DNA from: a candidate division WOR-3 bacterium | GTDB lineage: Bacteria; Hydrothermota; Hydrothermia; Hydrothermales; JAJRUZ01 | Reading direction: 5' to 3' | DNA: 64,000 nucleotides | Assembly: GCA_039803925.1 (NCBI GenBank) | Contig: JBDRZL010000001.1 | Coordinates: 1-64,000 of the forward strand | Shown: one piece after another, positions 1 through 64,000 of the stretch | How the letters are laid out: each line of letters begins with the position of its first letter | Numbering within the stretch: position 1 is the stretch's first letter | Made by a program: the position numbers and the translations under genes | The notes under the pieces: model-generated | The model's database searches: none | Told to the model about the DNA's origin: nothing | Seen by the model: only the letters and a program-made list of their open reading frames with translations

Positions 1-541
1 CTTTTTTTAATTTTTTTATAAGTCTTTCAGTAAAATGTAAGGAAGCAGTGGGAGCTGCTATTGAGCCTTCTTTTTTTGCAAATATTGAGTTATAATAGAA
101 TTCATCTTTTTTTAAAGGTTTTCTTTTAATATATGGAGGTAAAGGCATTTTTCCATATTTTTTTAAAAGTTTATCAATATTTCCATTTTCTATTTCAATA
201 ATATAAAATTTGTTTTTCCCAATAACTTTTAATCTAAATTCTCCCACATAAAAATTTTTAACATTTTTTCCTTTTAAAAGGGAATAAAATCTTTTTTCAT
301 CAATTTTTTTAACAAAAAGTGCTTCTACTTTTCCACCTGTATTTTTTCTTCCAAAAATTTTTGCGGGTATTACTTTAGTATTATTTACTATTATGAGGTC
401 TCCTTTTTTTAAAAATTTATGAAGATTATAAAATTTTGAGTGTATAATTTTTTTTTCCTCCAGATTTAAAACCATCAAATTGCAGGAATCTCTGGGTTTT
501 GAAGGAAAAAGGGCAATATTTTTTCCATTTATTTTTATCAT
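1..541 (-). CDS. queA: S-adenosylmethionine:tRNA ribosyltransferase-isomerase, N-terminal part (cut by window edge)
   Basis: QueA transfers and isomerises the ribosyl group of AdoMet onto 7-aminomethyl-deazaguanine in tRNA, making epoxyqueuosine. Reading the minus strand from ATG at 541 gives about 180 of the usual 340 residues. Family landmarks are visible: FPSKPRDSCNLMV near the N-terminus, GDLIIVNNTKVIPAKIFGRK around residues 48-67, then MPLPPYIKR, and APTASLHFTERL at the window edge. The ATG lies 10 bases after a strong -10 box, so the mRNA leader would be only 3-4 bases. The rest of the gene lies outside the window. Confidence 0.93.
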   Translation of the reverse strand, partial: MIKINGKNIALFPSKPRDSCNLMVLNLEEKKIIHSKFYNLHKFLKKGDLIIVNNTKVIPAKIFGRKNTGGKVEALFVKKIDEKRFYSLLKGKNVKNFYVGEFRLKVIGKNKFYIIEIENGNIDKLLKKYGKMPLPPYIKRKPLKKDEFYYNSIFAKKEGSIAAPTASLHFTERLIKKLKK

Positions 542-551
542 AAAGTTATCT

Positions 552-580
552 ATTATAGTTTTAATTTTTATTTATTTCAA
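552..580 (-). promoter_or_regulatory. sigma-70-type promoter of queA
   Basis: On the minus strand TTGAAA (580-575) is followed by exactly 17 bases and TATAAT (557-552). Transcription should begin about 7 bases after the -10 box, 3-4 bases before the queA ATG at 541, giving an almost leaderless mRNA. Confidence 0.7.
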
Positions 581-767
581 ATTCCTGAAATTTAAAGAGT
601 TAATTCCTAAATCAAAGACATTGATAAGAAAAAAAATATTCAAGAGAAAAAATTCAATATGAACTTCATAAATCTTTAAACAAAACTTATGTAAAAGTCT
701 AAAAAGTTATGGTATTCTACAAGCTCTGAAAAATTTTAAAGAGATATTAGATAATGGGAAAAGGTAA

Positions 768-819
768 AAATTCGCAGGCTAAAGCCTGCGCCTACCATTT
801 TTATAAAATCTTTAGATGG
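768..819 (+). repeat. dispersed palindromic repeat, copy 1
   Basis: The core at 773-790 is an 8-bp perfect stem (CGCAGGCT / AGCCTGCG) around two bases, in a GC-rich island within AT-rich DNA. It is followed by CCTACCA and a TTTATAAAATCTTT tail. A second copy in the opposite orientation lies at 914-967 and shares the TAAAG centre, the CTACCAT flank and the TTATAAAA-CTTT tail. Such hairpin repeats are common in intergenic DNA of bacterial genomes; the family name is not known to me. Confidence 0.65.
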
Positions 820-913
820 AAAGCTACACCTTTTAAGGTATAAAGTAACAAGTTTTTTAGGATATTGTTTCTATTATGCCTCATATTATCTTCACCCTTA
901 ATTTTCCAAAAAA

Positions 914-967
914 CAAAGGTTTTATAATTTTATGGTAGCCGCACTCTTTAGGGTGCGCAAAAATTCG
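914..967 (-). repeat. dispersed palindromic repeat, copy 2 (inverted)
   Basis: The core at 940-957 forms a 7-bp stem with one T-G wobble (CGCACTC / GGGTGCG). Read on the minus strand, the flanks match copy 1: CTACCAT directly after the hairpin, then TTATAAAA and CTTT. The two hairpins face each other about 125 bases apart. Confidence 0.6.
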
Positions 968-1100
968 CTTTAAGATTAAAATATGAAAAAGAAAAAAAGT
1001 TTAAAAAATAATGATAGATAGGAAAATTGAGGTGAAAATGCAAAGGATTTTATAAAAAAATGCCTATGTTGAAAGATTTAAAGAGGAATATACAGGAATA

Positions 1101-1150
1101 TTTTGTAGAAGGCACTTCTTGTAATCTTATTGAGCCAGAAAATTTCAATA
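1101..1150 (+). repeat. 50-base direct repeat, left copy
   Basis: Matches 9071-9120 in the same orientation at about 40 of 50 bases, including GCACTTCTTG and AATCTTATTG. The two copies bracket the secreted-protein genes at 1209-9041. Confidence 0.6.
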
Positions 1151-1173
1151 TTTTTATGGTATTCTACAACCTC

Positions 1174-1201
1174 TTGACTTTTTTTTTCAATTCTGTATAA
1201 T
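1174..1201 (+). promoter_or_regulatory. sigma-70-type promoter, leaderless gene 1209
   Basis: TTGACT (1174-1179), 16 bases, TATAAT (1196-1201). The ATG at 1209 is 7 bases after the -10 box, exactly where transcription would begin, and no ribosome-binding site can fit between them. Confidence 0.75.
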
Positions 1202-1208
1202 TAAATAT

Positions 1209-3035
1209 ATGATGATAATAATTTTCAATTTTTACATAAAGGCTTTTTTATCTCCTGATTCAACAAAAGTAAAAATGGATTATTATTTAGAGAAAGGGGT
1301 TTCAAAGATAATGATTGTTTATGAATATAAAGGTAAAAATTATATTGTTGCAGTTCATAAAAACCAGTATCCTTATAAAGAATTAAAAGATGAATTTATA
1401 TGGTTTACAAAAAATAAATGGAGAAAAGAAGGCAATTTAAAGTTTCTTTTATTTTTTGATGATAGATATGAGGAATATTTTATTTCTGGTAAGGATTTAG
1501 AGGTTAAAGATTTTTCAAATAAAAAAGAAAATGAGGAAGAAGGGTTAATAAAGATAGATGAAGGTCATTTTATAAATCCTTCACTTATAAAAAGTTATAA
1601 AGGACCCGATAAATATGCCTGGAGATACTGGAAGTATGATGTTCAGCATACAAATTATTATCCATTCCCTTTATATAAGCCATTTGAATTTAAATGGTCA
1701 CATAAATGGGGAGGAGAGGGGTCTTGGACAACCGAGATTACCCCCTGCGTTTCTCATGGAATTTTTTTTACAGGTAAAGGTGCCCCTGAATGGAATAAGA
1801 TAATGGCAAAGGATATTGAAACAGGAAAAATTATCTGGGAGAAATATTTAACAAGTAATGTATGGAATTGTGCATTAGACCCAAATGATTCAATTCTATT
1901 TGCAGGAACTTCTATTGGTATTCCACCAGAGAGTTTACCAACATTTTTTGCTCTTGATCCTTTTACAGGAAATGAAAAATGGTCAAAACCGATAACGACT
2001 GTGGGAGCTCAACCCATTGTTGTTGATACAATTGTATATGCTCCTGCCCGTGGGTGGGTTGAGCCGATTGGTTATGAAGCAACATTTGCTTATACTTTAA
2101 AAGGAAAACTTTTATGGGGCAAAAAACTTGTAGGTTCTAAGGTGCCTTCTTATTTTGATGGGAAAATTTATGGGATAATGGAAAAAAGGGTTCATGACCC
2201 TGATACTGTTCAAACAAAGGCACTCTGTCGTGATGCATTAACAGGGGATTTGATATGGAAATACATTTTACCCAATAAATCATCAGAGCGCACATCAATA
2301 TATGATAATAGATTATGGTCATTTTTTGGATTCAAACTCCTTGGATTTAATATATTTACAGGTTCTCTTGAGATAGATAAATATATGGAGTATCCTTATA
2401 ATACGCCAATATCAGGATATAATAATGAGATATGGTTTTGTTGGTATAAATGGTCAGGTGATACAATAATTACAGTGGTTTTTTCTTTTGATTCAAAGAC
2501 AGCTCAAAAAAGGCTTGAATTTTATTTAGCACCAAAAGATACAAATGGCGGTGGAGCAGTAGGTCCTGTTTTTACTATTAAAAATACAGGTTGGGTAGCA
2601 AATTGTGATTACATATATGGTTTTAATAGTTTAAATGGAGAGGTATTTGATACAGTTTTGCTTCCTGATGCAAGGTCTCCATGGCCAGCCTGGGGATATC
2701 CTGTTATTTATAAAAATTATTTTTTTGCTGCCCATCATGGATATATTTATTGTTATAAAGCAGATACGATTTTACCGGAAACAACATATATTTATAAATT
2801 TTATCCATATTATAAAGAAGGGAACATTTATGCTTATCTTTCTTTGCCTGAGAGGCAAGACATATATTTAAAAATTTTTGATATAACAGGGAGGAAAGTA
2901 TTAGATCTATATAAAGGTTATTTAGAAAAGGGTGAGCATTTTTTACCATTAAATATTTCTTCAGATGGTGTTTATTTTATTTTTTTAAGAGGTAAAAATA
3001 AGGAAGTTAAAAAATTTTTTAAAATAAGGAGGTGA
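1209..3035 (+). CDS. secreted PQQ/quinoprotein-like beta-propeller protein with C-terminal sorting tail
   Basis: A 608-residue protein of unknown specific function. Residues 1-15 are a short hydrophobic stretch that could be a signal peptide; residues 16-130 have no recognised fold. From about 190 to 530 there are repeated blades with the pattern D-x-x-TG-x-x-x-W (DIETGKIIWEKY, DPFTGNEKWSK, DALTGDLIWKY), typical of PQQ-like propellers. The last 75 residues match the Por/T9SS-type tail: IFDITGRKVLDLYKG, then GVYFIFLRG and a basic end. This suggests export to the cell surface. ATG at 1209 and at 1212 are both possible; the promoter places transcription start at 1209. It is 3 bases upstream of the metallopeptidase and probably co-transcribed with it. 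Confidence 0.75.
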   Translation: MMIIIFNFYIKAFLSPDSTKVKMDYYLEKGVSKIMIVYEYKGKNYIVAVHKNQYPYKELKDEFIWFTKNKWRKEGNLKFLLFFDDRYEEYFISGKDLEVKDFSNKKENEEEGLIKIDEGHFINPSLIKSYKGPDKYAWRYWKYDVQHTNYYPFPLYKPFEFKWSHKWGGEGSWTTEITPCVSHGIFFTGKGAPEWNKIMAKDIETGKIIWEKYLTSNVWNCALDPNDSILFAGTSIGIPPESLPTFFALDPFTGNEKWSKPITTVGAQPIVVDTIVYAPARGWVEPIGYEATFAYTLKGKLLWGKKLVGSKVPSYFDGKIYGIMEKRVHDPDTVQTKALCRDALTGDLIWKYILPNKSSERTSIYDNRLWSFFGFKLLGFNIFTGSLEIDKYMEYPYNTPISGYNNEIWFCWYKWSGDTIITVVFSFDSKTAQKRLEFYLAPKDTNGGGAVGPVFTIKNTGWVANCDYIYGFNSLNGEVFDTVLLPDARSPWPAWGYPVIYKNYFFAAHHGYIYCYKADTILPETTYIYKFYPYYKEGNIYAYLSLPERQDIYLKIFDITGRKVLDLYKGYLEKGEHFLPLNISSDGVYFIFLRGKNKEVKKFFKIRR

Positions 3036-3038
3036 AAT

Positions 3039-6000
3039 ATGAAAGGAAAAATTGGATGTATAGTGAAGTGGTTCATTGTCGTATATCTTTCTTTTCCCTT
3101 ATACGGGAAAAGGGCACCTGACCGTCCACAATGGCTTGTGGAAAAATTAAGGCAGTTTAAACTTGAAAAGGAAGAAGTGAGTCATTTTGGAAACAAAAGT
3201 TTTTATAGTGACGGAAGACTTAGATCATGGGATATGATAGATGAATCAGTGGCTCCCGGTTCACCAGAAGATATAGCTAAAAACTTTTTACTTAAGCATA
3301 TCCGTGAATTTGGTCTTAAAAGTGATTTATCTGATATAAAGCTTTTAAAGGTGGAAGAGTTTATGAAAGATATATATAGAGTTGATTTTTTACAAACTTA
3401 CAAAGGAATACCAGTATATGAGGGTGGTCTTCATGTAATTGTAGAGAAAAATGGTAAAATACGTTCTGCTTTTTCTGGATATCGTGTTATAAAGGAAGAT
3501 TTAGATTTATCTATAAATATTTCAAAGGAGTCTGCAATTCAAACAGTGATAAACTTTTTGCAGATTCAGGGAGAGATAACTTATGGTCCTGTTGCTGAAT
3601 TAATGATTTTCCCTTATAAAGGTCAAAAGCTTGTGTATAGAGTTGAAATTCACACTGATTTCCCCCTTGGTGGCTGGGAGGCTTTTGTTGATGCTAAGAA
3701 TGGTGAGATAATTCTTCTTGGAGATAAATTTGTCTATGCAAATGGTTCAGGATACATATTTAATCCTGACCCTATCACATCAGCGCACACCAATTATGGT
3801 GGTGATTTTGTGGATAATAATGATAATACAAATTCTTCTCTTGATGCGCAGAGATTTTTAATAACATTGAAGGATATATATAAAGATGATAATACCTATT
3901 ACCTCAAAGGTCCTTATGTTCGTATCAAAAATTTAGGTGGATATGATGACCCCATTTATTCTTCTAATGATGGGACATTTTTCTATAACAGATATGATCA
4001 GGCATTCGAAGCAGTGATGGTTTATTATCATATTGACAATTTTCAGAGGTATTTGCAATCCTTGGGGTTTTATTATCATCTCGATACTATTTATGTTGAT
4101 CCTCATGGAACTTATAGTGATAATTCCCGGTATGATGAAAGTCTTGATGCAATTTATTTTGGGGAAGGTGGTGTAGATGATGCAGAGGATGCTGATGTAA
4201 TTATTCATGAATATGGTCATGCTATTGAGGAGCGTGCGATGGGTGGATTTAATTACTATTATTCTGAAGCAGGGGCACTTTCAGAAGGATACAGTGATTA
4301 TATGGCAGGGAGTTATTCAGCACAAATTAATTTTTATCAAAAGGATTGGGTTTTTAACTGGGATGGTCATAACGAATTCTGGCAAGGGAGAGTGCTTAAT
4401 AGCACAAAACATTATCCTGAGGATATGGTGTATGAGCCTCATAAGGATGGTGAAATATGGTCTGCCTGTTTGTGGAAAATCTTTGAGCAATATGGTAGCG
4501 GAATAACAGATCGAATTGTAATGTATAGTTTATGGAATCTCTGGAGTGGTTCAGATTTTAAAGATGCTGCAAAGAAAGTTTTGGATGCAGATTATTGGCT
4601 ATATTGGGGAGAACATATGAACTTTATAAGAAATGTTTTTTATAATAGAGGGATCTTAAGACCACCAACAGTTACAGTAACATTTCCAAATGGAGGAGAA
4701 ACTTTTGTTCAGGGTTCGATAGAGAGAATTAAGTGGTATATTGAGGATTTTGATGGTCTTACTAATTCTATTGAATTATACTATTACTATAATAATAACT
4801 ATTATTTTATAACTGAAATATTTAATCCAACTCAAACTTATTACGATTGGCTTGTTCCTAATATAAGTAGTCCTAATATTGTTAAAATTAAAGTTGTTCT
4901 CAAGGATAAGGCAGATAATGTATTAGCTGAGGATATGAGTAACAATCCATTCACAATTGTTCCTCAACCTCCAACTAATATAACTTATCCCAATGGCGGT
5001 GAAATATTGTTTGTTGGCAGTAATGTTCAAATTACATGGAATAATTCTGACCCGAATAATGTGATAAGTTATGTGAAGCTTTATTATTCAGTAAATGGTG
5101 GTGCAAACTATACACAGATTAACGGAAATATTCAGAATACAGGAAGTTATACCTGGGTTGTTCCAAATATCCAAACAAAACAAGGGAAAATAAAGATAGA
5201 GGCTTATAATATTAGAAATGTATTGATAAAAAAAGATGAAAGTGATGGAACCTTCTGGATTGTGATTCCTCCTCAGGTTCAACTCATCTGGCCAAATAAT
5301 CCTTATATATCAATTGAAGAGGGAAAAACATATTATATCAAATTCATTGGAGAAGCACAGAATGGAATAAAAATTGCGGATGCAGAGTTTTCTCATGATG
5401 GTGGTCAAACATGGACAGATTTGCCAGTTGAAAAATATTATTACCCTTCTCCTACTTATATTAGGGATTCTCTAAGGTGGAATGTTACCCAATCACCTAC
5501 CCGTAATGGGAGAATAAAAGCAATCTTAACTGATACAAATGGTATAAAAGCTTATGACATTTCGGATTATGATTTTGTTTTGAAACCTGCTACTCCCACC
5601 GGAATTAGTGCGGCAATTGTAGAGATTGATATCTGTTCGAATGTAAAAATAATTATTTCCTGGAATGATAACTCTCAATATGAGGATAGTTATATTCTTG
5701 AATATAAAATGGATAATATGGACTGGCAATCTATCTTACTTCCTCCGAATAGAAGAAAAGACACACTATTGGGAGAATACTATCATAATTACTACTTCCG
5801 TGTAAGATGTAAAAAAGGTGATATTTATTCTGATTATTCAAATACAGTTAGTGTTTCTCCAAGAATTCCTGACCCTTCAAATTTAACACTTGAAACTTCT
5901 TATCCATGGAACAATGTAAAGGTAAGTTTTATGGATAATTCTAAATGTGAGGATAAATTTTTAATAAAAAGAAAAGAGATTATAAGTGGGACTGAATATA

Positions 6001-7154
6001 CATTTGAAATTCCTGGTGATTTAGATATTAATGAAAATGAAGTATTTTTTGATAATGTTTCACCTTTTAAAGATTATGAATATAAGGTTTATGGGGTTTA
6101 TGGATCAAAAAATACTTCTATTCTCTGTGATACAGTAACAACTTCTCCAATATTTAGTGGAACAACAGGTGATTATTACAGTCATAACATACAGAGGGCA
6201 AATAATGGGACACTTCATATGGCATATAAGTATGATAAAGGGGATTCACTTTTTGTTATTCATGGTTTCAGTAATGATGAAGGGCTTTCATGGAATATTC
6301 AGAGAATTTTTAAAAGAGATAGAACCCTTAATCGTGAAATTAAAGATGTATCAATAGTTTTATCCTCAGATGGAAAACCTATCATAGTTTTTGTTGAAGA
6401 TGAAGTTTATTTTGGAAATAGATCACGCTTATGGTATTTTCATAAAATTGGAAATTCATGGTATTCAAGTAAATTGGACACAATCCACCTTACAAAAGAT
6501 GCGAGAGTTATGGAACCATCTGTTTTAATGAAAAATGATACAGTCCATATTATATATGGGAAAATGATAAATCCCCAGGGGACTCCTATTGATTCCTTAT
6601 ATTACTCAAAATTTTATTATTTAACACCTTCTTCATTTTCTTCTGCAAAGGAATTTATAGATATATTTCAAAACATTTATATTTCAAACAGGGGTTCGTT
6701 TGTTTTTTATAAGGATACATTACATCTTGTGGTTCAGGAAAAGAGGGAGGAGAATAGGATAGTTAAACATTATAAAAGAAAAAATAGGGGAGTATGGGTT
6801 ATTGTTGAAAGTTTTGTTCCGCAGGAGGATGATCCTGCTTTAAGTGTGTTAGGAGATAATTTATTACTTTTTACAAATACTAGTAATGGGATTAAAGTGT
6901 ATTTACTGAATGAATATTGGTATTGGGAAGATGTTACTTATATACCTCAGAAGAAGATGGATTATGTTTATTTAGGGGGAATAAATACTTATATTTTCTG
7001 TGAGGATTTTAATGGAAGAGGTTACTTATTAAGATTTTTTAAAGGATCATCAGGAATTGGATATGGAGTAAGGGTTATCTCTGCTTATGGGAAGGAGAAA
7101 GGATTTCATGGTGTTATTTGGAGGGGAGGGTTAATTGAAAAGGTGAATATTTGA
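3039..7154 (+). CDS. secreted M4/M36-like zinc metallopeptidase with Ig-like and Fn3 domains (ends at an in-frame TGA)
   Basis: A 1,371-residue secreted peptidase preceded by a strong ribosome-binding site (AGGAGGTGA) after the gene at 1209. Order of parts: signal-like segment (residues 10-24); FTP/PepSY-type propeptide (about 85-230); zinc protease domain with HEYGHAIEE at about 390 and the downstream GALSEGYSDYMAG holding the third ligand Glu; two PNGGE repeats (about 550-720); two fibronectin-III-like domains (about 850-1030); then a BNR/sialidase-like repeat region. It stops at TGA 7152-7154 without a sorting tail, but the same frame continues open to 9041, where a sorting tail is present. 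The gene is therefore probably interrupted, or read through. Its substrate is unknown. Confidence 0.8.
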   Translation: MKGKIGCIVKWFIVVYLSFPLYGKRAPDRPQWLVEKLRQFKLEKEEVSHFGNKSFYSDGRLRSWDMIDESVAPGSPEDIAKNFLLKHIREFGLKSDLSDIKLLKVEEFMKDIYRVDFLQTYKGIPVYEGGLHVIVEKNGKIRSAFSGYRVIKEDLDLSINISKESAIQTVINFLQIQGEITYGPVAELMIFPYKGQKLVYRVEIHTDFPLGGWEAFVDAKNGEIILLGDKFVYANGSGYIFNPDPITSAHTNYGGDFVDNNDNTNSSLDAQRFLITLKDIYKDDNTYYLKGPYVRIKNLGGYDDPIYSSNDGTFFYNRYDQAFEAVMVYYHIDNFQRYLQSLGFYYHLDTIYVDPHGTYSDNSRYDESLDAIYFGEGGVDDAEDADVIIHEYGHAIEERAMGGFNYYYSEAGALSEGYSDYMAGSYSAQINFYQKDWVFNWDGHNEFWQGRVLNSTKHYPEDMVYEPHKDGEIWSACLWKIFEQYGSGITDRIVMYSLWNLWSGSDFKDAAKKVLDADYWLYWGEHMNFIRNVFYNRGILRPPTVTVTFPNGGETFVQGSIERIKWYIEDFDGLTNSIELYYYYNNNYYFITEIFNPTQTYYDWLVPNISSPNIVKIKVVLKDKADNVLAEDMSNNPFTIVPQPPTNITYPNGGEILFVGSNVQITWNNSDPNNVISYVKLYYSVNGGANYTQINGNIQNTGSYTWVVPNIQTKQGKIKIEAYNIRNVLIKKDESDGTFWIVIPPQVQLIWPNNPYISIEEGKTYYIKFIGEAQNGIKIADAEFSHDGGQTWTDLPVEKYYYPSPTYIRDSLRWNVTQSPTRNGRIKAILTDTNGIKAYDISDYDFVLKPATPTGISAAIVEIDICSNVKIIISWNDNSQYEDSYILEYKMDNMDWQSILLPPNRRKDTLLGEYYHNYYFRVRCKKGDIYSDYSNTVSVSPRIPDPSNLTLETSYPWNNVKVSFMDNSKCEDKFLIKRKEIISGTEYTFEIPGDLDINENEVFFDNVSPFKDYEYKVYGVYGSKNTSILCDTVTTSPIFSGTTGDYYSHNIQRANNGTLHMAYKYDKGDSLFVIHGFSNDEGLSWNIQRIFKRDRTLNREIKDVSIVLSSDGKPIIVFVEDEVYFGNRSRLWYFHKIGNSWYSSKLDTIHLTKDARVMEPSVLMKNDTVHIIYGKMINPQGTPIDSLYYSKFYYLTPSSFSSAKEFIDIFQNIYISNRGSFVFYKDTLHLVVQEKREENRIVKHYKRKNRGVWVIVESFVPQEDDPALSVLGDNLLLFTNTSNGIKVYLLNEYWYWEDVTYIPQKKMDYVYLGGINTYIFCEDFNGRGYLLRFFKGSSGIGYGVRVISAYGKEKGFHGVIWRGGLIEKVNI

Positions 7155-7223
7155 TTTGTTAATACAAGAAATAAAAGTAAGGTTGTTTATAAGAAATTCT
7201 CTACCTATTTTTATGATGTTGAT

Positions 7224-9041
7224 ATGAGGGAAATTTCTCAAAAAATAGACCTTAATAATATTCCACCAAATAATGCAAGGAGAATTTTAAAGGATGGGTT
7301 TGGAAATATTTATTTTCTTTATTCTAAGAATGATTCTGTATACGATTATATTTTGAATAAAAATCAGAAATTATTCATAGGGAAAGGTAAAAATCCTGCA
7401 ATTTCACAGGATGAGTTTAAAAATCTATACTGCATCTTTTCTTATAATGATACAACATTTCTTGAGGAATTGAGATTTTCTAAATTTAATGGTAATAAGT
7501 GGGAAAATCCTTTAACAATTTTTAAAAATGAGGGAACATATTATTGGGGTATTGGTGCTCCTTGTTTTGAGATTTTTAATAACACAGGATATTTAACATG
7601 GGAGACAAAATGGGGACCTACTCATCATCCTCCTCCAGGATATTATTTAACTGATATAAGAATATGGGGAGGAAATCTTTTAATGCTTGGAAAATTTGAT
7701 TTAAGGAACCTCCATAGTTTTAATATATTTTTCACTCATTTTGTAAATACCTTAAAAGGGATTAAGGGAGATACCACCTGGCCTCCGAGGGAGACTCTCA
7801 GGGTTCATCCTAAAACCTTCTATGATTCCATTGTTCCTCTTTTAATATCGCCATCTTTAACTGTTGATTATTCAAATAGAATTCATCTTTTATGGGAGGG
7901 AGCAAATGATATATTAAGGTATTATTGTCTTTCACCAGATACAATTAAGCACCTTATTACATTAAAAGAGCCTGGCAAAGCTATTTATTTTGATCCATAT
8001 ATTACAAAATCAAATTCATTTATTAATCTTGTTTATGTTAAAAACAGGGAAGGGGAAGGTTCAAAGGTTTTATCAAGGTATACATTTCAGGGATTTAATG
8101 TTCTTTCAAATCCAAAGGAAGTTTATTCATTAGAAGCTTTTAATTTATTTCAACCTTTTATTGATAAAAATTATATAACATTTGTGAAGAATGAAGGTTC
8201 ATTGAATTATCTTGTGTATGGTGAAAATGTAGCACCTTTTGATGAGAATATTCTTTTTTCCTATTATTCTATTCTTTCACCGCAATTTTTATCAGATGGT
8301 AAATATCTTCATTTTGTTTTTTATGCGGGTGATTCTTTGTATAGGATTTATTATATAAAGGTTGAGCTTCAAGAGGAGCCTCCGATTATTTCCCTTGATT
8401 TTGGAAATAAAACGCCTGATATAACAAATGTTTACAGGGAAGGTTATATTTCTTTTGGGCCGGAGTATTATAAGAATGTTGATTATGGGGATTCGCTTAT
8501 ATATGAAATTCCACTTGTTTTAGAGGGTAAGTTTAAGATAAGGTTTGAAGGTTATTCTGGTAGGGAAGTAGATGAAAAAATTTATGTTAATAATATACCT
8601 CTTGGAGTCTGGCATATTGAGGCAAATGAGTATTCTGTTTTTGAGAAAAGGATTCCTGAGAGAGCTGTGACTGATTTATTGAGAATAAAGGTTAAAAGAC
8701 AGGGGCGTGATGGAAAAGCAGTTCTTGGTGCATTGAAAGTTTATGTATGGAAGGAAGGGGAGGGAGGTCCGCAGGATATTGATGTGGAGAACAAAATGCA
8801 GTTTGATGTCAGCTTTCCGACATTGCTGAAAGAAAATTCATTTTTACTTATTGTTCCAGAAAAAGGATTTGTTAAAATATGTATCTATGATATAAGTGGT
8901 AGAAAAAGGTTTGATTTAAAAAAGGTTTTTGATAAAGGATTTCACAGTGTTTCTATTCCTGAACTTTCAAAAGGTATTTATTTTATAAAGGCTGAATACA
9001 ATAATGAAAAGAAAATAAAAAAGATTTTGAGGATAAAATAG
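7224..9041 (+). pseudogene. in-frame C-terminal continuation of the metallopeptidase, carrying the sorting tail
   Basis: This 605-residue frame is in the same phase as the gene at 3039. Only the TGA at 7152-7154 separates them, and the 23 codons from 7155 to the ATG at 7224 are open. No promoter or ribosome-binding site precedes 7224. The content continues a beta-rich repeat region, and the end carries the Por/T9SS-type tail (ICIYDISGRKRFDLKKVF, then GIYFIKAEY and a basic end). With a sense codon at 7152 the two pieces would form one protein of 2,000 residues. A TGG-to-TGA nonsense change is the simplest explanation; translation of this part on its own cannot be excluded. Confidence 0.7.
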
Positions 9042-9070
9042 TAATTTAATTTTTTAAAAAGGTTTTGAGA

Positions 9071-9120
9071 AGTTGTGGAAAGCACTTCTTGAAATCTTAT
9101 TGGACCAGGGAAATTCAATA
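9071..9120 (+). repeat. 50-base direct repeat, right copy
   Basis: Degenerate copy of 1101-1150, about 80% identical by eye, lying just after the secreted-protein genes and just before the promoter of the GTPase gene. Confidence 0.6.
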
Positions 9121-9131
9121 TAAATATTGAA
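9114..9131 (+). promoter_or_regulatory. 18-bp palindrome, operator candidate
   Basis: TTCAATAT-AA-ATATTGAA is a perfect inverted repeat with a 2-base centre. It overlaps the -35 box (9127-9132) of the GTPase gene, a classical position for a dimeric repressor. No regulator gene is adjacent. Confidence 0.4.
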
Positions 9132-9156
9132 ATTAATAAATTTTTTCCTTTAAATT
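9127..9156 (+). promoter_or_regulatory. promoter of the TGS-GTPase gene
   Basis: TTGAAA (9127-9132), 18 bases, TAAATT (9151-9156). The ATG at 9162 follows 5 bases after the -10 box, so the transcript is expected to be leaderless. Confidence 0.5.
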
Positions 9157-9161
9157 ATTTA

Positions 9162-10148
9162 ATGCCTGCGAATTTAACTCCTGAATATCTTGCTGCAGAA
9201 AAAAAATATAGGGAAGCAAAGACCCTTGAAGAAAAGCTCTTAGCTTTGAAAGAAATGTGGGCAACTCTGCCAAAACACAAAGGAACTGATAAACTGCAGG
9301 CTGATATCAAAAGAAGAATATCCCAGATTAAGAAAGAAATAGAAGAGGAAAAACAAAGGAGAAAAAGAGGCGCACCTTCTTTTCTTTTCCCTGAAAAAGA
9401 AGGAGCAGGACAAGTTGTTTTATTTGGGAAACCAAACTCTGGAAAATCCTCAATTCTTAAATTCTTAACAAATGCAAATCCAGAAATAGCACCTTATCCT
9501 TTTACAACAGTTTTACCTGTAGTTGGAATGATGCCTTATGAGGATATTCAAATACAGATTGTAGATTTACCACCCTTTTTGATCTCAAAGTATCAATGGT
9601 GGCAGAGAGAGATTGTAAGAAATGCTGATTCTATTATGGCTGTTCTTGATGGTTCAAAGGATGACCTTATTGATGATTTTTTAGAGTTAAAAGAAATTCT
9701 CAATGAGATTAAAATTGAATTTTCAGAGAAAGATGAATACTCTTTTGAGGGAATTATTAAAAAAAGAGGCTTTTTTGTAGTTAATAAAATTGATACAGAA
9801 GGAGGAGGGGAGAGATTTAAAATTTTGAAAGAAAGTTTTCCAAAAGAAGTAATTTTACCCTTTTCATCTTTGACTGGTTTTGGTTTAGAGGATTTAAAAA
9901 GAGAAATTTTTAAATCATTGAAAATAATAAGAATTTATACAAAGGAACCAGGAAAAGAGCCTGATATGAAAGATCCAATGATACTTGAAGAAGGTAGTTC
10001 AGTAATGGATGCTGCAGAGGAGTTACATAAGGATTTTGCCAAAAATTTGAAATATGCGAGGGTGTGGGGTTCTTCAAAATTTCCTGGTCAGAGGGTGGAA
10101 AGAAATTATATACTTAAAGATAAAGATATTGTGGAATTTCATATTTAA
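9162..10148 (+). CDS. Obg/DRG-type GTPase with C-terminal TGS domain
   Basis: A 328-residue GTPase of the TRAFAC Obg/DRG group. Residues 1-75 are a charged helical, coiled-coil-like region. The G domain follows: GKPNSGKSS (Walker A, about 89), a switch region with TT after APYPF, VDLPP (G3), and VNKID (G4, about 209). The last 75 residues form a TGS-like domain ending DKDIVEFHI. DRG-type proteins bind GTP and act with ribosomes or RNA; the exact role of this one is unknown. The stop overlaps the ThiI start by one base (TAATG), so the two are probably co-translated. Confidence 0.8.
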   Translation: MPANLTPEYLAAEKKYREAKTLEEKLLALKEMWATLPKHKGTDKLQADIKRRISQIKKEIEEEKQRRKRGAPSFLFPEKEGAGQVVLFGKPNSGKSSILKFLTNANPEIAPYPFTTVLPVVGMMPYEDIQIQIVDLPPFLISKYQWWQREIVRNADSIMAVLDGSKDDLIDDFLELKEILNEIKIEFSEKDEYSFEGIIKKRGFFVVNKIDTEGGGERFKILKESFPKEVILPFSSLTGFGLEDLKREIFKSLKIIRIYTKEPGKEPDMKDPMILEEGSSVMDAAEELHKDFAKNLKYARVWGSSKFPGQRVERNYILKDKDIVEFHI

Positions 10149-11572
10149 TGATTATTCTTCTTAAATTTTCCGAGCTTTTTACTAAAACTAAAAGAATAAG
10201 AAAAAGATTTATTAATATTTTGAGGAAAAATATAGAGGATGCTTTTAAAAAAGAAAATTTTGAAGGAAAAATTTTTTTGAAATGGGATAAAATAGTTATA
10301 GAAGCTGAAGGGTATAAGGATTTTTTTGAAAGAATTTTCGGCATAAGGAAGATAATTTTAGCAGAAAAAATAAAATTCAAGGATTTGAAGGATTTAAAGA
10401 AAAAAGTTAAGAAAATTTTTGCCGAAAAAGTTAAAAATAAAACCTTTGGAGTAAGGGTTAAGAGAAAAGGAGTCCATAATTTTAATTCCCTTGAGGCAGA
10501 AAGGGAAATAGGAAAAGAGCTTGTTGAAATAGGAGGTAAGGTAAATCTTGATAATCCAGATATATGGGTTAAATTGGAAATTGAAAATAACGATGCTTTT
10601 ATTGTTGAAAAAGAAGTTGAAGGAAAAGATGGCTTTCCACTTGGAACTCAAGGAAAAGTTTTGTGTCTCGTTTCAGGTGGTTTTGATTCTATTGTGGCGG
10701 CTTATTTAATGGCAAAAAGAGGTGCAGATTTATCCTTTTTATTTTTTAATCTCGGTGGTTTTTCCCATTTAAAAGAGGTAACAAGACTAATAAATTATTT
10801 CTGGAAAAATTTTCTTTTTGGAATAAATCCCGAGCTTTTTATATGTGATTTGAGACCTGTTGTGGAAAATATAAGGGAAGTTATTCCATCTTCTTACTGG
10901 GGAATAGTGCTAAAAAGAAAAATGTTTGAAATTGCTGAAAAAGTAGCAAAAGAAAAGGGAATTAAGGCAATAGTAACAGGTGAGTCTTTGGGACAAGTTT
11001 CTTCGCAGACTCTTGAATCGCTTTATGTTATTGATAGTATTTTAAAAGATGTTATGTGTCTAAGACCTCTTATAGGTTTTAACAAAGAAGAAATAATAAA
11101 TATTTCAAAGAAAATTGGAACTTATGAAATTTCTGAAAAGGTAAAGGAATATTGTGCCATTGTTCCATATAAACCTGTTACAAAATTTGAACTACAAAAG
11201 GTAATAGATTTAGAAATTTTTCTTGAACCTAAATTTATAGATGTTGTAGTAAAAAGTAAAATAACTCTCAGGGAACCATTTATTATAGAGGAAGAAGATA
11301 TAGAAATAGATAAAGTTTTAGCGGGTTCTATTAAGGTTGATATAAGGGACAATTCAGGAAAAATTGGAATTCCTTTTGAGGCAGATTTAAAAATTCCTTT
11401 AAACAAAATAGATAATTATGAATTTGAAAGGGAAAAAGTTTATATTTTCTTTTGTAATCACGGTTTATTTTCTCAGGAAGTTGCTTTGAGACTGAGAAGA
11501 AAAGGTATAAAAGCTTATGCTTTTAGAGGTGGAATATTAAAATATAATCAACTTTATATGTCTAATATGTAA
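10148..11572 (+). CDS. thiI: tRNA 4-thiouridine synthase ThiI with rhodanese-like tail
   Basis: ThiI makes 4-thiouridine at position 8 of tRNA and can supply sulfur for thiamin. This 474-residue protein has an N-terminal ferredoxin-like/THUMP region (about 1-160), a PP-loop ATP pyrophosphatase with SGGFDSIVAAYL (about 177), and a C-terminal rhodanese-like part with FFCNHGLFS, whose Cys fits the persulfide-carrying residue. E. coli ThiI has the same domain order and a similar length. It starts on the stop codon of the GTPase gene. Confidence 0.9.
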   Translation: MIILLKFSELFTKTKRIRKRFINILRKNIEDAFKKENFEGKIFLKWDKIVIEAEGYKDFFERIFGIRKIILAEKIKFKDLKDLKKKVKKIFAEKVKNKTFGVRVKRKGVHNFNSLEAEREIGKELVEIGGKVNLDNPDIWVKLEIENNDAFIVEKEVEGKDGFPLGTQGKVLCLVSGGFDSIVAAYLMAKRGADLSFLFFNLGGFSHLKEVTRLINYFWKNFLFGINPELFICDLRPVVENIREVIPSSYWGIVLKRKMFEIAEKVAKEKGIKAIVTGESLGQVSSQTLESLYVIDSILKDVMCLRPLIGFNKEEIINISKKIGTYEISEKVKEYCAIVPYKPVTKFELQKVIDLEIFLEPKFIDVVVKSKITLREPFIIEEEDIEIDKVLAGSIKVDIRDNSGKIGIPFEADLKIPLNKIDNYEFEREKVYIFFCNHGLFSQEVALRLRRKGIKAYAFRGGILKYNQLYMSNM

Positions 11573-11587
11573 AGTCTGTTAGACTTT
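11571..11587. terminator. weak bidirectional hairpin between thiI and pyrB
   Basis: AAAGTCT-GTT-AGACTTT is a 7-bp perfect stem in the 20-base gap between the convergent genes thiI (plus) and pyrB (minus). The stem is AT-rich and the T-tract is poor, so its strength as a terminator is uncertain. Confidence 0.4.
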
Positions 11588-11592
11588 TACAC

Positions 11593-12522
11593 TTATTTTT
11601 CTTCCAGTTCTCCGTGTCCGAGTAAATAAAAGAGAACTGCCATTCTAACAGCAACTCCATTTGTTACCTGTTCCAGTATTACACATCTTTTATCCTTAAG
11701 GACTTCATAATCCATTTCTACTCCCCAATTTACAGGGCCTGGATGCATTATTATTGAATCTTCTTTTAAAAGTTTTAATCTTTCAATTGTTATTCCGTAT
11801 GACCTTCTATAGTCTTCAAAAGAAGGCAAATAATTTGCTCCACCTCTTTCCTTCTGAACTCTTAAGCCCATTATTACATCCATTTCTCCAAGATGTTTAT
11901 CAATATTTTTTATAATTTTTGCTCCTAAAATTTCAAATTCATCAGGAACAAGAGGTTTTGGACCTGCAAGATAGACTTCAGCACCAAGTTTTAAAAGACC
12001 AAAAATATTTGACCTTGCTACCCTTGAATGAAGTATATCACCAATTATAAGAACCTTTTTGCCTTTTAAGTCACCTTTATGTTTTCTCATTGTAAAAATA
12101 TCAAGTAGTCCCTGTGTAGGGTGTTCGTGAGTTCCGTCACCTGCATTGATAACACTTGCTGTTGTATTTCTTGCAAGGAAAAAAGGTGCACCACTTGAAG
12201 AATGTCTCACAATGAACATATCAACTTTCATAGCAAGAATGTTTTTTAAAGTATCAAGAGTGGATTCACCTTTTAAGAGCGCAGAAGTACTGGCTGAAAA
12301 GTTTATTACATCAGCAGAAAGTCTTTTTGCTGCTATTTCAAATGAAAGCCTTGTTCTGGTGGATGGTTCAAAAAATAAAGTTGTTATTGTTTTTCCCCTT
12401 AATGTTGGAACCTTGGGTATGGGTCTTTTTAAAATTTCAAGAAATTTTTCTCCTAAATCTAAAATTGTTTCAATCTCTTTTTTATCAAGATCTTTAAGAC
12501 TTAAAAGATCTTTTCTCTTCAC
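11593..12522 (-). CDS. pyrB: aspartate carbamoyltransferase catalytic chain
   Basis: Condenses aspartate and carbamoyl phosphate in pyrimidine synthesis. The 309-residue length is normal. Signatures: [13 protein letters not shown] (carbamoyl-phosphate loop, about 51), a Ser/Lys loop ([10 protein letters not shown], about 83), HPTQGLLDI (about 138), and [11 protein letters not shown] near the C-terminus. It overlaps the upstream hppA stop by 4 bases (ATGA type), so it is the last gene of the minus-strand run. No regulatory chain pyrI is in the window. Confidence 0.95.
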
Positions 12523-14570
12523 TTTAAAATTCCAATTCTTGAGTTCAGGGTGATTATAAGCGGAGCAAAAACAAGTGATACAATTGCCATGAGTTTTAAA
12601 AGAATGTTTAAGGAAGGTCCTGCTGTGTCCTTAAATGGATCCCCTACCGTATCACCTTCAACAGATGCTTTATGAGCTTTTGAACCTTTTCCACCAAAGT
12701 TTCCTGCCTCTATGTATTTTTTTGAATTATCCCAAGCACCTCCTGCATTTGCCATAAAAAGTGCAAGAGGAACACCTGTTACAAGGGAACCAGCTAAAAG
12801 TCCTCCAAGAGCTTCCTTACCAAAAAAAATTCCTAAAATGAGAGGTGATATAAAAGCAACAAAACCAGGAACTATCATACTTTTCAATGCTCCCTGTGTT
12901 GTTATATCAACACATCTTGCATATTCTGGTTTTGCTTTACCTTCCATTAAACCTGGTATTTCTCTAAACTGTCTTCTAACCTCCTCAACAACAAGTCCTG
13001 CAGTTCTTCCAACAGCTTTTATAGCAGAAGCTGAGAAGAAAAATGGGATAACACCACCTATAAAAAGCCCTGCAACCACTCTTGCATCAAGAATATTTAA
13101 GTTTAAAAGTTCTCCTGTTATTGACTTTACCGTTTGTGAGTAAGCAGCAAATAATGCAAGAGCTGTGAGAGCCGCAGAACCTATTGCGAATCCCTTACCT
13201 ATTGCCGCAGTTGTATTTCCAGCAGCATCAAGGGAATCTGTAATTTTTCTTATATTTTCACCAAGATGAGCCATTTCTGCAATTCCTCCAGCATTATCAG
13301 CTATTGGTCCATACGCATCAACTGAAACAGTCATACCTGCAATTGATAGCATTCCAATTCCTGCAAGAGCTATCCCAAAAAATCCAGCTGATAAATAAGA
13401 TACAACAATTGCAAGTCCAATGAGTATCACAGGAACGACTGTGCTCATCATTCCTGTTGCAATCCCTGTAAGAATGTTGGTTGCTACTCCCTTTGTAGAT
13501 GCTTCGGCTATTTCTTTTAAGATACTTTCTTTTATTGTGTAATATTCAGTTAAATATCCAATAGCAACACCTACAATAAGACCTGATAAAATTGCATAGT
13601 ATATTTTGATATTTCCATAATAGAATATTGTTACCAAAAGTGAAAAAATTGCAAATAAGATCGCTGATACAAAAGTTGCTTTAAGTAAAGCACGAGAAGC
13701 ATTTTCTTTTGCCCCTCTTATTACAAAAACACCTAAAATAGAAGCTATTATGCCAAGGGCTGCAAGAAATGAAGAAAGAAAGATACCTTTTAAATCGTAA
13801 TTTACTGCTGCTATAACCATACCTGAAAGAATTGCTCCAACAAAGGATTCATAAAGGTCAGCACCCATTCCAGCACAATCACCCACATTATCACCTACAT
13901 TGTCTGCAATCACTGCAGCATTTCTCGGGTCATCTTCAGGAATTCCTGCTTCAACTTTTCCAACAAGGTCAGCACCTACATCAGCAGCTTTTGTGTATAT
14001 TCCTCCTCCCACCCTTGCAAATAGAGCCACAGAAGAGGCTCCCATTGAAAATCCTGTTAGAAGGGAAACCACATATTTTATATTTTCTGGAACATTTTTA
14101 AAAATATTTGTGTATATAAAAAATAAACTCGTAAGTCCAAGAATACCAAGACCCACAACAGTCATTCCCATAACAGAACCACCGAAAAATGCTATTTTTA
14201 AAGCTTCATTGAAACTCTTCTTAGCACCTTCTGCAGTCCTTGCATTTGCTCTTGTGGAAATATTCATACCAAAATAAGCAGAAAGGAGTGATAAGGTTGC
14301 TCCTAATACATAAGCAATACCAGTAGCAATTGAATAGTTAATCCCATTATAGGAAAGACCTATAAGTATTAATAAAACTACAAATAGAATAAACCAAAAA
14401 ATTGTTTTAAATTCTCTTTTTAAGAAAGCCATTGCTCCTTCATGCACTGCATCAGAAATTTTTACCATTTCTTCTGTACCTGGCGAATGGGAAAGAACAT
14501 ATCTTGCCATTAAAAGAGAATAAATAACTGCAATTATACCTACGAGAATGGATGAAAATATAAGGCTCAT
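12519..14570 (-). CDS. hppA: membrane-bound ion-pumping pyrophosphatase, K+-dependent type
   Basis: Couples hydrolysis of pyrophosphate to H+ or Na+ export. The 683 residues have about 15-16 hydrophobic segments. Substrate motifs are intact: [11 protein letters not shown] with the following DDPRN, then DNVGDNVGD. The sequence [17 protein letters not shown] has Ala where K+-independent enzymes have Lys, which marks the K+-dependent subclass. Whether it pumps H+ or Na+ cannot be decided by eye. The ATG overlaps the pth stop by 4 bases. A T-arm-like motif (GGTTCAAACCC) lies 22 bases upstream, within the end of pth. Confidence 0.95.
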
Positions 14571-15169
14571 TTTTCCTTTTCCTCTTTGTAGGGGGTTTGA
14601 ACCCTTTCTTTCCTTGAATAATTGTTTATATAATTTTCAAACTTGTTAATATCACCATCCTTTAAAAATTTATAAATTCCCTCTTCTATATATGGAAAAA
14701 CCTTATTAACTAAAATATTAAATTCTTCCTCTTTAAAATCTTCCAAAACATATTTTTCTGCCTCAATATTATAATTAAAACCTATACCTATTCTCAACCT
14801 CTTTATTTCTTCGGTTTCTGCATAGTATATACAGGATTTTAATCCCTTATGCCCACCATCAGAACCTTTAATTCTGAATCTAAGGACTCCAAAGGGTAAA
14901 TTTAAATCATCAAGAAATAAAATTAAATTGAAAAGATTAATATTAAAAATTTCTTTTAATTCTAAAATAATTTTTCCATTCTCATTCATGTAAAGAGATG
15001 GTAAGATACCAATAAAGGGTGGATTTTCAGCATAAAAAAAATTGCCTTTACCAGGTTTAAAATTATTGTCTCTAAAAAAATAACTTATAAACCTGTATCC
15101 AACGTTATGTCTTGTATTTATATATTTTTTACCAGGATTCCCAAGTCCGAATAAAAAAAATTTTATCAC
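14567..15169 (-). CDS. pth: peptidyl-tRNA hydrolase
   Basis: Releases tRNA from peptidyl-tRNA dropped by ribosomes. Family residues are present: [18 protein letters not shown] with the catalytic His, [10 protein letters not shown] with the Asp, and [11 protein letters not shown]. The last dozen residues ([12 protein letters not shown]) extend beyond the usual fold and coincide with the T-arm-like motif that precedes hppA. The start overlaps the rplY stop by 4 bases. Confidence 0.93.
14593..14603 (-). promoter_or_regulatory. T-arm-like motif upstream of hppA
   Basis: GGTTCAAACCC on the minus strand, 22 bases before the hppA ATG and in the sense orientation. It lies in the last codons of pth, in a C-terminal tail that the protein family does not need. 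A TACAAA hexamer follows two bases later. Confidence 0.5.
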
Positions 15170-15813
15170 TCCTCTTTCTTCTTTTCTTCAATTTTTTTCT
15201 CACTTTCTTTTTCTTCACTTATCTCAGGGAGAATTGGTTCTTGAACTGTAATTTCTATTCCCTTTGGATGGGCTATTGTACAGATTGTATCTTCAGGGCT
15301 TTCTAAAATTTTTATTCCTTTCTCAAGTTTTATATCCTTAACATGAATACTTTCACCTATGTTTAAATCAGATATATCAATTTCAATATGTCCTGGAATT
15401 TTGGATGGAACTGTTTTCACATGCAACTGGTGAATAAAGTGTTCAAGTATTCCGCCAAGTTTAACTCCCTTTGCTTCTCCTTTTAGAATAACAGGAACAG
15501 GAACAGTAATTTCTTCTTTTTCATGTAAAACCTGAAAATCAATATGAATTGGATAACCGTAAAGAACATCTCTCTGTATTTCTTTAATGACAGAATTTAC
15601 TTTCTTATTGTCAAATTCAATTTCAAAAATTACAGTTTCTCCATGAATTTCACGCCAGATTTTTTCAAAGTTTTTTCTTTCTATTACAAGATGAACATTT
15701 TCCTCTTTTGCACCATACAGTTCAACAGTTATGAATTCTCTTTTTCTTAACCTTCTTGATTCCCTTGTACCTGTTTTTTCTCTTAATTGTGCTTTTAATT
15801 TAATTTTTTTCAT
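15166..15813 (-). CDS. rplY: ribosomal protein bL25, CTC long form
   Basis: Binds 5S rRNA in the large ribosomal subunit. At 215 residues it is the long TL5/CTC type: the N-terminal L25 domain (about 1-90) is followed by the beta-rich CTC domain (about 95-185) and an acidic/lysine-rich tail. A strong ribosome-binding site (AGGAGGAGG) precedes the ATG. It sits between prs and pth, the common bacterial order prs-ctc-pth. Confidence 0.93.
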   Translation of the reverse strand: MKKIKLKAQLREKTGTRESRRLRKREFITVELYGAKEENVHLVIERKNFEKIWREIHGETVIFEIEFDNKKVNSVIKEIQRDVLYGYPIHIDFQVLHEKEEITVPVPVILKGEAKGVKLGGILEHFIHQLHVKTVPSKIPGHIEIDISDLNIGESIHVKDIKLEKGIKILESPEDTICTIAHPKGIEITVQEPILPEISEEKESEKKIEEKKKEE

Positions 15814-15828
15814 TTTTCCTCCTCCTTT

Positions 15829-16764
15829 TTATACGAAAAGTTCACTTATAGAAACTTCTTCATGAATTCTTTTAATAGCCTCAGCGAGTAAATTGGAAAT
15901 ATCAAGTATTTCAAGTTTTTTAAATCTTTTATGAGGTGATATGGGTATTGTGTTTGTTACAATCACTTTTTCAATAGGGGATGAATCAAGAACTTCTTTA
16001 CTATTCCCTGAAAAAAGCCCATGAGTTGCACACACCCATATACTCTTTGCACCTTTTTCCTTTAAAATGAGAGCTCCATTTGCAACAGTTCTTCCTGTAT
16101 CTATAAGGTCATCCACTATAAGCAAATTTTTATCTTTTACTTCTCCAATTATGTTTATCACTTCTGCCACATTTGGTGCTGGTCTCCTCTTATCAACAAG
16201 CGCAAGTGGTAAATTTCCGAGTCTTTTTGCAAAAGCCCTTGCTCTGTTTGTCCCCCCTACATCAGGTGATATAACCATGAATTTATCACTGGGTAAAATT
16301 CCTAAAAAATCCCTGAAAACCGGTAAAGCATAAAGATTATCAACTGGGATATCAAAAAATCCCTGAATCTGATCAGAATGTAAATCACATGTTAAAACCC
16401 TATTTGCTCCTGCAGTTTGAATTAAATTTGCTACAAGCTTTGCAGAAATAGGAACTCTTGGTGCATCTTTCCTGTCCTGTCTTGCATAACCAAAGTAAGG
16501 AATAACTGCTGTAATTCTTTTTGCTGATGCTCTAACTGCTGCATCAATTAAAAGAAGGAGTTCCATCAGGTTATCAGAAGGTGGGTGTGTGGACTGGACT
16601 ATAAATACATCGCACCCCCTTATATTTTCTTTAATTTGAACTCTTATCTCACCATCAGAGAATCTGGAAACTTCAACATCAGTTTTTTCAATACCCAAGT
16701 TCTTACAGATTTTTTCACTTAACTCAGATGAAGCATTACCACTTAGAATTTTTAGTTTATCCAT
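15829..16764 (-). CDS. prs: ribose-phosphate pyrophosphokinase
   Basis: Makes PRPP from ribose 5-phosphate and ATP for nucleotides, His and Trp. Of 311 residues, visible signatures are the flexible loop YARQDRKDAPR (about 96), the PRPP loop VDDLIDTGRT (about 217), and DLHSDQIQGFF (about 127). The start lies 3 bases after the tlpA stop. Confidence 0.96.
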   Translation of the reverse strand: MDKLKILSGNASSELSEKICKNLGIEKTDVEVSRFSDGEIRVQIKENIRGCDVFIVQSTHPPSDNLMELLLLIDAAVRASAKRITAVIPYFGYARQDRKDAPRVPISAKLVANLIQTAGANRVLTCDLHSDQIQGFFDIPVDNLYALPVFRDFLGILPSDKFMVISPDVGGTNRARAFAKRLGNLPLALVDKRRPAPNVAEVINIIGEVKDKNLLIVDDLIDTGRTVANGALILKEKGAKSIWVCATHGLFSGNSKEVLDSSPIEKVIVTNTIPISPHKRFKKLEILDISNLLAEAIKRIHEEVSISELFV

Positions 16765-16767
16765 TAT

Positions 16768-17244
16768 CTATAAATTTTCTATAATCTTTTTTTCAAAAAA
16801 ACTTTCATCTCTGTAACCAACTATTTTTTCAATTATTTCTCCTTTTTTATTAATTATAAATGTAGTGGGTATCGCAAAAATACCTCCAAATTTTTTGGCA
16901 ACTTCCTCTGTTCCCATCATTAGAGGATAATTTATCCCAAATTCTTTTGCAAAATTTTTTACAAGTTCCTCTGCATTTCCTCCCCTATCAAGAGATATTC
17001 CAACTATTAGAACTCCCTTTTCTTTGTACTTACTATATAATCTTACAAATCCAGGAATTTCTGCCCTGCAGGGAGGACACCAGGTTGCCCAGAAATCAAT
17101 TATGATAACCTTTTTTCCTATATAGTCATTAATATTGAAATTTTCTCCATCAAGGGTTTTTAAAGTAAAAGATGGGACCCTGTTTTCTGCTGTTCGAGAA
17201 CATGAGAAAGAAAACAATAAAAATATAAGGCTAATTTTTTTCAT
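16768..17244 (-). CDS. TlpA-like thioredoxin-fold lipoprotein
   Basis: A membrane-anchored thiol-disulfide oxidoreductase. The preferred start is the ATG at 17244 (MKKISLIFLLF), which gives a proper lipoprotein signal with lipobox FSFSC near residue 15; an ATG at 17259 would add MEVNK. The redoxin domain has FWATWCPPCRAE with the CPPC active site, a GISLDRGG segment and the cis-Pro loop AIPTTF. TlpA/ResA-type proteins act outside the inner membrane, for example in cytochrome c maturation, but the substrate here is unknown. It overlaps the end of speD by 14 bases. Confidence 0.85.
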   Translation of the reverse strand: MKKISLIFLLFSFSCSRTAENRVPSFTLKTLDGENFNINDYIGKKVIIIDFWATWCPPCRAEIPGFVRLYSKYKEKGVLIVGISLDRGGNAEELVKNFAKEFGINYPLMMGTEEVAKKFGGIFAIPTTFIINKKGEIIEKIVGYRDESFFEKKIIENL

Positions 17245-18016
17245 TTTGTTTACCTCCATCTAAATTTTCTTCAATCAAAAGAGAAACCTTTTTTAAAAAA
17301 AATTCATCTTCTTCTTTAAAACCATCTTTTGAGCTTGTTCTAATCACTAACTTGCCTAATTCTTGGCTGTTTCTATAAAGAGGAAATTGAATTTCAGAAT
17401 GAATACTTGGATTTTTTTTATCTTTTTTATCTTTTTTGTTCTTTTTATTAACTGAATATAATAATTTGTCCTTTTTGTAAATACCTATAAAGGAATATTC
17501 TTCAAATGTCTCTCCTAAAAGGTTTAAGATTTTTTCAATTTTATTTTTTTCATTTTCAGAAATTAAATTTTTTACCATTTTTAAAAAACTCTCCTGTTTA
17601 AGTTTTTTTCTATAATGCGTAAGTTCCTCTTCCCATGTAATTATTGAATGAAAAAAAATTCTGTCTCCCTCTTCAAGTCCTCTTGTTATTTCACTTATAT
17701 GAACATTTTCTGCTTTAAATTCCTGAAGAGCAAAGTTAACAGCTTCCTCAGGGTTTGAATGTTCACCACAGGTATATATATCAAGAGCAACATAACCATA
17801 TTCAGGCCATGTATGAACAGAAATGTGGGACTCTGAAATTACAATAACACCAGATACACCCTGAGGAGGGAATCTGTGAAAGGATACAGCCCATATTTTG
17901 ACATTTGCTTTATGGGCTGCATTAACTAAAATTTCCTGCATTTTTTCCACATTCCCAATTATCTGTGGGTCACAACCTGAAGCTTCTACTATATAGTGTT
18001 CTCCAACCGGCTTCAT
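17231..18016 (-). CDS. speD: AdoMet decarboxylase SpeD fused to a GAF-like C-terminal domain
   Basis: AdoMet decarboxylase supplies the aminopropyl group for spermidine. Residues 1-130 are a complete class 1b enzyme, with the self-cleavage Ser in SESHISVHTWPEYGY (about 63) and the TCGEH motif. The family normally ends near 120-140 residues, but this protein has 261. The extra half has a lysine-rich linker and a stretch ending FPLYRNSQELGKLVIR then EEDEFFLKKVSLLIEENL, which resembles the second half of a GAF domain. Fusion to a possible sensor domain suggests regulation of polyamine synthesis, which is inference. A divergent promoter and a T-arm-like motif lie upstream. Confidence 0.88.
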   Translation of the reverse strand: MKPVGEHYIVEASGCDPQIIGNVEKMQEILVNAAHKANVKIWAVSFHRFPPQGVSGVIVISESHISVHTWPEYGYVALDIYTCGEHSNPEEAVNFALQEFKAENVHISEITRGLEEGDRIFFHSIITWEEELTHYRKKLKQESFLKMVKNLISENEKNKIEKILNLLGETFEEYSFIGIYKKDKLLYSVNKKNKKDKKDKKNPSIHSEIQFPLYRNSQELGKLVIRTSSKDGFKEEDEFFLKKVSLLIEENLDGGKQNEKN

Positions 18017-18035
18017 TCTTTTTAATAAATTATTT

Positions 18036-18046
18036 GGATTTGAACC
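18036..18046 (-). promoter_or_regulatory. T-arm-like motif in the speD leader
   Basis: GGTTCAAATCC on the minus strand, 19 bases before the speD ATG. Given the promoter at 18062-18090, it would lie about 10 bases from the 5' end of the mRNA. Confidence 0.6.
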
Positions 18047-18061
18047 ATTTTGAGTATATTA

Positions 18062-18090
18062 ATAATAAGTAAAAAAAAATTAAATTTCAA
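18062..18090 (-). promoter_or_regulatory. promoter of speD
   Basis: TTGAAA (18090-18085), 17 bases, TATTAT (18067-18062) on the minus strand. Transcription would start near 18055, giving a leader of about 40 bases that contains the T-arm-like motif. It lies back-to-back with the rsmI promoter. Confidence 0.6.
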
Positions 18091-18091
18091 A

Positions 18092-18121
18092 TTTAAATAT
18101 CTTTCTTCATTTTTTTATAAT
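18092..18121 (+). promoter_or_regulatory. promoter of rsmI, leaderless
   Basis: Weak -35 TTTAAA (18092-18097), 18 bases, perfect -10 TATAAT (18116-18121). The ATG at 18127 is 5 bases after the -10 box, so transcription and translation should start almost together. Confidence 0.5.
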
Positions 18122-18126
18122 AAAGG

Positions 18127-18804
18127 ATGAACGAAGGAGAATTATTTGTTGTGGCAACACCTATCGGAAATCTTGAAGACATTACCTTTAGAGCTATAAA
18201 GGTGTTAAAGAATTCAGATTTAATTGTATGTGAAGATACACGGAAAACTCTTATTTTACTTAATAAATACGGTATTAAGAAAAAACTCTTTGCATTATTT
18301 AAAGGTAAGGAAAAAAAAAGGACAGAATTTATTATAAATATGTTAAAAGAGGGAAAAAAAATTTCCCTTGTTTCAGAAAGTGGAACACCAGGTATCTGCG
18401 ACCCAGGAGCATATCTTTTAAGAAGATGTCATGAAGAAAATATAAAAGTTTCACCTATTCCTGGACCATCAGCCCTAACCTCTTCCTTATCAGTTTCAGG
18501 TATGGACGGTGATAATTTTTTGTTTCTTGGATTTCCACCAAAAAAGGAATCTAAAAGAAAAAAATTATTTTCTTCCCTAAAAGACGAAAAAAGAACAACT
18601 GTTTTCTATTTATCACCTCACAATATAGATAAAATTCTGCAAGAATTAAAAGAAATTTTAGGAGTTAATAAGAAAGTTTTTTTAATAAGGGAAATGACAA
18701 AAAAATTTGAGGAGTATATTTATGGAACAATTGAGAAAGCTCTTGTATGGGCTAAAAATAAAAAGGGAGAATTTACCCTTGTAATAGAAGGGAAAAAAGA
18801 ATGA
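18127..18804 (+). CDS. rsmI: 16S rRNA (cytidine-1402-2'-O)-methyltransferase
   Basis: Methylates the 2'-OH of C1402 in 16S rRNA using AdoMet. The 225-residue tetrapyrrole-methylase fold shows VVATPIGNLEDITFRA at the start, VCEDTRKT (about 37), SESGTPGICDPG (about 82) and PIPGPSALTSSLSVSG. The length is slightly shorter than the 270-290 of many family members, with a reduced C-terminus. Its TGA overlaps the next start by 4 bases. Confidence 0.93.
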   Translation: MNEGELFVVATPIGNLEDITFRAIKVLKNSDLIVCEDTRKTLILLNKYGIKKKLFALFKGKEKKRTEFIINMLKEGKKISLVSESGTPGICDPGAYLLRRCHEENIKVSPIPGPSALTSSLSVSGMDGDNFLFLGFPPKKESKRKKLFSSLKDEKRTTVFYLSPHNIDKILQELKEILGVNKKVFLIREMTKKFEEYIYGTIEKALVWAKNKKGEFTLVIEGKKE

Positions 18805-19376
18805 AAAAATTAAAAATTATTTTTGAAAAATCAATAATTCCTTTACTTTATTTAATGAATAAATTAGGAATTAAACCAATTCACTTAACTTTTTCAGGAT
18901 TAATTTTTTCTCTAATTCCTGCTTTTTTCTATATAAAAGGTAATTTCCTTTTGGCAGGTATTTTATTAATAATATTTTCCCTATTTGATACATTAGATGG
19001 AGCTCTCGCAAGATATAATGATTCTACTACTAAATTTGGTGCTTTTATTGATTCAGTGACAGATAGAATTCAGGAGGGTATAATTTTTTCTTCCCTTATA
19101 TACTTTTACAGAGAAGAAATAACGAAAGTATTTATCCTTTTTTTTTCCTTTTTATTTTCTTTTTTAATTTCTTATACAAGAGCAAGAGCTGAAGGTCTTT
19201 TTTATTCAATAAGAGTAGGTCCAATGGAAAGGGAGGAAAGAATTGCTTTTATTGCATTTTCTTCTTTAACAGGAAAAAAAGTATTTATTTATCTTTTAAT
19301 ATTATTTTTAATTTTGGTTGTATTAACTTTTTTAAGAAGGATTTTGTATGCTTATAAAATTATGGAAGAAAAGTAA
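18801..19376 (+). CDS. CDP-alcohol phosphatidyltransferase, possibly inositol-phospholipid synthase
   Basis: An integral membrane enzyme that transfers a phosphatidyl group from CDP-diacylglycerol or an equivalent donor to an alcohol. The 191 residues carry the full signature D-x2-DG-x2-AR-x8-G-x3-D-x3-D ([14 protein letters not shown], then [10 protein letters not shown], about 65-92) and about five hydrophobic segments. The next gene is inositol-1-phosphate synthase, so inositol 1-phosphate is a likely acceptor, as in phosphatidylinositol phosphate synthases or archaeal archaetidylinositol phosphate synthase. PgsA activity remains possible. Confidence 0.82.
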
Positions 19377-19377
19377 G

Positions 19378-19388
19378 GGTTCAAACCC
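19378..19388 (+). promoter_or_regulatory. T-arm-like motif in the ino1 leader
   Basis: GGTTCAAACCC, 26 bases before the ino1 ATG. With its flanks it forms a perfect 5-bp stem (AAGGG/CCCTT) closing the 7-base loop TTCAAAC, exactly the geometry of a tRNA T-arm. A normal ribosome-binding site (AAGGAG) lies between motif and ATG. Confidence 0.6.
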
Positions 19389-19414
19389 CTTTATTAATTA
19401 ATAAGGAGTTAATT

Positions 19415-20506
19415 ATGGGTAAAGTAAGGGTTGCTATAATAGGAGTTGGAAACTGTGCTTCATCCTTTGTTCAGGGTGTTTATTATTATAAAAATTCAAA
19501 GGAAGATGATTTTATACCCGGCATTATGCATGTGGTTCTCGGTGGATATCATATAGGGGATATTGAATTTACCCTTGGCATTGATATTGATAAAAACAAG
19601 GTTGGAAAAGATTTAGCAGAAGCAATTTATACATATCCCAATAATACATATAAATTCTGTGATGTTCCCAAATTAAATGTACCAGTTGTTAGAGGAATGA
19701 CTCACGATGGACTAGGAAAATATCTTTCACAAATTATTGAGAAAGCACCAGGAGAAACTGCTGATATTGTTAGATTATTGAGAGAAACTAAAACTGATGT
19801 GGTGGTTAATTTTCTTCCTGTTGGAAGTGAAGAAGCAACAAAATGGTATGTAGAGCAGGTATTAAAAGCAGGATGTGCTTTTGTAAATGGGATTCCTGTT
19901 TTTATAGCAAGGGAACCTTACTGGCAGAGAAGATTTGAAGAGGCAGGTCTTCCTGTAATAGGTGATGATGTAAAATCTCAGGTTGGTGCAACTATTGTTC
20001 ACAGGACACTGGTTCAGTTATTTATAGATAGAGGAGTTAAACTTGAAAGAACAAGTCAGTTAAATGTAGGTGGAAATACAGATTTTCTTAACATGCTTGA
20101 AAGGGAAAGACTTGAATCAAAAAAGAAATCAAAAACAGGCGCTGTTACTTCCCTTTTACCCTATGATATCGGTGAAGAAAATGTGTATATTGGACCTTCT
20201 GATTATGTTGCCTGGTTAAAGGATAGAAAATGGGCATATATGAGGCTTGAAGGAAGAACCTTTGGTGATGTTCCTTTAAATATAGAATTAAAGCTTGAAG
20301 TCTGGGATTCTCCTAATTCAGCAGGAGTAATTGTTGATGCTGTAAGATGTGCAAAGCTTGGACTTGATAATGGTCTTAAAGGTGCTCTTATTGAGCCTTC
20401 TGCTTACTTTATGAAGTCCCCACCAAAACAGATTCCTGATTTTCAGGCTAAAAAGAAACTGGAAGAATGGATAAAAAAATATACAAAAAAGAAGAAAAAT
20501 AGATAA
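19415..20506 (+). CDS. ino1: myo-inositol-1-phosphate synthase
   Basis: Converts glucose 6-phosphate to inositol 1-phosphate with NAD+. The 363 residues match the prokaryotic type: Rossmann start [47 protein letters not shown] with the catalytic Lys region, and the core [15 protein letters not shown]. Pairing with the CDP-alcohol phosphatidyltransferase suggests inositol lipid synthesis or, in thermophiles, di-inositol phosphate solutes. It is preceded by an AAGGAG site. Confidence 0.93.
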
Positions 20507-20507
20507 G

Positions 20508-21155
20508 TTGGGTAAGTGGGGATTTTTTATTACAGTAGAAGGAATTGAAGGTAGTGGTAAAACAACCCTTGCAAGAGGACTTTTTGAAGAATTAAAAAGC
20601 AAAGGTTTCCCGGTTTTACTCACATGGGAGCCAGGTGGAACAGAGGTAGGTGAAAAAATAAGGGAAATTCTTTTACATTCAGAGGAAATATCTCCCTGGA
20701 CAGAACTTTTTCTTTTTCTGGCATCAAGGAAGGAACATGTTGAAAAAAAAATAATACCTGCATTAAGGGAGGGTAAAATTGTAATTAGTGATAGATTTGA
20801 TGATTCTACAATTGCCTATCAGGGTTATGGAAGATCGCTTAATATAAGACTTATTAAAAGATTCAATAAAATTGCAACTTCAGGTTTAAAGCCTAATGTT
20901 ACTTTTTTAATAGATATAGATCCTGAAATAAGCTTAAAGAGACTTAAAGGTAAAGATAGAATTGAAAGAGAGAGTATGGAATTTCATAAAAAGGTGAGAA
21001 AAGGATACCTTGATATTGCAAAAAGAGCAAAAAAGAGGGTAATTATTTTAGACGGAAATGAAAAGGAGGATGAAATAATTAAAAAGGCTTTTTTAAAAGT
21101 AATAGAAAGATTAAAGGATAAGGGAAAGTTTATTTCACTTATTAAGAGTTTATAG
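20508..21155 (+). CDS. tmk: thymidylate kinase
   Basis: Phosphorylates dTMP to dTDP. The 215 residues include the P-loop EGIEGSGKTT (about 12), the TWEPGGTEVG DR(E/P)-type loop (about 38) and SDRFDDSTIAYQGYGR (about 92). The start is TTG at 20508, one base after the ino1 stop; no ATG or GTG in frame precedes the P-loop. Confidence 0.94.
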   Translation: MGKWGFFITVEGIEGSGKTTLARGLFEELKSKGFPVLLTWEPGGTEVGEKIREILLHSEEISPWTELFLFLASRKEHVEKKIIPALREGKIVISDRFDDSTIAYQGYGRSLNIRLIKRFNKIATSGLKPNVTFLIDIDPEISLKRLKGKDRIERESMEFHKKVRKGYLDIAKRAKKRVIILDGNEKEDEIIKKAFLKVIERLKDKGKFISLIKSL

Positions 21156-21185
21156 CTTAAAATTAAAATTGAAAAGGAGGAAAAA

Positions 21186-22724
21186 ATGAAAAAAATTATA
21201 AGTTCTTTAATTTTAATAACCTTGCCTTTATTTTTTCTAAAAGGAACGCGAGGAGAGGTAGAAAGAAAGCCTTCCTTAACCACTGAGCTTCGAAATTTTT
21301 CAAAAATTATATCTCTTATCCAGGAGAGATACTTTGATGAGAAATATCAAGCTGATGAAAATCTTGCTCCTCTTCTTGAAAAATCCATGGATTATTTACT
21401 CCATCAACTTGACCCATATTCTGATTTAATGACACCTGAAGAGTGGGAGGAGATGAATATTCATTCCACAGGAAGGTTCGGAGGAATCGGGATTCAGATT
21501 GGAATAAAAGATGGAATTTTAACTGTGATTTCACCACTTGAAGGCACACCAGCCTCAAGAGCTGGAATTCAAGCAGGAGATCAGATAATAGAGGTAGACG
21601 GAAAGTCAACCAAGGGATGGTCTTTACAGAAGGCTGTAAGATATTTAAGAGGGGAGCCGGGTACAAAGGTTAAGATAAAAATAAAAAGACCTTTTATTGA
21701 GGAAGCTTTTGATTTTGAACTTGTAAGAGAAATAATAAAAATAAATGCTGTTCCTTATTACTCTAAAGTTGATAACGAAACAGGGTATATAAAATTAAAT
21801 GAGTTTTCAAATACTTCAAGGGAAGAAATAAGTAGAGCTATTGATGAACTTAAAAAACAGGGCGCTAAAAAGCTAATTCTTGATTTAAGAGGAAATCCGG
21901 GAGGCCTCCTTGATGCTGCGGTTGAAGTTGCAGACCTTTTTTTACCAAAAGGAAGTGAGATTGTATCCACAAAGGGGAGGAATAAGAGTCTTGAACAGAT
22001 GTTTAAAGCTATAAATGAAGATCCTTTCACTGAGGAAATTCCACTTATTGTTTTTGTTGATAGGGGTGCTGCTTCTGCTTCTGAAATAGTTTCAGGTGCT
22101 CTTCAAGACTGGGATAGAGCACTTATTATAGGAGATACAACTTTTGGAAAGGGTTCTGTGCAGAGAATATTTCCCCTTGATGAAGGTTATCGTGTAAAGT
22201 TAACAACAAGTCTTTATTATTTACCTTCAGGTAGATCAATACACAGATTTGATATAAGAGACACAACTGGAGAGGAAGTTAGAGAGATGAAGAAAAATGG
22301 AGGGGAAACTTTTTACACGTTAAAAATGAAAAGAAAAATATTTGGAGGTTATGGTGTTATCCCTGATATTGTTATAAAGCCCCAGAAAATTTCAAAAGAG
22401 ATTACAAAGCTTTTACAGAAAAGGAGATTTTTTGATTATGCTTTAAATCTTAAAAATAAAGGTATAAGAGAAATTGGGAAAGAAGAGGTTGAAACATTTT
22501 TGAATTATGTGAAGGAAAAGGATAAAGATATAGATTTTGGTGAACTTGAAAAGGAGAAAGAAACAATCTATTACTATCTTGATATTAATCTTGGTGAGGT
22601 ATGGGGTGGTGAAAAAGGTAGATATGAGAGATTTTTGAGGAATGATGAATGGGTTAATAAAGCTTTGAATATTTTTAAAAAGGTAAATAAAAAGGAAGAT
22701 GTTTTCAAATATGTGGAAAAGTAA
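21186..22724 (+). CDS. ctpA: S41 carboxy-terminal processing protease
   Basis: A periplasmic serine protease that trims C-termini of exported proteins. It has a signal peptide (1-22), a PDZ domain (about 95-170, with GGIGIQIG and GIQAGDQIIEVDG), and an S41 catalytic core with the nucleophile in GAASASEIVSGA (about 300) and the general-base Lys in FGKGSVQ (about 325). The 100-residue C-terminal region is helical and family-typical. A strong site (AAAGGAGG) precedes the ATG. Confidence 0.93.
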   Translation: MKKIISSLILITLPLFFLKGTRGEVERKPSLTTELRNFSKIISLIQERYFDEKYQADENLAPLLEKSMDYLLHQLDPYSDLMTPEEWEEMNIHSTGRFGGIGIQIGIKDGILTVISPLEGTPASRAGIQAGDQIIEVDGKSTKGWSLQKAVRYLRGEPGTKVKIKIKRPFIEEAFDFELVREIIKINAVPYYSKVDNETGYIKLNEFSNTSREEISRAIDELKKQGAKKLILDLRGNPGGLLDAAVEVADLFLPKGSEIVSTKGRNKSLEQMFKAINEDPFTEEIPLIVFVDRGAASASEIVSGALQDWDRALIIGDTTFGKGSVQRIFPLDEGYRVKLTTSLYYLPSGRSIHRFDIRDTTGEEVREMKKNGGETFYTLKMKRKIFGGYGVIPDIVIKPQKISKEITKLLQKRRFFDYALNLKNKGIREIGKEEVETFLNYVKEKDKDIDFGELEKEKETIYYYLDINLGEVWGGEKGRYERFLRNDEWVNKALNIFKKVNKKEDVFKYVEK

Positions 22725-22974
22725 AAATATATGTGAAAAATGTGGAAAGGTAATAGAAGAAGGTGGAGATTTTTATGAAATTGAAATAATATGTAAAGCT
22801 GGTTTTGATGGAGTTATAAGAGAAACAAATGAGAGTATGGAGGAAATTTTAAAGGATACTGAGCTATACACTGAAGATGAACTTTTAGAGAGTGTTTATG
22901 AAAAAAAGAAATTTGTATTATGTGTTAGATGTAAAGAAATTTGGATGGCAAACCCCTTGCAAAAACCCATTTAA
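22699..22974 (+). CDS. small zinc-ribbon protein of unknown function
   Basis: A 91-residue protein with two CxxC pairs, CEKCGK near residue 12 and CVRCKE near 75, which probably bind one zinc ion. An acidic middle separates them. It overlaps the end of ctpA by 26 bases; the second ATG at 22711 is an alternative start. Its position between ctpA and nnrD does not reveal a role. Confidence 0.6.
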   Translation: MFSNMWKSKNICEKCGKVIEEGGDFYEIEIICKAGFDGVIRETNESMEEILKDTELYTEDELLESVYEKKKFVLCVRCKEIWMANPLQKPI

Positions 22975-23005
22975 ATTTTTATAAATTTTTATAAAGGAGG
23001 CAACC

Positions 23006-24580
23006 ATGTTTGTGGTAACACCCGAAGAAATGAAAAAAATTGATAATAGAACCACTCACGAATTTGGGCTGGAGGGTAAAATTTTAATGGAGAATGCTGG
23101 AAGATCTGTATTTGATTTGATACTAAATAAAATCCCAAGTTGTGACAAAATTACTGTTCTATGTGGTAAGGGTAATAATGGGGGCGATGGTTTTGTAATT
23201 GCAAGGTATTTTTTGAACAGGGGAAAAGATGTAAGTATTTATCTTTTAGGTAACCCAGAGGAATTAAAAGGGGATTCTTTATACCATTTTCGTCTTCTTG
23301 AACTCCTAAAAGCTAGGATTAAAGTTATAAATCTAAATGACCCTGAACTCAAATTTGATCTTTTATCATCTGATGTTGTGGTAGATGCTTTATTTGGAAC
23401 AGGCTTTAAAGGAGAATTGCCCAAGGAGATTAAATTGCTCTTCGGGCTTTTAAAAGAGAGAAGAGGAAAATTTGTGGCAGTTGATATACCATCAGGTGTA
23501 GATGGTGAAACAGGTGATGCAGAGCATATTGTTCCAGAAGCTGATTTTACAGTTACCTTTGCCTTTCCAAAACTCGGTCATTTTCTTTATCCTGGTAGAG
23601 AAAAAACAGGTGAACTTTATCTTGCGGATATCTGTATCCCTAAGTTTTTCTCTGAAGAAATAAAAAGAAGGGTTATATATCAAGAAGATGTTTATCCATT
23701 TCTTCCTAAAAGAGAAAAGAATGTTCATAAGGGTAAATGCGGAAGGGTTTTAATTTTGGGTGGTTCCAAAGGGTATGGGGGAGCAGTTTATCTTGCTTCA
23801 AAAGCAGCTTATTATGCAGGTGCAGGACTTGTTTTTGCTGCTTTTCCTGAAGATATATACCCTTCAATTGAGTCAAATTTAATTGAAGCAGTTAAAATTC
23901 CTTTACCATCAAAGAATGGAAGACTTTTTACAAAGTCTTTAAGTCCAATTCTTGATTATCTTGAAAAAATTGATGTTGTCGCTTTTGGTCCAGGAATTTT
24001 AAGAAGTGAAGATACAAAAAATTTTGTAATTGAATTTCTTGAAAAAATAAAAGATAAAAAAGTTTTAATTGATGCAGACGGTATTGTTTTATTAAAAGAT
24101 AATAAGGAAATTTTAAAGGAAAGAAAAGAAGCCACAATTATAACCCCACATCCAGGTGAAATGAGTTTATTTATTGGAGATAAAAGTCCTGAAGAAGTGG
24201 ATAAAAAAAGGATAGAGGTGGCTGAAAATCTTTCAATTCTTTATGATATAGTTGTCGTTTTGAAAGGTGCTCCCACGATAATTTCATCAACTTACGGAAC
24301 TTTTATCTGTCCACTTGGAAATCCTGGAATGGCAACAGGTGGTTCAGGTGATGTTTTAACAGGTTTAATAGCTGGATTATGGGCGCAGGGTTTACCTCCA
24401 GAAAGAGCAGCAAAATTGGGTGTATTTTTACATTCTCTCGCTGGTGATATTGCTGCCTTGAAAAAAGGTATTTACTCCCTTTTAGCTGGTGATATACTGG
24501 AAGAGATTCCTTCTGCCTTTAATTTCAAATTTGAGGAAGAAAGAATAGGTTTAACAAGAAAAATACTACCACTTATTTGA
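23006..24580 (+). CDS. nnrD: bifunctional NAD(P)HX epimerase / ADP-dependent NAD(P)HX dehydratase
   Basis: Repairs hydrated NADH and NADPH. Residues 1-210 form the YjeF-N epimerase domain (MENAGRSVFDLI, CGKGNNGGDGFV, DIPSGVDGETG). Residues about 235-520 form the ribokinase-like dehydratase domain, with HKGKCGRVLILGGS and GNPGMATGGSGDVLTG. It is full length and starts after an AAAGGAGG site. Confidence 0.95.
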   Translation: MFVVTPEEMKKIDNRTTHEFGLEGKILMENAGRSVFDLILNKIPSCDKITVLCGKGNNGGDGFVIARYFLNRGKDVSIYLLGNPEELKGDSLYHFRLLELLKARIKVINLNDPELKFDLLSSDVVVDALFGTGFKGELPKEIKLLFGLLKERRGKFVAVDIPSGVDGETGDAEHIVPEADFTVTFAFPKLGHFLYPGREKTGELYLADICIPKFFSEEIKRRVIYQEDVYPFLPKREKNVHKGKCGRVLILGGSKGYGGAVYLASKAAYYAGAGLVFAAFPEDIYPSIESNLIEAVKIPLPSKNGRLFTKSLSPILDYLEKIDVVAFGPGILRSEDTKNFVIEFLEKIKDKKVLIDADGIVLLKDNKEILKERKEATIITPHPGEMSLFIGDKSPEEVDKKRIEVAENLSILYDIVVVLKGAPTIISSTYGTFICPLGNPGMATGGSGDVLTGLIAGLWAQGLPPERAAKLGVFLHSLAGDIAALKKGIYSLLAGDILEEIPSAFNFKFEEERIGLTRKILPLI

Positions 24581-26064
24581 TAATTCTATTATTTTGCTTA
24601 CTTTATAAAATAAATGAAATTCCTTCCCTTTTAAACCCAATTTTTGTTGCAAGTGATGACAGGTTTATATATGTAACTTCCAAAGAGGGGATAGGAATTT
24701 TTGATAAATATAGCTTTAAGTTTAAAAAGGGAATAATTCTTGAAAAATCCCCTCGTTTTGCATTTCCAGATCCTTTTACAGGAGAAATCTATGTTCTTTT
24801 TAATGATGGAGAATTTATTTCTTTTTATATTGGATCACCCCAATATTATATAAAAAAGGGTTTTTTCCCAAATGCAACCTCTTTTTCTCTAACACCATCA
24901 ACTATAAAAATAGAATTCAATAATACTATCAAAAGATTTGATAAATATTCAATGATAGAAACAGATAAAGATGAAAATTCAATTTTCTGGTGGGGATTAA
25001 GAAGTGTAAAGAATTTTAATTCTAATGAAATTTCATTTCTTGCACCTTTTTATATTTTTACTGAAGATGGAGAAAAAGTTAATTTTGAAATTATATGTGA
25101 GGATAATGATTATTATTATGCTTGCACAAAAGGAGAAGGGGTTTATGTCTATGATAAAGATTTCTGGAGAAATGTTTCCAAACTTGGTGCGGGAACGAGC
25201 TTTAGTGAGGTAAGAGTTATAGAAATATTAGAAAATAATGGAATTATTTTTGCCGGAACTGGGGATTTTTATGATAGAAAGGGGATTATTTTGAGAAAAG
25301 GCTCTGAATGGAAAAGATTTTCAAAATTTTACTTTGGTTTAAATGTGGAGACTTTTTATAGTGGAGTTTCTTATAAGGATATTATAATTCTCGCTTCTGA
25401 TGGAAAAATTGTAATCTATAAGGATAATGAATTTAAAACAAAAAATGTTTATACAGGTATTCCTATTTACAAAATTTTAGTTGATGGTCCTTCTTTATTT
25501 ATTGCTACAGAAAAAGGTCTTTTTATATCAGATATTGAAGGAATAAATTTTAGTAATGTTTTAAAAAATGAAAAAATATTTACACTTGAGATAACAAAAA
25601 ATTTTTTATATATTGGGACCTTGAATGGACTTTTTGCTATAAAAAAAGATAAGGATGAAAGTTTTAGAGTTCTTGACAAAAAATTACTTCTTGATGGTAA
25701 AATTATTGATATAAAAAAAGATAAAGAAAGAAACATATGGGTGATGAGTGAAAAAGGATTTTTAAAATTTTTAGAATCAAAAGATTCTTTTAAATTTTTT
25801 TATCCTCCACCAGTTCCCTTTAACCCTTCTAATCACTATGTTCAAAATTCAATTTTTATTTTTGAGAAGTTAATTTTTTTAGGTACTTATAAAAATGGTT
25901 TTTGGGTATATGATATTGAAAAAAATAGATGGGACCACTTTTTTGATGAAAGTTCAATTACAAAAAGAACTGTTTTTACCTTTAATAGCAAAAAGGATAC
26001 TCTCTTTGTTGGTACGGATAGGGGTATTTATGTTTATAAATTAAAGGATTATGGAGAAAATTGA
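24577..26064 (+). CDS. propeller-type repeat protein, probably exported
   Basis: A 495-residue protein with no recognised enzyme motif. The start is TTG at 24577, overlapping the nnrD stop, followed by a short hydrophobic leader. Blades recur in the form hydrophobic-x-G-T-x-x-G-hydrophobic (IFAGTGDF, LYIGTLNGLF, LFVGTDRGIYVY, IFLGTYKNGFWVY), as in two-component-regulator-type or WD-like propellers. The end overlaps the sugar transferase gene by 14 bases. It may be a surface or periplasmic binding protein; the role is unknown. Confidence 0.6.
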   Translation: MIILLFCLLYKINEIPSLLNPIFVASDDRFIYVTSKEGIGIFDKYSFKFKKGIILEKSPRFAFPDPFTGEIYVLFNDGEFISFYIGSPQYYIKKGFFPNATSFSLTPSTIKIEFNNTIKRFDKYSMIETDKDENSIFWWGLRSVKNFNSNEISFLAPFYIFTEDGEKVNFEIICEDNDYYYACTKGEGVYVYDKDFWRNVSKLGAGTSFSEVRVIEILENNGIIFAGTGDFYDRKGIILRKGSEWKRFSKFYFGLNVETFYSGVSYKDIIILASDGKIVIYKDNEFKTKNVYTGIPIYKILVDGPSLFIATEKGLFISDIEGINFSNVLKNEKIFTLEITKNFLYIGTLNGLFAIKKDKDESFRVLDKKLLLDGKIIDIKKDKERNIWVMSEKGFLKFLESKDSFKFFYPPPVPFNPSNHYVQNSIFIFEKLIFLGTYKNGFWVYDIEKNRWDHFFDESSITKRTVFTFNSKKDTLFVGTDRGIYVYKLKDYGEN

Positions 26065-26650
26065 AAGAATTATTGCCCTTTTCCTAATTATTATTCTTTT
26101 GCCGGTTTTTGCAATTATTTCTTTGATAATAATGTTAGAAAGTAAAGGTAAGCCTATTTTTGTTCAGGAAAGGATAGGAAAAAATAAGAAAAAATTTAAT
26201 ATTTATAAATTCAGGACAATGTATATTGATGGAGAAAAAAGACTTAAAGAATTTTTTGAGAAAAATCCAGAAGCTAAAAGGGAATGGGAAATATATAGAA
26301 AACTTAAAAATAAGGATCCAAGAATAACAAAATTCGGAAAATGGCTTAGAAGTTTTAGTTTTGATGAACTTCCGCAGCTTTTTAACATACTTAAAGGTGA
26401 AATGAGTTTTGTTGGGCCAAGACCTTACATGGCTGAAGAAGTTGAAAGGTTTGAATCTGAGGATGAGATAATATTTAACTTAAAACCAGGTTTAACAGGT
26501 CCTTGGCAGGTTAGTGGGAGGAATAAATTAACTTTTAAAGAGAGAGTTGAGATAGATAAGAATTATATAAAGCAAAAAACTTTGAGAGGTGACTTAATAA
26601 TACTCTTAAAAACCTTTGGTGCAATAATTAGTAAAGATGGTGCTTATTAA
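26051..26650 (+). CDS. bacterial sugar transferase (undecaprenyl-phosphate glycosyl-1-phosphate transferase)
   Basis: Starts surface polysaccharide chains by moving a sugar phosphate onto undecaprenyl phosphate. The 199 residues have one N-terminal membrane segment (about 8-29) and the catalytic core: ERIGKNKKKFNIYKFRTM, SFDELPQLFNILKGEMS, VGPRPYMAEEV and KPGLTGPWQVSGRN. It is the short monotopic type. Neighbours do not form a glycosyltransferase cluster, so the product is unknown. Confidence 0.9.
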   Translation: MEKIERIIALFLIIILLPVFAIISLIIMLESKGKPIFVQERIGKNKKKFNIYKFRTMYIDGEKRLKEFFEKNPEAKREWEIYRKLKNKDPRITKFGKWLRSFSFDELPQLFNILKGEMSFVGPRPYMAEEVERFESEDEIIFNLKPGLTGPWQVSGRNKLTFKERVEIDKNYIKQKTLRGDLIILLKTFGAIISKDGAY

Positions 26651-28044
26651 TGAAAATTGGGAAATATGAAATTGTATCAGAGTTAAAAAAAGATAATTTT
26701 ACAGAGGTCTATAAAGTATATAACAAATCTTTAAATAGATATTGTCTTATAAAGTTAATTTCAAAAGATTTTCCTGAAGATTTAGTTTTAAGATTTAATG
26801 AAGAAGCAAAAACATGTGCCTCAATTGATCATCCTTATGCTGTTAAAATTTATGAAATTTTTGAAAAGGATAATAAAATAATAGTAGTATATGAATGGGT
26901 TGATGGTTATGATCTTTCAAAGTTAATAGAAATAAGTGAAAAAATTGACCCTGAAGTTGCCTTAATTATAACTTATAAGGTTCTTGAAGTTCTTGATTAC
27001 ATTCATAAAAAAGGCATAATTCACAGGGATATAAAACCCTCAAATATATTGATTTCAAAAGAAGGTTTTGTTAAATTAACAGATTTTGGAATAGCTAAGG
27101 CAAAGGATTCTCCGGAAATTACTCAACCAGGTGTTGTAATTGGGACACCCTTTTATATGTCCCCTGAGCAGGTAAAGGGAGAGAAATTATATCCTTCATC
27201 AGATATATTTTCTCTTGGATGTACTCTTTATGAGATGATTACAGGAAAAAAAGCTTTTACAGGAAAAGATACAACGCAGATTTTAATTAAAATAGAAAGG
27301 GAAAATCCAGATTTTTCAAGAAAAATTTTTAAAGGGGTTAAAAATAATATTAAAAAAATTTTAAAAAAAAGTCTTTATAAAAATCCTGAAAAGAGATATA
27401 AAAGTGCCTCAGAATTTAAAAAGGATATTTTGAAAATAGTTGGTGAAAGAAAAATTTTAGAGGGAGATAAAATTATAAGGGATTACATAGAAGAAAAAAT
27501 AAAAATTTTTGAAACAAAAACACTTAAAGGATTAAAGAAAAAAAAAGAGGAGAAAAAGGAAAAAGGACTCACGAAAATTTTGATACCCTTATTTACGGGT
27601 TTATTTTTGATTTTTTTAATTTCTTCTTTTTATTTTTATAAAAAATTCTTTTACCCTTATCTTGAAATAAAATCTACCTTTGATGTAAAAATATGTAAAA
27701 TTAATAATGAATTGGTTTTGCTTCCCTTTAAAGGAAGTGTTCCTCCTGGAAAAGTGGAAATAAAAGTTTTAGCTCCCTTTTACCTTTACAGGGGAATTTT
27801 TTATTTAAAATTAAGAGAAAAAAAAGTAATTGAAATTCCTTTTAAGGAGGGAGATAGCACAAGTTTTCACTTCAGGGGAAAGGGAAAGATATTTGTAAAT
27901 AAAAACTTAGTAGGTTCTGATTCTATTGATTATAAAATAAAACCCGGTATCCCTTATCTCTTTGAAATTAAAGGTAAAAAAGATACAATTAAAGAGTATT
28001 TATCTAGTTTAAAAAAGGATGTTATCTGGATATATATGCCTTAA
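26650..28044 (+). CDS. transmembrane Ser/Thr protein kinase
   Basis: The cytoplasmic kinase domain spans about 1-265, with IHRDIKPSNILI (catalytic loop), TDFGIAKA (DFG) and GTPFYMSPEQVKG (activation/P+1 loop). In the glycine-rich loop, GKYEIVSELKKDNFTEVYK, several glycines are replaced. A lysine-rich juxtamembrane stretch precedes a single membrane helix (about 308-330). The external C-terminal 130 residues are beta-rich, PEGA-like. Start and preceding stop overlap by one base. Targets are unknown. Confidence 0.88.
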   Translation: MKIGKYEIVSELKKDNFTEVYKVYNKSLNRYCLIKLISKDFPEDLVLRFNEEAKTCASIDHPYAVKIYEIFEKDNKIIVVYEWVDGYDLSKLIEISEKIDPEVALIITYKVLEVLDYIHKKGIIHRDIKPSNILISKEGFVKLTDFGIAKAKDSPEITQPGVVIGTPFYMSPEQVKGEKLYPSSDIFSLGCTLYEMITGKKAFTGKDTTQILIKIERENPDFSRKIFKGVKNNIKKILKKSLYKNPEKRYKSASEFKKDILKIVGERKILEGDKIIRDYIEEKIKIFETKTLKGLKKKKEEKKEKGLTKILIPLFTGLFLIFLISSFYFYKKFFYPYLEIKSTFDVKICKINNELVLLPFKGSVPPGKVEIKVLAPFYLYRGIFYLKLREKKVIEIPFKEGDSTSFHFRGKGKIFVNKNLVGSDSIDYKIKPGIPYLFEIKGKKDTIKEYLSSLKKDVIWIYMP

Positions 28045-28049
28045 AAAAT

Positions 28050-29035
28050 TTATTTTATTGAATAAAAACCACTTCCCTCATTTCTTATAATTCCTTTTAT
28101 TTCAAGATTAATTAAAATGGAAATCAGTTCTCCAGTTTCAATTTTTATTTTTTCCCTTATTTCGTCTATACTTTTTCTTCCATTCTCTTTAATAAATTCA
28201 AAAATTTTCTTTTCTTTACCTTCAAGTTTTATTTCTTCTTTTTCTGATTTTTCTTCAATTCCAAGATATTCAAGAATTTCTGAAGGATCTGTTACAAGAG
28301 TTGCACCTTGTTTTATGAGAAAGTTTGGTCCTCTACTTTTGGGAGAGTAAATTTCTCCAGGTATTGCAAAAATATCCTTACCCATATCAAGTGCCCATTT
28401 TACTGTTATAAATGTTCCTGATTTTTCTCCTGCTTCAACAACAAGTAATGCTTCAGATAAAGCAGCTATTATTCTATTCCGCATTGGAAAATTATAGGCA
28501 AAGGGTTTTGTATATGGAGGATACTCAGAAATTAAAATTCCCTTTTCCTCTATTTTTTTGAATATTTTTATATTTTCAGGTGGATAGAAAACATTAAGAC
28601 CTGAACCAAAGATACATATTGTTTCTCCTCCTACTTCAATTGCTCCGAGATGGGCTATTGTATCAATTCCTCTTGCTCCTCCACTTACAATCACAACTCC
28701 TTTTTCAGATAATTTTTTGGAAAACTCAAGAGCAACTTCTCTACCATATTTTGTGGGTTTTCTTGTTCCTATTATTCCTATTTTTCTTTTTTTAAGGGTG
28801 CTAATTTTCCCTTTCATATAAATAACAAGAGGAGGAAGAGGACATCTCTTTAATTCTTCTGGGTATTGATTATCAAATATTGTTAATATTTTTATACCTG
28901 AGCTCTCACAATCTTTTATTATTTCCTTTGCTTTTTTTAAAAATTCTTTTTCAATTTTAAAATCTTCTTTTAAAAACTTTTCAAGAGTAATATTTTTTTC
29001 CTTTAAGGAAATTGCTATAATTTTTTCTTTTTCCA

Positions 29036-29036
<1 letters not shown>
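28050..29036 (-). CDS. dprA: DNA-processing protein DprA
   Basis: Binds incoming single-stranded DNA and loads RecA during transformation. The 328 residues have the Rossmann core: IGIIGTRKPTKYG, VSGGARGIDTIAHLGA, FGSGLNVFYPPEN, FPMRNRIIAALSEALLVVEAG and SGTFITVKWALD. A C-terminal winged-helix domain covers about 265-328. Adjacent to the small HEAT gene and obg on the same strand. Confidence 0.95.
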
Positions 29037-30943
<1,907 letters not shown>

Positions 30944-31472
30944 AATTAACCTCCCTTTTAATTAAATCATTTATCTCATTTAATTTGTTTCTTTTACTTA
31001 TTTCTAATATTAATAATCCTTCCTTTAGAATGTTAAGAGTATTAATTATGAATTCTCTTTTTATTTTATAATTATAAGGCGGATCTGCGAAAATTACATT
31101 AAATTTTTCTTCACTTTTTTTAACAAATTTTTCAGCATCAATTTTTATTATTTTAGTTTTATCTTCTATTTTTAGATCCCTTATGTTTTTTTTAATAACT
31201 TCAATACATTTTTGAGATTTTTCAACAAAATAACAGAATTTCGCACCTCTTGAAATTGCTTCAATTCCTATATTTCCAGAACCTGCAAAAAGATCAAGAA
31301 AAATAGAGTTAATAACTTTATTTTCAAGTATGTCAAATATTCCCTTTTTAACTTTATCCTGTGTGGGTCTTATGAAATCCGGGACATATATATTTTTTCC
31401 TTTTAAGAACCCGGCTTTGATTTTTATTTTTGACATTATAAATTTTGTAAGTTTTTTCATAAAAAATTTTAC

Positions 31473-31501
31473 TTGACAATTTTCTTTTATTTCCATAAAA
31501 T
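31473..31501 (+). promoter_or_regulatory. consensus promoter of the gene at 31508, leaderless
   Basis: TTGACA (31473-31478), 17 bases, TAAAAT (31496-31501). The ATG at 31508 is 6 bases later, where transcription should start. This is the best -35/-10 pair in the window and the clearest leaderless case. Confidence 0.75.
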
Positions 31502-31507
31502 ATTATT

Positions 31508-32476
31508 ATGGGAAAATTTAAATTAATTTTATTTATTCTGCTTTTAATTACAGGGATCCCGCTTTTTATTTCCCAAAATTTTTATAAAAGTGAAAGTAAA
31601 TTTGATACAAAGAATCTTGAATTTTTCCTTGAAAAGAATTATGGTGAAGTTTTTTCAGTTTTTGCAAAATATCTTGTGGACCCTGTTCTCCTTGAGGAAA
31701 AAGAAACAATTGGTAGAATTGTTTCTGAATTAAGAAAGATTTCTGGAATTGAATATGTGGCTGTAACTGATATTAATGGGAATTTTCTTGTATCTTCAAA
31801 ACCAGGGGAAGAGGGCAAAGGAATAAGGGATGTTTTAGGTCAGGAGGTTAATCTTGAAAAGAATGTAAGTCTTTATATTAATCAAAATTCAAATTTAATT
31901 TATTTAAGAATTCCTATAAAACTTGAAGCAGCAAACACAGAAAAAACTGTAGGTAACTTAGTTATAGGTTTAAGTTATATTATTATAAAGGATATATTTC
32001 AAGTTCAGGGACGAAGAGATTCGCCAATTTTTTTATTTGGAATATTTTTTATCTCAGCTTTAGTTATCTTTCTGCTTTCACAGATTTTAATATTTTCTCC
32101 AATTGATAAAAAAATAAAAAACTATGAGGCAAGGGAAAGAAAATATTTAACTTTTGAGAACCTAAAAAGGACAGAAGAGGAAACAAAAATATCAATAGCA
32201 AAACTTGAGGAAAGAAAAAAGGAACTTCAGGTTGAAATAAGTTCTTTGGATGAGAAATTAAGAGAAAAAAAGAAAGAGCTCGAAGAGACTGATGTGGGTA
32301 AGATTGTTAAAGAACTTGAAGAAAAAAAGAGAATTCTTGAGGAGGAAATTGAAAAATTAAAGAATGAGGAAGAAGAGGTAAGGAAAAGACTTATGAGGGA
32401 AAAAACAGAACAGGAAGAGCTTAAAAAGAGGCTTGATATTATAAGGCAGAAAATGAAGCAGATAATGGGTCCTTAA
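31508..32476 (+). CDS. membrane protein with Cache-like sensor region and cytoplasmic coiled coil
   Basis: A 322-residue protein with a membrane segment at 4-22, an external region (about 25-170) resembling a small Cache/PAS sensor (GIEYVAVTDINGNFLVSS), a second membrane segment (about 176-198) and a 120-residue charged coiled coil (about 215-320). It resembles the front half of a chemoreceptor or histidine kinase without an output domain. It may signal through a partner protein; that is inference. Its TAA overlaps recO, which is convergent. Confidence 0.65.
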   Translation: MGKFKLILFILLLITGIPLFISQNFYKSESKFDTKNLEFFLEKNYGEVFSVFAKYLVDPVLLEEKETIGRIVSELRKISGIEYVAVTDINGNFLVSSKPGEEGKGIRDVLGQEVNLEKNVSLYINQNSNLIYLRIPIKLEAANTEKTVGNLVIGLSYIIIKDIFQVQGRRDSPIFLFGIFFISALVIFLLSQILIFSPIDKKIKNYEARERKYLTFENLKRTEEETKISIAKLEERKKELQVEISSLDEKLREKKKELEETDVGKIVKELEEKKRILEEEIEKLKNEEEEVRKRLMREKTEQEELKKRLDIIRQKMKQIMGP

Positions 32477-33228
32477 AGTTCTTTTAGTATCTTGGATAAA
32501 TTTTTTAAAAAATCCTCTCCAATATAAAATTTGTAGAAACTATTTATTATATTCAAAATCAATTCCTCATTAAGAGCTTTTAAATTTTTACATTTTTCTG
32601 TATTTTCCTTTAGTAAAAATTTTAAATAGGCTAAATTTTTTTTATCAATATAGATTTTTTCCTCAAATTCTTTTGCACAATTAAAACAAAACATCCCTCC
32701 TTCACTTGTAATAAAAAAGCCGTCTTCTAATTTTCTTTTACATTTTATGCAATTTTGTAGTTCTGGTCCAATACCTGATATACTTAGAAACTTCATAAGT
32801 AAAGATAAAAGAACATTTTTATTAACCTCCCCTAAGGAATTTAGTTCTTTTAAAAAAGAAAAAGTAAAATCGTATATTGAAGAAAATCTTAAATTTTCTC
32901 CTATATACTTTTCAATTTTTTCAAGTAAAAAGTAAGAGATTAGAAATTTTTTGTAATCAGTAAAAATTTTTTCAGGTTTCCATAAAAGCTTTACTTCTCT
33001 CATTTTGCCAAACTCTGAAGTTTCCTTTTTATGATAGATTACTTCAATTAAATTTCCTGCTGATATGATTCCCTTATAGGGATTAGTAGTCCTTTTTACG
33101 CCAAAGGCTATTATCTTAACTCCTCCAGATTTTTCAGAAAAAAATTTAAAAATTAAAGAACTTTCTTTAAAATTTATAGTTCTTAGAACTACCCCCTTTT
33201 CCCTTTTTATAAAAAGGACTTCTTTAAT
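32473..33228 (-). CDS. recO: DNA repair protein RecO with probable ATT start
   Basis: RecO loads RecA on SSB-coated DNA. The frame from ATG 33003 gives only 176 residues and lacks the N-terminal OB fold. The frame is open upstream to a TAA at 33234-33232, and the added residues read KEVLFIKREKGVVLRTINF then GVKIIAFGVKRT, a good RecO OB domain. No ATG, GTG or TTG exists in this extension. ATT at 33228, overlapping the TAA of the upstream gene, is the best candidate and gives 251 residues, a normal RecO length. The zinc site CIKC..CFNC is present at about 160-185. Confidence 0.78.
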   Translation of the reverse strand: MKEVLFIKREKGVVLRTINFKESSLIFKFFSEKSGGVKIIAFGVKRTTNPYKGIISAGNLIEVIYHKKETSEFGKMREVKLLWKPEKIFTDYKKFLISYFLLEKIEKYIGENLRFSSIYDFTFSFLKELNSLGEVNKNVLLSLLMKFLSISGIGPELQNCIKCKRKLEDGFFITSEGGMFCFNCAKEFEEKIYIDKKNLAYLKFLLKENTEKCKNLKALNEELILNIINSFYKFYIGEDFLKNLSKILKEL

Positions 33229-34786
33229 AGCTTTTTAAAGTAATAATAAAAATTACCCTTCTATCAGGTAATACTCTATCTGAAATATTTTCACTGTACT
33301 TCGCTAAGATATATAACATTTCTGATTTGATCCTTAATCCTAAATATAATCTACTTCCATTTCCATATAGCGGTTCTAAATAAAAGGAAGATGGTGGTTC
33401 TGCTTCATACACATATATCCTTTTATCGTAATCATTAATGTTAAAACTGTAAATTCCGATGAAAAATATGCCCTTTTGAAATTCAATTCCGCCGAGTATA
33501 CCCGGTGATGTCAGAAGGTAATTATCCCATTCAAAATTAAGTTTATAACTTATTTCAAACTCTTTTGTTTTATGATTTAATTCATTTTTAAATCGGAGTC
33601 TATGAATACTTGTTTTTCTATCTTTTATTTCAAAAAAATAGGAAAAAGGTTTAGTTAGTTTTAGTGATCCTCTTATATAACTTTCATACCCGCCTTTCTT
33701 TTCAGATTTTAAAAAAATTCTTTCATCAAATTTTAAAAGAATTCTTTTGAATTTTCCTTCCCATCTTACTCCTGCTCCATACTCATCTCTACCTTCTCTT
33801 TTCCAGTCAAATTTTGTATTAAAATAGTTTATATGGTTTTTGGGAAGAGAATAAATAAATACAAACAGTCTTGAAAAATCATATGTTTTTCTTATTCCTG
33901 AATAAAAAAATACTTTTTTATTAATGAATCCAATTTCATAAAAAAGGTATAAAGAGCCAAATATTGAGCCTGTTAAAGAAAAAAAGGGTAAATTTTTATT
34001 TTCTTTTAAGTCTTTCAGAAAACCGACAAGAGGGAAAATCTGTAATCTTTCAAAAGGAAAGGATATAAAAAAGGTATAGAAGGTATCTTTTTCATAACCA
34101 AAACCTGTATCAAAATTTTTATAGGAAAAAGCAACTCCCCTTATTCCTATATCTCTTGAATATGAAATAAGGGGTCTAAGTCTTTTTAAATTTGATGGCA
34201 AGTAAAATAATTCAGGGGAAAAAGCATAATATTTTCCAAACAGGAGTCCTTTACCGAATTCAAAAATATAATCCCCTAATATGATACTTAATCCCTTATA
34301 TTTTAGCTCACCATAAAATTTATCAATATCACTGAAATTATAATGAGTAAACCCAAAATCAAAAATAGAGTAAAGTCCTTTTATTTTTCCCTTTACATTT
34401 CTATAGAATTTATTTTCTCCGTATTTATCGTTATAGGTTCCCTTTGTTTCCTGATAAAAGTTAAAAATAAAAACATTAAAGTCAAAATAATTTTCAAGGT
34501 AATCATACTCTGGGGATAAATTTAATCTGTGTTTAAAGTCATTAAAATCAATAAAAAAACCATTTTTTCTCTCTTCTATAATTTTTTTTGCTAAATCCTT
34601 TGATATTCCTGGTATGTCTAAAATTTCATTGTATTCAGCCTTATTTATTTTTAATTTTATAAATTCTTTTTGATATATTTCTTCAATAAGAGTTTCATTT
34701 AATTCTTCTTCTTCAATATCTTGTGCAAAAATTGAGGTAAAAATGATTAAAATTATTAAAAGGTTCTTTTTATTATAAAATCGCAT
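33224..34786 (-). CDS. outer-membrane beta-barrel protein with N-terminal helix-hairpin-helix
   Basis: A 520-residue protein with a signal peptide (1-21, ending SIFAQ), then a ComEA-like HhH segment (KINKAEYNEILDIPGISKDLAKKIIEERK, described as residues 46-75). The remainder alternates aromatic and polar residues typical of barrel strands and ends near a strand-like VIFIITLKSY. HhH proteins of this layout occur in Bacteroidota and related phyla and may bind DNA or peptides at the surface; the role is unknown. It overlaps the upstream prenyl synthase by 31 bases. Confidence 0.62.
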   Translation of the reverse strand: MRFYNKKNLLIILIIFTSIFAQDIEEEELNETLIEEIYQKEFIKLKINKAEYNEILDIPGISKDLAKKIIEERKNGFFIDFNDFKHRLNLSPEYDYLENYFDFNVFIFNFYQETKGTYNDKYGENKFYRNVKGKIKGLYSIFDFGFTHYNFSDIDKFYGELKYKGLSIILGDYIFEFGKGLLFGKYYAFSPELFYLPSNLKRLRPLISYSRDIGIRGVAFSYKNFDTGFGYEKDTFYTFFISFPFERLQIFPLVGFLKDLKENKNLPFFSLTGSIFGSLYLFYEIGFINKKVFFYSGIRKTYDFSRLFVFIYSLPKNHINYFNTKFDWKREGRDEYGAGVRWEGKFKRILLKFDERIFLKSEKKGGYESYIRGSLKLTKPFSYFFEIKDRKTSIHRLRFKNELNHKTKEFEISYKLNFEWDNYLLTSPGILGGIEFQKGIFFIGIYSFNINDYDKRIYVYEAEPPSSFYLEPLYGNGSRLYLGLRIKSEMLYILAKYSENISDRVLPDRRVIFIITLKSY

Positions 34787-35631
34787 AAATTTTTTAAAAA
34801 ACTTGTATCATAGGACAAATTATCCAGAATAAATTTTGCCCTATCAATATGAGATTTTGCAATTTCAATAGATTTTTCAAGCCCGAAAACCTTCACATAG
34901 GTCATTTTATTTATATCCTTTTTAACCTTTTTACCCACTTTTTCTTTATCTCCTGTTAAATCAAGAATATCATCTTGTATCTGAAAAGCCATTCCCATTT
35001 CTAAGCCTATTTCTTTAAATTTTTCTACTTCTTCTTTTTTAGCATTTGCTAAAATTGCTCCTATTTCAAGACATGATGAAAAAAATTTTGCTGTTTTTTC
35101 TAAATGGATTTTTTTAAGATAATCTACATCTGGTTCCATTTTTTCTCCTTTTATGTCAAGAACCTCTCCTTCAATTACTCCTTTTGGACCAAGTGCTTTT
35201 ACAAAAGAATCTAAAGCTCTTAACAATTTAAGAGGTTCTGATTTTGATTTTAAAAAAACTTCTATTCCGTAGATAAAAAGGGCATCACCTGCTAAAACTG
35301 CAATGTCCTCACCATAGACTTTATGGACAGTTGGAACCCCTCTTCTTAAATCGTCATTATCAATACAGGGTAAATCATCGTGTATTAATGTAAATGTATG
35401 AACAATTTCAATTGCACATGCAGGAGGCATTATTTCATCATCTTCTTTTCCACCGCATATTCTATAAGTTTCGTAGGTTAATATAGGTCTTATTCTTTTT
35501 CCACCTGCAAGGATAAGGTGTTGCATTGCCTCTTTCAAAGGTGAAGTAACATTTTCTAAGGAAAGGAATTTTAATAGATTTTCTTCAATCTTTTTTTTCC
35601 TTATTTCATACTCTTTTAAAAAATTTTCCAT
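34756..35631 (-). CDS. ispA: polyprenyl diphosphate synthase (farnesyl/geranylgeranyl type)
   Basis: Condenses isopentenyl and allylic diphosphates. The 291 residues have the first Asp-rich motif DDLPCIDNDDLRRG (about 88), the second DDILDLTGD (about 218), and GGKRIRP near 44. The two residues between the Asps of the first motif fit the bacterial FPP/GGPP type; chain length cannot be fixed by eye. It overlaps the barrel gene at 35631 by one base. Confidence 0.92.
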   Translation of the reverse strand: MENFLKEYEIRKKKIEENLLKFLSLENVTSPLKEAMQHLILAGGKRIRPILTYETYRICGGKEDDEIMPPACAIEIVHTFTLIHDDLPCIDNDDLRRGVPTVHKVYGEDIAVLAGDALFIYGIEVFLKSKSEPLKLLRALDSFVKALGPKGVIEGEVLDIKGEKMEPDVDYLKKIHLEKTAKFFSSCLEIGAILANAKKEEVEKFKEIGLEMGMAFQIQDDILDLTGDKEKVGKKVKKDINKMTYVKVFGLEKSIEIAKSHIDRAKFILDNLSYDTSFLKNLCDFIIKRTF

Positions 35632-37118
35632 TAAATTTTAATTTTAAGTCCAAAATTAAAGGCAAAAGTTTTTAATGGATTTACAAATCTTTTCCCTTCT
35701 CCACCTATTTTCTGTATACCTGAAAGCACTCCTAAGAAAGGTGTTGTTCTTGCACCAAGGTATAGTGAGAAGAAGGGGAGATCCAAGTTACCGCCTAAAC
35801 CAAATGTAACATTTGGAGGTGTAAATAGGTAAAAATCCTCATATTTTAAATATCTCCATGAGAAAACACTTCCATAATTTATGTGAAAGGGACCTGCTCC
35901 AAAGCCTGAAGATACCATGAAGTAGGCTTTACCAAAGGCATATCTTCCCTGTGTTAAATCTATTCCACCTGCAAGGTTTAAATTTATAATTAAAAGGTTT
36001 ATATTTGCTCCTACATTAAGCCCTAAAAGTCCTGGAAATTTAAGTGATTTCCATAAAATTTCATGTTCACGGTTATTATAAAAAAACTCTACCGAATCAA
36101 TATTTACTTGCCCTGTTATTGTTCTGTTTATAGTATCAACAGTTATGTTATTTATATCAATCAGATATTTGCTTATTCCGTCAATGTAAGAATAGAGTCC
36201 TTGAATTCCACCAGAAAGGGTGAAGGGAAAGTTATAATTAAAGGAGAATCCTGCTGTTATTAAAGGAATCTTTAATTTTGCACCGAGAACAACTCCAAAT
36301 TGTGTTCCTGAAAAATCACCAGTTATTTTATCATTGAAAATTCTGTCCTTAAAGGGTCCATTTATACTTATATTTACATTCCATGGTCTTCCCAGATTAT
36401 CATTAAAGGTTGAATCAATTCTTAAAGTTATACTTTGAAAATTTCCCTTTATATCATAGTTAAGATCAGCTTTTCCTGAGTATCTTTTAATATTAATTCC
36501 TGCTCCCAAGCCAATAATTCCAAATCCAATGGATGCACCTATATTAAAAGGTGAAAGTTGACTTTTTAGAGCACCATTACCATTAAAAATAAGGTTTCCG
36601 CTACCGTTTAGTTTAACATTTACAGGTATTGTTACATTTTTTGGTATATCAGGATGGTCTTCTTTTGATAAAAAATCTTTTATTTTTAAATCTAAGGAAA
36701 TGTTATTTAAATAATTTAAATCAAGATTCGCTCCATATATCTCTTCATTATAGTAGGAAATTCCTAAGTCTATTAAACCAACTTTTGTTTTTGCTCCTAA
36801 AAAATCAAATCCTCCTTTATCCTCTGCTGTAAGTTTTAAGGGTATTTCATATTTTTGAATTTCAGTTCCTCCTATGGAATCAATTCCAAGAGGAATATTA
36901 AAGTCTATTTCTGTTTTAAATCCAGTGCTTCCAAATATAACAAGTTCATTTTTTGATCCAAAGTGTAAAGAGGCAGGATTCATGTTTTCTCCTATAATAC
37001 CTTCTCCTTGAGATACATCCAAAAATCCTCTATGTAGAAAATAAAGGGAATTTAGAGGAGTTCTATAATAAAAATTTAAAGAAGTTTGAAGGAAAATAAA
37101 AATATGTAAAAAATTCAT
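35631..37118 (-). CDS. outer-membrane beta-barrel protein, PorV/FadL-like
   Basis: A 495-residue exported protein with an N-terminal hydrophobic leader. GFLDVSQGEGIIGENMNPASLHFG near residue 30 resembles the asparagine-proline motif of PorV/FadL-like barrels (described in two parts: QGEGIIGENMNPASLHFG). Alternating hydrophobic strands follow to the end (FAFNFGLKIKI). Function unknown; it may take part in export or lipid uptake. The start lies 12 bases after the 3' end of tRNA-Ser on the same strand and has no separate promoter that I can see. Confidence 0.6.
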   Translation of the reverse strand: MNFLHIFIFLQTSLNFYYRTPLNSLYFLHRGFLDVSQGEGIIGENMNPASLHFGSKNELVIFGSTGFKTEIDFNIPLGIDSIGGTEIQKYEIPLKLTAEDKGGFDFLGAKTKVGLIDLGISYYNEEIYGANLDLNYLNNISLDLKIKDFLSKEDHPDIPKNVTIPVNVKLNGSGNLIFNGNGALKSQLSPFNIGASIGFGIIGLGAGINIKRYSGKADLNYDIKGNFQSITLRIDSTFNDNLGRPWNVNISINGPFKDRIFNDKITGDFSGTQFGVVLGAKLKIPLITAGFSFNYNFPFTLSGGIQGLYSYIDGISKYLIDINNITVDTINRTITGQVNIDSVEFFYNNREHEILWKSLKFPGLLGLNVGANINLLIINLNLAGGIDLTQGRYAFGKAYFMVSSGFGAGPFHINYGSVFSWRYLKYEDFYLFTPPNVTFGLGGNLDLPFFSLYLGARTTPFLGVLSGIQKIGGEGKRFVNPLKTFAFNFGLKIKI

Positions 37119-37130
37119 TTAAAAAAATAA

Positions 37131-37222
37131 CGGAGAGGGCGGGATTTGAACCCGCGAGACCCCTTTTGGGGGCCTGCACGATTTCCAGTCGTGCCCCTTC
37201 GACCAGGCTCGGGCACCTCTCC
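37131..37222 (-). tRNA. tRNA-Ser (GGA)
   Basis: A 92-base class II tRNA on the minus strand with a 7-bp acceptor (GGAGAGG/CCTCTCC), D-arm, anticodon loop CTGGAAA giving anticodon GGA, a long variable arm (GGCCCCC..GGGGTCT) and T-arm GCGGGTTCAAATCCCGC. CCA is not encoded. A barrel-protein gene begins 12 bases downstream. Confidence 0.95.
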
Positions 37223-37257
37223 TTTTTATTAAAAATACTATAAATTTAAATTTCTTT

Positions 37258-38034
37258 TCAAATATAAAGGGTATTCCTTTTTTCTTTTGCCTTGTATAAT
37301 TTAATGTCAAGTTTTTTTAATATGTTTTCAATATCTTTTATTTCTTCCCAGTTAAACCTTTCTCCACCGATACTTAAAGTAGTTTTTACTTTTTTACCCT
37401 CTATAAAAAATTCTTTATTTTCAAAATATTTTCTTAAGTTTTCCATTACCTCTTTTGCTTTTTCAAAGGGTTCATCAAAAATGATAACAAATTCATCACC
37501 CCCGTATCTGAAAATAATATTTTTTGATTCTTTTAACAAATTTCTAATTTCATTTGAAAATTCTCTTAAATAATGGTCTCCCTGAATGTGACCAAAATTA
37601 TCATTTATTTTTTTAAAATAATCTATATCAATCATAAAAACTGGTATATCGTCCCCTCTAAAAGTGCTTAAGATATCTTTAAGATGTTCTTCAAGATATA
37701 GAAGGTTATAAAATTTTGTGAGTGGGTCTCTGAAAGCTGCTTCTCTTAATTCATAATTTTTTAGAGAAATTTCATCGTATAACATTATTAATAGTTCTTC
37801 AATTCCTTCAAAAATTCCTTTTATTCTTTTTATTTTTGGGGGAAGCTTTTTGTTATTAATTATATAAACAATGAACTCGTAAATATATTTCTTGTAATAA
37901 AAATCAATAAGAAATGTATAAATTAAAAAAAGTGTAAAAAGAGTGAGAATAAGATAAAATAAATTAGAATTTTTAGAAAAAAACAAAAAAACCGGGAATA
38001 AAATTATAATAAGGAATTTTATGTAAATTGGCAT
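37258..38034 (-). CDS. membrane-bound diguanylate cyclase (GGDEF)
   Basis: Probably makes cyclic di-GMP. The 258 residues have two N-terminal membrane segments (about 5-20 and 24-44) and a linker helix, then a GGDEF domain (about 98-255) with DPLTKFYNLLYLEEHL, DIDYFKKINDNFGH and the intact active-site FRYGGDEFVIIF. No upstream RxxD inhibitory site is obvious. No sensor domain is present between membrane and GGDEF parts. It ends about 35 bases before tRNA-Ser. Confidence 0.88.
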   Translation of the reverse strand: MPIYIKFLIIILFPVFLFFSKNSNLFYLILTLFTLFLIYTFLIDFYYKKYIYEFIVYIINNKKLPPKIKRIKGIFEGIEELLIMLYDEISLKNYELREAAFRDPLTKFYNLLYLEEHLKDILSTFRGDDIPVFMIDIDYFKKINDNFGHIQGDHYLREFSNEIRNLLKESKNIIFRYGGDEFVIIFDEPFEKAKEVMENLRKYFENKEFFIEGKKVKTTLSIGGERFNWEEIKDIENILKKLDIKLYKAKEKRNTLYI

Positions 38035-38113
38035 AAAAAATTTCCTTTTTTAAAATAATAAAAATAAGATTGAGTGATTTTCAAAATTTTAAAGATATTT
38101 TTCTGATTTTATT

Positions 38114-38484
38114 TTAGGGAAGATAGATTTTCTTGATTAATAATTTAGGAATTTTTTTTAACGAATAATTTAAAAAATGCTTTTTTAAGGACTTAAAAAT
38201 AATTCCTAAACTTTCTTTCATCCCTTTAAATTTTTCCTCTACCTCCTTATGTCTTTCCTCTGCATTTTTTCCCATAAGCTTTAAAGTTTCATCCATCTTA
38301 TAAAGCATCTCACTTATTTTTTCTAACATTTTTGATTGCCTGTTTAGAATTTTTGTCTATTCATAGTTTCTGATTGCTTATTTAATGTTTCTGTCTGCTT
38401 GTTTAGTATTTCAGTATGTTTATTTAAAATTTCATTCTGTTTACTTAGCATTTCGTTTTGTTTACTTATCATTTCCTCATACAT
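38114..38484 (-). pseudogene. heptad-repeat coiled-coil gene with a frameshift
   Basis: From ATG 38484 the minus strand encodes a 46-residue protein made of 7-residue repeats (EMLSKQN, EILNKHT, EILNKQT, ETLNKQS, ETMNRQK) and stops at 38344. The other frame continues the repeat (ILNRQSK) into MLEKISEMLYKMDETLKL and on to 38114. Joining both needs one extra base in the A5 run near 38353-38358. The product would be a small coiled-coil protein of about 120 residues. The cause could be an indel in a homopolymer, slippage or sequencing error. Function unknown. Confidence 0.6.
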
Positions 38485-38610
38485 CTGCCATTACTCCAAG
38501 CAAAATAAGTTAAAACTCCTGCCAGACTAAAAAGACCATTTTTTAATTTTGTTAAATCTGTTTTCTTTCATAAAAACTTCGAAATAATCTCTGAAAAATA
38601 TTTTTCTTTA

Positions 38611-39438
38611 ATGATGACTTATCTTATAATTATAACTTTCTATAATATGGAATTGATTGAAAAAATATTTTTAGATTTATCATTGGGGGGAAATAAAGTA
38701 ATTCTCGGACTTCTTGGTGGTTTAGTTATTTCCCTTTTAAATTTGTTAGGTGCTCTTTTAATTTTTTTCTTTACCAAACCCTCTCAGAAATTAATTGATA
38801 CTCTTCTTGGATTTGCTGCAGGTGTTATGCTTGCAGCAAGTTTTACAAGTTTGATTTTACCTGGGATTGAGAAGGGTGGAATTATTCCTGTTCTTATTGG
38901 AATATTGTTTGGTTCTTTTATTCTTGATTTAGGTGACCATATTATACCTCATATACATCCTGTATTAGGAAAAGAAGGAGTTAAAACTGAAAGGTTAAAG
39001 GGTATATGGCTTTTTATAATTGCCATAACAATTCATAATATGCCAGAGGGTCTTGCTGTTGGAATTGGTTTTGGTTCAGGTAATATAAAGGATGCTATTA
39101 TTTTGATGCTTGCCATTGGAATTCAGAATATTCCAGAAGGTTTTTCAGTTTCGGTTTCTGCACTTGAAGCTGGATTTGGTAAAAGGTTTTATGCAGCAAT
39201 AACAGGAATAAGGTCGGGTTTGGTTGAGATTCCTCTTGCAATTTTTGGAGCTTGGCTTATCAGTATTGCAAAACCTATTTTGCCTTATGCCATGGGTTTT
39301 GCAGCTGGTGCCATGATTTATGTTATTAGTGATGAAATTGTGCCAGAAACCCACAGAAAAGGTCATGAAAGATTAGCAACTTTTGGAACCATTCTCGGTC
39401 TTGTTATAATGCTTTTTCTGGATGTGACCCTTAAATAA
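38611..39438 (+). CDS. ZIP-family divalent metal transporter
   Basis: Takes up Zn2+ or a related metal. The 275 residues have about eight membrane helices and the ZIP signatures HNMPEGLAVGIGFGSG (helix 4) and IQNIPEGFSVSVSALEAG (helix 5), close to the bacterial GufA/ZupT subgroup. A start at ATG 38647 (MELIEKIF) is equally possible and fits homologues better; the first 12 residues are hydrophobic and AT-coded. Ends 1 base before the ABC permease gene. Confidence 0.9.
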   Translation: MMTYLIIITFYNMELIEKIFLDLSLGGNKVILGLLGGLVISLLNLLGALLIFFFTKPSQKLIDTLLGFAAGVMLAASFTSLILPGIEKGGIIPVLIGILFGSFILDLGDHIIPHIHPVLGKEGVKTERLKGIWLFIIAITIHNMPEGLAVGIGFGSGNIKDAIILMLAIGIQNIPEGFSVSVSALEAGFGKRFYAAITGIRSGLVEIPLAIFGAWLISIAKPILPYAMGFAAGAMIYVISDEIVPETHRKGHERLATFGTILGLVIMLFLDVTLK

Positions 39439-39439
39439 T

Positions 39440-40699
39440 ATGAAAATTTCTGATCTATTTCAGATTTCACTTTATGGTATAAAAACCCATAAATTAAGAT
39501 CTGTATTAACAACTCTTGGAATTATAATAGGTGTTGGAACTGTTATATCAATGATGTCAATTATTGAGGGAATAAACGGTTATGTTTATAAAGAATTCGG
39601 AGCTGTTGGTTCAGATGTTATTTATATTCAAAAATATAAATGGAAGGTTTTTGTGGGGTCAGCAGAAAGAGAATGGTGGAAAAAATTTAAAGAATTTCCT
39701 GATTTTACAGAGGATGATTTAAAGGATATCAAAGAACTTGATTTTGTTGAAAATGCTTCCATTTCCCTTGATTTATTTAATTTAAAAGAAGCAAAATATA
39801 AAAATAAGAAACTTGAAGATTTAGATGTAATAGCAGTAACTCCTTCTTACTTTGAAGTATCAGGTTATAAAATTGAAAGTGGAAGAAAATTAAATGAAGA
39901 TGATGAATTTTTTAAAAGAAATGTATGTATAATTGGAAAATATATAGAAGAAACTCTATTTGAGGAAGAAGATCCCCTGGGTAAAGAAATAAAAATAGGG
40001 AATAAGAATTTTTTAATTATTGGAGTTTTAAAAAAAAGAGGAGAAATTTTTGGACAATCACTTGATAGAATTATTATATTGCCCTTTTCAAAAGGTAAAG
40101 AATTAAAGGGAAAGCCAGTATTTGACTGGCAGGAAGTTTTTATAAGTCCTGTTATTCAGGTGAAAATAAAAAAGAATTATGAATTAAAGGAAGCAATGGA
40201 AGAATTGAGGAAGTTTTTAAGAAAAAGAAGAGCACTATTTTTCACGGATGAGGATAATTTTTCTTTAAATACGCAGGAAATGCTTCTTCAAATTTATAGG
40301 TCAATAACAGGAGGTATATTTGCAGCAATGATAGGTATTGCTTCTTTAGCCTTACTTGTTGGTGGAATTGGAATAATGAACATAATGCTTGTTTCAGTTT
40401 CTGAAAGAACAAAGGAAATAGGTATCAGAATGGCAGTTGGGGCAAAAAGAAAAGATATTTTATATCAGTTTTTGCTTGAAGCTATTTTGTTAACTTCAAT
40501 TGGAGGTTTTTTAGGTCTTTTTCTCGGTGCCTTAATAGGAAAACTGGTTGATATTTTAACTCCTTTACCTTCAAGGATTCCCCCTTGGAGTATATTTATT
40601 GCTCTTTTATTTTCTATGGTTGTTGGAATATTCTTTGGAATTTATCCTGCTTCACAGGCAGCAAAAAAGGACCCCATTGAATGTTTAAGATTTGAATAG
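39440..40699 (+). CDS. MacB-type ABC transporter permease
   Basis: A 419-residue permease of the FtsX/MacB family: one N-terminal helix (LRSVLTTLGIIIGVGTVIS), a large periplasmic domain (about 50-285), and three C-terminal helices with the conserved VGGIGIMNIMLVSVSERT and EIGIRMAVGAKRKDI. In E. coli MacB, ATPase and permease are one chain; here they are separate, the ATPase being at 43137. The four-gene set forms a tripartite exporter for peptides, lipids or antibiotics. Confidence 0.9.
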   Translation: MKISDLFQISLYGIKTHKLRSVLTTLGIIIGVGTVISMMSIIEGINGYVYKEFGAVGSDVIYIQKYKWKVFVGSAEREWWKKFKEFPDFTEDDLKDIKELDFVENASISLDLFNLKEAKYKNKKLEDLDVIAVTPSYFEVSGYKIESGRKLNEDDEFFKRNVCIIGKYIEETLFEEEDPLGKEIKIGNKNFLIIGVLKKRGEIFGQSLDRIIILPFSKGKELKGKPVFDWQEVFISPVIQVKIKKNYELKEAMEELRKFLRKRRALFFTDEDNFSLNTQEMLLQIYRSITGGIFAAMIGIASLALLVGGIGIMNIMLVSVSERTKEIGIRMAVGAKRKDILYQFLLEAILLTSIGGFLGLFLGALIGKLVDILTPLPSRIPPWSIFIALLFSMVVGIFFGIYPASQAAKKDPIECLRFE

Positions 40700-40708
40700 G
40701 AGGAAATT

Positions 40709-41968
40709 ATGATTTTAATTTTACTTTTACTAAAAATTGATTCAGTTAAAATAAATCTTGATGAATTTATTAAACTTGCCTTTAAAAAAAATCCTGAAAT
40801 AAAAATGGAAGAAAAGAGTGATCTTTTAAGAAATGTTGATTTTATGAATTCAATTTTTGACAATTTTCCAACAATTAGTGCTCAGGGTAGTTATTCAGAT
40901 ACAAGAAGGGGAATAAAAACATTTATTCCAGGAGTCCCAACCCCCATTTTTTACTCAGTTAGTAAAGGTTATACTTTTACCACATCAATAAATATACCTA
41001 TTTTTTCTCCTTCAAATATTACAGGTTCTTTAAATTCATACTTTGAAAAAGAAAGAGGCAGATTATATTTAACCGAATATAAAATGAAATTTATTTATGA
41101 ACTTGAATCAAAATACTTTAATGTTTTAAGAACAAGAAATATCTTAAAAGCAGTTCAAAAGAGTATTGAAAGAGCTGAAGAAAATTATAAACTTGCTGAA
41201 GAAAAATATAAAAATGGGTTAATTTCTTATTTAGATTTTATGAATATAAAAATTCAGGTTGATGATGCCTATTTAAATAAAAGTCAGGCTGAAAAAAATT
41301 TTTATGACGCCCTTTACAATTTTAACTACATAATCGGTGAGGAAAAAGATTTTCTTTACATTCCCTTAGATATTGAGATAGAAACTCTAAAATTTGAGGA
41401 AAAAGAGAAAAATCTTTTTTATCCTGTTGAATCTGAGAAACAGGTAAAAAAGGCACAGAACTTAAATTTTATTTACAGTGTTTTTTCTTTTATGCCAGAG
41501 GTTTATCTTTCTTATTACTATTCCTTTTCTGATTCATCCCTAAATTTCCTTTTTAGAAATCCTGAAAGCTCAAAAGGTCTCTATGTTACCTTTTCTTTAA
41601 GATTCTGGGATTATCCCTTTAATATTTTAAGAAATAAAATCAGAAAGGATTTTGAAAATGAAAACTTTAAGAGAATTTATCTTTTATCTAAAATTAATTA
41701 TGAAAAGTCAAAAAGAGAAATAGAAATTTCAAAAAAAGCACTTGATATAGCAAAAGAAAAACTTAAAAACTCTGAGATCGGATATAAGTATGCAGAAGAG
41801 AGTTTTAAACTGGGAAAGTTATCCTCAATTGAATTAAGACAGGCTGAAGAGAATTTAAAAAATTCTGAAGTTGATTATATTAATTCTCTTTATAACTATA
41901 AACTTTCTGTATCCTTTTATCTTTATTTAACAGGAAATTTAACCTATAAAGAAGGAGAAATAAAATGA
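40709..41968 (+). CDS. TolC-like outer-membrane efflux protein
   Basis: A 419-residue outer-membrane channel. Two long helical repeats are visible (about 110-195 and 300-395) with the conserved EENYKLAEEKYKNGLISYLD and its partner ESFKLGKLSSIELRQAEENL. The N-terminal signal peptide is short. A GGAGG site precedes the ATG. It sits between permease and adaptor genes of the same exporter. Confidence 0.88.
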   Translation: MILILLLLKIDSVKINLDEFIKLAFKKNPEIKMEEKSDLLRNVDFMNSIFDNFPTISAQGSYSDTRRGIKTFIPGVPTPIFYSVSKGYTFTTSINIPIFSPSNITGSLNSYFEKERGRLYLTEYKMKFIYELESKYFNVLRTRNILKAVQKSIERAEENYKLAEEKYKNGLISYLDFMNIKIQVDDAYLNKSQAEKNFYDALYNFNYIIGEEKDFLYIPLDIEIETLKFEEKEKNLFYPVESEKQVKKAQNLNFIYSVFSFMPEVYLSYYYSFSDSSLNFLFRNPESSKGLYVTFSLRFWDYPFNILRNKIRKDFENENFKRIYLLSKINYEKSKREIEISKKALDIAKEKLKNSEIGYKYAEESFKLGKLSSIELRQAEENLKNSEVDYINSLYNYKLSVSFYLYLTGNLTYKEGEIK

Positions 41969-43140
41969 AGAAAATCTTAATAATATCCGGAATAATTCTT
42001 TTACTCATAATTTTAATTTTTCTCAATTTAAAAACTGGAAAAAAAGAAAAATTTGTTGAAATTGAAGTGGTAAAAAAGGGTTTTATATCAGAAAGTGTTA
42101 AAACTTACGGAACTATTGAAGCTTACAAACAGGTGGAAATCAGTTCTGAAGTTATAGGGAAAATAAAAAAAATTTTTTTTAAGAAAGGAGATTTTGTTAA
42201 AGTAGGTGATCTTCTATGTATTATTGATCCATCTGAATATGAAACTCAAAGAGAAAAAATAAAATTAATGTTAGAGGAGGATTTGTATAAGTTAAAAATG
42301 GCAAGAATTAATTTTGAGAGAGAAAAAAATTTATATGAAAAAAATTTAATTTCACAGAAAGAATTTGAAAATGCTGAAGCAAATCTTAAGGCAATTTCCT
42401 TTAAGGTAAAAGAAGATAGTTTTAGTTTAAAAGAAATAGAAAACAGGTTATCAAAATGTTATATAAGGTCTCCTATTGATGGAGAGGTTATTGAGGTTTA
42501 TAAAAAGGAGGGAGAAATCGTTATTGCAGGGACAGTTAATAATCCAGCATCTGTTATAATGATAATTGCTGATAGGAGCAAAATGATAGTAAAATGTGAA
42601 ATTGATGAGACAGAGATTCCAAAAATAAAAAGAGGGCAGAGGGTAAACATAAAAGTAGATGCATTTCCCGACACAATTTTTAGAGGTGAAGTTGCAAGAG
42701 CTTTTGGATTTGTTAGTTCTTCTTTTAGTTCTAATTTAAATAGAACTACCGAGACTCCAAAATTTCAAGTAGAAATTGATATGTTAGAAAAAAATGATTT
42801 TCTTATTCCAGGTATGAGTGCTTCCTGTGAGATTATAACAGCAGAAAAGGATAGTGCAATTACACTCCCTTATTCTGCTCTTGGTAGAGAAAAAGCTGAA
42901 AAGATTGAATCAGAAAACAGAGAGCCCAAAACTTTTGTTTTCCTTATTAAAAACTCAAAAACAAAAAAGCAATATGTTAAAACAGGTATAAAAGGGCTCA
43001 CAAGAATTGAAATTGTAAAGGGACTTAGTGTTTCCGATACAGTAATAACAGGACCTGAAGATATTCTAAAAAAACTTAAGGATGGTGAAAAAGTAAAAAT
43101 TAAATCAGAAAAAGAAAAGAAAAAGTCAAAGACAAAATGA
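41965..43140 (+). CDS. membrane fusion (periplasmic adaptor) protein, MacA-like
   Basis: Links the ABC permease to the TolC-like channel. The 391 residues have an N-terminal membrane anchor (4-22), a biotinyl-lipoyl domain split around a helical hairpin (VEISSEVIGKIKKIFFKKGDFV and CYIRSPIDGEVIEVY), a beta-barrel domain, and a lysine-rich end. Its start overlaps the TolC-like gene by 4 bases and its end overlaps the ATPase by 4 bases. Confidence 0.9.
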   Translation: MKKILIISGIILLLIILIFLNLKTGKKEKFVEIEVVKKGFISESVKTYGTIEAYKQVEISSEVIGKIKKIFFKKGDFVKVGDLLCIIDPSEYETQREKIKLMLEEDLYKLKMARINFEREKNLYEKNLISQKEFENAEANLKAISFKVKEDSFSLKEIENRLSKCYIRSPIDGEVIEVYKKEGEIVIAGTVNNPASVIMIIADRSKMIVKCEIDETEIPKIKRGQRVNIKVDAFPDTIFRGEVARAFGFVSSSFSSNLNRTTETPKFQVEIDMLEKNDFLIPGMSASCEIITAEKDSAITLPYSALGREKAEKIESENREPKTFVFLIKNSKTKKQYVKTGIKGLTRIEIVKGLSVSDTVITGPEDILKKLKDGEKVKIKSEKEKKKSKTK

Positions 43141-43817
43141 TTTTAATTGAACTTTTGGATATTAAGAGAATTTATATTATGGGGAAAACTTTTATTAATG
43201 CTTTAGATGGCATAACACTTAGAGTTGAAAGAGAAGAGTATATTGCAATTATGGGTCCATCAGGTTCTGGAAAAAGCACTCTTTTACATATAATTGGATT
43301 TCTTGATAGACCTACTGAAGGTAAATATATTTTTAAAAGTAAGGACATATCAAATTATTCAGAGGATGAACTTGCTGAAATAAGAAACAGGGAAGTGGGT
43401 TTTGTTTTTCAATCTTTTCATCTTATTCCGAGAATAACTGCAATAGAGAATGTTGAGTTACCTTTAATATATATGGGTCTTCCAAAAACGAAAAGAAGGG
43501 AGCTTGCTGAATATTATTTAAAAGAAGTAGGACTTTATGAAAGAAGGAATCACAGGCCTCATGAACTTTCAGGGGGAGAAATGCAAAGGGTAGCAATAGC
43601 AAGAGCACTTGTGGGAGGAGCAGAAATTTTACTTGCTGATGAACCAACAGGCAATCTTGATACAAAGTCTGGGAATGAAATTTTAGATATTTTTGACAGG
43701 TTAAATGAAAAAGGTAAAACAGTAATTGTAGTAACCCATGACCCTTTTGTATCAAAGAGAGCAAGAAGAATTATCTATTTAAGAGATGGTAAAATAGAAA
43801 GAGAAGAATTGCAATAA
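43137..43817 (+). CDS. ABC transporter ATP-binding protein, LolD/MacB type
   Basis: A 226-residue ATPase with Walker A GPSGSGKST (about 41), Q-loop FVFQSFHLIPR, signature LSGGEMQRVAIARAL and Walker B ILLADEPTGNLD, then the His switch VTHD. It belongs to the family that drives MacB/LolCE-type permeases and is the last gene of the exporter set. Confidence 0.93.
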   Translation: MILIELLDIKRIYIMGKTFINALDGITLRVEREEYIAIMGPSGSGKSTLLHIIGFLDRPTEGKYIFKSKDISNYSEDELAEIRNREVGFVFQSFHLIPRITAIENVELPLIYMGLPKTKRRELAEYYLKEVGLYERRNHRPHELSGGEMQRVAIARALVGGAEILLADEPTGNLDTKSGNEILDIFDRLNEKGKTVIVVTHDPFVSKRARRIIYLRDGKIEREELQ

Positions 43818-43838
43818 TCTATTTTTAATTCTTACAAT
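43809..43838 (+). promoter_or_regulatory. promoter of eno, leaderless
   Basis: TTGCAA (43809-43814), 18 bases, TACAAT (43833-43838), then 5 bases to the eno ATG at 43844. No ribosome-binding site is present, so the transcript from this promoter is probably leaderless. Confidence 0.5.
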
Positions 43839-43843
43839 TTATT

Positions 43844-45109
43844 ATGAAAATAAAGGATTTAAAAGCCTATGAGGTTCTTGATTCAAGGGGTAATCCTACC
43901 CTAAAAGTTGTATGTATCCTTGAAAATGGTGCTAAAGGTTCTGCTTTTGTTCCATCAGGGGCTTCAACAGGAACTTTTGAGGCACTTGAATTAAGGGATG
44001 GTGATAAAAAAAGGTTTCTTGGAAAAGGTGTTTTAAAAGCCATAAGTTCTGTTGAAAATGAGATTGCTCCAAGAATAAAGGATATGGAGGTTTTTGAACA
44101 GAGAAAAATTGATGAGCTTATGATAAATCTTGATGGAACAGAAAATAAATCAAGACTCGGGGCAAATGCTATTCTTGGTGTTTCTCTTGCTGTTGCAAGG
44201 GCAGCAGCTCATGTAGCAGGTGTTCCTCTTTTTAGGTACATTGGTGGCGTAAATGCCAATTTTCTACCTATACCTATGATGAATTTTATAAACGGTGGTG
44301 TTCATGCAGATAATCCAATTGATATCCAGGAGTTTATGGTAGTTCCGATTGGATTTTCTACATTTAAAGATGCATTAAGAGCAGGTTCTGAAGTTTATCA
44401 CACTTTGAAAATCTTACTTAAAGAGAATGGTTTACAAACTTCAGTGGGAGATGAGGGTGGTTTTGCACCTTTTATAGAAAATACAAAGAAGGCACTTGAT
44501 TTTATTCTTAAAGCAATAGAAAGGGCTGGATATAAACCAGGGAAAGAAATTTATCTTGCATTGGATGTTGCGGCTACTGAGTTGTGGAATAAGGAGGAAG
44601 GAACCTATCGTATTGAAGGTAAGAGGCTCAACTTTGATGAGTTAATGAAGTTTTATTCAGATATAATAAAGAATTATCCTATTTTTTCAATTGAAGACCC
44701 TCTTGCAGAAGAAGATTGGGAAGCATGGAAAATTTTTACCTCTGAATTTAAGGATAAAATAATGATAGTTGGTGATGATATCTTTGTAACAAATGAAAAA
44801 AGATTTTCAAAAGGAATAAAAGAAAACATAGCAAATGCCATTCTAATAAAATTAAATCAGATAGGAACTTTGACAGAAACGCTTGATGTTATAAATATGG
44901 CTAAGTCAAATAATTATAACACTGTTATTTCTCATAGATCAGGTGAAACTGAAGATACTTTTATATCAGATTTATCAGTTGGTACCAGTTCTCTTTTTAT
45001 AAAGACAGGTGCAGTTGCAAGAGGGGAAAGGACCTGTAAATATAATAGATTGCTTGAAATTGAAAGTGAGTATAAGGGAATTTTCTGGGGAAAAAAGTTA
45101 ACTCTGTGA
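43844..45109 (+). CDS. eno: enolase
   Basis: Interconverts 2-phosphoglycerate and phosphoenolpyruvate. The 421 residues have the metal and catalytic residues in [37 protein letters not shown] and the family signature [14 protein letters not shown], followed by [12 protein letters not shown]. Its TGA overlaps the ftsB-like gene by 4 bases. Confidence 0.97.
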
Positions 45110-45327
45110 AAAACAGAAATTTTATATCTTTTATCCTTTTAATGTTTCTACTATTATATTTTTTAATATTTGATAATTACGGAGTTTTAAAATACATTTC
45201 CCTTAATAATGAAATTAAAAAAGTAGAGGAAAGGAAAAATTTTATATTAGCAAAACAGATACTTTATAAGGAAAGAATTAAATTTTTAAAATCAGATCTT
45301 GGTAAAAGATTAAAAAAATACTTTTAA
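45106..45327 (+). CDS. FtsB/DivIC-like septum protein
   Basis: A 73-residue protein with one membrane helix (about 7-24) followed by a [18 protein letters not shown] coiled coil, the layout of FtsB/DivIC. It is shorter than usual, ending soon after the coiled coil. The position directly after eno matches the eno-ftsB order of E. coli. It probably scaffolds the division complex. Confidence 0.7.
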
Positions 45328-45346
45328 TATGAAAAGGGAGGGGATT

Positions 45347-46213
45347 ATGGCTAAAATATTGGATGGAAAACTTGTTTCCTCTGAATGGAGAAAAGAAATT
45401 CATAAAAAGGTTCTTGAACTTAAAGAAAAGGAGGTAATACCTTTTTTAAATGTTTTTCTTATCGGAGATAACCCGGCTTCTCTTTTGTATGTAAAAAATA
45501 AAAAACAAACTGCTGAGAAGATTGACATAAAGTGTGAAATAATACATTTTCCAGGTGATATATCTAAAGAAAAATTAAAAGAGGAAATTAAAACAAAAGG
45601 GGAAGACAAAAATATTCACGGTATAATAGTTCAACTTCCTCTGCCAAACCATCTTGACCCTGAAGAAATCGCTGAGTTTATACCACCTGAAAAAGATGTT
45701 GATGGTTTTACTCCCTATAATCTTGGAAAACTTGTTAGAGGGAATCCTATATTTATTCCTGCAACACCTTATGGAATTTTAAAAATTCTTGATTATTATA
45801 AAATATCTGTTACAGGAAAACATGTTGTAATTGTTGGAAGAAGTAACATTGTCGGAAAACCAATGGCTCTCTCTTTATTACTCAAAGGAAGAGATGCAAC
45901 AGTTACAGTCTGTCATTCAAAGACTGAGAATTTGAGTAAAATAACACAGGAAGCAGATATTTTGATAGTTGCAGCAGGTGTTAAAAGATTAATTAAGAAA
46001 GATTTTGTTAGAGAGGGACAGGTTGTTATAGATGTGGGTATTCATAAGGAAGGGGATTTGTGGATAGGTGATGTAGATTTTGAAGAGGTAAAGGATATTG
46101 TTGATTATATAACACCTGTTCCCGGGGGTGTAGGACCGATGACAGTTGCTGGCTTACTTGCAAATACCTGTAAAAGTGCAGAACTCTTAACTAAAAATGG
46201 ACGATATCACTAA
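45347..46213 (+). CDS. folD: bifunctional methylene-THF dehydrogenase / methenyl-THF cyclohydrolase
   Basis: Interconverts one-carbon tetrahydrofolates. The chosen ATG 45347 follows a GGGAGGGG site; an ATG at 45329 would add six residues. Signatures in the 288 residues: YVKNKKQTAEKI with the catalytic Lys, QLPLPNHLDPEEI, PEKDVDGFTPYNLGKL, VVIVGRSNIVGKPMA and TPVPGGVGPMTVAGL. It overlaps the protease gene by 17 bases. Confidence 0.95.
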   Translation: MAKILDGKLVSSEWRKEIHKKVLELKEKEVIPFLNVFLIGDNPASLLYVKNKKQTAEKIDIKCEIIHFPGDISKEKLKEEIKTKGEDKNIHGIIVQLPLPNHLDPEEIAEFIPPEKDVDGFTPYNLGKLVRGNPIFIPATPYGILKILDYYKISVTGKHVVIVGRSNIVGKPMALSLLLKGRDATVTVCHSKTENLSKITQEADILIVAAGVKRLIKKDFVREGQVVIDVGIHKEGDLWIGDVDFEEVKDIVDYITPVPGGVGPMTVAGLLANTCKSAELLTKNGRYH

Positions 46214-47261
46214 AAGGGTAGAAGAGATTTTTGTAATTCACGATTCTTACATTAAGAAGGGAAAAACTGTTTATATAGGTTATTTTATCACACCTGATGT
46301 AAGGGAAGGATTATTTTATCTGAAAGAGAGATTAAAGGAAATAAATTATGTTCCTTCTATTTATAAATTAAAGGGAATTTATTATGCTCTTGAAGTTCAT
46401 CCTGAATACAAATTAAAGACAAAGGATTTTGTTGTGCCTCTTATTTTATTTTTATTAACAGTAATAACAACAATGTTTGCTGGTTCAATGCATTATCTTG
46501 CTGATTTTGAAAAATTTTTGAAGGAATTTCCAAAATCCCTTTTATACGGTTTCCCTTTTTCCTTTGCACTTCTTTCAATTCTTTTATCCCATGAAATGGG
46601 TCATTTTTTAACAAGCAGAAAATATGGAGTTGAAGCAACTCTTCCTTATTTTATACCTGTTCCCCATCCCCTTGTGGGAACTTTTGGTGCTTTTATAAAA
46701 ATGAAATCAACAATTCCTGATAAAAAAACTCTTTTAAGAATAGGAGCTGCAGGTCCATTAGCAGGAATAATAGTTTCAATTCCCTTTACTATCTGGGGTA
46801 TACTCAATTCAAAAGTAGTTACAGGAAGAGGGGAAGGAGGTTTATTTCTTGGTGATCCCCTTTTATTTAAGTTTCTTTTCTCCATAATAAGAAAAGATAT
46901 TCCACCTGATGCAAATGTTTTACTTCATCCTGTTGCCTTTGCTGGATGGATCGGTTTTTTTGTAACAGCAATGAACCTCTTACCCTTTTCACAGCTTGAC
47001 GGTGGTCATATAATCTATGCTTTAGTTGGAGAAAAGTTTCAAATTATTCAATTTTTTCTCTTTCCCTTTTTAATTTTAATGGGATTTTTCTGGCCTGGCT
47101 GGTTTTTCTGGGGATTTTTGCTTGTTTTATTCGGGCTAAGACATCCACCACCTATAGATAATATAACACCCCTTGAAAGAAAAGATAAGATAATAGGAAT
47201 TATCTGTATTGCTGTTTTTATATTAACCTTTCACCCTGTTCCTTTCAGTTTAAGAATTTAG
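46197..47261 (+). CDS. M50 site-2-type membrane metalloprotease
   Basis: A 354-residue intramembrane protease. After a soluble N-terminal region (about 1-80) come about six membrane helices with the zinc motif SHEMGHFLTSRKYG (about 128) and the second motif MNLLPFSQLDGGHIIYAL (about 260), where the Asp and His bind zinc. Such enzymes cut regulatory membrane proteins; the substrate is unknown. Confidence 0.9.
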   Translation: MDDITKRVEEIFVIHDSYIKKGKTVYIGYFITPDVREGLFYLKERLKEINYVPSIYKLKGIYYALEVHPEYKLKTKDFVVPLILFLLTVITTMFAGSMHYLADFEKFLKEFPKSLLYGFPFSFALLSILLSHEMGHFLTSRKYGVEATLPYFIPVPHPLVGTFGAFIKMKSTIPDKKTLLRIGAAGPLAGIIVSIPFTIWGILNSKVVTGRGEGGLFLGDPLLFKFLFSIIRKDIPPDANVLLHPVAFAGWIGFFVTAMNLLPFSQLDGGHIIYALVGEKFQIIQFFLFPFLILMGFFWPGWFFWGFLLVLFGLRHPPPIDNITPLERKDKIIGIICIAVFILTFHPVPFSLRI

Positions 47262-47266
47262 AAAAG

Positions 47267-49234
47267 ATGAAAAAAAACCGCAGGGTATTGTGGGAACCTG
47301 ATAAAGAAATTATTGAAAATTCCAATATTAAAAAATTTATTGAGTATGTGAATAGAAGGGAAAATTTAAATTTTAAAGATTATTTTTCTCTTTATGATTT
47401 TTCAGTTCAAAACATAGAAAAATTCTGGGAGTTTTTATGGGATTATGTTTCTATAATTTATTCCCAAAAATTTTCTTATATTGTTGATGATTTAAAAAAT
47501 TTCCCTGGTGCAAAATGGTTTTTGGGTGCTAAATTTAATTATGCTGAAAATTTATTAAGGTTTAAGGATGAAAAAATTTGTTTTGTAGAAATTAGAGAAA
47601 ATGGCGAAAGGAAGGAGATTTCTTATAAAAAACTCTATGAACTTACTTCCCTTTTAAATTCTGCTTTAAAAAAGATAGGATTAAGAGAAGGAGATAGAGT
47701 AGCTGCCTATATGCCGAATATATACGAAACTCCACTTTTTTTACTTGCCTCTTCATCCCTTGGAGCAGTTTGGTCTTCCTGTGGAACAGAAGTTGGTATT
47801 AAAGGTGTTATTGATAGATTTTCTCAAATTGAACCGAAGATTTTATTCACTGTTGATTCTTATATTTATAAGGGAAAAAAGTATGATAATCTTGAAAGAA
47901 TCAAGGAGATTTTAAATTATTTACCTTCTGTTGAAAAAGTTATTGTTGTAAATTACAAAGATAAAAAGAAGGATATTTCCTTTATCAAAAATGCAATTTA
48001 TTTTCATGATTTTATTAAGGATGAAAAGTTTAAGGATATAGAATTTATTCAGGTTTCCTATGAACATCCTCTTTTTATAATGTTTTCTTCTGGAACAACA
48101 GGAAAACCTAAATGTATTGTGCAGAGTGGAATGGGTGTCTTAATAAACCATTTAAAGGAATTAATTTTACATACAGATTTAAAAAGAAGTGATGTTATAA
48201 CATATATAACAAGTCCTTCCTGGATGATGTGGAACTGGTTAATGAGTTCTTTATTTGTTGGTTCAAAAATTGTTCTTTATGATGGAAATCCCCTTTACCC
48301 TGATGAGGGAAGGATGTTTGAGCTTATTGAGGAAGAGAGAATAACGATTTTTGGTTTAAGTGCTTCTTATATCAATCATCTAAAAAATAATAACTTTAGG
48401 GCAAAGGGAAAGTACAATTTAAAAACATTAAGAGAAATATCACAGACCGGGTCACCCCTGTCTGAAGAAGGATTTATATATGTTTATGAAAATATAAAAG
48501 ATGATTTATGGTTAAATTCAATTTCAGGTGGAACGGATATAAACGGTTGTTTTGCTGCTGGAAGCCCTACTTTAAAAGTTCATGCAGGTGAGCTGCAGGC
48601 AAGGGCACTTGGTATGAAGGTGAGTGTTTACGATGAAAAAGGTGAACCTATCTATGATAAAGTTGGAGAACTTGTATGTGAGGCTCCTTCTCCATCTATG
48701 CCCTTATATTTCTGGGGTGATAAGGATTTCAAAAAATATAGAGAAACCTACTTTGAATTTTTTAAAAATAAAAATGTCTGGAGACACGGTGATTATGTTA
48801 TATTACATTCAGAGACACAGGGTTTAACATTTCTGGGAAGATCAGATTCTACTTTAAAAATTCAGGGAGTAAAGATAGGAACTTCAGAGATTTATAATGT
48901 GGTACAAGAGATAAAAGAAATAGAGGATAGTCTTGCTGTTTCCAAAAAATATGGTGATGAGGAAAGATTGATTTTATTTGTAAAATTAAAAAAAGGTTAT
49001 TCTTTGAATCAGGAATTGATTGAAAGGATAAAGAGGGAACTTAAAGAAAAGGCTTCACCAAGACATGTTCCCTTTAAGATAATTGAGGCGCCCGATATTC
49101 CCTATACCTTTAATATGAAAAAAGTTGAAATTGCAGTTAAAAATATTTTGAATGGAATTAAAATTACAAATAAAGATTCAATAATAAACCCTTCTTCTCT
49201 TAAATTTTTTGAAAAAATAAGCAAAGAAATTTAA
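47267..49234 (+). CDS. acetoacetate-CoA ligase
   Basis: Activates acetoacetate with ATP and CoA. The 655 residues match the AACS branch of the adenylate-forming family: WEPDKEIIENSN at the start, FSSGTTGKPKCIVQSG (P-loop, about 277), SPSWMMWNW, SGGTDINGCFAAGSP and PDIPYTFNMKKVEIAVK with the C-terminal Lys. No ketone-body or PHB genes are adjacent, so the source of acetoacetate is unclear. Other short acyl acids remain possible substrates. Confidence 0.88.
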   Translation: MKKNRRVLWEPDKEIIENSNIKKFIEYVNRRENLNFKDYFSLYDFSVQNIEKFWEFLWDYVSIIYSQKFSYIVDDLKNFPGAKWFLGAKFNYAENLLRFKDEKICFVEIRENGERKEISYKKLYELTSLLNSALKKIGLREGDRVAAYMPNIYETPLFLLASSSLGAVWSSCGTEVGIKGVIDRFSQIEPKILFTVDSYIYKGKKYDNLERIKEILNYLPSVEKVIVVNYKDKKKDISFIKNAIYFHDFIKDEKFKDIEFIQVSYEHPLFIMFSSGTTGKPKCIVQSGMGVLINHLKELILHTDLKRSDVITYITSPSWMMWNWLMSSLFVGSKIVLYDGNPLYPDEGRMFELIEEERITIFGLSASYINHLKNNNFRAKGKYNLKTLREISQTGSPLSEEGFIYVYENIKDDLWLNSISGGTDINGCFAAGSPTLKVHAGELQARALGMKVSVYDEKGEPIYDKVGELVCEAPSPSMPLYFWGDKDFKKYRETYFEFFKNKNVWRHGDYVILHSETQGLTFLGRSDSTLKIQGVKIGTSEIYNVVQEIKEIEDSLAVSKKYGDEERLILFVKLKKGYSLNQELIERIKRELKEKASPRHVPFKIIEAPDIPYTFNMKKVEIAVKNILNGIKITNKDSIINPSSLKFFEKISKEI

Positions 49235-49239
49235 AGTAA

Positions 49240-49572
49240 CTATTTAAATCCAGGATAGATGATATATATTGAAAGAGCTATCCCCATTATATCCCAGATT
49301 AGATCTTTGAAACTGAAAAGTTTTTTTTTCTTCTTATCCCATATTTCTTTTCCTATTGAGGCTGTGAGGGGTATTGAAGTAGAAATGTATAATGCTTTTT
49401 CTTTTTCCAGCTTCAAAGAATAATATGATTCAAAGTATAAAAAGTTTGTTAATAATAAATTAAAGTAAAAGTGTTTAAATTTGTCTTGAGAGAAAAAATA
49501 ATCACCTCTTTTTGTCCTTAAAGACTCCTGATTGGCAGAAATTAGTAAATTGAAAAATAAAAAGTTTATCAT
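49240..49572 (-). CDS. small DUF2279/YfiM-like membrane-associated protein
   Basis: A 110-residue protein of unknown function. It has a leader-like N-terminus (MINFLFFNLLISA), the motif DKFKHFYFNLLLTNFLY, GKEIWDKKKKKLFSFKDL and WDIMGIALSIYIIY, which together resemble the YfiM/DUF2279 pattern (DKxxHF, KExxD, DLxxDxxG). It is convergent with the acetoacetate-CoA ligase gene. Confidence 0.6.
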   Translation of the reverse strand: MINFLFFNLLISANQESLRTKRGDYFFSQDKFKHFYFNLLLTNFLYFESYYSLKLEKEKALYISTSIPLTASIGKEIWDKKKKKLFSFKDLIWDIMGIALSIYIIYPGFK

Positions 49573-49626
49573 TTTATATTTTAAGAGAATTTAAAAGGCT
49601 AATTTAAAAAAAGGTTAGAATCGATA

Positions 49627-49655
49627 TTGAAAATGAAAGTTTTTTATGATATAAT
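49627..49655 (+). promoter_or_regulatory. promoter of initiator tRNA
   Basis: TTGAAA (49627-49632), 17 bases, TATAAT (49650-49655), about 10 bases before the first tRNA base at 49666. The same transcript probably continues into thioredoxin and gatCAB. Confidence 0.7.
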
Positions 49656-49665
49656 AATAAATCAT

Positions 49666-49737
<72 letters not shown>

Positions 49738-49752
49738 TTTCATTGTTTCTTC

Positions 49753-50073
49753 ATGGCTATTCCTGAAATCACAGATAAGGATTTTGAAGAAAAAGTTTTA
49801 AAATCAACTAAACCCTGTGTTGTTGACTTCTGGGCTGAGTGGTGCCATCCATGTAAAATGATTGAGCCCTCAATGGAAGAATTATATTCTGAATATAAGG
49901 ACAGGGTTAATTTTTATAAAATTAATGTGGATGATAACTCTGAAACTCCTTCAAAATTCTATGTTATGAGTATTCCAACACTGCTTTTTGTTAAAAATGG
50001 AGAAGTTGTAGATAGAATCATAGGAGCTGTTCCTAAAAGCACAATAGAAGAAAGAATTAAAGATCTTCTTTAA
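49753..50073 (+). CDS. trxA: thioredoxin with WCHPC active site
   Basis: A 106-residue thioredoxin reducing protein disulfides. The fold is complete: VVDFWAEWCHPCKMIEPSM (about 23-41) and the cis-Pro segment YVMSIPTLLF. The active site is CHPC in place of the usual CGPC, which in other redoxins changes redox potential. The ATG at 49753 is chosen because upstream in-frame sequence belongs to the tRNA gene. No ribosome-binding site is visible; it is 15 bases after the tRNA. Confidence 0.92.
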   Translation: MAIPEITDKDFEEKVLKSTKPCVVDFWAEWCHPCKMIEPSMEELYSEYKDRVNFYKINVDDNSETPSKFYVMSIPTLLFVKNGEVVDRIIGAVPKSTIEERIKDLL

Positions 50074-50075
50074 AA

Positions 50076-50348
50076 TTGAATTTAGAAAAAGAAGTTGAAA
50101 GAATTTTAGAACTGGCAAGACTTCAAAAAAAAGAAAAATATCTTGAACATTTTATAAAGATTTTAGAATTTTTTAAAAAAATTGATGAGCTTGATTTAAA
50201 AGAAGAAAAACCATTTTTTTACCTTGAACATTTGCAAACAGATTTGAGAGAAGATAAAGTTTCAGATTTTAAAGATAGAGAACTTTTATTTAAAAACTCA
50301 CCTCTTAAAAAAGGGAACTTTTTTGTCACAGAAAGCCCCATTGAGTAA
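50076..50348 (+). CDS. gatC: Asp/Glu-tRNA amidotransferase subunit C
   Basis: Bridges GatA and GatB in the amidotransferase that makes Gln-tRNA or Asn-tRNA. The 90 residues fit the family: helical start (VERILELARL), an FFKKIDELDL middle, and the C-terminal LREDKVSDF pattern. The start is TTG at 50076, two bases after the thioredoxin stop. It overlaps gatA by 26 bases. Confidence 0.85.
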   Translation: MNLEKEVERILELARLQKKEKYLEHFIKILEFFKKIDELDLKEEKPFFYLEHLQTDLREDKVSDFKDRELLFKNSPLKKGNFFVTESPIE

Positions 50349-51744
50349 GGTTAAGGAGATTATTTCCCTTTATCAGAATAAAAAATTATTACCCTCTGAA
50401 ATAGTAAAAGAATATTTTGAAAAAGCTAAGAAAAATGAATTTAATTCCTTTATAACTTTAAATGAAAATATCTTTGAGGAGATAGAAATACTTGATAAAA
50501 AAGTAAAGGAGGGTAAAATTGAGGGAAAACTTTTTGGTATTCCCATTTCAGTAAAGGACAACATTCTTGTTAAAGGATTAAAATGCACATGTGCTTCTCG
50601 TATGCTTGAAAATTACATTGCTCCTTATGATGCCACATGTATAGAAAGAATAAAAAAGGAAAATGCCATTATAATTGGTAAAACCAATATGGATGAATTT
50701 GCTATGGGTTCTTCAAATGAATACTCCTTTTTTGGACCTGCAAGCAATCCTTTTGATAAAGAGAGAGTTCCTGGTGGTTCTTCCGGTGGCTCAGCAATTT
50801 CAGTTGCTAATAATGAATCTATTCTTTCTCTTGGTTCTGATACAGGAGGTTCAATCAGATTGCCAGCTTCCTTCTGTGGTGTTTATGGTTTAAAACCCAC
50901 TTATGGAGCAGTATCAAGATATGGACTTATTGCTTTTGCTTCCTCTCTTGATCAAATAGGACCTTTTTCTAAAAATATTGAGGACCTTGAAATAATTTTT
51001 AATGTGATAAAAGGAAAAGATGAGAGGGATAAAACAAGTTTTAATTTACCTGAGGAAAAAAGGGTTTTAAAATTTCCCTTAAAAATAGGAGTTTTAAAAG
51101 ACTCTTTCTCAGAAGATGTTGAAGAGGAAATTAAGATTCACCTTGATGAGTTTATAAAAATTCTTGAAAAGGAAAAAATAGCGATAGTTAAAGAATTTAA
51201 AATGGAAACCTTCCAGTATGCGATTCCTGTTTATTATATAATAGCCTGTGCAGAAGCATCATCAAATCTTGCAAGATATGATGGGGTTTTATATGGTCAT
51301 AAATCAGAAAGTAAAAATTTATGGGAAATGTATGAAAAAACAAGAACAGAAGGATTTGGAGAGGAGGTAAAAAGAAGAATTTTGCTTGGAACATTTGTTT
51401 TGAGAAGCGGTTATTATGAGGAATATTATTTAAAGGCTCAGAAGATAAGAACAAAAATTCTAAAAGAATTTATGAAAAATTTTGAAAATTTTGAACTTTT
51501 ACTTATGCCAGTATCACCAACTCTTCCCTTTAAAAAAGGAGAAAAACTGAAGGACCCTATAAAAATGTATCTTTCAGATATTTTTACTGTATCTATCAAT
51601 CTTTCAGGTCTTCCTGCTATTGCTTTCCCTTACAGATTTTCAAAATCAGGGCTTCCAGTTGGTTTTCAGTTTGTAGGAAAGTTTTTTGATGAATACTTAT
51701 TTTTTGAACTTTTAAAAAAAATAGAGAATATCTTAAATGGATGA
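50323..51744 (+). CDS. gatA: Asp/Glu-tRNA amidotransferase subunit A
   Basis: The glutaminase/amidase subunit. The 473 residues have the Ser-cisSer-Lys triad in GIPISVKDN (Lys, about 74), GGSSGGSA (cis-Ser, about 151) and SDTGGSIRLPASFCG (nucleophile). The start is TTG at 50323 or, alternatively, TTG at 50341. It overlaps gatB by 8 bases. Presence of GatCAB implies indirect charging of tRNA-Gln and/or tRNA-Asn. Confidence 0.95.
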   Translation: MSQKAPLSKVKEIISLYQNKKLLPSEIVKEYFEKAKKNEFNSFITLNENIFEEIEILDKKVKEGKIEGKLFGIPISVKDNILVKGLKCTCASRMLENYIAPYDATCIERIKKENAIIIGKTNMDEFAMGSSNEYSFFGPASNPFDKERVPGGSSGGSAISVANNESILSLGSDTGGSIRLPASFCGVYGLKPTYGAVSRYGLIAFASSLDQIGPFSKNIEDLEIIFNVIKGKDERDKTSFNLPEEKRVLKFPLKIGVLKDSFSEDVEEEIKIHLDEFIKILEKEKIAIVKEFKMETFQYAIPVYYIIACAEASSNLARYDGVLYGHKSESKNLWEMYEKTRTEGFGEEVKRRILLGTFVLRSGYYEEYYLKAQKIRTKILKEFMKNFENFELLLMPVSPTLPFKKGEKLKDPIKMYLSDIFTVSINLSGLPAIAFPYRFSKSGLPVGFQFVGKFFDEYLFFELLKKIENILNG

Positions 51745-53137
51745 TTTTGTGATCAAAATAGGACTTGAAATTCATGTTCAATTAAAAACAGAAAGTAAAA
51801 TGTTTTGTCCTTGCAAAGTAGATGTTGATTCAGAACCTAATAAAAATATTTGTCCTATATGTACTGGGCAGCCTGGTATTCTTCCTTCCCCAAATAAAAA
51901 AGCAATATACTATGCTATATTAGTATCCCGCGCTTTAAACTGCAAAATTCCGGATTTTTTATATTTCTCAAGAAAAAATTATTTTTATCCAGATCTTCCA
52001 AAGGGATATCAAATAACTCAATATGGAATCTCAACAGGTATAGGAGGAGAAGTTCCTGTACTTTTGGATAAAGAAATCAAATATTTTTCCATTGAAAGGA
52101 TTAATCTTGAAGAGGAAACTGCAAAATCCTTTCATATTGAGGGAAAAGTCTATCTTGATTTCAATAGATGTGGAATCCCGCTTCTTGAAATTGTTACACC
52201 TCCAGTTTTTGATTCACCCTTTGTGGTTATTAACTTTTTAAAGTCTTTGAGAAAAATTTTAATGTATTTAAATGTTTCTGATTGTAATATGGAAAAGGGT
52301 GAGTTCAGGGTGGATACCAATGTTTCAGTGAATTTAAAAGAAAAAATTTCTGATCACAGGGTTGAACTAAAAAATTTAAATTCTTTAAGTGCAATAAAAG
52401 ATGCCCTTTTTTATGAAATAGAGAGACAGAAAAATCTTCTTTTGAAAGGAGAAAAGATTGAAAGAGAAACAAGATTGTGGGATGAAGAAAAGAAAGAAAC
52501 AAGGTTAATGAGAAGCAAGGAGTTTGTTGAAGATTATAGATATTTTCCAGAACCTGATATTCCTCCTTTTAAGGTAAAAGAAGAATGGCTAAAAGAAAAT
52601 TTGCCCCCTCTTCCTGATTATTTTTATAAAAAACTTATTGAAGAGGGTGCAGAATTTAAAGAAATAGAAGTTATAACATCTTCACCCTTTCTTGCTGATT
52701 TTACTTTAAAAGTATTAGAGAAAATTCCCTATAAAAAGGTAAAAGGATGGATTTTAACCGAAATTTTACAACATGTGGAAAATGTGGAGGATATAAAAAG
52801 TTTACCCTTTTCTACCTCTGAGTTTATAGATTTTTTAAATAAAATATTAAAGGGAGAAATCCCAAGACACCTTGGACAGGAAATTATTAAGATTTCAATG
52901 CAAAATAATTTACCTTTAAATAAACTTATCGAAGAAAAAATAGAGATAAAAGGAAAATCTGAGATAGAAGAAGTTATAAAAGAAGTAATAGAGGAAAATG
53001 CCCATGTTGTGGAAAAGATAAAGTCAGGAAAAGTTTCAGCAATTTCTTTTCTTGTAGGAAGGGTTATGGAAAAATTGAAAGGTAAGGCTAATCCAAAAGA
53101 GGTTAAAGAATTATTAGAAAAGAGACTTCTTAATTAA
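51737..53137 (+). CDS. gatB: Asp/Glu-tRNA amidotransferase subunit B
   Basis: Binds the misacylated tRNA and transfers ammonia to it. The 466 residues start with IKIGLEIHVQLKTESKMFC, and hold a four-Cys zinc site (CPC..CPIC, about 30-50), the FYPDLPKGYQITQ segment and FRVDTNVSVN. The C-terminal YqeY-like tail is helical. Overlaps gatA by 8 bases. Confidence 0.96.
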   Translation: MDDFVIKIGLEIHVQLKTESKMFCPCKVDVDSEPNKNICPICTGQPGILPSPNKKAIYYAILVSRALNCKIPDFLYFSRKNYFYPDLPKGYQITQYGISTGIGGEVPVLLDKEIKYFSIERINLEEETAKSFHIEGKVYLDFNRCGIPLLEIVTPPVFDSPFVVINFLKSLRKILMYLNVSDCNMEKGEFRVDTNVSVNLKEKISDHRVELKNLNSLSAIKDALFYEIERQKNLLLKGEKIERETRLWDEEKKETRLMRSKEFVEDYRYFPEPDIPPFKVKEEWLKENLPPLPDYFYKKLIEEGAEFKEIEVITSSPFLADFTLKVLEKIPYKKVKGWILTEILQHVENVEDIKSLPFSTSEFIDFLNKILKGEIPRHLGQEIIKISMQNNLPLNKLIEEKIEIKGKSEIEEVIKEVIEENAHVVEKIKSGKVSAISFLVGRVMEKLKGKANPKEVKELLEKRLLN

Positions 53138-53153
53138 CTTTTATTTTTTTTAT

Positions 53154-53183
53154 TTGCTTTATAAATTTAAATTTCATTAAAAT
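53154..53183 (+). promoter_or_regulatory. possible promoter of the enoyl-ACP reductase gene
   Basis: TTGCTT (53154-53159), 18 bases, TAAAAT (53178-53183). The start would fall near 53190, so the T-arm-like motif would be at the very 5' end of the mRNA. A TATAAA at 53210-53215 is an alternative -10 box for a leaderless start. Confidence 0.35.
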
Positions 53184-53191
53184 TATAAACT

Positions 53192-53202
53192 GGTTCAAAT
53201 CC
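53192..53202 (+). promoter_or_regulatory. T-arm-like motif in the fabI-like leader
   Basis: GGTTCAAATCC, 19 bases before the ATG, the same distance as for speD and rpmH. AT-rich hexamers follow at once. Confidence 0.6.
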
Positions 53203-53221
53203 ATAAATTTATAAATATGTT

Positions 53222-54001
53222 ATGAAGGGAGAATACGGTTTAATTCTTGGTTCATCAAGTGGTTTTGGAAAAGCAACATCCCTTTATCTTGCAGAAAAGG
53301 GAATAAATATTTTTGGTGTTCATCTTGATAGAAAAAGTACAATGCCTGAAGTTGAAAAATTAATTAAGGAGATTGAAAGTAAGGGTGTTTTTGTAAAATT
53401 TTTCAATGTTAATGCTGCGGACCATGAGAAGAGAAAAGAGGTAATCCATGAGATAGAAAAAATTCTTAAAAAGGAAAGAAAATATTTAAGAATTTTTTTG
53501 CATTCAATTGCATTTGGAACTTTGAAGCCTTACATAGGTCATAATAGGATAAAACCTCCTGATATGGAAATGACACTTGAAGTTATGGGTAATTCTCTTG
53601 TTTGGTGGGTTGTTGATCTTTTTGAAAAAGGATTGCTTGGAAAAGGTTCAAGGGTTTTTGCTATGACAAGTATGGGTTCTCAAAGGGTCTGGGAAAGTTA
53701 TGGTGCTGTTTCTGCTTCAAAAGCCCTTCTTGAGTCCCATATAAGGCAGCTTGCCTTTGAACTTGCAAAATTTGGAATAACCGTGAATGCTATACAAGCG
53801 GGTATAACTGATACTCCAGCTTTAAGAAAAATTCCGGGTCATGAGAGAATGTTGAAATTTGCACAAACTTTTAATCCTTCTGGAAGAATCACAAGACCAG
53901 ACGATGTTGCAAAAGCAATTTATGCACTTTCATTACCTGAAACTCAGTGGATAACGGGAAATGTGATAAGAGTTGATGGTGGAGAGGCTATAGCGGGTTA
54001 A
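53222..54001 (+). CDS. enoyl-ACP reductase, FabL-like short-chain dehydrogenase
   Basis: Probably the last step of fatty acid elongation. The 259-residue SDR fold has the dinucleotide motif GSSSGFGKAT (about 10), the spacing Y-x6-K in SYGAVSASKALL typical of enoyl-ACP reductases, and TDTPALRKIPG plus PSGRITRPDDV near the C-terminus, which resemble FabL (type III). Ordinary SDRs have Y-x3-K, so the wider spacing supports this call; another SDR role is possible. It is convergent with the acyl-CoA dehydrogenase gene, 2 bases apart. Confidence 0.78.
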   Translation: MKGEYGLILGSSSGFGKATSLYLAEKGINIFGVHLDRKSTMPEVEKLIKEIESKGVFVKFFNVNAADHEKRKEVIHEIEKILKKERKYLRIFLHSIAFGTLKPYIGHNRIKPPDMEMTLEVMGNSLVWWVVDLFEKGLLGKGSRVFAMTSMGSQRVWESYGAVSASKALLESHIRQLAFELAKFGITVNAIQAGITDTPALRKIPGHERMLKFAQTFNPSGRITRPDDVAKAIYALSLPETQWITGNVIRVDGGEAIAG

Positions 54002-54003
54002 TT

Positions 54004-55161
54004 TTAAACCTTCATTTTTCTTCTTGCTTCTTTTAAAAGTTCAGATGCAATTATATTTTTCATTATTTCATTTGTGCCTTCATAAATCTGTGTTATTTTA
54101 GCATCCCTCATCATTTTTTCCACAGGGTACTCTTTTATATAACCGTATCCGCCAAAAATTTGAACTGCTTCAATAGTTACACTCATTGCAACATCGGAAG
54201 CGAAACATTTTGCCATTGCAGATTCCTTTTCAGGTTTTTCTCCTCTATCAATAGCTTTTGCGACCTGGTATGTAAGTGCACGGGCTGCTTCTATTTTCAT
54301 AGCCATCTCAGCTAATCTATGTTGTATTGCCTGAAAACCGGAAATTGGCTGACCGAACTGTTTTCTCTGCATTGAATACTCTGCTGCTGCATCAAGAGCT
54401 GCCTGGGCAATTCCGATAGCCTGGGCTGCTACACCGGGTCGTGTATATAAAAATGTATGAGTTGCAACAAAAAGACCCTGTCCTTCTTTTCCAATCAAAT
54501 TTTCTTCAGGAACAAAAACATCTTCAAAAATAACTTCACCTGTTGGGGAAGCTCTTATTCCTAATTTATCTTCTTTTTTACCAAGTTTTAACCCCTTTGT
54601 CCCCTTTTCAACAAGAAAAGCACTCATTCCTCTTGGTCCTCTTTTAGGATCAGTTAAAGCAAATACTGAATAAAAATCAGCAACATGTGCATTTGTTATA
54701 AACTGTTTTACTCCATTTATAACATATCCCCCATCTTTTTTTATTGCTGTTGTTTTTATACTTAAAGCATCACTTCCTGCTTCTGGTTCAGTTAAACAAA
54801 AGGAGGCAATTTTTCCTTTAGCAATTTCAGGTAAAACTTTTCTTTTGAGTTTTTCACTTCCAAAAAGAATAATTGGGAAAGTTCCAAGTGCGGTTCCTGC
54901 AAGAGAAAGAGCAATTCCAGCACATCCCCAGGAAAGTTCCTCAACTGCAAGACAGAGAGCAAAAATTCCCATCCCCAAACCATCATATTCAGGAGGGATA
55001 AAGACCCTGAAAAGGTCTGTTTCAGCCATTACTTTTACTATTTCATAGGGGAATTCGCCACTTTTATCATATTTATCCCTTACGGGAATTATTTTTTCTT
55101 CTGCTATTTTTCTTGCAGTTTGTTTAATCATTAATTCTTCTTCAGATAATTGATATAACAT
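54004..55161 (-). CDS. acyl-CoA dehydrogenase
   Basis: A 385-residue FAD enzyme that makes 2,3-enoyl-CoA. Signatures: CLTEPEAGSDALSIKT (about 120-135), QFITNAHVADFY, and the active-site Glu in QIYEGTNEIMKNI near 365. It resembles short-chain/butyryl-CoA dehydrogenases. No etfAB genes are in the window. It follows mnmE after a 38-base gap with a T-arm-like motif and has no clear ribosome-binding site. Confidence 0.92.
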   Translation of the reverse strand: MLYQLSEEELMIKQTARKIAEEKIIPVRDKYDKSGEFPYEIVKVMAETDLFRVFIPPEYDGLGMGIFALCLAVEELSWGCAGIALSLAGTALGTFPIILFGSEKLKRKVLPEIAKGKIASFCLTEPEAGSDALSIKTTAIKKDGGYVINGVKQFITNAHVADFYSVFALTDPKRGPRGMSAFLVEKGTKGLKLGKKEDKLGIRASPTGEVIFEDVFVPEENLIGKEGQGLFVATHTFLYTRPGVAAQAIGIAQAALDAAAEYSMQRKQFGQPISGFQAIQHRLAEMAMKIEAARALTYQVAKAIDRGEKPEKESAMAKCFASDVAMSVTIEAVQIFGGYGYIKEYPVEKMMRDAKITQIYEGTNEIMKNIIASELLKEARRKMKV

Positions 55162-55185
55162 TTTTTTTAAAAAATTTTTTTAAAG

Positions 55186-55196
55186 GGATTTGAACC
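55186..55196 (-). promoter_or_regulatory. T-arm-like motif upstream of the acyl-CoA dehydrogenase
   Basis: GGTTCAAATCC on the minus strand, 24 bases before the ATG, in the short gap after the mnmE stop. A TTTAAA hexamer follows one base after the motif. Confidence 0.6.
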
Positions 55197-55199
55197 TTT

Positions 55200-56564
55200 C
55201 TATTTTCCAACACAAAAGTCAGAAAAAATTTTCTGTAAGATTTCATTATCAATATCTTTTCCAAGAAGTGTATTTAAATTTGAAAGGGCATTTTTTAAAT
55301 GTAAACCTGTTATTTCTTCCCTTCCTTCTTTGAGTGTTTCTTTACTTTTCTCAATTTCGTAAAGAATTTCCTTTAATTTTGATTCTTCATATAGGGTGAG
55401 AGAAATTTCTGCTGATCCAGATTCTTTTTCAAACCTTTTTTCAATTTCTTTTACTAAATTTTCTAAACCAATACCTTTTAAAGCACTTATTTCAAAAACT
55501 TCATCTCCTAAATCTTTTAAAATATTTTTGTTCCATTTAATTTTTTTATCCATTTTGTTAATCACAAAAATAAAATTTTTTTCTTTCTTTAATTTTTTTA
55601 TTTTTTTTAATTCCCTTTCAAGAGGTTTTTTCTGACTGTCAAAAATCCATATAATTATATCAGATTCTTCAATAATTTTTTCTGTTTTTTTTATTCCAAT
55701 TTTTTCTATTTTTGAAGGTGTTTTTAATCTAAGACCTGCTGTATCGTAAATGATAGAATTTATACCCTTTATACTTATATTTTCTGAAATATAATCCCTT
55801 GTAGTACCAGGAATTTCACTTACTATAGCCCTTTCCTTTTTTATTAATTTATTAAATAGAGTTGATTTTCCTACGTTTGGTGCACCACAAATAGAAATTT
55901 TAAAACCCTCAAAAACCCTTTTTGAATTTTCAGATTCCTCTAAATATTTTTTTATCTTTTTTTCTATTTTTTCAATTTTTTTAAAAATACTTTCTTTTCG
56001 GAAAGGGGGAAGGTCTTCTTCTGGATAATTCAAATTTACTTCAATTTCTGCTGAAATTTCTTTAATATCTTCGAATAAATTTTCAAATTTTTTTCTCAAA
56101 ACTCCTTCAAGTCTTTTTAGGGATATCTCAAGGGCTTTTAAGTTCTCTGATTTTACTATCTGATTTATAGCCTGAGCCTGCAATAAATCCATTTTTCCGT
56201 TTAAAACCGCCCTCATTGTAAATTCTCCTGGCTCAGCAAGTCTTGCTCCTAATTTAATTAGTATTTTCAGAATAATTTCAGGAATAATTATTCCACCATG
56301 AGTAAAAATCTCAGCCATATCCTCACCTGTGTAGCTTTTTGGTTTTTTATAATAAACCCATTGAATTTTATCAATTAATTTTTTCGTATCAGGTTCATAA
56401 ATTTTACCAAGGTACATTTTTCTTTCAATATAGGGTGGAGGAGGTTTTAATATTTTGGAAAGAATTTCAAAAGTTTTTTCTCCTGAAATTCTAATAATGT
56501 TTATAGCTGAATTTTTGGATACAGAGGTAGAAATGGCGCAGATTGTATCTTCTAATCTAAACAA
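55200..56564 (-). CDS. mnmE: tRNA modification GTPase MnmE
   Basis: With MnmG it modifies wobble uridine in tRNA. The 454 residues have the folate-binding N-terminal domain (DTICAIST, GEFTMRAVLNGKMDL), a GTPase domain (GAPNVGKSTLFNKL, EIPGTTRDYI, DTAGL, INKMD at about 225-360), and the C-terminal catalytic Cys in FCVGK. MnmG is not in the window. It ends the conserved rpmH-rnpA-yidD-yidC-jag-mnmE block. Confidence 0.96.
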   Translation of the reverse strand: MFRLEDTICAISTSVSKNSAINIIRISGEKTFEILSKILKPPPPYIERKMYLGKIYEPDTKKLIDKIQWVYYKKPKSYTGEDMAEIFTHGGIIIPEIILKILIKLGARLAEPGEFTMRAVLNGKMDLLQAQAINQIVKSENLKALEISLKRLEGVLRKKFENLFEDIKEISAEIEVNLNYPEEDLPPFRKESIFKKIEKIEKKIKKYLEESENSKRVFEGFKISICGAPNVGKSTLFNKLIKKERAIVSEIPGTTRDYISENISIKGINSIIYDTAGLRLKTPSKIEKIGIKKTEKIIEESDIIIWIFDSQKKPLERELKKIKKLKKEKNFIFVINKMDKKIKWNKNILKDLGDEVFEISALKGIGLENLVKEIEKRFEKESGSAEISLTLYEESKLKEILYEIEKSKETLKEGREEITGLHLKNALSNLNTLLGKDIDNEILQKIFSDFCVGK

Positions 56565-56565
56565 A

Positions 56566-57159
56566 TTAGGTTAAAGGGGCAATAATCAGATTTTTTCTCT
56601 CGCCCCTTCCAGCAGTGTAAATTCTTATACCTTTTTCCTTCTTAAGAGCTCTTCTCACTAATTTTTCTTCTTCTTCAGTAAGGGGATCAAAAGTTATTTC
56701 CCTTTTTATTTCTTTCACTAACTTTGCTACAGCTTTAGCTTTATGAATTATAAAAGAATGTCTTTTTCTTTTATAATCGGATATATCTAACCTTACTTTC
56801 AAATCCTTATACTTTTTTCTAAAAATCTGATAAAGAATATGCTCAAGAGCCTTTAAAGTTTCTCCCTTTTTACCTATTAATAGATTATCAGACCTTCTTG
56901 TTGAAATATTTACATGTATTCTTGGAGGGTGAAAGGCAAAGTTTATTTTACCTTTATCTTTTAGTATATCAAGTAACCCATTTAAAAAATTTTCTATGAG
57001 TTTAAACTCTTCCCATTCAAGGTATACTCTGATTTTTACATTGTTTTGGTTTTCATTTAAGATTTCAATTTTAACATCCTCTCTTTTTGCACCTGTTTCA
57101 TTAAGTGCCTTTTCAATTGCCTTTTCAATCGATTCAGCTTTTATTTCAATATATTTCAT
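56566..57159 (-). CDS. jag: Jag/KhpB RNA-binding protein
   Basis: A 197-residue RNA-binding protein found next to yidC. It has an N-terminal Jag domain (1-50), a KH domain (about 55-130, with DNLLIGKKGETLKALE) and a C-terminal R3H domain (about 135-197). Family members affect cell division and translation through sRNA or mRNA binding. It overlaps yidC by 4 bases. Confidence 0.92.
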   Translation of the reverse strand: MKYIEIKAESIEKAIEKALNETGAKREDVKIEILNENQNNVKIRVYLEWEEFKLIENFLNGLLDILKDKGKINFAFHPPRIHVNISTRRSDNLLIGKKGETLKALEHILYQIFRKKYKDLKVRLDISDYKRKRHSFIIHKAKAVAKLVKEIKREITFDPLTEEEEKLVRRALKKEKGIRIYTAGRGERKNLIIAPLT

Positions 57160-58556
57160 TTTTTAAACCTCTTTTTAATTAACATTGTTTCAAATAAACC
57201 AATTATATTATATAATAACCAGTAATATACAAGTCCAGCAGGAAAGTTTAAAAATATAATTGTAATAAAAACAGACATAAAAAGTCCAATTCTTTTTGTA
57301 TCTTTATCCTGAGATGGTTGAATAATCTGCTGTAAAAGAGAGGTTAAACCCATGAGAACTGGTAACACATAATAGGGATCCTTGCTGGATAAATCCTTTA
57401 TCCATAAAAATAATTCACTTCCTCTAAACATAATTTCATTTGTTAAAACTTGATATAAAGCCCAGAATACAGGTAATTGTAAGAGTAAAGGTAAACAACC
57501 TGAAAAGGGATTAACTCCCATCTCTTTATAAAGTTTTAAAATTTCTTCATTTAATTTCTTTGGATCATCTTTATAAGCTTTTTTTAGAGCATCCATTCTT
57601 GGCTTTAACTCTTCCATTTTTTTCATTGCTCTAAGTGATTTTATTGTTAAGGGAATAAATATTATTTTCATCAAAAGGGTGAAAATAAGAATTACAAGGC
57701 TAAAATGTTTAGTAATGTCATATAGAAAATTAAATGAATAGAGTATGAAAATAGTAAAAGGTTTGACAATAAAAAATCCCATGGGATAAAGTTCATGAAG
57801 CAAAAATCCCTCTTTTTTCAAAACAAAATAGTCTTTTGGTCCTATATATGTAATAAATGAGTCCCTGTTTTCATTTATTAGTTTAAAAAATTTCCCTTCC
57901 TTATATTCCTCTCCTTTTATTATTTTTTTGTAATATTCAGGTTTTATAAGGACTTGCACAAAATATTTGGTTTCACTACCTATCCATAGTGTATTTTCTC
58001 CTGCAAAGTCAATATTTAAGAAATTATTATAGTTATGTCTTTTAACTTTTCCCTTACTGTACTCAATATAATGATAAATTTTTTCATCCCCTTTATCAAT
58101 TAATGGTAATGTTGAAAATAAAAAATAATTGGTATTTATAAATTTAGATTTTAATTTATAACCCTTTTCAAGGATAAATTCTTTTGAAACTTTTCCATCT
58201 GGTGAGGAAAATGATATTTTATTACTTGTAATTTCTTTAATTTCTAAAATAGAATCAAAAGGTGACACAAAATTATAAAAATTTATTTTAACATTCTCCT
58301 TGCTTATTAAGTCTCTATACTTTTTCAATATTATTTCCTTTATAATCCCACCTTTTTCAGAAAAAACAATTTTTAAATTCTCATTTTCAATAATGAAGCT
58401 TCCGCTCTCTTTTAAATTTAAAGATTTAAGTTCAGTTTTTGTAACTTTCTCTTTTAACTCTTCTTTTTTTTCCTTCGGTAAAAGTTTTAAAAGCAAAATG
58501 TTATAAATTATAAAAAATAATAACAAAAATAATATCAAGGTAAAATTTCTATTCAT
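57156..58556 (-). CDS. yidC: membrane protein insertase YidC
   Basis: Inserts and folds inner-membrane proteins. The 466 residues have an N-terminal signal anchor (5-25), a beta-rich periplasmic domain (about 55-260, the Gram-negative form), and the insertase core with five helices (LVILIFTLLMKIIFIPLT, NPFSGCLPLLLQLPVFWALY). The presence of the periplasmic domain fits a diderm cell. Confidence 0.95.
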   Translation of the reverse strand: MNRNFTLILFLLLFFIIYNILLLKLLPKEKKEELKEKVTKTELKSLNLKESGSFIIENENLKIVFSEKGGIIKEIILKKYRDLISKENVKINFYNFVSPFDSILEIKEITSNKISFSSPDGKVSKEFILEKGYKLKSKFINTNYFLFSTLPLIDKGDEKIYHYIEYSKGKVKRHNYNNFLNIDFAGENTLWIGSETKYFVQVLIKPEYYKKIIKGEEYKEGKFFKLINENRDSFITYIGPKDYFVLKKEGFLLHELYPMGFFIVKPFTIFILYSFNFLYDITKHFSLVILIFTLLMKIIFIPLTIKSLRAMKKMEELKPRMDALKKAYKDDPKKLNEEILKLYKEMGVNPFSGCLPLLLQLPVFWALYQVLTNEIMFRGSELFLWIKDLSSKDPYYVLPVLMGLTSLLQQIIQPSQDKDTKRIGLFMSVFITIIFLNFPAGLVYYWLLYNIIGLFETMLIKKRFKK

Positions 58557-58795
58557 TTTCTGAATATTATTTTTAAATCCTCTTCAGGATAGTTTATTCC
58601 ACCCTTTGAAAAGGGGTTACATCTCAAAACTCTCCATAAAGAGAGTAAAAGCCCTTTAAATATCCCATATTTTTTAACTGCCTCTTCCGCATAATAACTA
58701 CATGTCGGATAAAACCTACAGGAAGGGGGAAATAAATTTGAAAAAAGTCTCACTGTTTTTATAATAAGAATAATTAAATTTCTCATTTTTCCCAT
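58553..58795 (-). CDS. yidD: membrane insertion efficiency factor YidD
   Basis: An 80-residue protein with the full family signature, PPSCRFYPTCSYYAEEAV and LLSLWRVLRCNPFSKGG. It sits between rnpA and yidC, overlapping rnpA by 13 bases and yidC by 4. Confidence 0.94.
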   Translation of the reverse strand: MGKMRNLIILIIKTVRLFSNLFPPSCRFYPTCSYYAEEAVKKYGIFKGLLLSLWRVLRCNPFSKGGINYPEEDLKIIFRK

Positions 58796-59109
58796 ATTTC
58801 TTTTATTTCTTTTTCCAATTCCGTAAATTTAGAATTAAGAATTTCACTTTTACCTATAATGACAACATCATATCCTTTAAATAGTAATTTATTTCTTCTA
58901 AAAACTTCTCTTAGGAGTCTTTTAATTCTATTCCTATCATGAGCCTTTAATTTTTCTTTTTTTACTGTAAAAGCTACTTTACCTTTACCCTTTCTATAAA
59001 AGACTAATAGCATTTTTCCCTTTTTAAATTCACCTTTTTGAAAAATTTCATTAATTTCCTCTTTTTTTAATCTCTCAGGAAGTTTAAAATTTATGGCGAA
59101 AGTCTCCAT
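58783..59109 (-). CDS. rnpA: ribonuclease P protein component
   Basis: Protein partner of RNase P, which trims tRNA 5' ends. The 108 residues include the signature [17 protein letters not shown] and the early VAFTVKKEK strand. The ATG at 59109 lies inside rpmH, giving a 19-base overlap; rnpA/rpmH overlap is also known in Thermus. The shared mRNA begins with a T-arm-like motif. Confidence 0.93.
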
Positions 59110-59225
59110 CTTCCTTTTTGTCTTCTTCTTTTTAATACTCTTCTTCCTCCTTTTGTTTTCATTCTTGCTCTGAAACCGTGTCTTCTTTTTCTTTTTATTC
59201 TACTTGGTTGATATGTCCTCTTCAT
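59091..59225 (-). CDS. rpmH: ribosomal protein bL34
   Basis: A 44-residue basic protein, [35 protein letters not shown] and a short tail. The family signature is complete. It starts at ATG 59225 and ends within rnpA. It is the first gene of the rpmH-rnpA-yidD-yidC-jag-mnmE block, which in many bacteria lies near the replication origin next to dnaA; dnaA is not in this window. Confidence 0.95.
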
Positions 59226-59244
59226 TTTTAGAAAGGTTTAAAGG

Positions 59245-59255
59245 GGCTTTGAACC
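59245..59255 (-). promoter_or_regulatory. T-arm-like motif upstream of rpmH
   Basis: GGTTCAAAGCC on the minus strand, 19 bases before the rpmH ATG. It has one change from the consensus (G for Y) but keeps G53, U54, U55, C56, A58 and C61 of a T-loop. TTTAAA follows within three bases. Confidence 0.5.
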
Positions 59256-59277
59256 CTAAAGAAGTTTTGTTTTTAAT

Positions 59278-60552
59278 TTAAGGTATGCTTAAAATCTTGT
59301 TATCTACTTCTTCAATTCCTCCTATATTATCGCCATTTGAGTCAAGTTTTAATCCAGCGGCATCCTTCACATTTTTGCTTATCCATAAATATACAGGCTC
59401 GTTTTTATTGGATAAAAGTGTAAGTTCAATATACGTCTTTTTATTATCATGATTTTGAAATTTTCTCATCCCAAAGGGAATTGCATCCTGAAGATAATTC
59501 CGAAAAACCTTAATAGTTCCAAAATTGATAGTGCTTGTATCCATAAGTTCATCAAACCAGAAGGTTATTATATTATTGGTCCTTGAATAATTTTCAAAAG
59601 ATGGAAAATCAGTTCTTGAACTATCTGGTGCGAAAGTTGCAAATAATATTTCTACCCTGTCAATTCTATCTATTTCAGAAATACCATTATTGTTACCATC
59701 AAGGGAATTACCTGCTGTATCTTTTAAACTTGTATTTATAACAAGTTTATAAACTTTACTGTAATCAAGAGTAAAACCTTTAAAAATTATGTTTGTTCTT
59801 GATGCAGGGGTATCTACCTGGAAACGAGGTGTTCCAAGAGGAATTTCTGTATTTGTTTCATATTCATAAAGATGAAAAGCACCTTGAACTGAACTTTGAT
59901 CTATATCTATTGTAAAGAATCTTACATGCACACTATCCCTTGTTCGAACCAATCCACCGAGAAGAGCTGGATTCGGTGAAATCAAATTTTGAAAAATGCT
60001 AATAAATCTGGGAGGATTGTGATCAGGATCAGGAACAAAATTTCCTCTCCTTGTCCATAATGTTCTGTAATAATAATCAAGGTTTCCTTCAGCAATTCCG
60101 TTTTCATTTCCATCAAGTGGATTTCCTGAGAGGTCTTTTGCAGAGCTTCTAATAATTACTTCATACTTGGTTGAATCAGCATAACCTACATTTGGTGAAA
60201 GTTTATAAATTAATCTATTACTTTCTTTCTCATATTTCCATGAACCTGAAGGAACCTGATTTCCTCTTCCACCAATTACTTTTATCTGAACAGATGATAA
60301 AAGGGAATTTTCATCCATTGGTTCTGAAAAATAAATAAAAATTATATCCTGTATATCAGCAAGTGTCGTATCATAATCTTCAAGGACTCTGTCCCCATCA
60401 AAGGTCTCTACTGAGAGTACTCTTGGAAGTGTATTTTCTTTTATAAACTCATTTCCAAGCTCACCTGGTTCAATTGAGAGTGATTTTCTTTTACATGAGT
60501 ATATACTTAAACTAACAATCACTATTAAGCTTAAATATAAAAATTTCTTCAT
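59278..60552 (-). CDS. lipoprotein with Ig-like (Big_5/SbsA) domains
   Basis: A 424-residue exported lipoprotein with lipobox SIYSC near residue 20. Two to three Ig-like modules are visible, each with a F-x-EPMD-type strand (YFSEPMDENSL, FWFDELMDTST) and a KDxxGNxLDGNxNG segment (KDLSGNPLDGNENG, KDTAGNSLDGNNNG), as in SbsA-type Ig domains. The function is unknown. It is downstream of the barrel gene at 60567 with a strong AAGGAGG site and is probably its partner. Confidence 0.7.
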   Translation of the reverse strand: MKKFLYLSLIVIVSLSIYSCKRKSLSIEPGELGNEFIKENTLPRVLSVETFDGDRVLEDYDTTLADIQDIIFIYFSEPMDENSLLSSVQIKVIGGRGNQVPSGSWKYEKESNRLIYKLSPNVGYADSTKYEVIIRSSAKDLSGNPLDGNENGIAEGNLDYYYRTLWTRRGNFVPDPDHNPPRFISIFQNLISPNPALLGGLVRTRDSVHVRFFTIDIDQSSVQGAFHLYEYETNTEIPLGTPRFQVDTPASRTNIIFKGFTLDYSKVYKLVINTSLKDTAGNSLDGNNNGISEIDRIDRVEILFATFAPDSSRTDFPSFENYSRTNNIITFWFDELMDTSTINFGTIKVFRNYLQDAIPFGMRKFQNHDNKKTYIELTLLSNKNEPVYLWISKNVKDAAGLKLDSNGDNIGGIEEVDNKILSIP

Positions 60553-60566
60553 TTTGGGACCTCCTT

Positions 60567-62279
60567 TTAAAATTTAAATATTACTGAGACCTTCCAACTT
60601 GCTAAATTTGTTAAATTTGAAAAACCCATTAAATCCATTGAAAAAGTCTCTCCTATTTTATATGAAAGACCATAAGCAAAGTTAACACCTGATGTTTTGC
60701 CCTTCTGTAAATTTCTTCTTCCTGTACTTATCTGTTGAGGATCAACTACTATAGTCTCTGTTCCATCTCCTCTTACTGTTCTTGTTACCCTTGTAGAGGA
60801 ATATAAGGGAGTAAAAGTTCTTTCATCTTCAGTAAATACAAAGTAAGGATTTGCACCGAGCCTGAATAAAATGTTTTTACTTAATTTCATTTCGCAGGCA
60901 ACCGGTAACTCCACTCTCCTTCTTGAAAGAGAAAATTCTACTTCATCACTTCTTGAAAAAGCTATTGTAGTAATATAATCATCGGGGTCACTTAGCTCAT
61001 TGTCACCATCATTAAAAGTATTAACATTCTGGAAATTTGAATCTGTTCTTAAAGTTGAGTTAAAAATGTAATTTGTGAAGAAAAAGCCAAATGCGAAAAA
61101 TACTCTTTTTTCAGTATCTATAAATCCTTTAAATCTGTATCCTAAAAGAATTTGATTTCCTTTATCCTCATATTCTATTGAACCATTTGTTTCGTTTGTG
61201 ATTCTATTTTCTCTTAAAGTACCTGTACCAATATCCTCTCTTAAATATATATCTTCAAGCCTCTTAAAAGGAGTATTTCCTTTTGAAATTCCTGAACTTA
61301 AAAAGGTAAAGTACAAATTGTCTTCTGATTCATAGTTTTGGTTTACGATTCTTCTTGTAAAAAATCTTATAAAATATGAACTTCCAGAAGGATTAAGGTT
61401 AAAAAAGGTTTGGTAAATTCTATCTTCTCTTGAAAGCGACCCGCCAGGATTAAAATCTGTATAAGCTCTTGTATAAATATCTTCCATAATTTTTATACTA
61501 TTTATTCCATATCCAATCTGTAAACCAAGATCCGAGTTTAATATTAACTCTTTTATATACAAACCGGCACCAAACATATTATTCTGAAATGTAGAATCTC
61601 TTTTCCCTAAACCAGTCCATTCCTCTCTTTCAAGAAGTGTTCCGTTTACATTATCTCTTTCTTCTCTAAGATAATAAAGATTACCAAAGGGATTAAAAAT
61701 TGGATGACCCGCTGGCTCAAAAAATTCTCCAAATTTTGAGTGAAAGAAAAATAGTCCTCCTATCATATTGCCCATTTCCCTTGCAGCTCCGAGGAAAAAG
61801 GGGTTCTCTTTTGTTTCTCTAAATGAGGATGATATTATTTTTTCGGTATGGAGAGAATCTAAACTTCCATTACCATCTGTATCATATCTTTCAGAGATGA
61901 AATTTTCTGTTTCACCTCTTCCACCTAAAAAATTTGGTTGAGGTGTTTTTAATGTTTGATGAGCGTATAGTAAAGATAAGGGGACTAAATTTCCAAGAGG
62001 TTTAAAGGTATTTTTAAAACCAAACATAAAATATGCCCCATCAATACCGGAAAAAGGCATATCATTATTTGTAGCAATATTTGAGAGTCCTGAGAATAAT
62101 ATATTTTTTTCAACCTCAAAGTATCTTCCTGGATCAAGTAATAAATCAAGGTCATCTTCTATAAGACCCACTGTAGATAGATATCTAAAAGATCTAAATC
62201 TATCACCTATAAAAGGTGGGTTAACCTGAGATATGAGAACTCCATATATGAGCAAAAAAGGTATATATTTTAATTTCAT
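60567..62279 (-). CDS. outer-membrane beta-barrel protein
   Basis: A 570-residue exported protein with a signal peptide (1-18). It has many alternating strands with aromatic girdles and ends in SWKVSVIFKF, whose terminal Phe matches the signal recognised by the BAM complex. A DTDGNGSLDSL loop (about 133-143) resembles a calcium-binding dockerin/EF-hand loop. The transported or bound substrate is unknown. A T-arm-like motif lies 20 bases before the ATG. Confidence 0.65.
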   Translation of the reverse strand: MKLKYIPFLLIYGVLISQVNPPFIGDRFRSFRYLSTVGLIEDDLDLLLDPGRYFEVEKNILFSGLSNIATNNDMPFSGIDGAYFMFGFKNTFKPLGNLVPLSLLYAHQTLKTPQPNFLGGRGETENFISERYDTDGNGSLDSLHTEKIISSSFRETKENPFFLGAAREMGNMIGGLFFFHSKFGEFFEPAGHPIFNPFGNLYYLREERDNVNGTLLEREEWTGLGKRDSTFQNNMFGAGLYIKELILNSDLGLQIGYGINSIKIMEDIYTRAYTDFNPGGSLSREDRIYQTFFNLNPSGSSYFIRFFTRRIVNQNYESEDNLYFTFLSSGISKGNTPFKRLEDIYLREDIGTGTLRENRITNETNGSIEYEDKGNQILLGYRFKGFIDTEKRVFFAFGFFFTNYIFNSTLRTDSNFQNVNTFNDGDNELSDPDDYITTIAFSRSDEVEFSLSRRRVELPVACEMKLSKNILFRLGANPYFVFTEDERTFTPLYSSTRVTRTVRGDGTETIVVDPQQISTGRRNLQKGKTSGVNFAYGLSYKIGETFSMDLMGFSNLTNLASWKVSVIFKF

Positions 62280-62299
62280 AAATTTAAAAATTTTTATAA

Positions 62300-62310
62300 G
62301 GATTAGAACC
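62300..62310 (-). promoter_or_regulatory. T-arm-like motif upstream of the barrel gene (variant)
   Basis: GGTTCTAATCC on the minus strand, 20 bases before the ATG at 62279. One change from the consensus; TATAAA follows after one base. It overlaps the last codon region of cutA by one base. Confidence 0.4.
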
Positions 62311-62618
62311 TATTTTAAAGTATCATCTATCCATTTTAGGTAATCTTCATTACCTTTTTCAATTTTAAAATAAATAATTTCGGGAACTTCATAGGGATGA
62401 TTTTTTTTAATGAAATTTTCAAGTTCCCTAAATTTTTCCTCTTTTGTTTTTATGATAAGAAGGTATTCTTCTTCCTCTTCAATTTTATCCTTCCATTCAA
62501 AAATGGAATTTACTTTAAAATAATTAACACATGCTGCAAGTTTATTTTCAATAATTTTTCTTGAAATTTCATAGGCTTTATCTTTTCCTTGAGTTGTACA
62601 AAAAACTATTATATACAT
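62310..62618 (-). CDS. cutA: CutA-like divalent-cation tolerance protein
   Basis: A 102-residue trimeric protein of the CutA1 family with MYIIVFCTTQGKDKAYEI at the start, AACVNYFKVNSIFEWKD and HPYEVPEIIYFKIEKGN. Its cellular role is debated. The start at 62618 is chosen because upstream in-frame residues lie in tRNA-Lys. The ATG is 16 bases after the tRNA end and has no ribosome-binding site. Confidence 0.92.
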   Translation of the reverse strand: MYIIVFCTTQGKDKAYEISRKIIENKLAACVNYFKVNSIFEWKDKIEEEEEYLLIIKTKEEKFRELENFIKKNHPYEVPEIIYFKIEKGNEDYLKWIDDTLK

Positions 62619-62634
62619 TTTTTGATTTCTTCTA

Positions 62635-62707
62635 TGCACCGCCCGGGAGTCGAACCCGGAACCCTCGGATTAAGAATCCGATGCTCTGCCTGTTGAGCTA
62701 GCGGTGC
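62635..62707 (-). tRNA. tRNA-Lys (CTT)
   Basis: A 73-base tRNA on the minus strand: acceptor GCACCGC/GCGGTGC, D-arm GCTC..GAGC, anticodon loop TTCTTAA with anticodon CTT, T-arm CCGGGTTCGACTCCCGG, discriminator A. CCA is not encoded. It lies between a terminator and cutA, on the same strand as cutA. Confidence 0.95.
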
Positions 62708-62737
62708 TTTTAATAAATTTTAAAAAAAGACCCTATA

Positions 62738-62771
62738 AAAAAACAAACCCCAGGGATAATAATCCCTGGGG
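62738..62771 (-). terminator. intrinsic terminator
   Basis: A 10-bp perfect stem, CCCCAGGGAT / ATCCCTGGGG, with a 4-base loop (62748-62771), followed on the minus strand by TTTGTTTTTTT. It is the strongest terminator in the window and ends the small RNA and possibly the DUF4388 transcript. Confidence 0.85.
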
Positions 62772-62827
62772 CAGGAGGGGGTATGGGGTCCTCATCTTTT
62801 CCTACCCTTAACCTATTACATGGGGTA
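62738..62827 (-). ncRNA. probable small RNA of about 90 bases
   Basis: A promoter (62834-62862) and a strong intrinsic terminator (62738-62771), both on the minus strand, frame about 90 bases with no plausible coding frame. The RNA would start near ATACCCCATG, include a GGTTAAGGGTAGG stretch, and carry the C-rich ACCCCCTCCTGCC just before the terminator stem. The CCUCCU core equals the anti-Shine-Dalgarno sequence of 16S rRNA, so it could pair with ribosome-binding sites. No known RNA family is recognised. Confidence 0.55.
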
Positions 62828-62833
62828 TTATTT

Positions 62834-62862
62834 ATAATATCAAAAAAAAATTAAAATTTCAA
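62834..62862 (-). promoter_or_regulatory. promoter of the small RNA
   Basis: TTGAAA (62862-62857), 17 bases, TATTAT (62839-62834) on the minus strand, in the gap after the DUF4388 gene. The same hexamers and spacing are used for speD. Confidence 0.6.
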
Positions 62863-62870
62863 GTTCCTAA

Positions 62871-63506
62871 TTATTTTTTTCTGAAAAATCCAAAAAAACC
62901 TTTGTCCTTTTTCTCTTCTTCTTTTTCTTTTTTCTCTGTTTCAAATTTTTCTTTTTTTTCTTCTATCTTTTTTATTCTTACAAGACCTAATCCTATTAAA
63001 CCGAATAGAATTTTTGCTGTTTCAATTTCACCCATTCTTAAAATATTTGCGAGTTCTTTAATATTTCTTTTTCCATCAATTTGGGAAAGAACCCTCCATT
63101 CATCGGCATTTAAATTAATCACCTCAATATCTGTATTTGGGTTAGGTTCAAGTTCAAAAACTGTTTCAAGAGAAGGTATAACCTTTTTTATCCTGTTCCA
63201 TTCATCAATTTTTCTTGCAGCTTCCATTATCATTGTTGGAATTGGTATATTTAATGTTTTTTTGTCAGTCTTCTGTCCGATTTCAAATCTGAATTTACCC
63301 TTATCCCATTCAAAAATTTTTGCTATAGCAAGGTCATCGGTTTCACCTCCACATTCTGCATGAACTACTATGGAATTCTCAATAAAAATTTTTGCCTTTT
63401 CACCTGAAGGATGTTCAATAATTAAAGTTCCATCCTTCCTTCCCATTTGAATTATCTGTAAAATATCTGTTAATTCAAAATCTTCAAGTGTTCCTTCAAG
63501 TGCCAT
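62871..63506 (-). CDS. DUF4388 (PATAN-like) domain protein
   Basis: A 211-residue cytoplasmic protein. Residues 1-95 match DUF4388: LEGTLEDFELTDILQIIQMGRKDGTLII and FEWDKGKFRFE (quoted in parts: ELTDILQIIQMGRKDGTL). Residues about 125-185 look like a winged-helix segment (EWRVLSQIDGKRNIKELA). A highly charged Lys/Glu tail ends in GFFGFFRKK. DUF4388 proteins often act in two-component or gliding-type signalling; the role here is unknown. It starts 1 base after the accA stop. Confidence 0.8.
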   Translation of the reverse strand: MALEGTLEDFELTDILQIIQMGRKDGTLIIEHPSGEKAKIFIENSIVVHAECGGETDDLAIAKIFEWDKGKFRFEIGQKTDKKTLNIPIPTMIMEAARKIDEWNRIKKVIPSLETVFELEPNPNTDIEVINLNADEWRVLSQIDGKRNIKELANILRMGEIETAKILFGLIGLGLVRIKKIEEKKEKFETEKKEKEEEKKDKGFFGFFRKK

Positions 63507-63507
63507 T

Positions 63508-64000
63508 TTAAACCTCTCTGTATATTCCTATTTTAAGATACTTTTCCCTTCTTTTATTTTTCAATTCCAAAATTGTCTCTTTTTTCATTTCCTCAACATC
63601 TTTTAAAATTTTTTGCCTTACAATCCTATAAACATATTGAGGATCCTTATGAGCCCCACCAAGAGGTTCATCAATTATATCATCTATAATACCAAATTCT
63701 TTTAAATCTTGTGAGGTAAGCCTTAAATACTTAGCTGCCTTTTCTGCTTTTGAAGAATCCCTAAACAAAATTGCAGCACAACCTTCAGGTGAAATAACAG
63801 AATAAATGGAATATTTAAGTGCATAAACCCTGTCTCCAACTCCTATAGCAAGGGCACCACCTGAACCTCCTTCACCAATTATAAAGGTTATTATTGGAAC
63901 ATTAAGATCAATCATTTTATAAATACTTTGTGAAATAATCCATGCCTGCCCCCTTTCCTCTGCTCCTATTCCAGGGTAAGCACCGGGTGTATCAACAAGT
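63508..64000 (-). CDS. accA: acetyl-CoA carboxylase carboxyltransferase subunit alpha, C-terminal part (cut by window edge)
   Basis: Transfers the carboxyl group from carboxybiotin to acetyl-CoA in fatty acid synthesis. The frame stays open to the window edge, beyond ATG 63915, and reads [20 protein letters not shown], then [18 protein letters not shown] and [17 protein letters not shown], all AccA hallmarks. About 163 residues are inside the window, roughly the second half of the protein. Confidence 0.94.

What the first reader, a model, noticed from the sequence alone, without database searches (positions are those of the whole stretch)
3039..9041. Metallopeptidase of about 2,000 codons interrupted by one in-frame TGA that removes its sorting tail
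The frames 3039-7154 and 7224-9041 are in the same phase, and the 23 codons between the TGA (7152-7154) and ATG 7224 are open. The T9SS-like sorting tail exists only after the TGA, whereas the neighbouring secreted protein at 1209 ends with its own tail. A TGG-to-TGA nonsense mutation is the simplest cause; regulated readthrough switching between released and surface-sorted forms is a more speculative option. TGA is a normal stop elsewhere (rsmI, eno), so a changed genetic code is unlikely.
Basis: seen in the sequence. Interest (0 to 1): 0.6.

Follow-up and report, generated by a model that had tools for sequence, protein, structure and literature searches.

The report
Recently truncated secreted protease, shuffled gene
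A secreted protein-cutting enzyme has lost its export tail through one recent point mutation, in a stretch of DNA where enzyme heads and tails are swapped between related bacteria and where every copy of this tail found is broken; this is ordinary gene decay, with an unusual amount of shuffling around it.

Summary
Positions 3039-9041 form one frame of 2001 codons with a single internal stop, TGA at 7152-7154. An M36-type metallopeptidase head lies before it and a Por_Secre (type IX) sorting tail after it. A same-genus genome (G001) has the same stretch from about 5616 to 9041 at about 91% DNA identity, with GGA (Gly) at that codon. The stop is therefore derived, by GGA to TGA rather than the proposed TGG to TGA. 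The downstream 628 codons diverged under purifying selection (dN/dS 0.23) and carry no other lesion, so the loss is recent. Readthrough is unlikely: prfB is present, no SelB or tRNA-Sec passes its cut-off, the next base is T, and ATG 7224 has no Shine-Dalgarno. The locus is also shuffled: it is an island absent from a third species, and in G001 the same stalk and tail carry a C25 (gingipain-type) head, broken by other lesions. Further copies behind other heads are broken too. An intact M36 paralogue with its tail persists. Best reading: recent decay of one copy of a shuffled, multi-head type IX cargo family. No reads were available, so a consensus error at 7152 is not excluded.

The parts
2..541 (-). 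queA homologue (cut by the contig start), left border of the island
   Evidence: Orthologues in G001 (93% aa, L074) and G002 (71% aa, L069); the name queA rests on my reading of the sequence, no profile was run
1095..1200 (+). Copy of a dispersed repeat of about 75-100 bp at the left edge of the gene cluster
   Evidence: 28 matches in G000, 43 in G001, none in G002 or G003
1209..3035 (+). Secreted protein, PQQ_2-like propeller with its own sorting-type tail
   Evidence: Weak PF13360; tail match at 2835-3026; dS to G001 only 0.047
3039..7154 (+). Truncated gene as it stands: signal peptide, FTP/PepSY propeptide, M36 peptidase head, Ig-type stalk, FN3, first part of a repeat-rich domain; 1371 aa
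   Evidence: HEYGH zinc motif in the translation; SD AGGAGGTG before ATG 3039; signal peptide judged by eye
5600..5805 (+). Recombination junction inside the FN3 stalk: 25% DNA divergence from G001 before 5805, 3% after
   Evidence: Change point, log-likelihood ratio 35.9 against a maximum of 9.7 in 1000 shuffles
7152..7154 (+). Derived premature stop TGA; GGA (Gly) in the sister species
   Evidence: Codon alignment to G001
7155..9041 (+). Now untranslated remainder: rest of the repeat-rich domain, an accessory C-terminal domain (REGYIS...) and the Por_Secre sorting tail
   Evidence: PF18962; 89% aa identity to G001 over 628 aa; dN/dS 0.23
9042..9161 (+). Intergenic stretch with a degenerate copy of the 1095-1200 repeat, right edge of the island
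   Evidence: Sequence printed; the resemblance to 1095-1200 was judged by eye
9162..10148 (+). GTPase (MMR_HSR1 + TGS), right border of the island, conserved in all relatives checked

Best explanation
The gene is a chimeric, modular type IX cargo gene that has very recently been truncated by one point mutation (GGA to TGA, Gly to stop) inside its C-terminal half. As it stands it would make a 1371-residue secreted M36-type metallopeptidase ending inside a repeat-rich domain and lacking the sorting tail. [quoted passage not shown] It is one copy of a small family in which the same FN3, repeat domain and tail are joined to different enzyme heads. In the copies examined the tail region is broken in different ways, so this looks like ongoing gene decay and shuffling, tolerated because an intact M36 paralogue with its tail remains. 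Shown: the stop, its derived state, recency by dN/dS, the head difference between species, the broken copies, the intact paralogue, normal TGA termination machinery. Inferred: loss of surface sorting, and redundancy as the reason the loss is tolerated.
For: Single stop in 2001 codons. GGA at the codon in G001. G001's own copy has GAA to TAA at the codon matching 6006 and a 1-base deletion at 6978. dN/dS 0.23 after the stop, nonsynonymous against synonymous p = 4e-18. About 13 further stops would be expected in 628 codons had the lineage been unconstrained since divergence; none is seen. Other tail copies are broken: G001 C4, lipase head, frameshift; G001 C15, propeller head, another GGA to TGA, then a deletion; G000 C12, TCA to TAA, then a deletion. 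Intact M36 paralogues with tail in three species. prfB over cut-off; no SelB over cut-off; no tRNA-Sec over cut-off in G000, and the seven candidates fetched read as ordinary tRNAs. SprA over cut-off in G000, so a type IX pathway probably exists. Stop followed by T; +4U lowers readthrough (PMC5289835).
Against: No reads were available, so an assembly or consensus error, or a strain polymorphism at 7152, is not excluded. Only one same-genus genome carries the stretch, and it is itself broken, so no intact direct orthologue was seen. Broken copies in G001 and L094 could partly be assembly errors: several are single-base indels in homopolymers, and L094 has 1.3x coverage.
Confidence: 0.77

Rival explanations
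1. The TGA is a consensus or assembly error, or a minority allele, in a gene that is intact in the population.
For: Everything downstream is intact and selected; the sister has GGA, one base away; the window belongs to a 29-contig assembly.
Against: Substitution errors in a consensus are rarer than indel errors; related copies carry independent lesions, so real decay is plausible here.
Confidence: 0.13
2. Regulated stop-codon readthrough (or UGA recoding) switches between a released and a surface-sorted protease.
For: The downstream frame is intact with dN/dS 0.23; the tail alone would decide the fate of the protein.
Against: Derived stop with a Gly codon in the sister; TGAT context; no SelB or tRNA-Sec over cut-off; RF2 present; the sister's copy is broken at other places; low dN/dS is equally explained by a young stop.
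Confidence: 0.03
3. Two separate genes: a 1371-aa metallopeptidase and an independent 605-aa protein starting at ATG 7224.
For: An ATG is present in frame, 23 codons on.
Against: No Shine-Dalgarno before 7224, while 3039 has AGGAGGTG; no signal peptide in MREISQKIDL...; promoter-like sites no more frequent than in shuffles; continuous through this point in G001.
Confidence: 0.01
4. Tail loss is selected rather than neutral: cells repeatedly shed the sorting tail from different enzyme heads.
For: Every examined copy of this stalk and tail, behind M36, C25, lipase and propeller heads, is interrupted after the head, while unrelated tailed proteins in G000 have long open frames.
Against: Few copies; two are further eroded by deletions as expected of neutral decay; type IX cargo without its tail is not expected to be exported (PMC4560394 abstract).
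Confidence: 0.06

Closest known systems
Gingipain / haemagglutinin genes rgpA, kgp and hagA of Porphyromonas gingivalis
   Same: Type IX cargo built of different heads and shared C-terminal modules; domain rearrangement and allelic exchange between strains (PMC5266723); deletion and truncation at the hagA-kgp locus in spontaneous variants (PMC9328147). The G001 head at this locus is of the same peptidase family, C25.
   Different: Here the shared part is an FN3, repeat domain and tail, the heads include M36, C25 and lipase, the organism is another lineage, and the copies seen are broken.
Bacterial M36 (fungalysin-like) metallopeptidases with a Por_Secre tail
   Same: FTP propeptide, M36 domain, C-terminal sorting domain; the intact 1095-aa paralogue in the same genome has all three.
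   Different: About 43% identical in the head, with a different stalk; the window copy is truncated before the tail.

Membership tests
M36 metallopeptidase (PF02128) | Profile match above the curated cut-off | tested here: met
   33.5 bits against 23.3, residues 382-484; the match covers part of the profile only
M36 metallopeptidase (PF02128) | HExxH zinc motif and FTP propeptide | tested here: met
   HEYGH in the translation; PF07504 at 23.3 bits against 21
M36 metallopeptidase (PF02128) | Peptidase activity | not testable with these tools
   Needs protein expression
Type IX secretion cargo | C-terminal sorting domain on the translated product | tested here: not met
   PF18962 lies only after the TGA, so the ancestral gene qualifies but the product as encoded now does not
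Type IX secretion cargo | Type IX machinery in the genome | tested here: met
   SprA over cut-off in G000, 298.6 bits joined against 200; other components not searched
Stop-codon readthrough or selenoprotein gene | Recoding machinery | tested here: not met
   No SelB over cut-off; no tRNA-Sec over cut-off in G000; the seven candidates fetched are ordinary tRNAs. Ordinary near-cognate readthrough needs no such machinery and is not tested by this
Stop-codon readthrough or selenoprotein gene | Stop conserved among relatives | tested here: not met
   GGA in G001; one relative only
Pseudogene (truncated) | Derived disabling lesion relative to a homologue | tested here: met
   GGA to TGA
Pseudogene (truncated) | Lesion present in the reads | not testable with these tools
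   No reads held

The most novel reading that the evidence does not exclude
A shared export-tail module circulates among unrelated secreted enzymes in this genus by recombination in the FN3 stalk, and cells repeatedly and adaptively switch the tail off by point mutations or frameshifts, changing where each enzyme ends up.
Probability: 0.06. Interest if true: 0.6.

Novelty: new member of a known kind. Interest (0 to 1): 0.3.

Why it matters
As a single nonsense mutation it matters little. In context it shows, outside the well-studied type IX organisms, that secreted-enzyme loci are shuffled by swapping heads onto a common stalk and tail, and that such loci decay repeatedly. If strain-level data showed truncated and intact tails segregating together, it would be a natural test of whether losing the export tail is neutral or useful.

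Tried and rejected
Changed code or recoding of UGA: rejected (16 of 51 window ORFs end in TGA; prfB present; no SelB; no tRNA-Sec over cut-off). Independent second gene: rejected. More orthologues: two scans of one-genome-per-species contigs gave no close relative and one partial relative on a 1.3x contig labelled Omnitrophota, itself frameshifted; the class search covered only 40 genomes; a scan of viral contigs gave nothing. Structure prediction of the region across the stop failed (mean pLDDT 34.7, five sequences), so whether the stop lies inside a folded domain is unproven and no fold search was made. Alignment A2 misaligned the fragments and was not used.

Full report
WHAT IS THERE. Window 3039-9041 translates as 2001 codons with one internal stop, TGA at 7152-7154, and a TAG at 9039-9041. 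The chance of 628 open codons after the TGA at this base composition is about 10^-25. Before the stop are an FTP/PepSY propeptide and an M36 peptidase domain, with a Big_7-type domain and a weak FN3 match in the stalk; after it is the only Por_Secre sorting tail, PF18962 at 27.4 bits against a cut-off of 27.

WHAT THE CODON WAS. Among 60 relatives, one same-genus genome, G001, encodes the part after the stop at 89% amino-acid identity over 628 residues. Aligned codon by codon, G001 has GGA (Gly) where the window has TGA. The paralogue on G001 contig C4, about 45% identical, is also open in this neighbourhood. The simplest history is GGA to TGA in the window's lineage. The proposed TGG parent is wrong, but the proposed kind of event is right.

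HOW OLD. Between the two genomes the stretch after the stop has dS 0.24, dN 0.056 and dN/dS 0.23, far from neutral (Fisher p = 4e-18). The conserved GTPase next door has 0.06. If the 628 codons had been free since the split, about 13 new stops would be expected along one lineage; there are none beyond the TGA itself. The stop is therefore young compared with the split of the two genomes. A young stop also explains the low dN/dS without readthrough.

WHY NOT READTHROUGH OR A SECOND GENE. G000 carries prfB above the curated cut-off. It has no SelB above cut-off; the best match has the length of EF-Tu. It has no tRNA-Sec above cut-off, and the seven candidates that I fetched contain ordinary Leu, Ser, Arg, His and Cys tRNAs. 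The base after TGA is T, and +4U is associated with reduced readthrough in E. coli (PMC5289835). Sixteen of 51 window ORFs of 150 aa or more end in TGA. ATG 7224 has no Shine-Dalgarno, whereas ATG 3039 has AGGAGGTG, and promoter-like matches in the region are no more frequent than in shuffles.

THE LOCUS IS SHUFFLED. In G001 the same stalk and tail (from about window 5616 on) follow a C25 peptidase head with its propeptide (PF01364, 217 bits), not an M36 head. G001 keeps only the first 117 bases of the M36 gene, 97% identical, after its orthologue of the 1209 gene. Divergence between the two genomes drops from 25% to 3% at 5805, inside the FN3 region (log-likelihood ratio 35.9; maximum 9.7 in 1000 shuffles), which marks a recombination junction. 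The 1209 gene has dS of only 0.047 against 0.29 in the GTPase (p = 2e-11), so parts of the locus were exchanged recently. Both genomes hold this cluster between queA and the GTPase gene; in a third species of the genus, G002, those two genes are adjacent with 195 bases between them. A dispersed repeat of about 75-100 bases borders the cluster and lies at the rearranged point in G001; it has 28 matches in G000, 43 in G001 and none in G002 or G003. One reading, not proven, is that an ancestral row of secreted-protein genes was shortened differently in the two lineages by recombination between repeats or between FN3 domains.

ALL COPIES SEEN ARE BROKEN. G001's copy at this locus has GAA to TAA at the codon matching 6006 and a one-base deletion at 6978. 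G001 contig C4 has a lipase-type head with the same stalk and tail, interrupted by frameshifts and an assembly gap. G001 contig C15 has a propeller head and then GGA to TGA just after FN3, followed by an internal deletion. G000 contig C12 has TCA to TAA just after FN3 and then a deletion into the tail. A contig labelled Omnitrophota (L094) has a lipase head and a frameshift, but at 1.3x coverage. Some of these are homopolymer indels and may be assembly errors. Other tailed proteins in G000 have long open frames, among them an M36 paralogue of 1095 residues with a complete tail that is also intact in G001 and G002.

MECHANISM AND COMPARISON. Most likely this is recent truncation of one member of a modular type IX cargo family. 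SprA is present, so the tail probably has a pathway to use; in P. [quoted passage not shown] That last step is inferred. The nearest known behaviour is the domain rearrangement and deletion among gingipain and haemagglutinin genes of P. gingivalis (PMC5266723, PMC9328147). The finding is thus a new example of a known kind.

LIMITS. No reads were available; only one same-genus genome shares the stretch; the structure prediction was unusable; the degenerate repeat copy at 9042-9161 and the signal peptide were recognised by eye.

Noticed in passing
window 1095-1200: Dispersed repeat of about 75-100 bp with 28 matches in G000 and 43 in G001, none in G002 or G003; it borders the island and lies at the rearrangement point in G001.
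   Followed up: partly
window 542-9161: Island of secreted-protein genes between queA and a TGS-domain GTPase; in G002 (L069 14093-14289) the two flanking genes are adjacent with 195 bp between them.
   Followed up: partly
window 1209-3035; G001 orthologue L031 8948-10609 (-): In G001 the orthologue has lost one T of a T7 run (window 2720), which removes its sorting-type tail as well; it could be an assembly error.
   Followed up: partly
L072 3590-3800 (-): A second independent GGA to TGA change, just after the FN3 domain of another copy of the tail family, on G001 contig C15.
   Followed up: partly
L095 1-180; L096 5030-5213; L032 9060-9163: Three G001 contigs end in near-identical copies of the sorting-tail 3' end, so this tail is a repeat that breaks the G001 assembly.
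   Followed up: partly
L094: A 5-kb contig labelled Candidatus Omnitrophota carries a lipase head with a related stalk and tail, with 1.3x coverage and a frameshift; possibly mis-binned.
   Followed up: no
window 760-810: Short palindromic sequence (GCAGGCTAAAGCCTGC) of the kind found in small dispersed repeats.
   Followed up: no

Follow-up and report, generated by a model that had tools for sequence, protein, structure and literature searches.

A short hairpin resembling the T-arm of tRNA precedes the start codons of numerous unrelated genes in a bacterium of the WOR-3 phylum. The data support a cis-acting RNA hairpin with T-loop character in mRNA leaders, and the most likely role of this family-specific hairpin is to help single genes start translation, whether or not a Shine-Dalgarno (SD) site is present as well. 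Bacterial starts are thought to use SD pairing, leaderless mRNA or unstructured AU-rich leaders. Judged from sequence, the hairpin is apparently a previously undescribed translation-start signal, and on the best reading it would join leaderless and SD starts as a third class.

The window, the whole stretch of 64,000 nucleotides that was analysed, belongs to a genome of 1.84 Mb with 30% GC. The seven sites described in the earlier note were all recovered, each in sense orientation to its gene, with gaps to the start codon of 22, 19, 26, 19, 24, 19 and 20 nt in the order listed here (numbering of hairpin positions as in tRNA):

14592..14604, (-) strand: T-arm hairpin (51-63) before hppA, 51:63 pair G-C
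12519..14570, (-) strand: hppA (H+ pyrophosphatase), Pfam PF03030
18035..18047, (-) strand: T-arm hairpin before speD, 51:63 pair U-A, without SD site
17231..18016, (-) strand: speD (S-adenosylmethionine decarboxylase), Pfam PF02675
19377..19389, (+) strand: T-arm hairpin before ino1, 51:63 pair G-C, stem extendable to 5 bp
19415..20506, (+) strand: ino1 (myo-inositol-1-phosphate synthase), Pfam PF01658
53191..53203, (+) strand: T-arm hairpin before the enoyl-ACP reductase-like gene, 51:63 pair U-A, without SD site
53222..54001, (+) strand: enoyl-ACP reductase-like (SDR) gene, Pfam PF13561
55186..55196, (-) strand: T-arm motif before the acyl-CoA dehydrogenase gene, 51:63 unpaired (A, C)
54004..55161, (-) strand: acyl-CoA dehydrogenase, Pfam PF00441, PF02771 and PF02770
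59244..59256, (-) strand: T-arm hairpin of the rpmH leader, G60 variant, 51:63 pair G-C
59091..59225, (-) strand: rpmH (ribosomal protein L34), Pfam PF00468
62299..62311, (-) strand: T-arm hairpin of the barrel-gene leader, with U57, 51:63 pair A-U
60567..62279, (-) strand: barrel gene (570 aa), no Pfam match

Positions 51 and 63 are paired in six of these seven elements; the exception, that of the acyl-CoA dehydrogenase gene, has a stem of only 2 bp and a possible bulged C. The 5-bp stem noted earlier for ino1 can indeed be formed by extension. The hppA hairpin lies inside the 3' end of the upstream gene for peptidyl-tRNA hydrolase. It is retained in the orthologue of a related genome (G001), as are the speD and ino1 hairpins. 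In Candidatus Hydrothermus pacificus JdFR-72 (G004), the closest named relative, which belongs to the same order but to another family and is without the element, ino1 has no hairpin and carries AAGGAGG in its place, and the orthologue of the enoyl-ACP reductase-like gene has an SD site. Both copies with one change (rpmH and the barrel gene) are real elements, since their orthologues in another family member (G003) match GGTTCNANYCC strictly: the rpmH leader (L051) reads GGTTCAAATCC, and that of the barrel gene reads GGTTCAATCCC, with 51:63 = G-C, a double compensatory change relative to the A-U of the host.

Exact GGTTCAAAYCC occurs seven times in the window, including two copies in tRNA-Ser and tRNA-Met, which leaves the five non-tRNA copies counted earlier. 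With one mismatch allowed, 11 matches were found compared to 2.7 expected (100 shuffles, largest value 7). A tRNA gene or remnant was rejected as an explanation; ARAGORN and Rfam find just three tRNAs in the window, Rfam at the gathering score reports tRNAs only and gives no match for the element, the acceptor, D and anticodon arms of a tRNA are missing around the elements, and conservation is confined to about -5 to +16.

Across the host genome, 95 exact copies were counted compared to a single one for the reversed-pattern control. Near-start copies with one mismatch vary mostly at tRNA positions 57, 59 and 60, so that the true consensus is GGTTCNANYCC, which is the tRNA T-arm consensus for positions 52-62. 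Placement was analysed in 859 kb (47%) of the genome, with genes and starts called by simple ORF rules and SD sites and promoters by consensus. In this part, 71 of the 81 non-tRNA sites have a start codon 10-37 nt downstream on the same strand (binomial p ~1e-121), with a mode of 19-24 nt; the remaining 10 precede no start. The placement relative to start codons, on which the earlier note had let its proposal depend, is therefore strongly non-random. By proportion, 71 elements in 47% of the genome correspond to about 150 genes, or about 8%. The carriers are mainly housekeeping genes (dnaK, rpoD, rpsT, frr, metK and dnaN), and further ones are rpsU, rpmH, rpmI and the genes of an S1-domain protein and an acyl carrier protein. 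Inside an upstream coding sequence, or at most 15 nt after it, 28 of the 71 elements are found, and their promoter scores are mostly low. These operon-internal copies indicate that the unit on which the element acts is the single gene rather than the transcript; the constrained distance to the start codon holds gene by gene, operon-internal copies included.

The flanks of the motif are mutually complementary, and the hairpin consists of a 3-bp stem (51:63 and the G-C pairs 52:62 and 53:61) closing a 7-nt T-loop, UUCNANY. Positions 51 and 63 are paired in 58 of the 71 host elements, with Watson-Crick pairs in 52 compared to 26.9 expected (0 of 5000 shuffles); the pairs seen are A-U, G-C, G-U, U-A and C-G. 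Partners shifted by one position gave no comparable signal among these 71 elements. In a second genus, 33 of 38 elements are paired at 51:63, 29 of them as Watson-Crick pairs (13.3 expected). Since the carriers within one genome are unrelated genes, common descent cannot account for this covariation. Orthologue comparison gave double compensatory changes at the same pair, from U-A to A-U once and from A-U to G-C twice. The pairs 52:62 and 53:61 are invariant G-C, and pairs beyond 51:63 show no covariation in either genus, for which reason a longer stem was rejected. A scan of loop and stem letters found T54, A58, Y60, G53:C61 and G52:C62 nearly strict; T55 and C56 are mostly kept (C55 in four elements, A56 in three), position 57 is free and position 59 is seldom G. 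Near-start sites thus carry the letters that define a T-loop (T54, A58, G53 and C61), with a closing stem backed by covariation. Host tRNAs share the consensus of positions 52-62, but with R57, T60 and frequent G59, whereas a pyrimidine at position 57 is common in the leaders. The difference in letters indicates a T-arm resemblance without an origin in the tRNA pool. The 3-bp stem alone is weak, its mean pairing probability falling from 0.36 at 37 °C to 0.25 at 60 °C, which suggests that the hairpin needs stabilising by binding to the ribosome or a protein.

The element is restricted to one family of the WOR-3 phylum, bacteria of hot environments. The phylum has a member in culture, strain sy37 (PMC12285271). 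The motif-spacer-ATG pattern has 105-190 matches per genome in the four genomes of this family, compared to 4-32, the level of tRNA genes, in 143 other genomes of the phylum. At most 25 matches were counted in each of 34 genomes, mostly of other phyla, that were reached via named loci, and no further expansion was found among these and the 147 phylum genomes. Clear orthologues in G001 and G003 retain the element though their flanks diverge, and in a larger set of G001 orthologues it is retained in 17 of 17; every clear within-family orthologue examined thus has it, which answers the question of presence in close relatives that had been raised earlier. Before rpoD and dnaK, where the element lies within an operon, each of the four family genomes has it and G004 does not. 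Viral contigs gave no sign of a leader element among the matches listed; one of them, L282, was inspected closely and contains tRNA-like arrays.

An SD site is also present in about 40% of the carriers. Without SD, the hairpin lies at 19-24 nt in 59 of 70 genes, while the median with SD is 24. Orthologues in G004 have an SD site for 18 of 20 carriers compared to 62 of 157 other genes (p = 2e-5), and 15 of these 18 carriers are without SD in the host genome. Non-carriers have also lost SD sites relative to G004 (36 of 62), so that replacement of SD by the hairpin in part of the carriers is suggestive only, and the comparison is support rather than proof. The host 16S 3' end, GGATCACCTCCTTT, has an intact anti-SD. 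The hairpin itself was rejected as an SD site, GGTTCNANYCC not being complementary to the 16S end. No altered 16S tail or large family-common 16S insertion was found, nor any loss of bS21, which is present in eight of eight genomes tested. Hairpins and predicted leaderless starts are nearly exclusive under a simple classification (two genes with both, about 15 expected). The -10 box of transcription heads among non-carriers is often placed at -15 to -11, implying leaderless mRNA, and carriers are without such placement. Where promoters are predicted for carriers, the -10 box mostly starts 12-28 nt upstream of the motif.

The choice between RNA and a DNA promoter element, left undecided in the earlier note, falls to RNA. 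Stem covariation, compensatory changes in orthologues, promoters upstream and operon-internal copies together support this. A sigma-70 promoter element was rejected on the predicted -10 boxes upstream of the motif and on stem covariation, and covariation, upstream promoters and operon-internal copies likewise led to rejection of a promoter or B-box reading. A DNA element bound by protein, a bacterial counterpart of the B box of Pol III, would fit the asymmetric 11-mer, its sense orientation and the AT-rich stretch 3' of the motif, and the eukaryotic B box has the same letters. It is nevertheless extremely improbable given the 51:63 covariation with compensatory changes, the predicted -35 and -10 boxes upstream and the mid-operon copies; moreover, a dyad would need position 60 complementary to position 54, yet position 60 is a pyrimidine. 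The position of the predicted -10 boxes, mostly 12-28 nt upstream, would place the hairpin near the 5' end and could point to an element that shields short leaders at their 5' end, or fixes where that end lies, and so sets mRNA stability. This is quite unlikely in view of the tight spacing to the AUG and of copies within upstream coding sequences, and a generic 5' clamp would not be expected to combine a stem of 3 bp with strict loop letters. A nut- or ops-like role in transcription elongation, with a NusG- or NusA-type factor binding the hairpin, is considered very unlikely. Systems of this kind use hairpins of similar size, and many carriers head housekeeping transcription units, but the distance is fixed to the start codon and not to the promoter, and operon-internal and last-gene copies exist.

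A further alternative is that the hairpin is a substrate or binding site of T-loop enzymes (TruB for Psi55, TrmI for m1A58, or the enzyme of m5U54), with modification or enzyme binding tuning mRNA stability or translation. The letters that TruB needs (G53, U54, U55, C56, A58 and C61) belong to the consensus and are present in most elements, and the host encodes TruB and a TrmI-family protein. In mRNAs, GUUC is a recognition site of E. coli TruB (PMC13062092), and human TRMT6/61A modifies mRNA hairpins of the T-loop-like GUUCRA type (PMC9141559). However, four of nine C55 sites precede starts although C55 cannot carry Psi55, a pyrimidine at position 57 is frequent in the leaders and not in tRNAs, and TruB and TrmI are single-copy and occur also in relatives without the element. 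An expansion of TruB was rejected, each genome with a match having one copy. The fixed distance to the AUG would be unexplained unless the enzyme acts on initiation. This alternative is therefore unlikely, while modification of the leader T-loops, by analogy, may be possible. The link to TruB, RNase P or EF-Tu that had been suggested earlier stays putative, TruB being single-copy and a few elements carrying C55. The broader proposal, a 5' control element that is undescribed and resembles a T-loop, is supported.

Action in translation, as inferred from these sequence patterns, may be envisaged as follows. Between the 3' side of the hairpin and the AUG there are about 21 nt (about 24 in leaders that have an SD site too). 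On the 30S subunit, a structure at about -22 to -35 from the AUG would occupy the platform and the mRNA exit, and a lone T-loop has U55 and C56 free to dock, much as they do in the tRNA elbow. The fixed spacing suggests that the hairpin is placed at the mRNA exit and platform edge of the initiating 30S subunit. The ribosome or a T-loop-binding protein is a candidate for stabilising the weak 3-bp stem by binding, and the hairpin may dock as a T-loop on the ribosome or on such a ribosome-associated factor and thereby boost initiation gene by gene. The chances appear even that this is a new class of initiation signal, a 13-nt T-loop mimic that is recognised by the ribosome itself or by a T-loop-binding factor bound to it, and that took over from SD in part of some 150-240 genes of one family.

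Like the SD site, the element is a short sense element at a constrained distance before many start codons, but it is a T-loop hairpin about 21 nt from the AUG without pairing to the 16S tail, in contrast to a single-stranded purine run at 5-10 nt. With the tRNA T-arm it shares the same 11 letters (52-62 of host tRNAs) and a 7-nt loop with U54, U55, C56, A58 and Y60 on G53:C61; unlike the T-arm, it occurs by itself in an mRNA leader, with neither D-arm nor acceptor stem, tolerates a pyrimidine at position 57, avoids G59 and has just 3 bp covarying. The leader of E. coli thrS has a tRNA-like hairpin acting on translation, in that case an anticodon-arm mimic in one autoregulated gene. The present element is likewise a tRNA-like hairpin in mRNA leaders, with a putative translational role, but mimics the T-arm and precedes at least about 150 unrelated genes. 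The GUUC and GUUCRA targets of TruB/Pus4 and TRMT6/61A in mRNAs (PMC13062092, PMC9141559) are similar T-loop-like sites; these are scattered, whereas the present hairpin keeps to start codons, in a single family, and includes C55 variants. Leaderless and other non-SD initiation (PMC5397173) resembles it in the SD-free start and the AT-rich, weakly structured context, but here a specific upstream hairpin is a proposed requirement and is near-exclusive of leaderless starts. A comparative survey of non-SD starts emphasises weak structure around the AUG and nowhere uses the word hairpin (PMC5397173). Literature searches on leaderless, Shine-Dalgarno, hairpin and novel motifs gave no such element, and the literal motif matched only in papers with unrelated titles.

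The carriers provide a defined set of bacterial mRNAs for asking whether tRNA T-loop enzymes act purposefully on mRNA. If the proposed role is true, the hairpin would be a compact module for reporter and cryo-EM work and would show how SD dependence can relax with the anti-SD untouched. Initiation would then have a further route, through a start signal that is structured, sequence-specific and genome-wide and that mimics an arm of tRNA.

The elements of the home genome (G000) that are located within the coding sequence of the upstream gene (n = 13) are confined to two of that gene's reading frames, with seven elements in one and six in the other, and none of the 13 was found in the third frame. 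At a divergent gene pair of the same genome (L020, C2:56362-56384), two elements are arranged back to back with a single base between them, each serving its own gene. Two tandem, identical genes for 56-aa Flp-pilin-like proteins (L041, C5:34636 and C5:35076) also have an element each, and their leaders are almost identical to each other. Furthermore, the element is carried by rpsU (bS21) and the gene of an S1-domain protein themselves (C2:36464 and C3:133127; L019 and L035). The products of both genes act at the ribosome platform, and autoregulation of the two genes is conceivable.

One gene of the window encodes a protein for which the Pfam search returned no match:

60567-62279, minus strand, gene for a 570-aa protein with a hydrophobic stretch at the N-terminus

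An orthologue (59% identity) is encoded in G003, another genome of the element-carrying family. In G002, the dnaK gene (L408/L409) is broken near codon 29 and continues in another frame, which is probably an assembly frameshift.

In approximately one fifth of the non-coupled genes, a TATAAT-like -10 box is located at positions -15 to -11 relative to the ATG, both at the transcription heads of G000 (stretches C1-C7) and in Candidatus Hydrothermus pacificus JdFR-72 (G004), which belongs to a family of the same order without the element. Judged from the sequence, this position implies that leaderless mRNAs would be widespread in the order.
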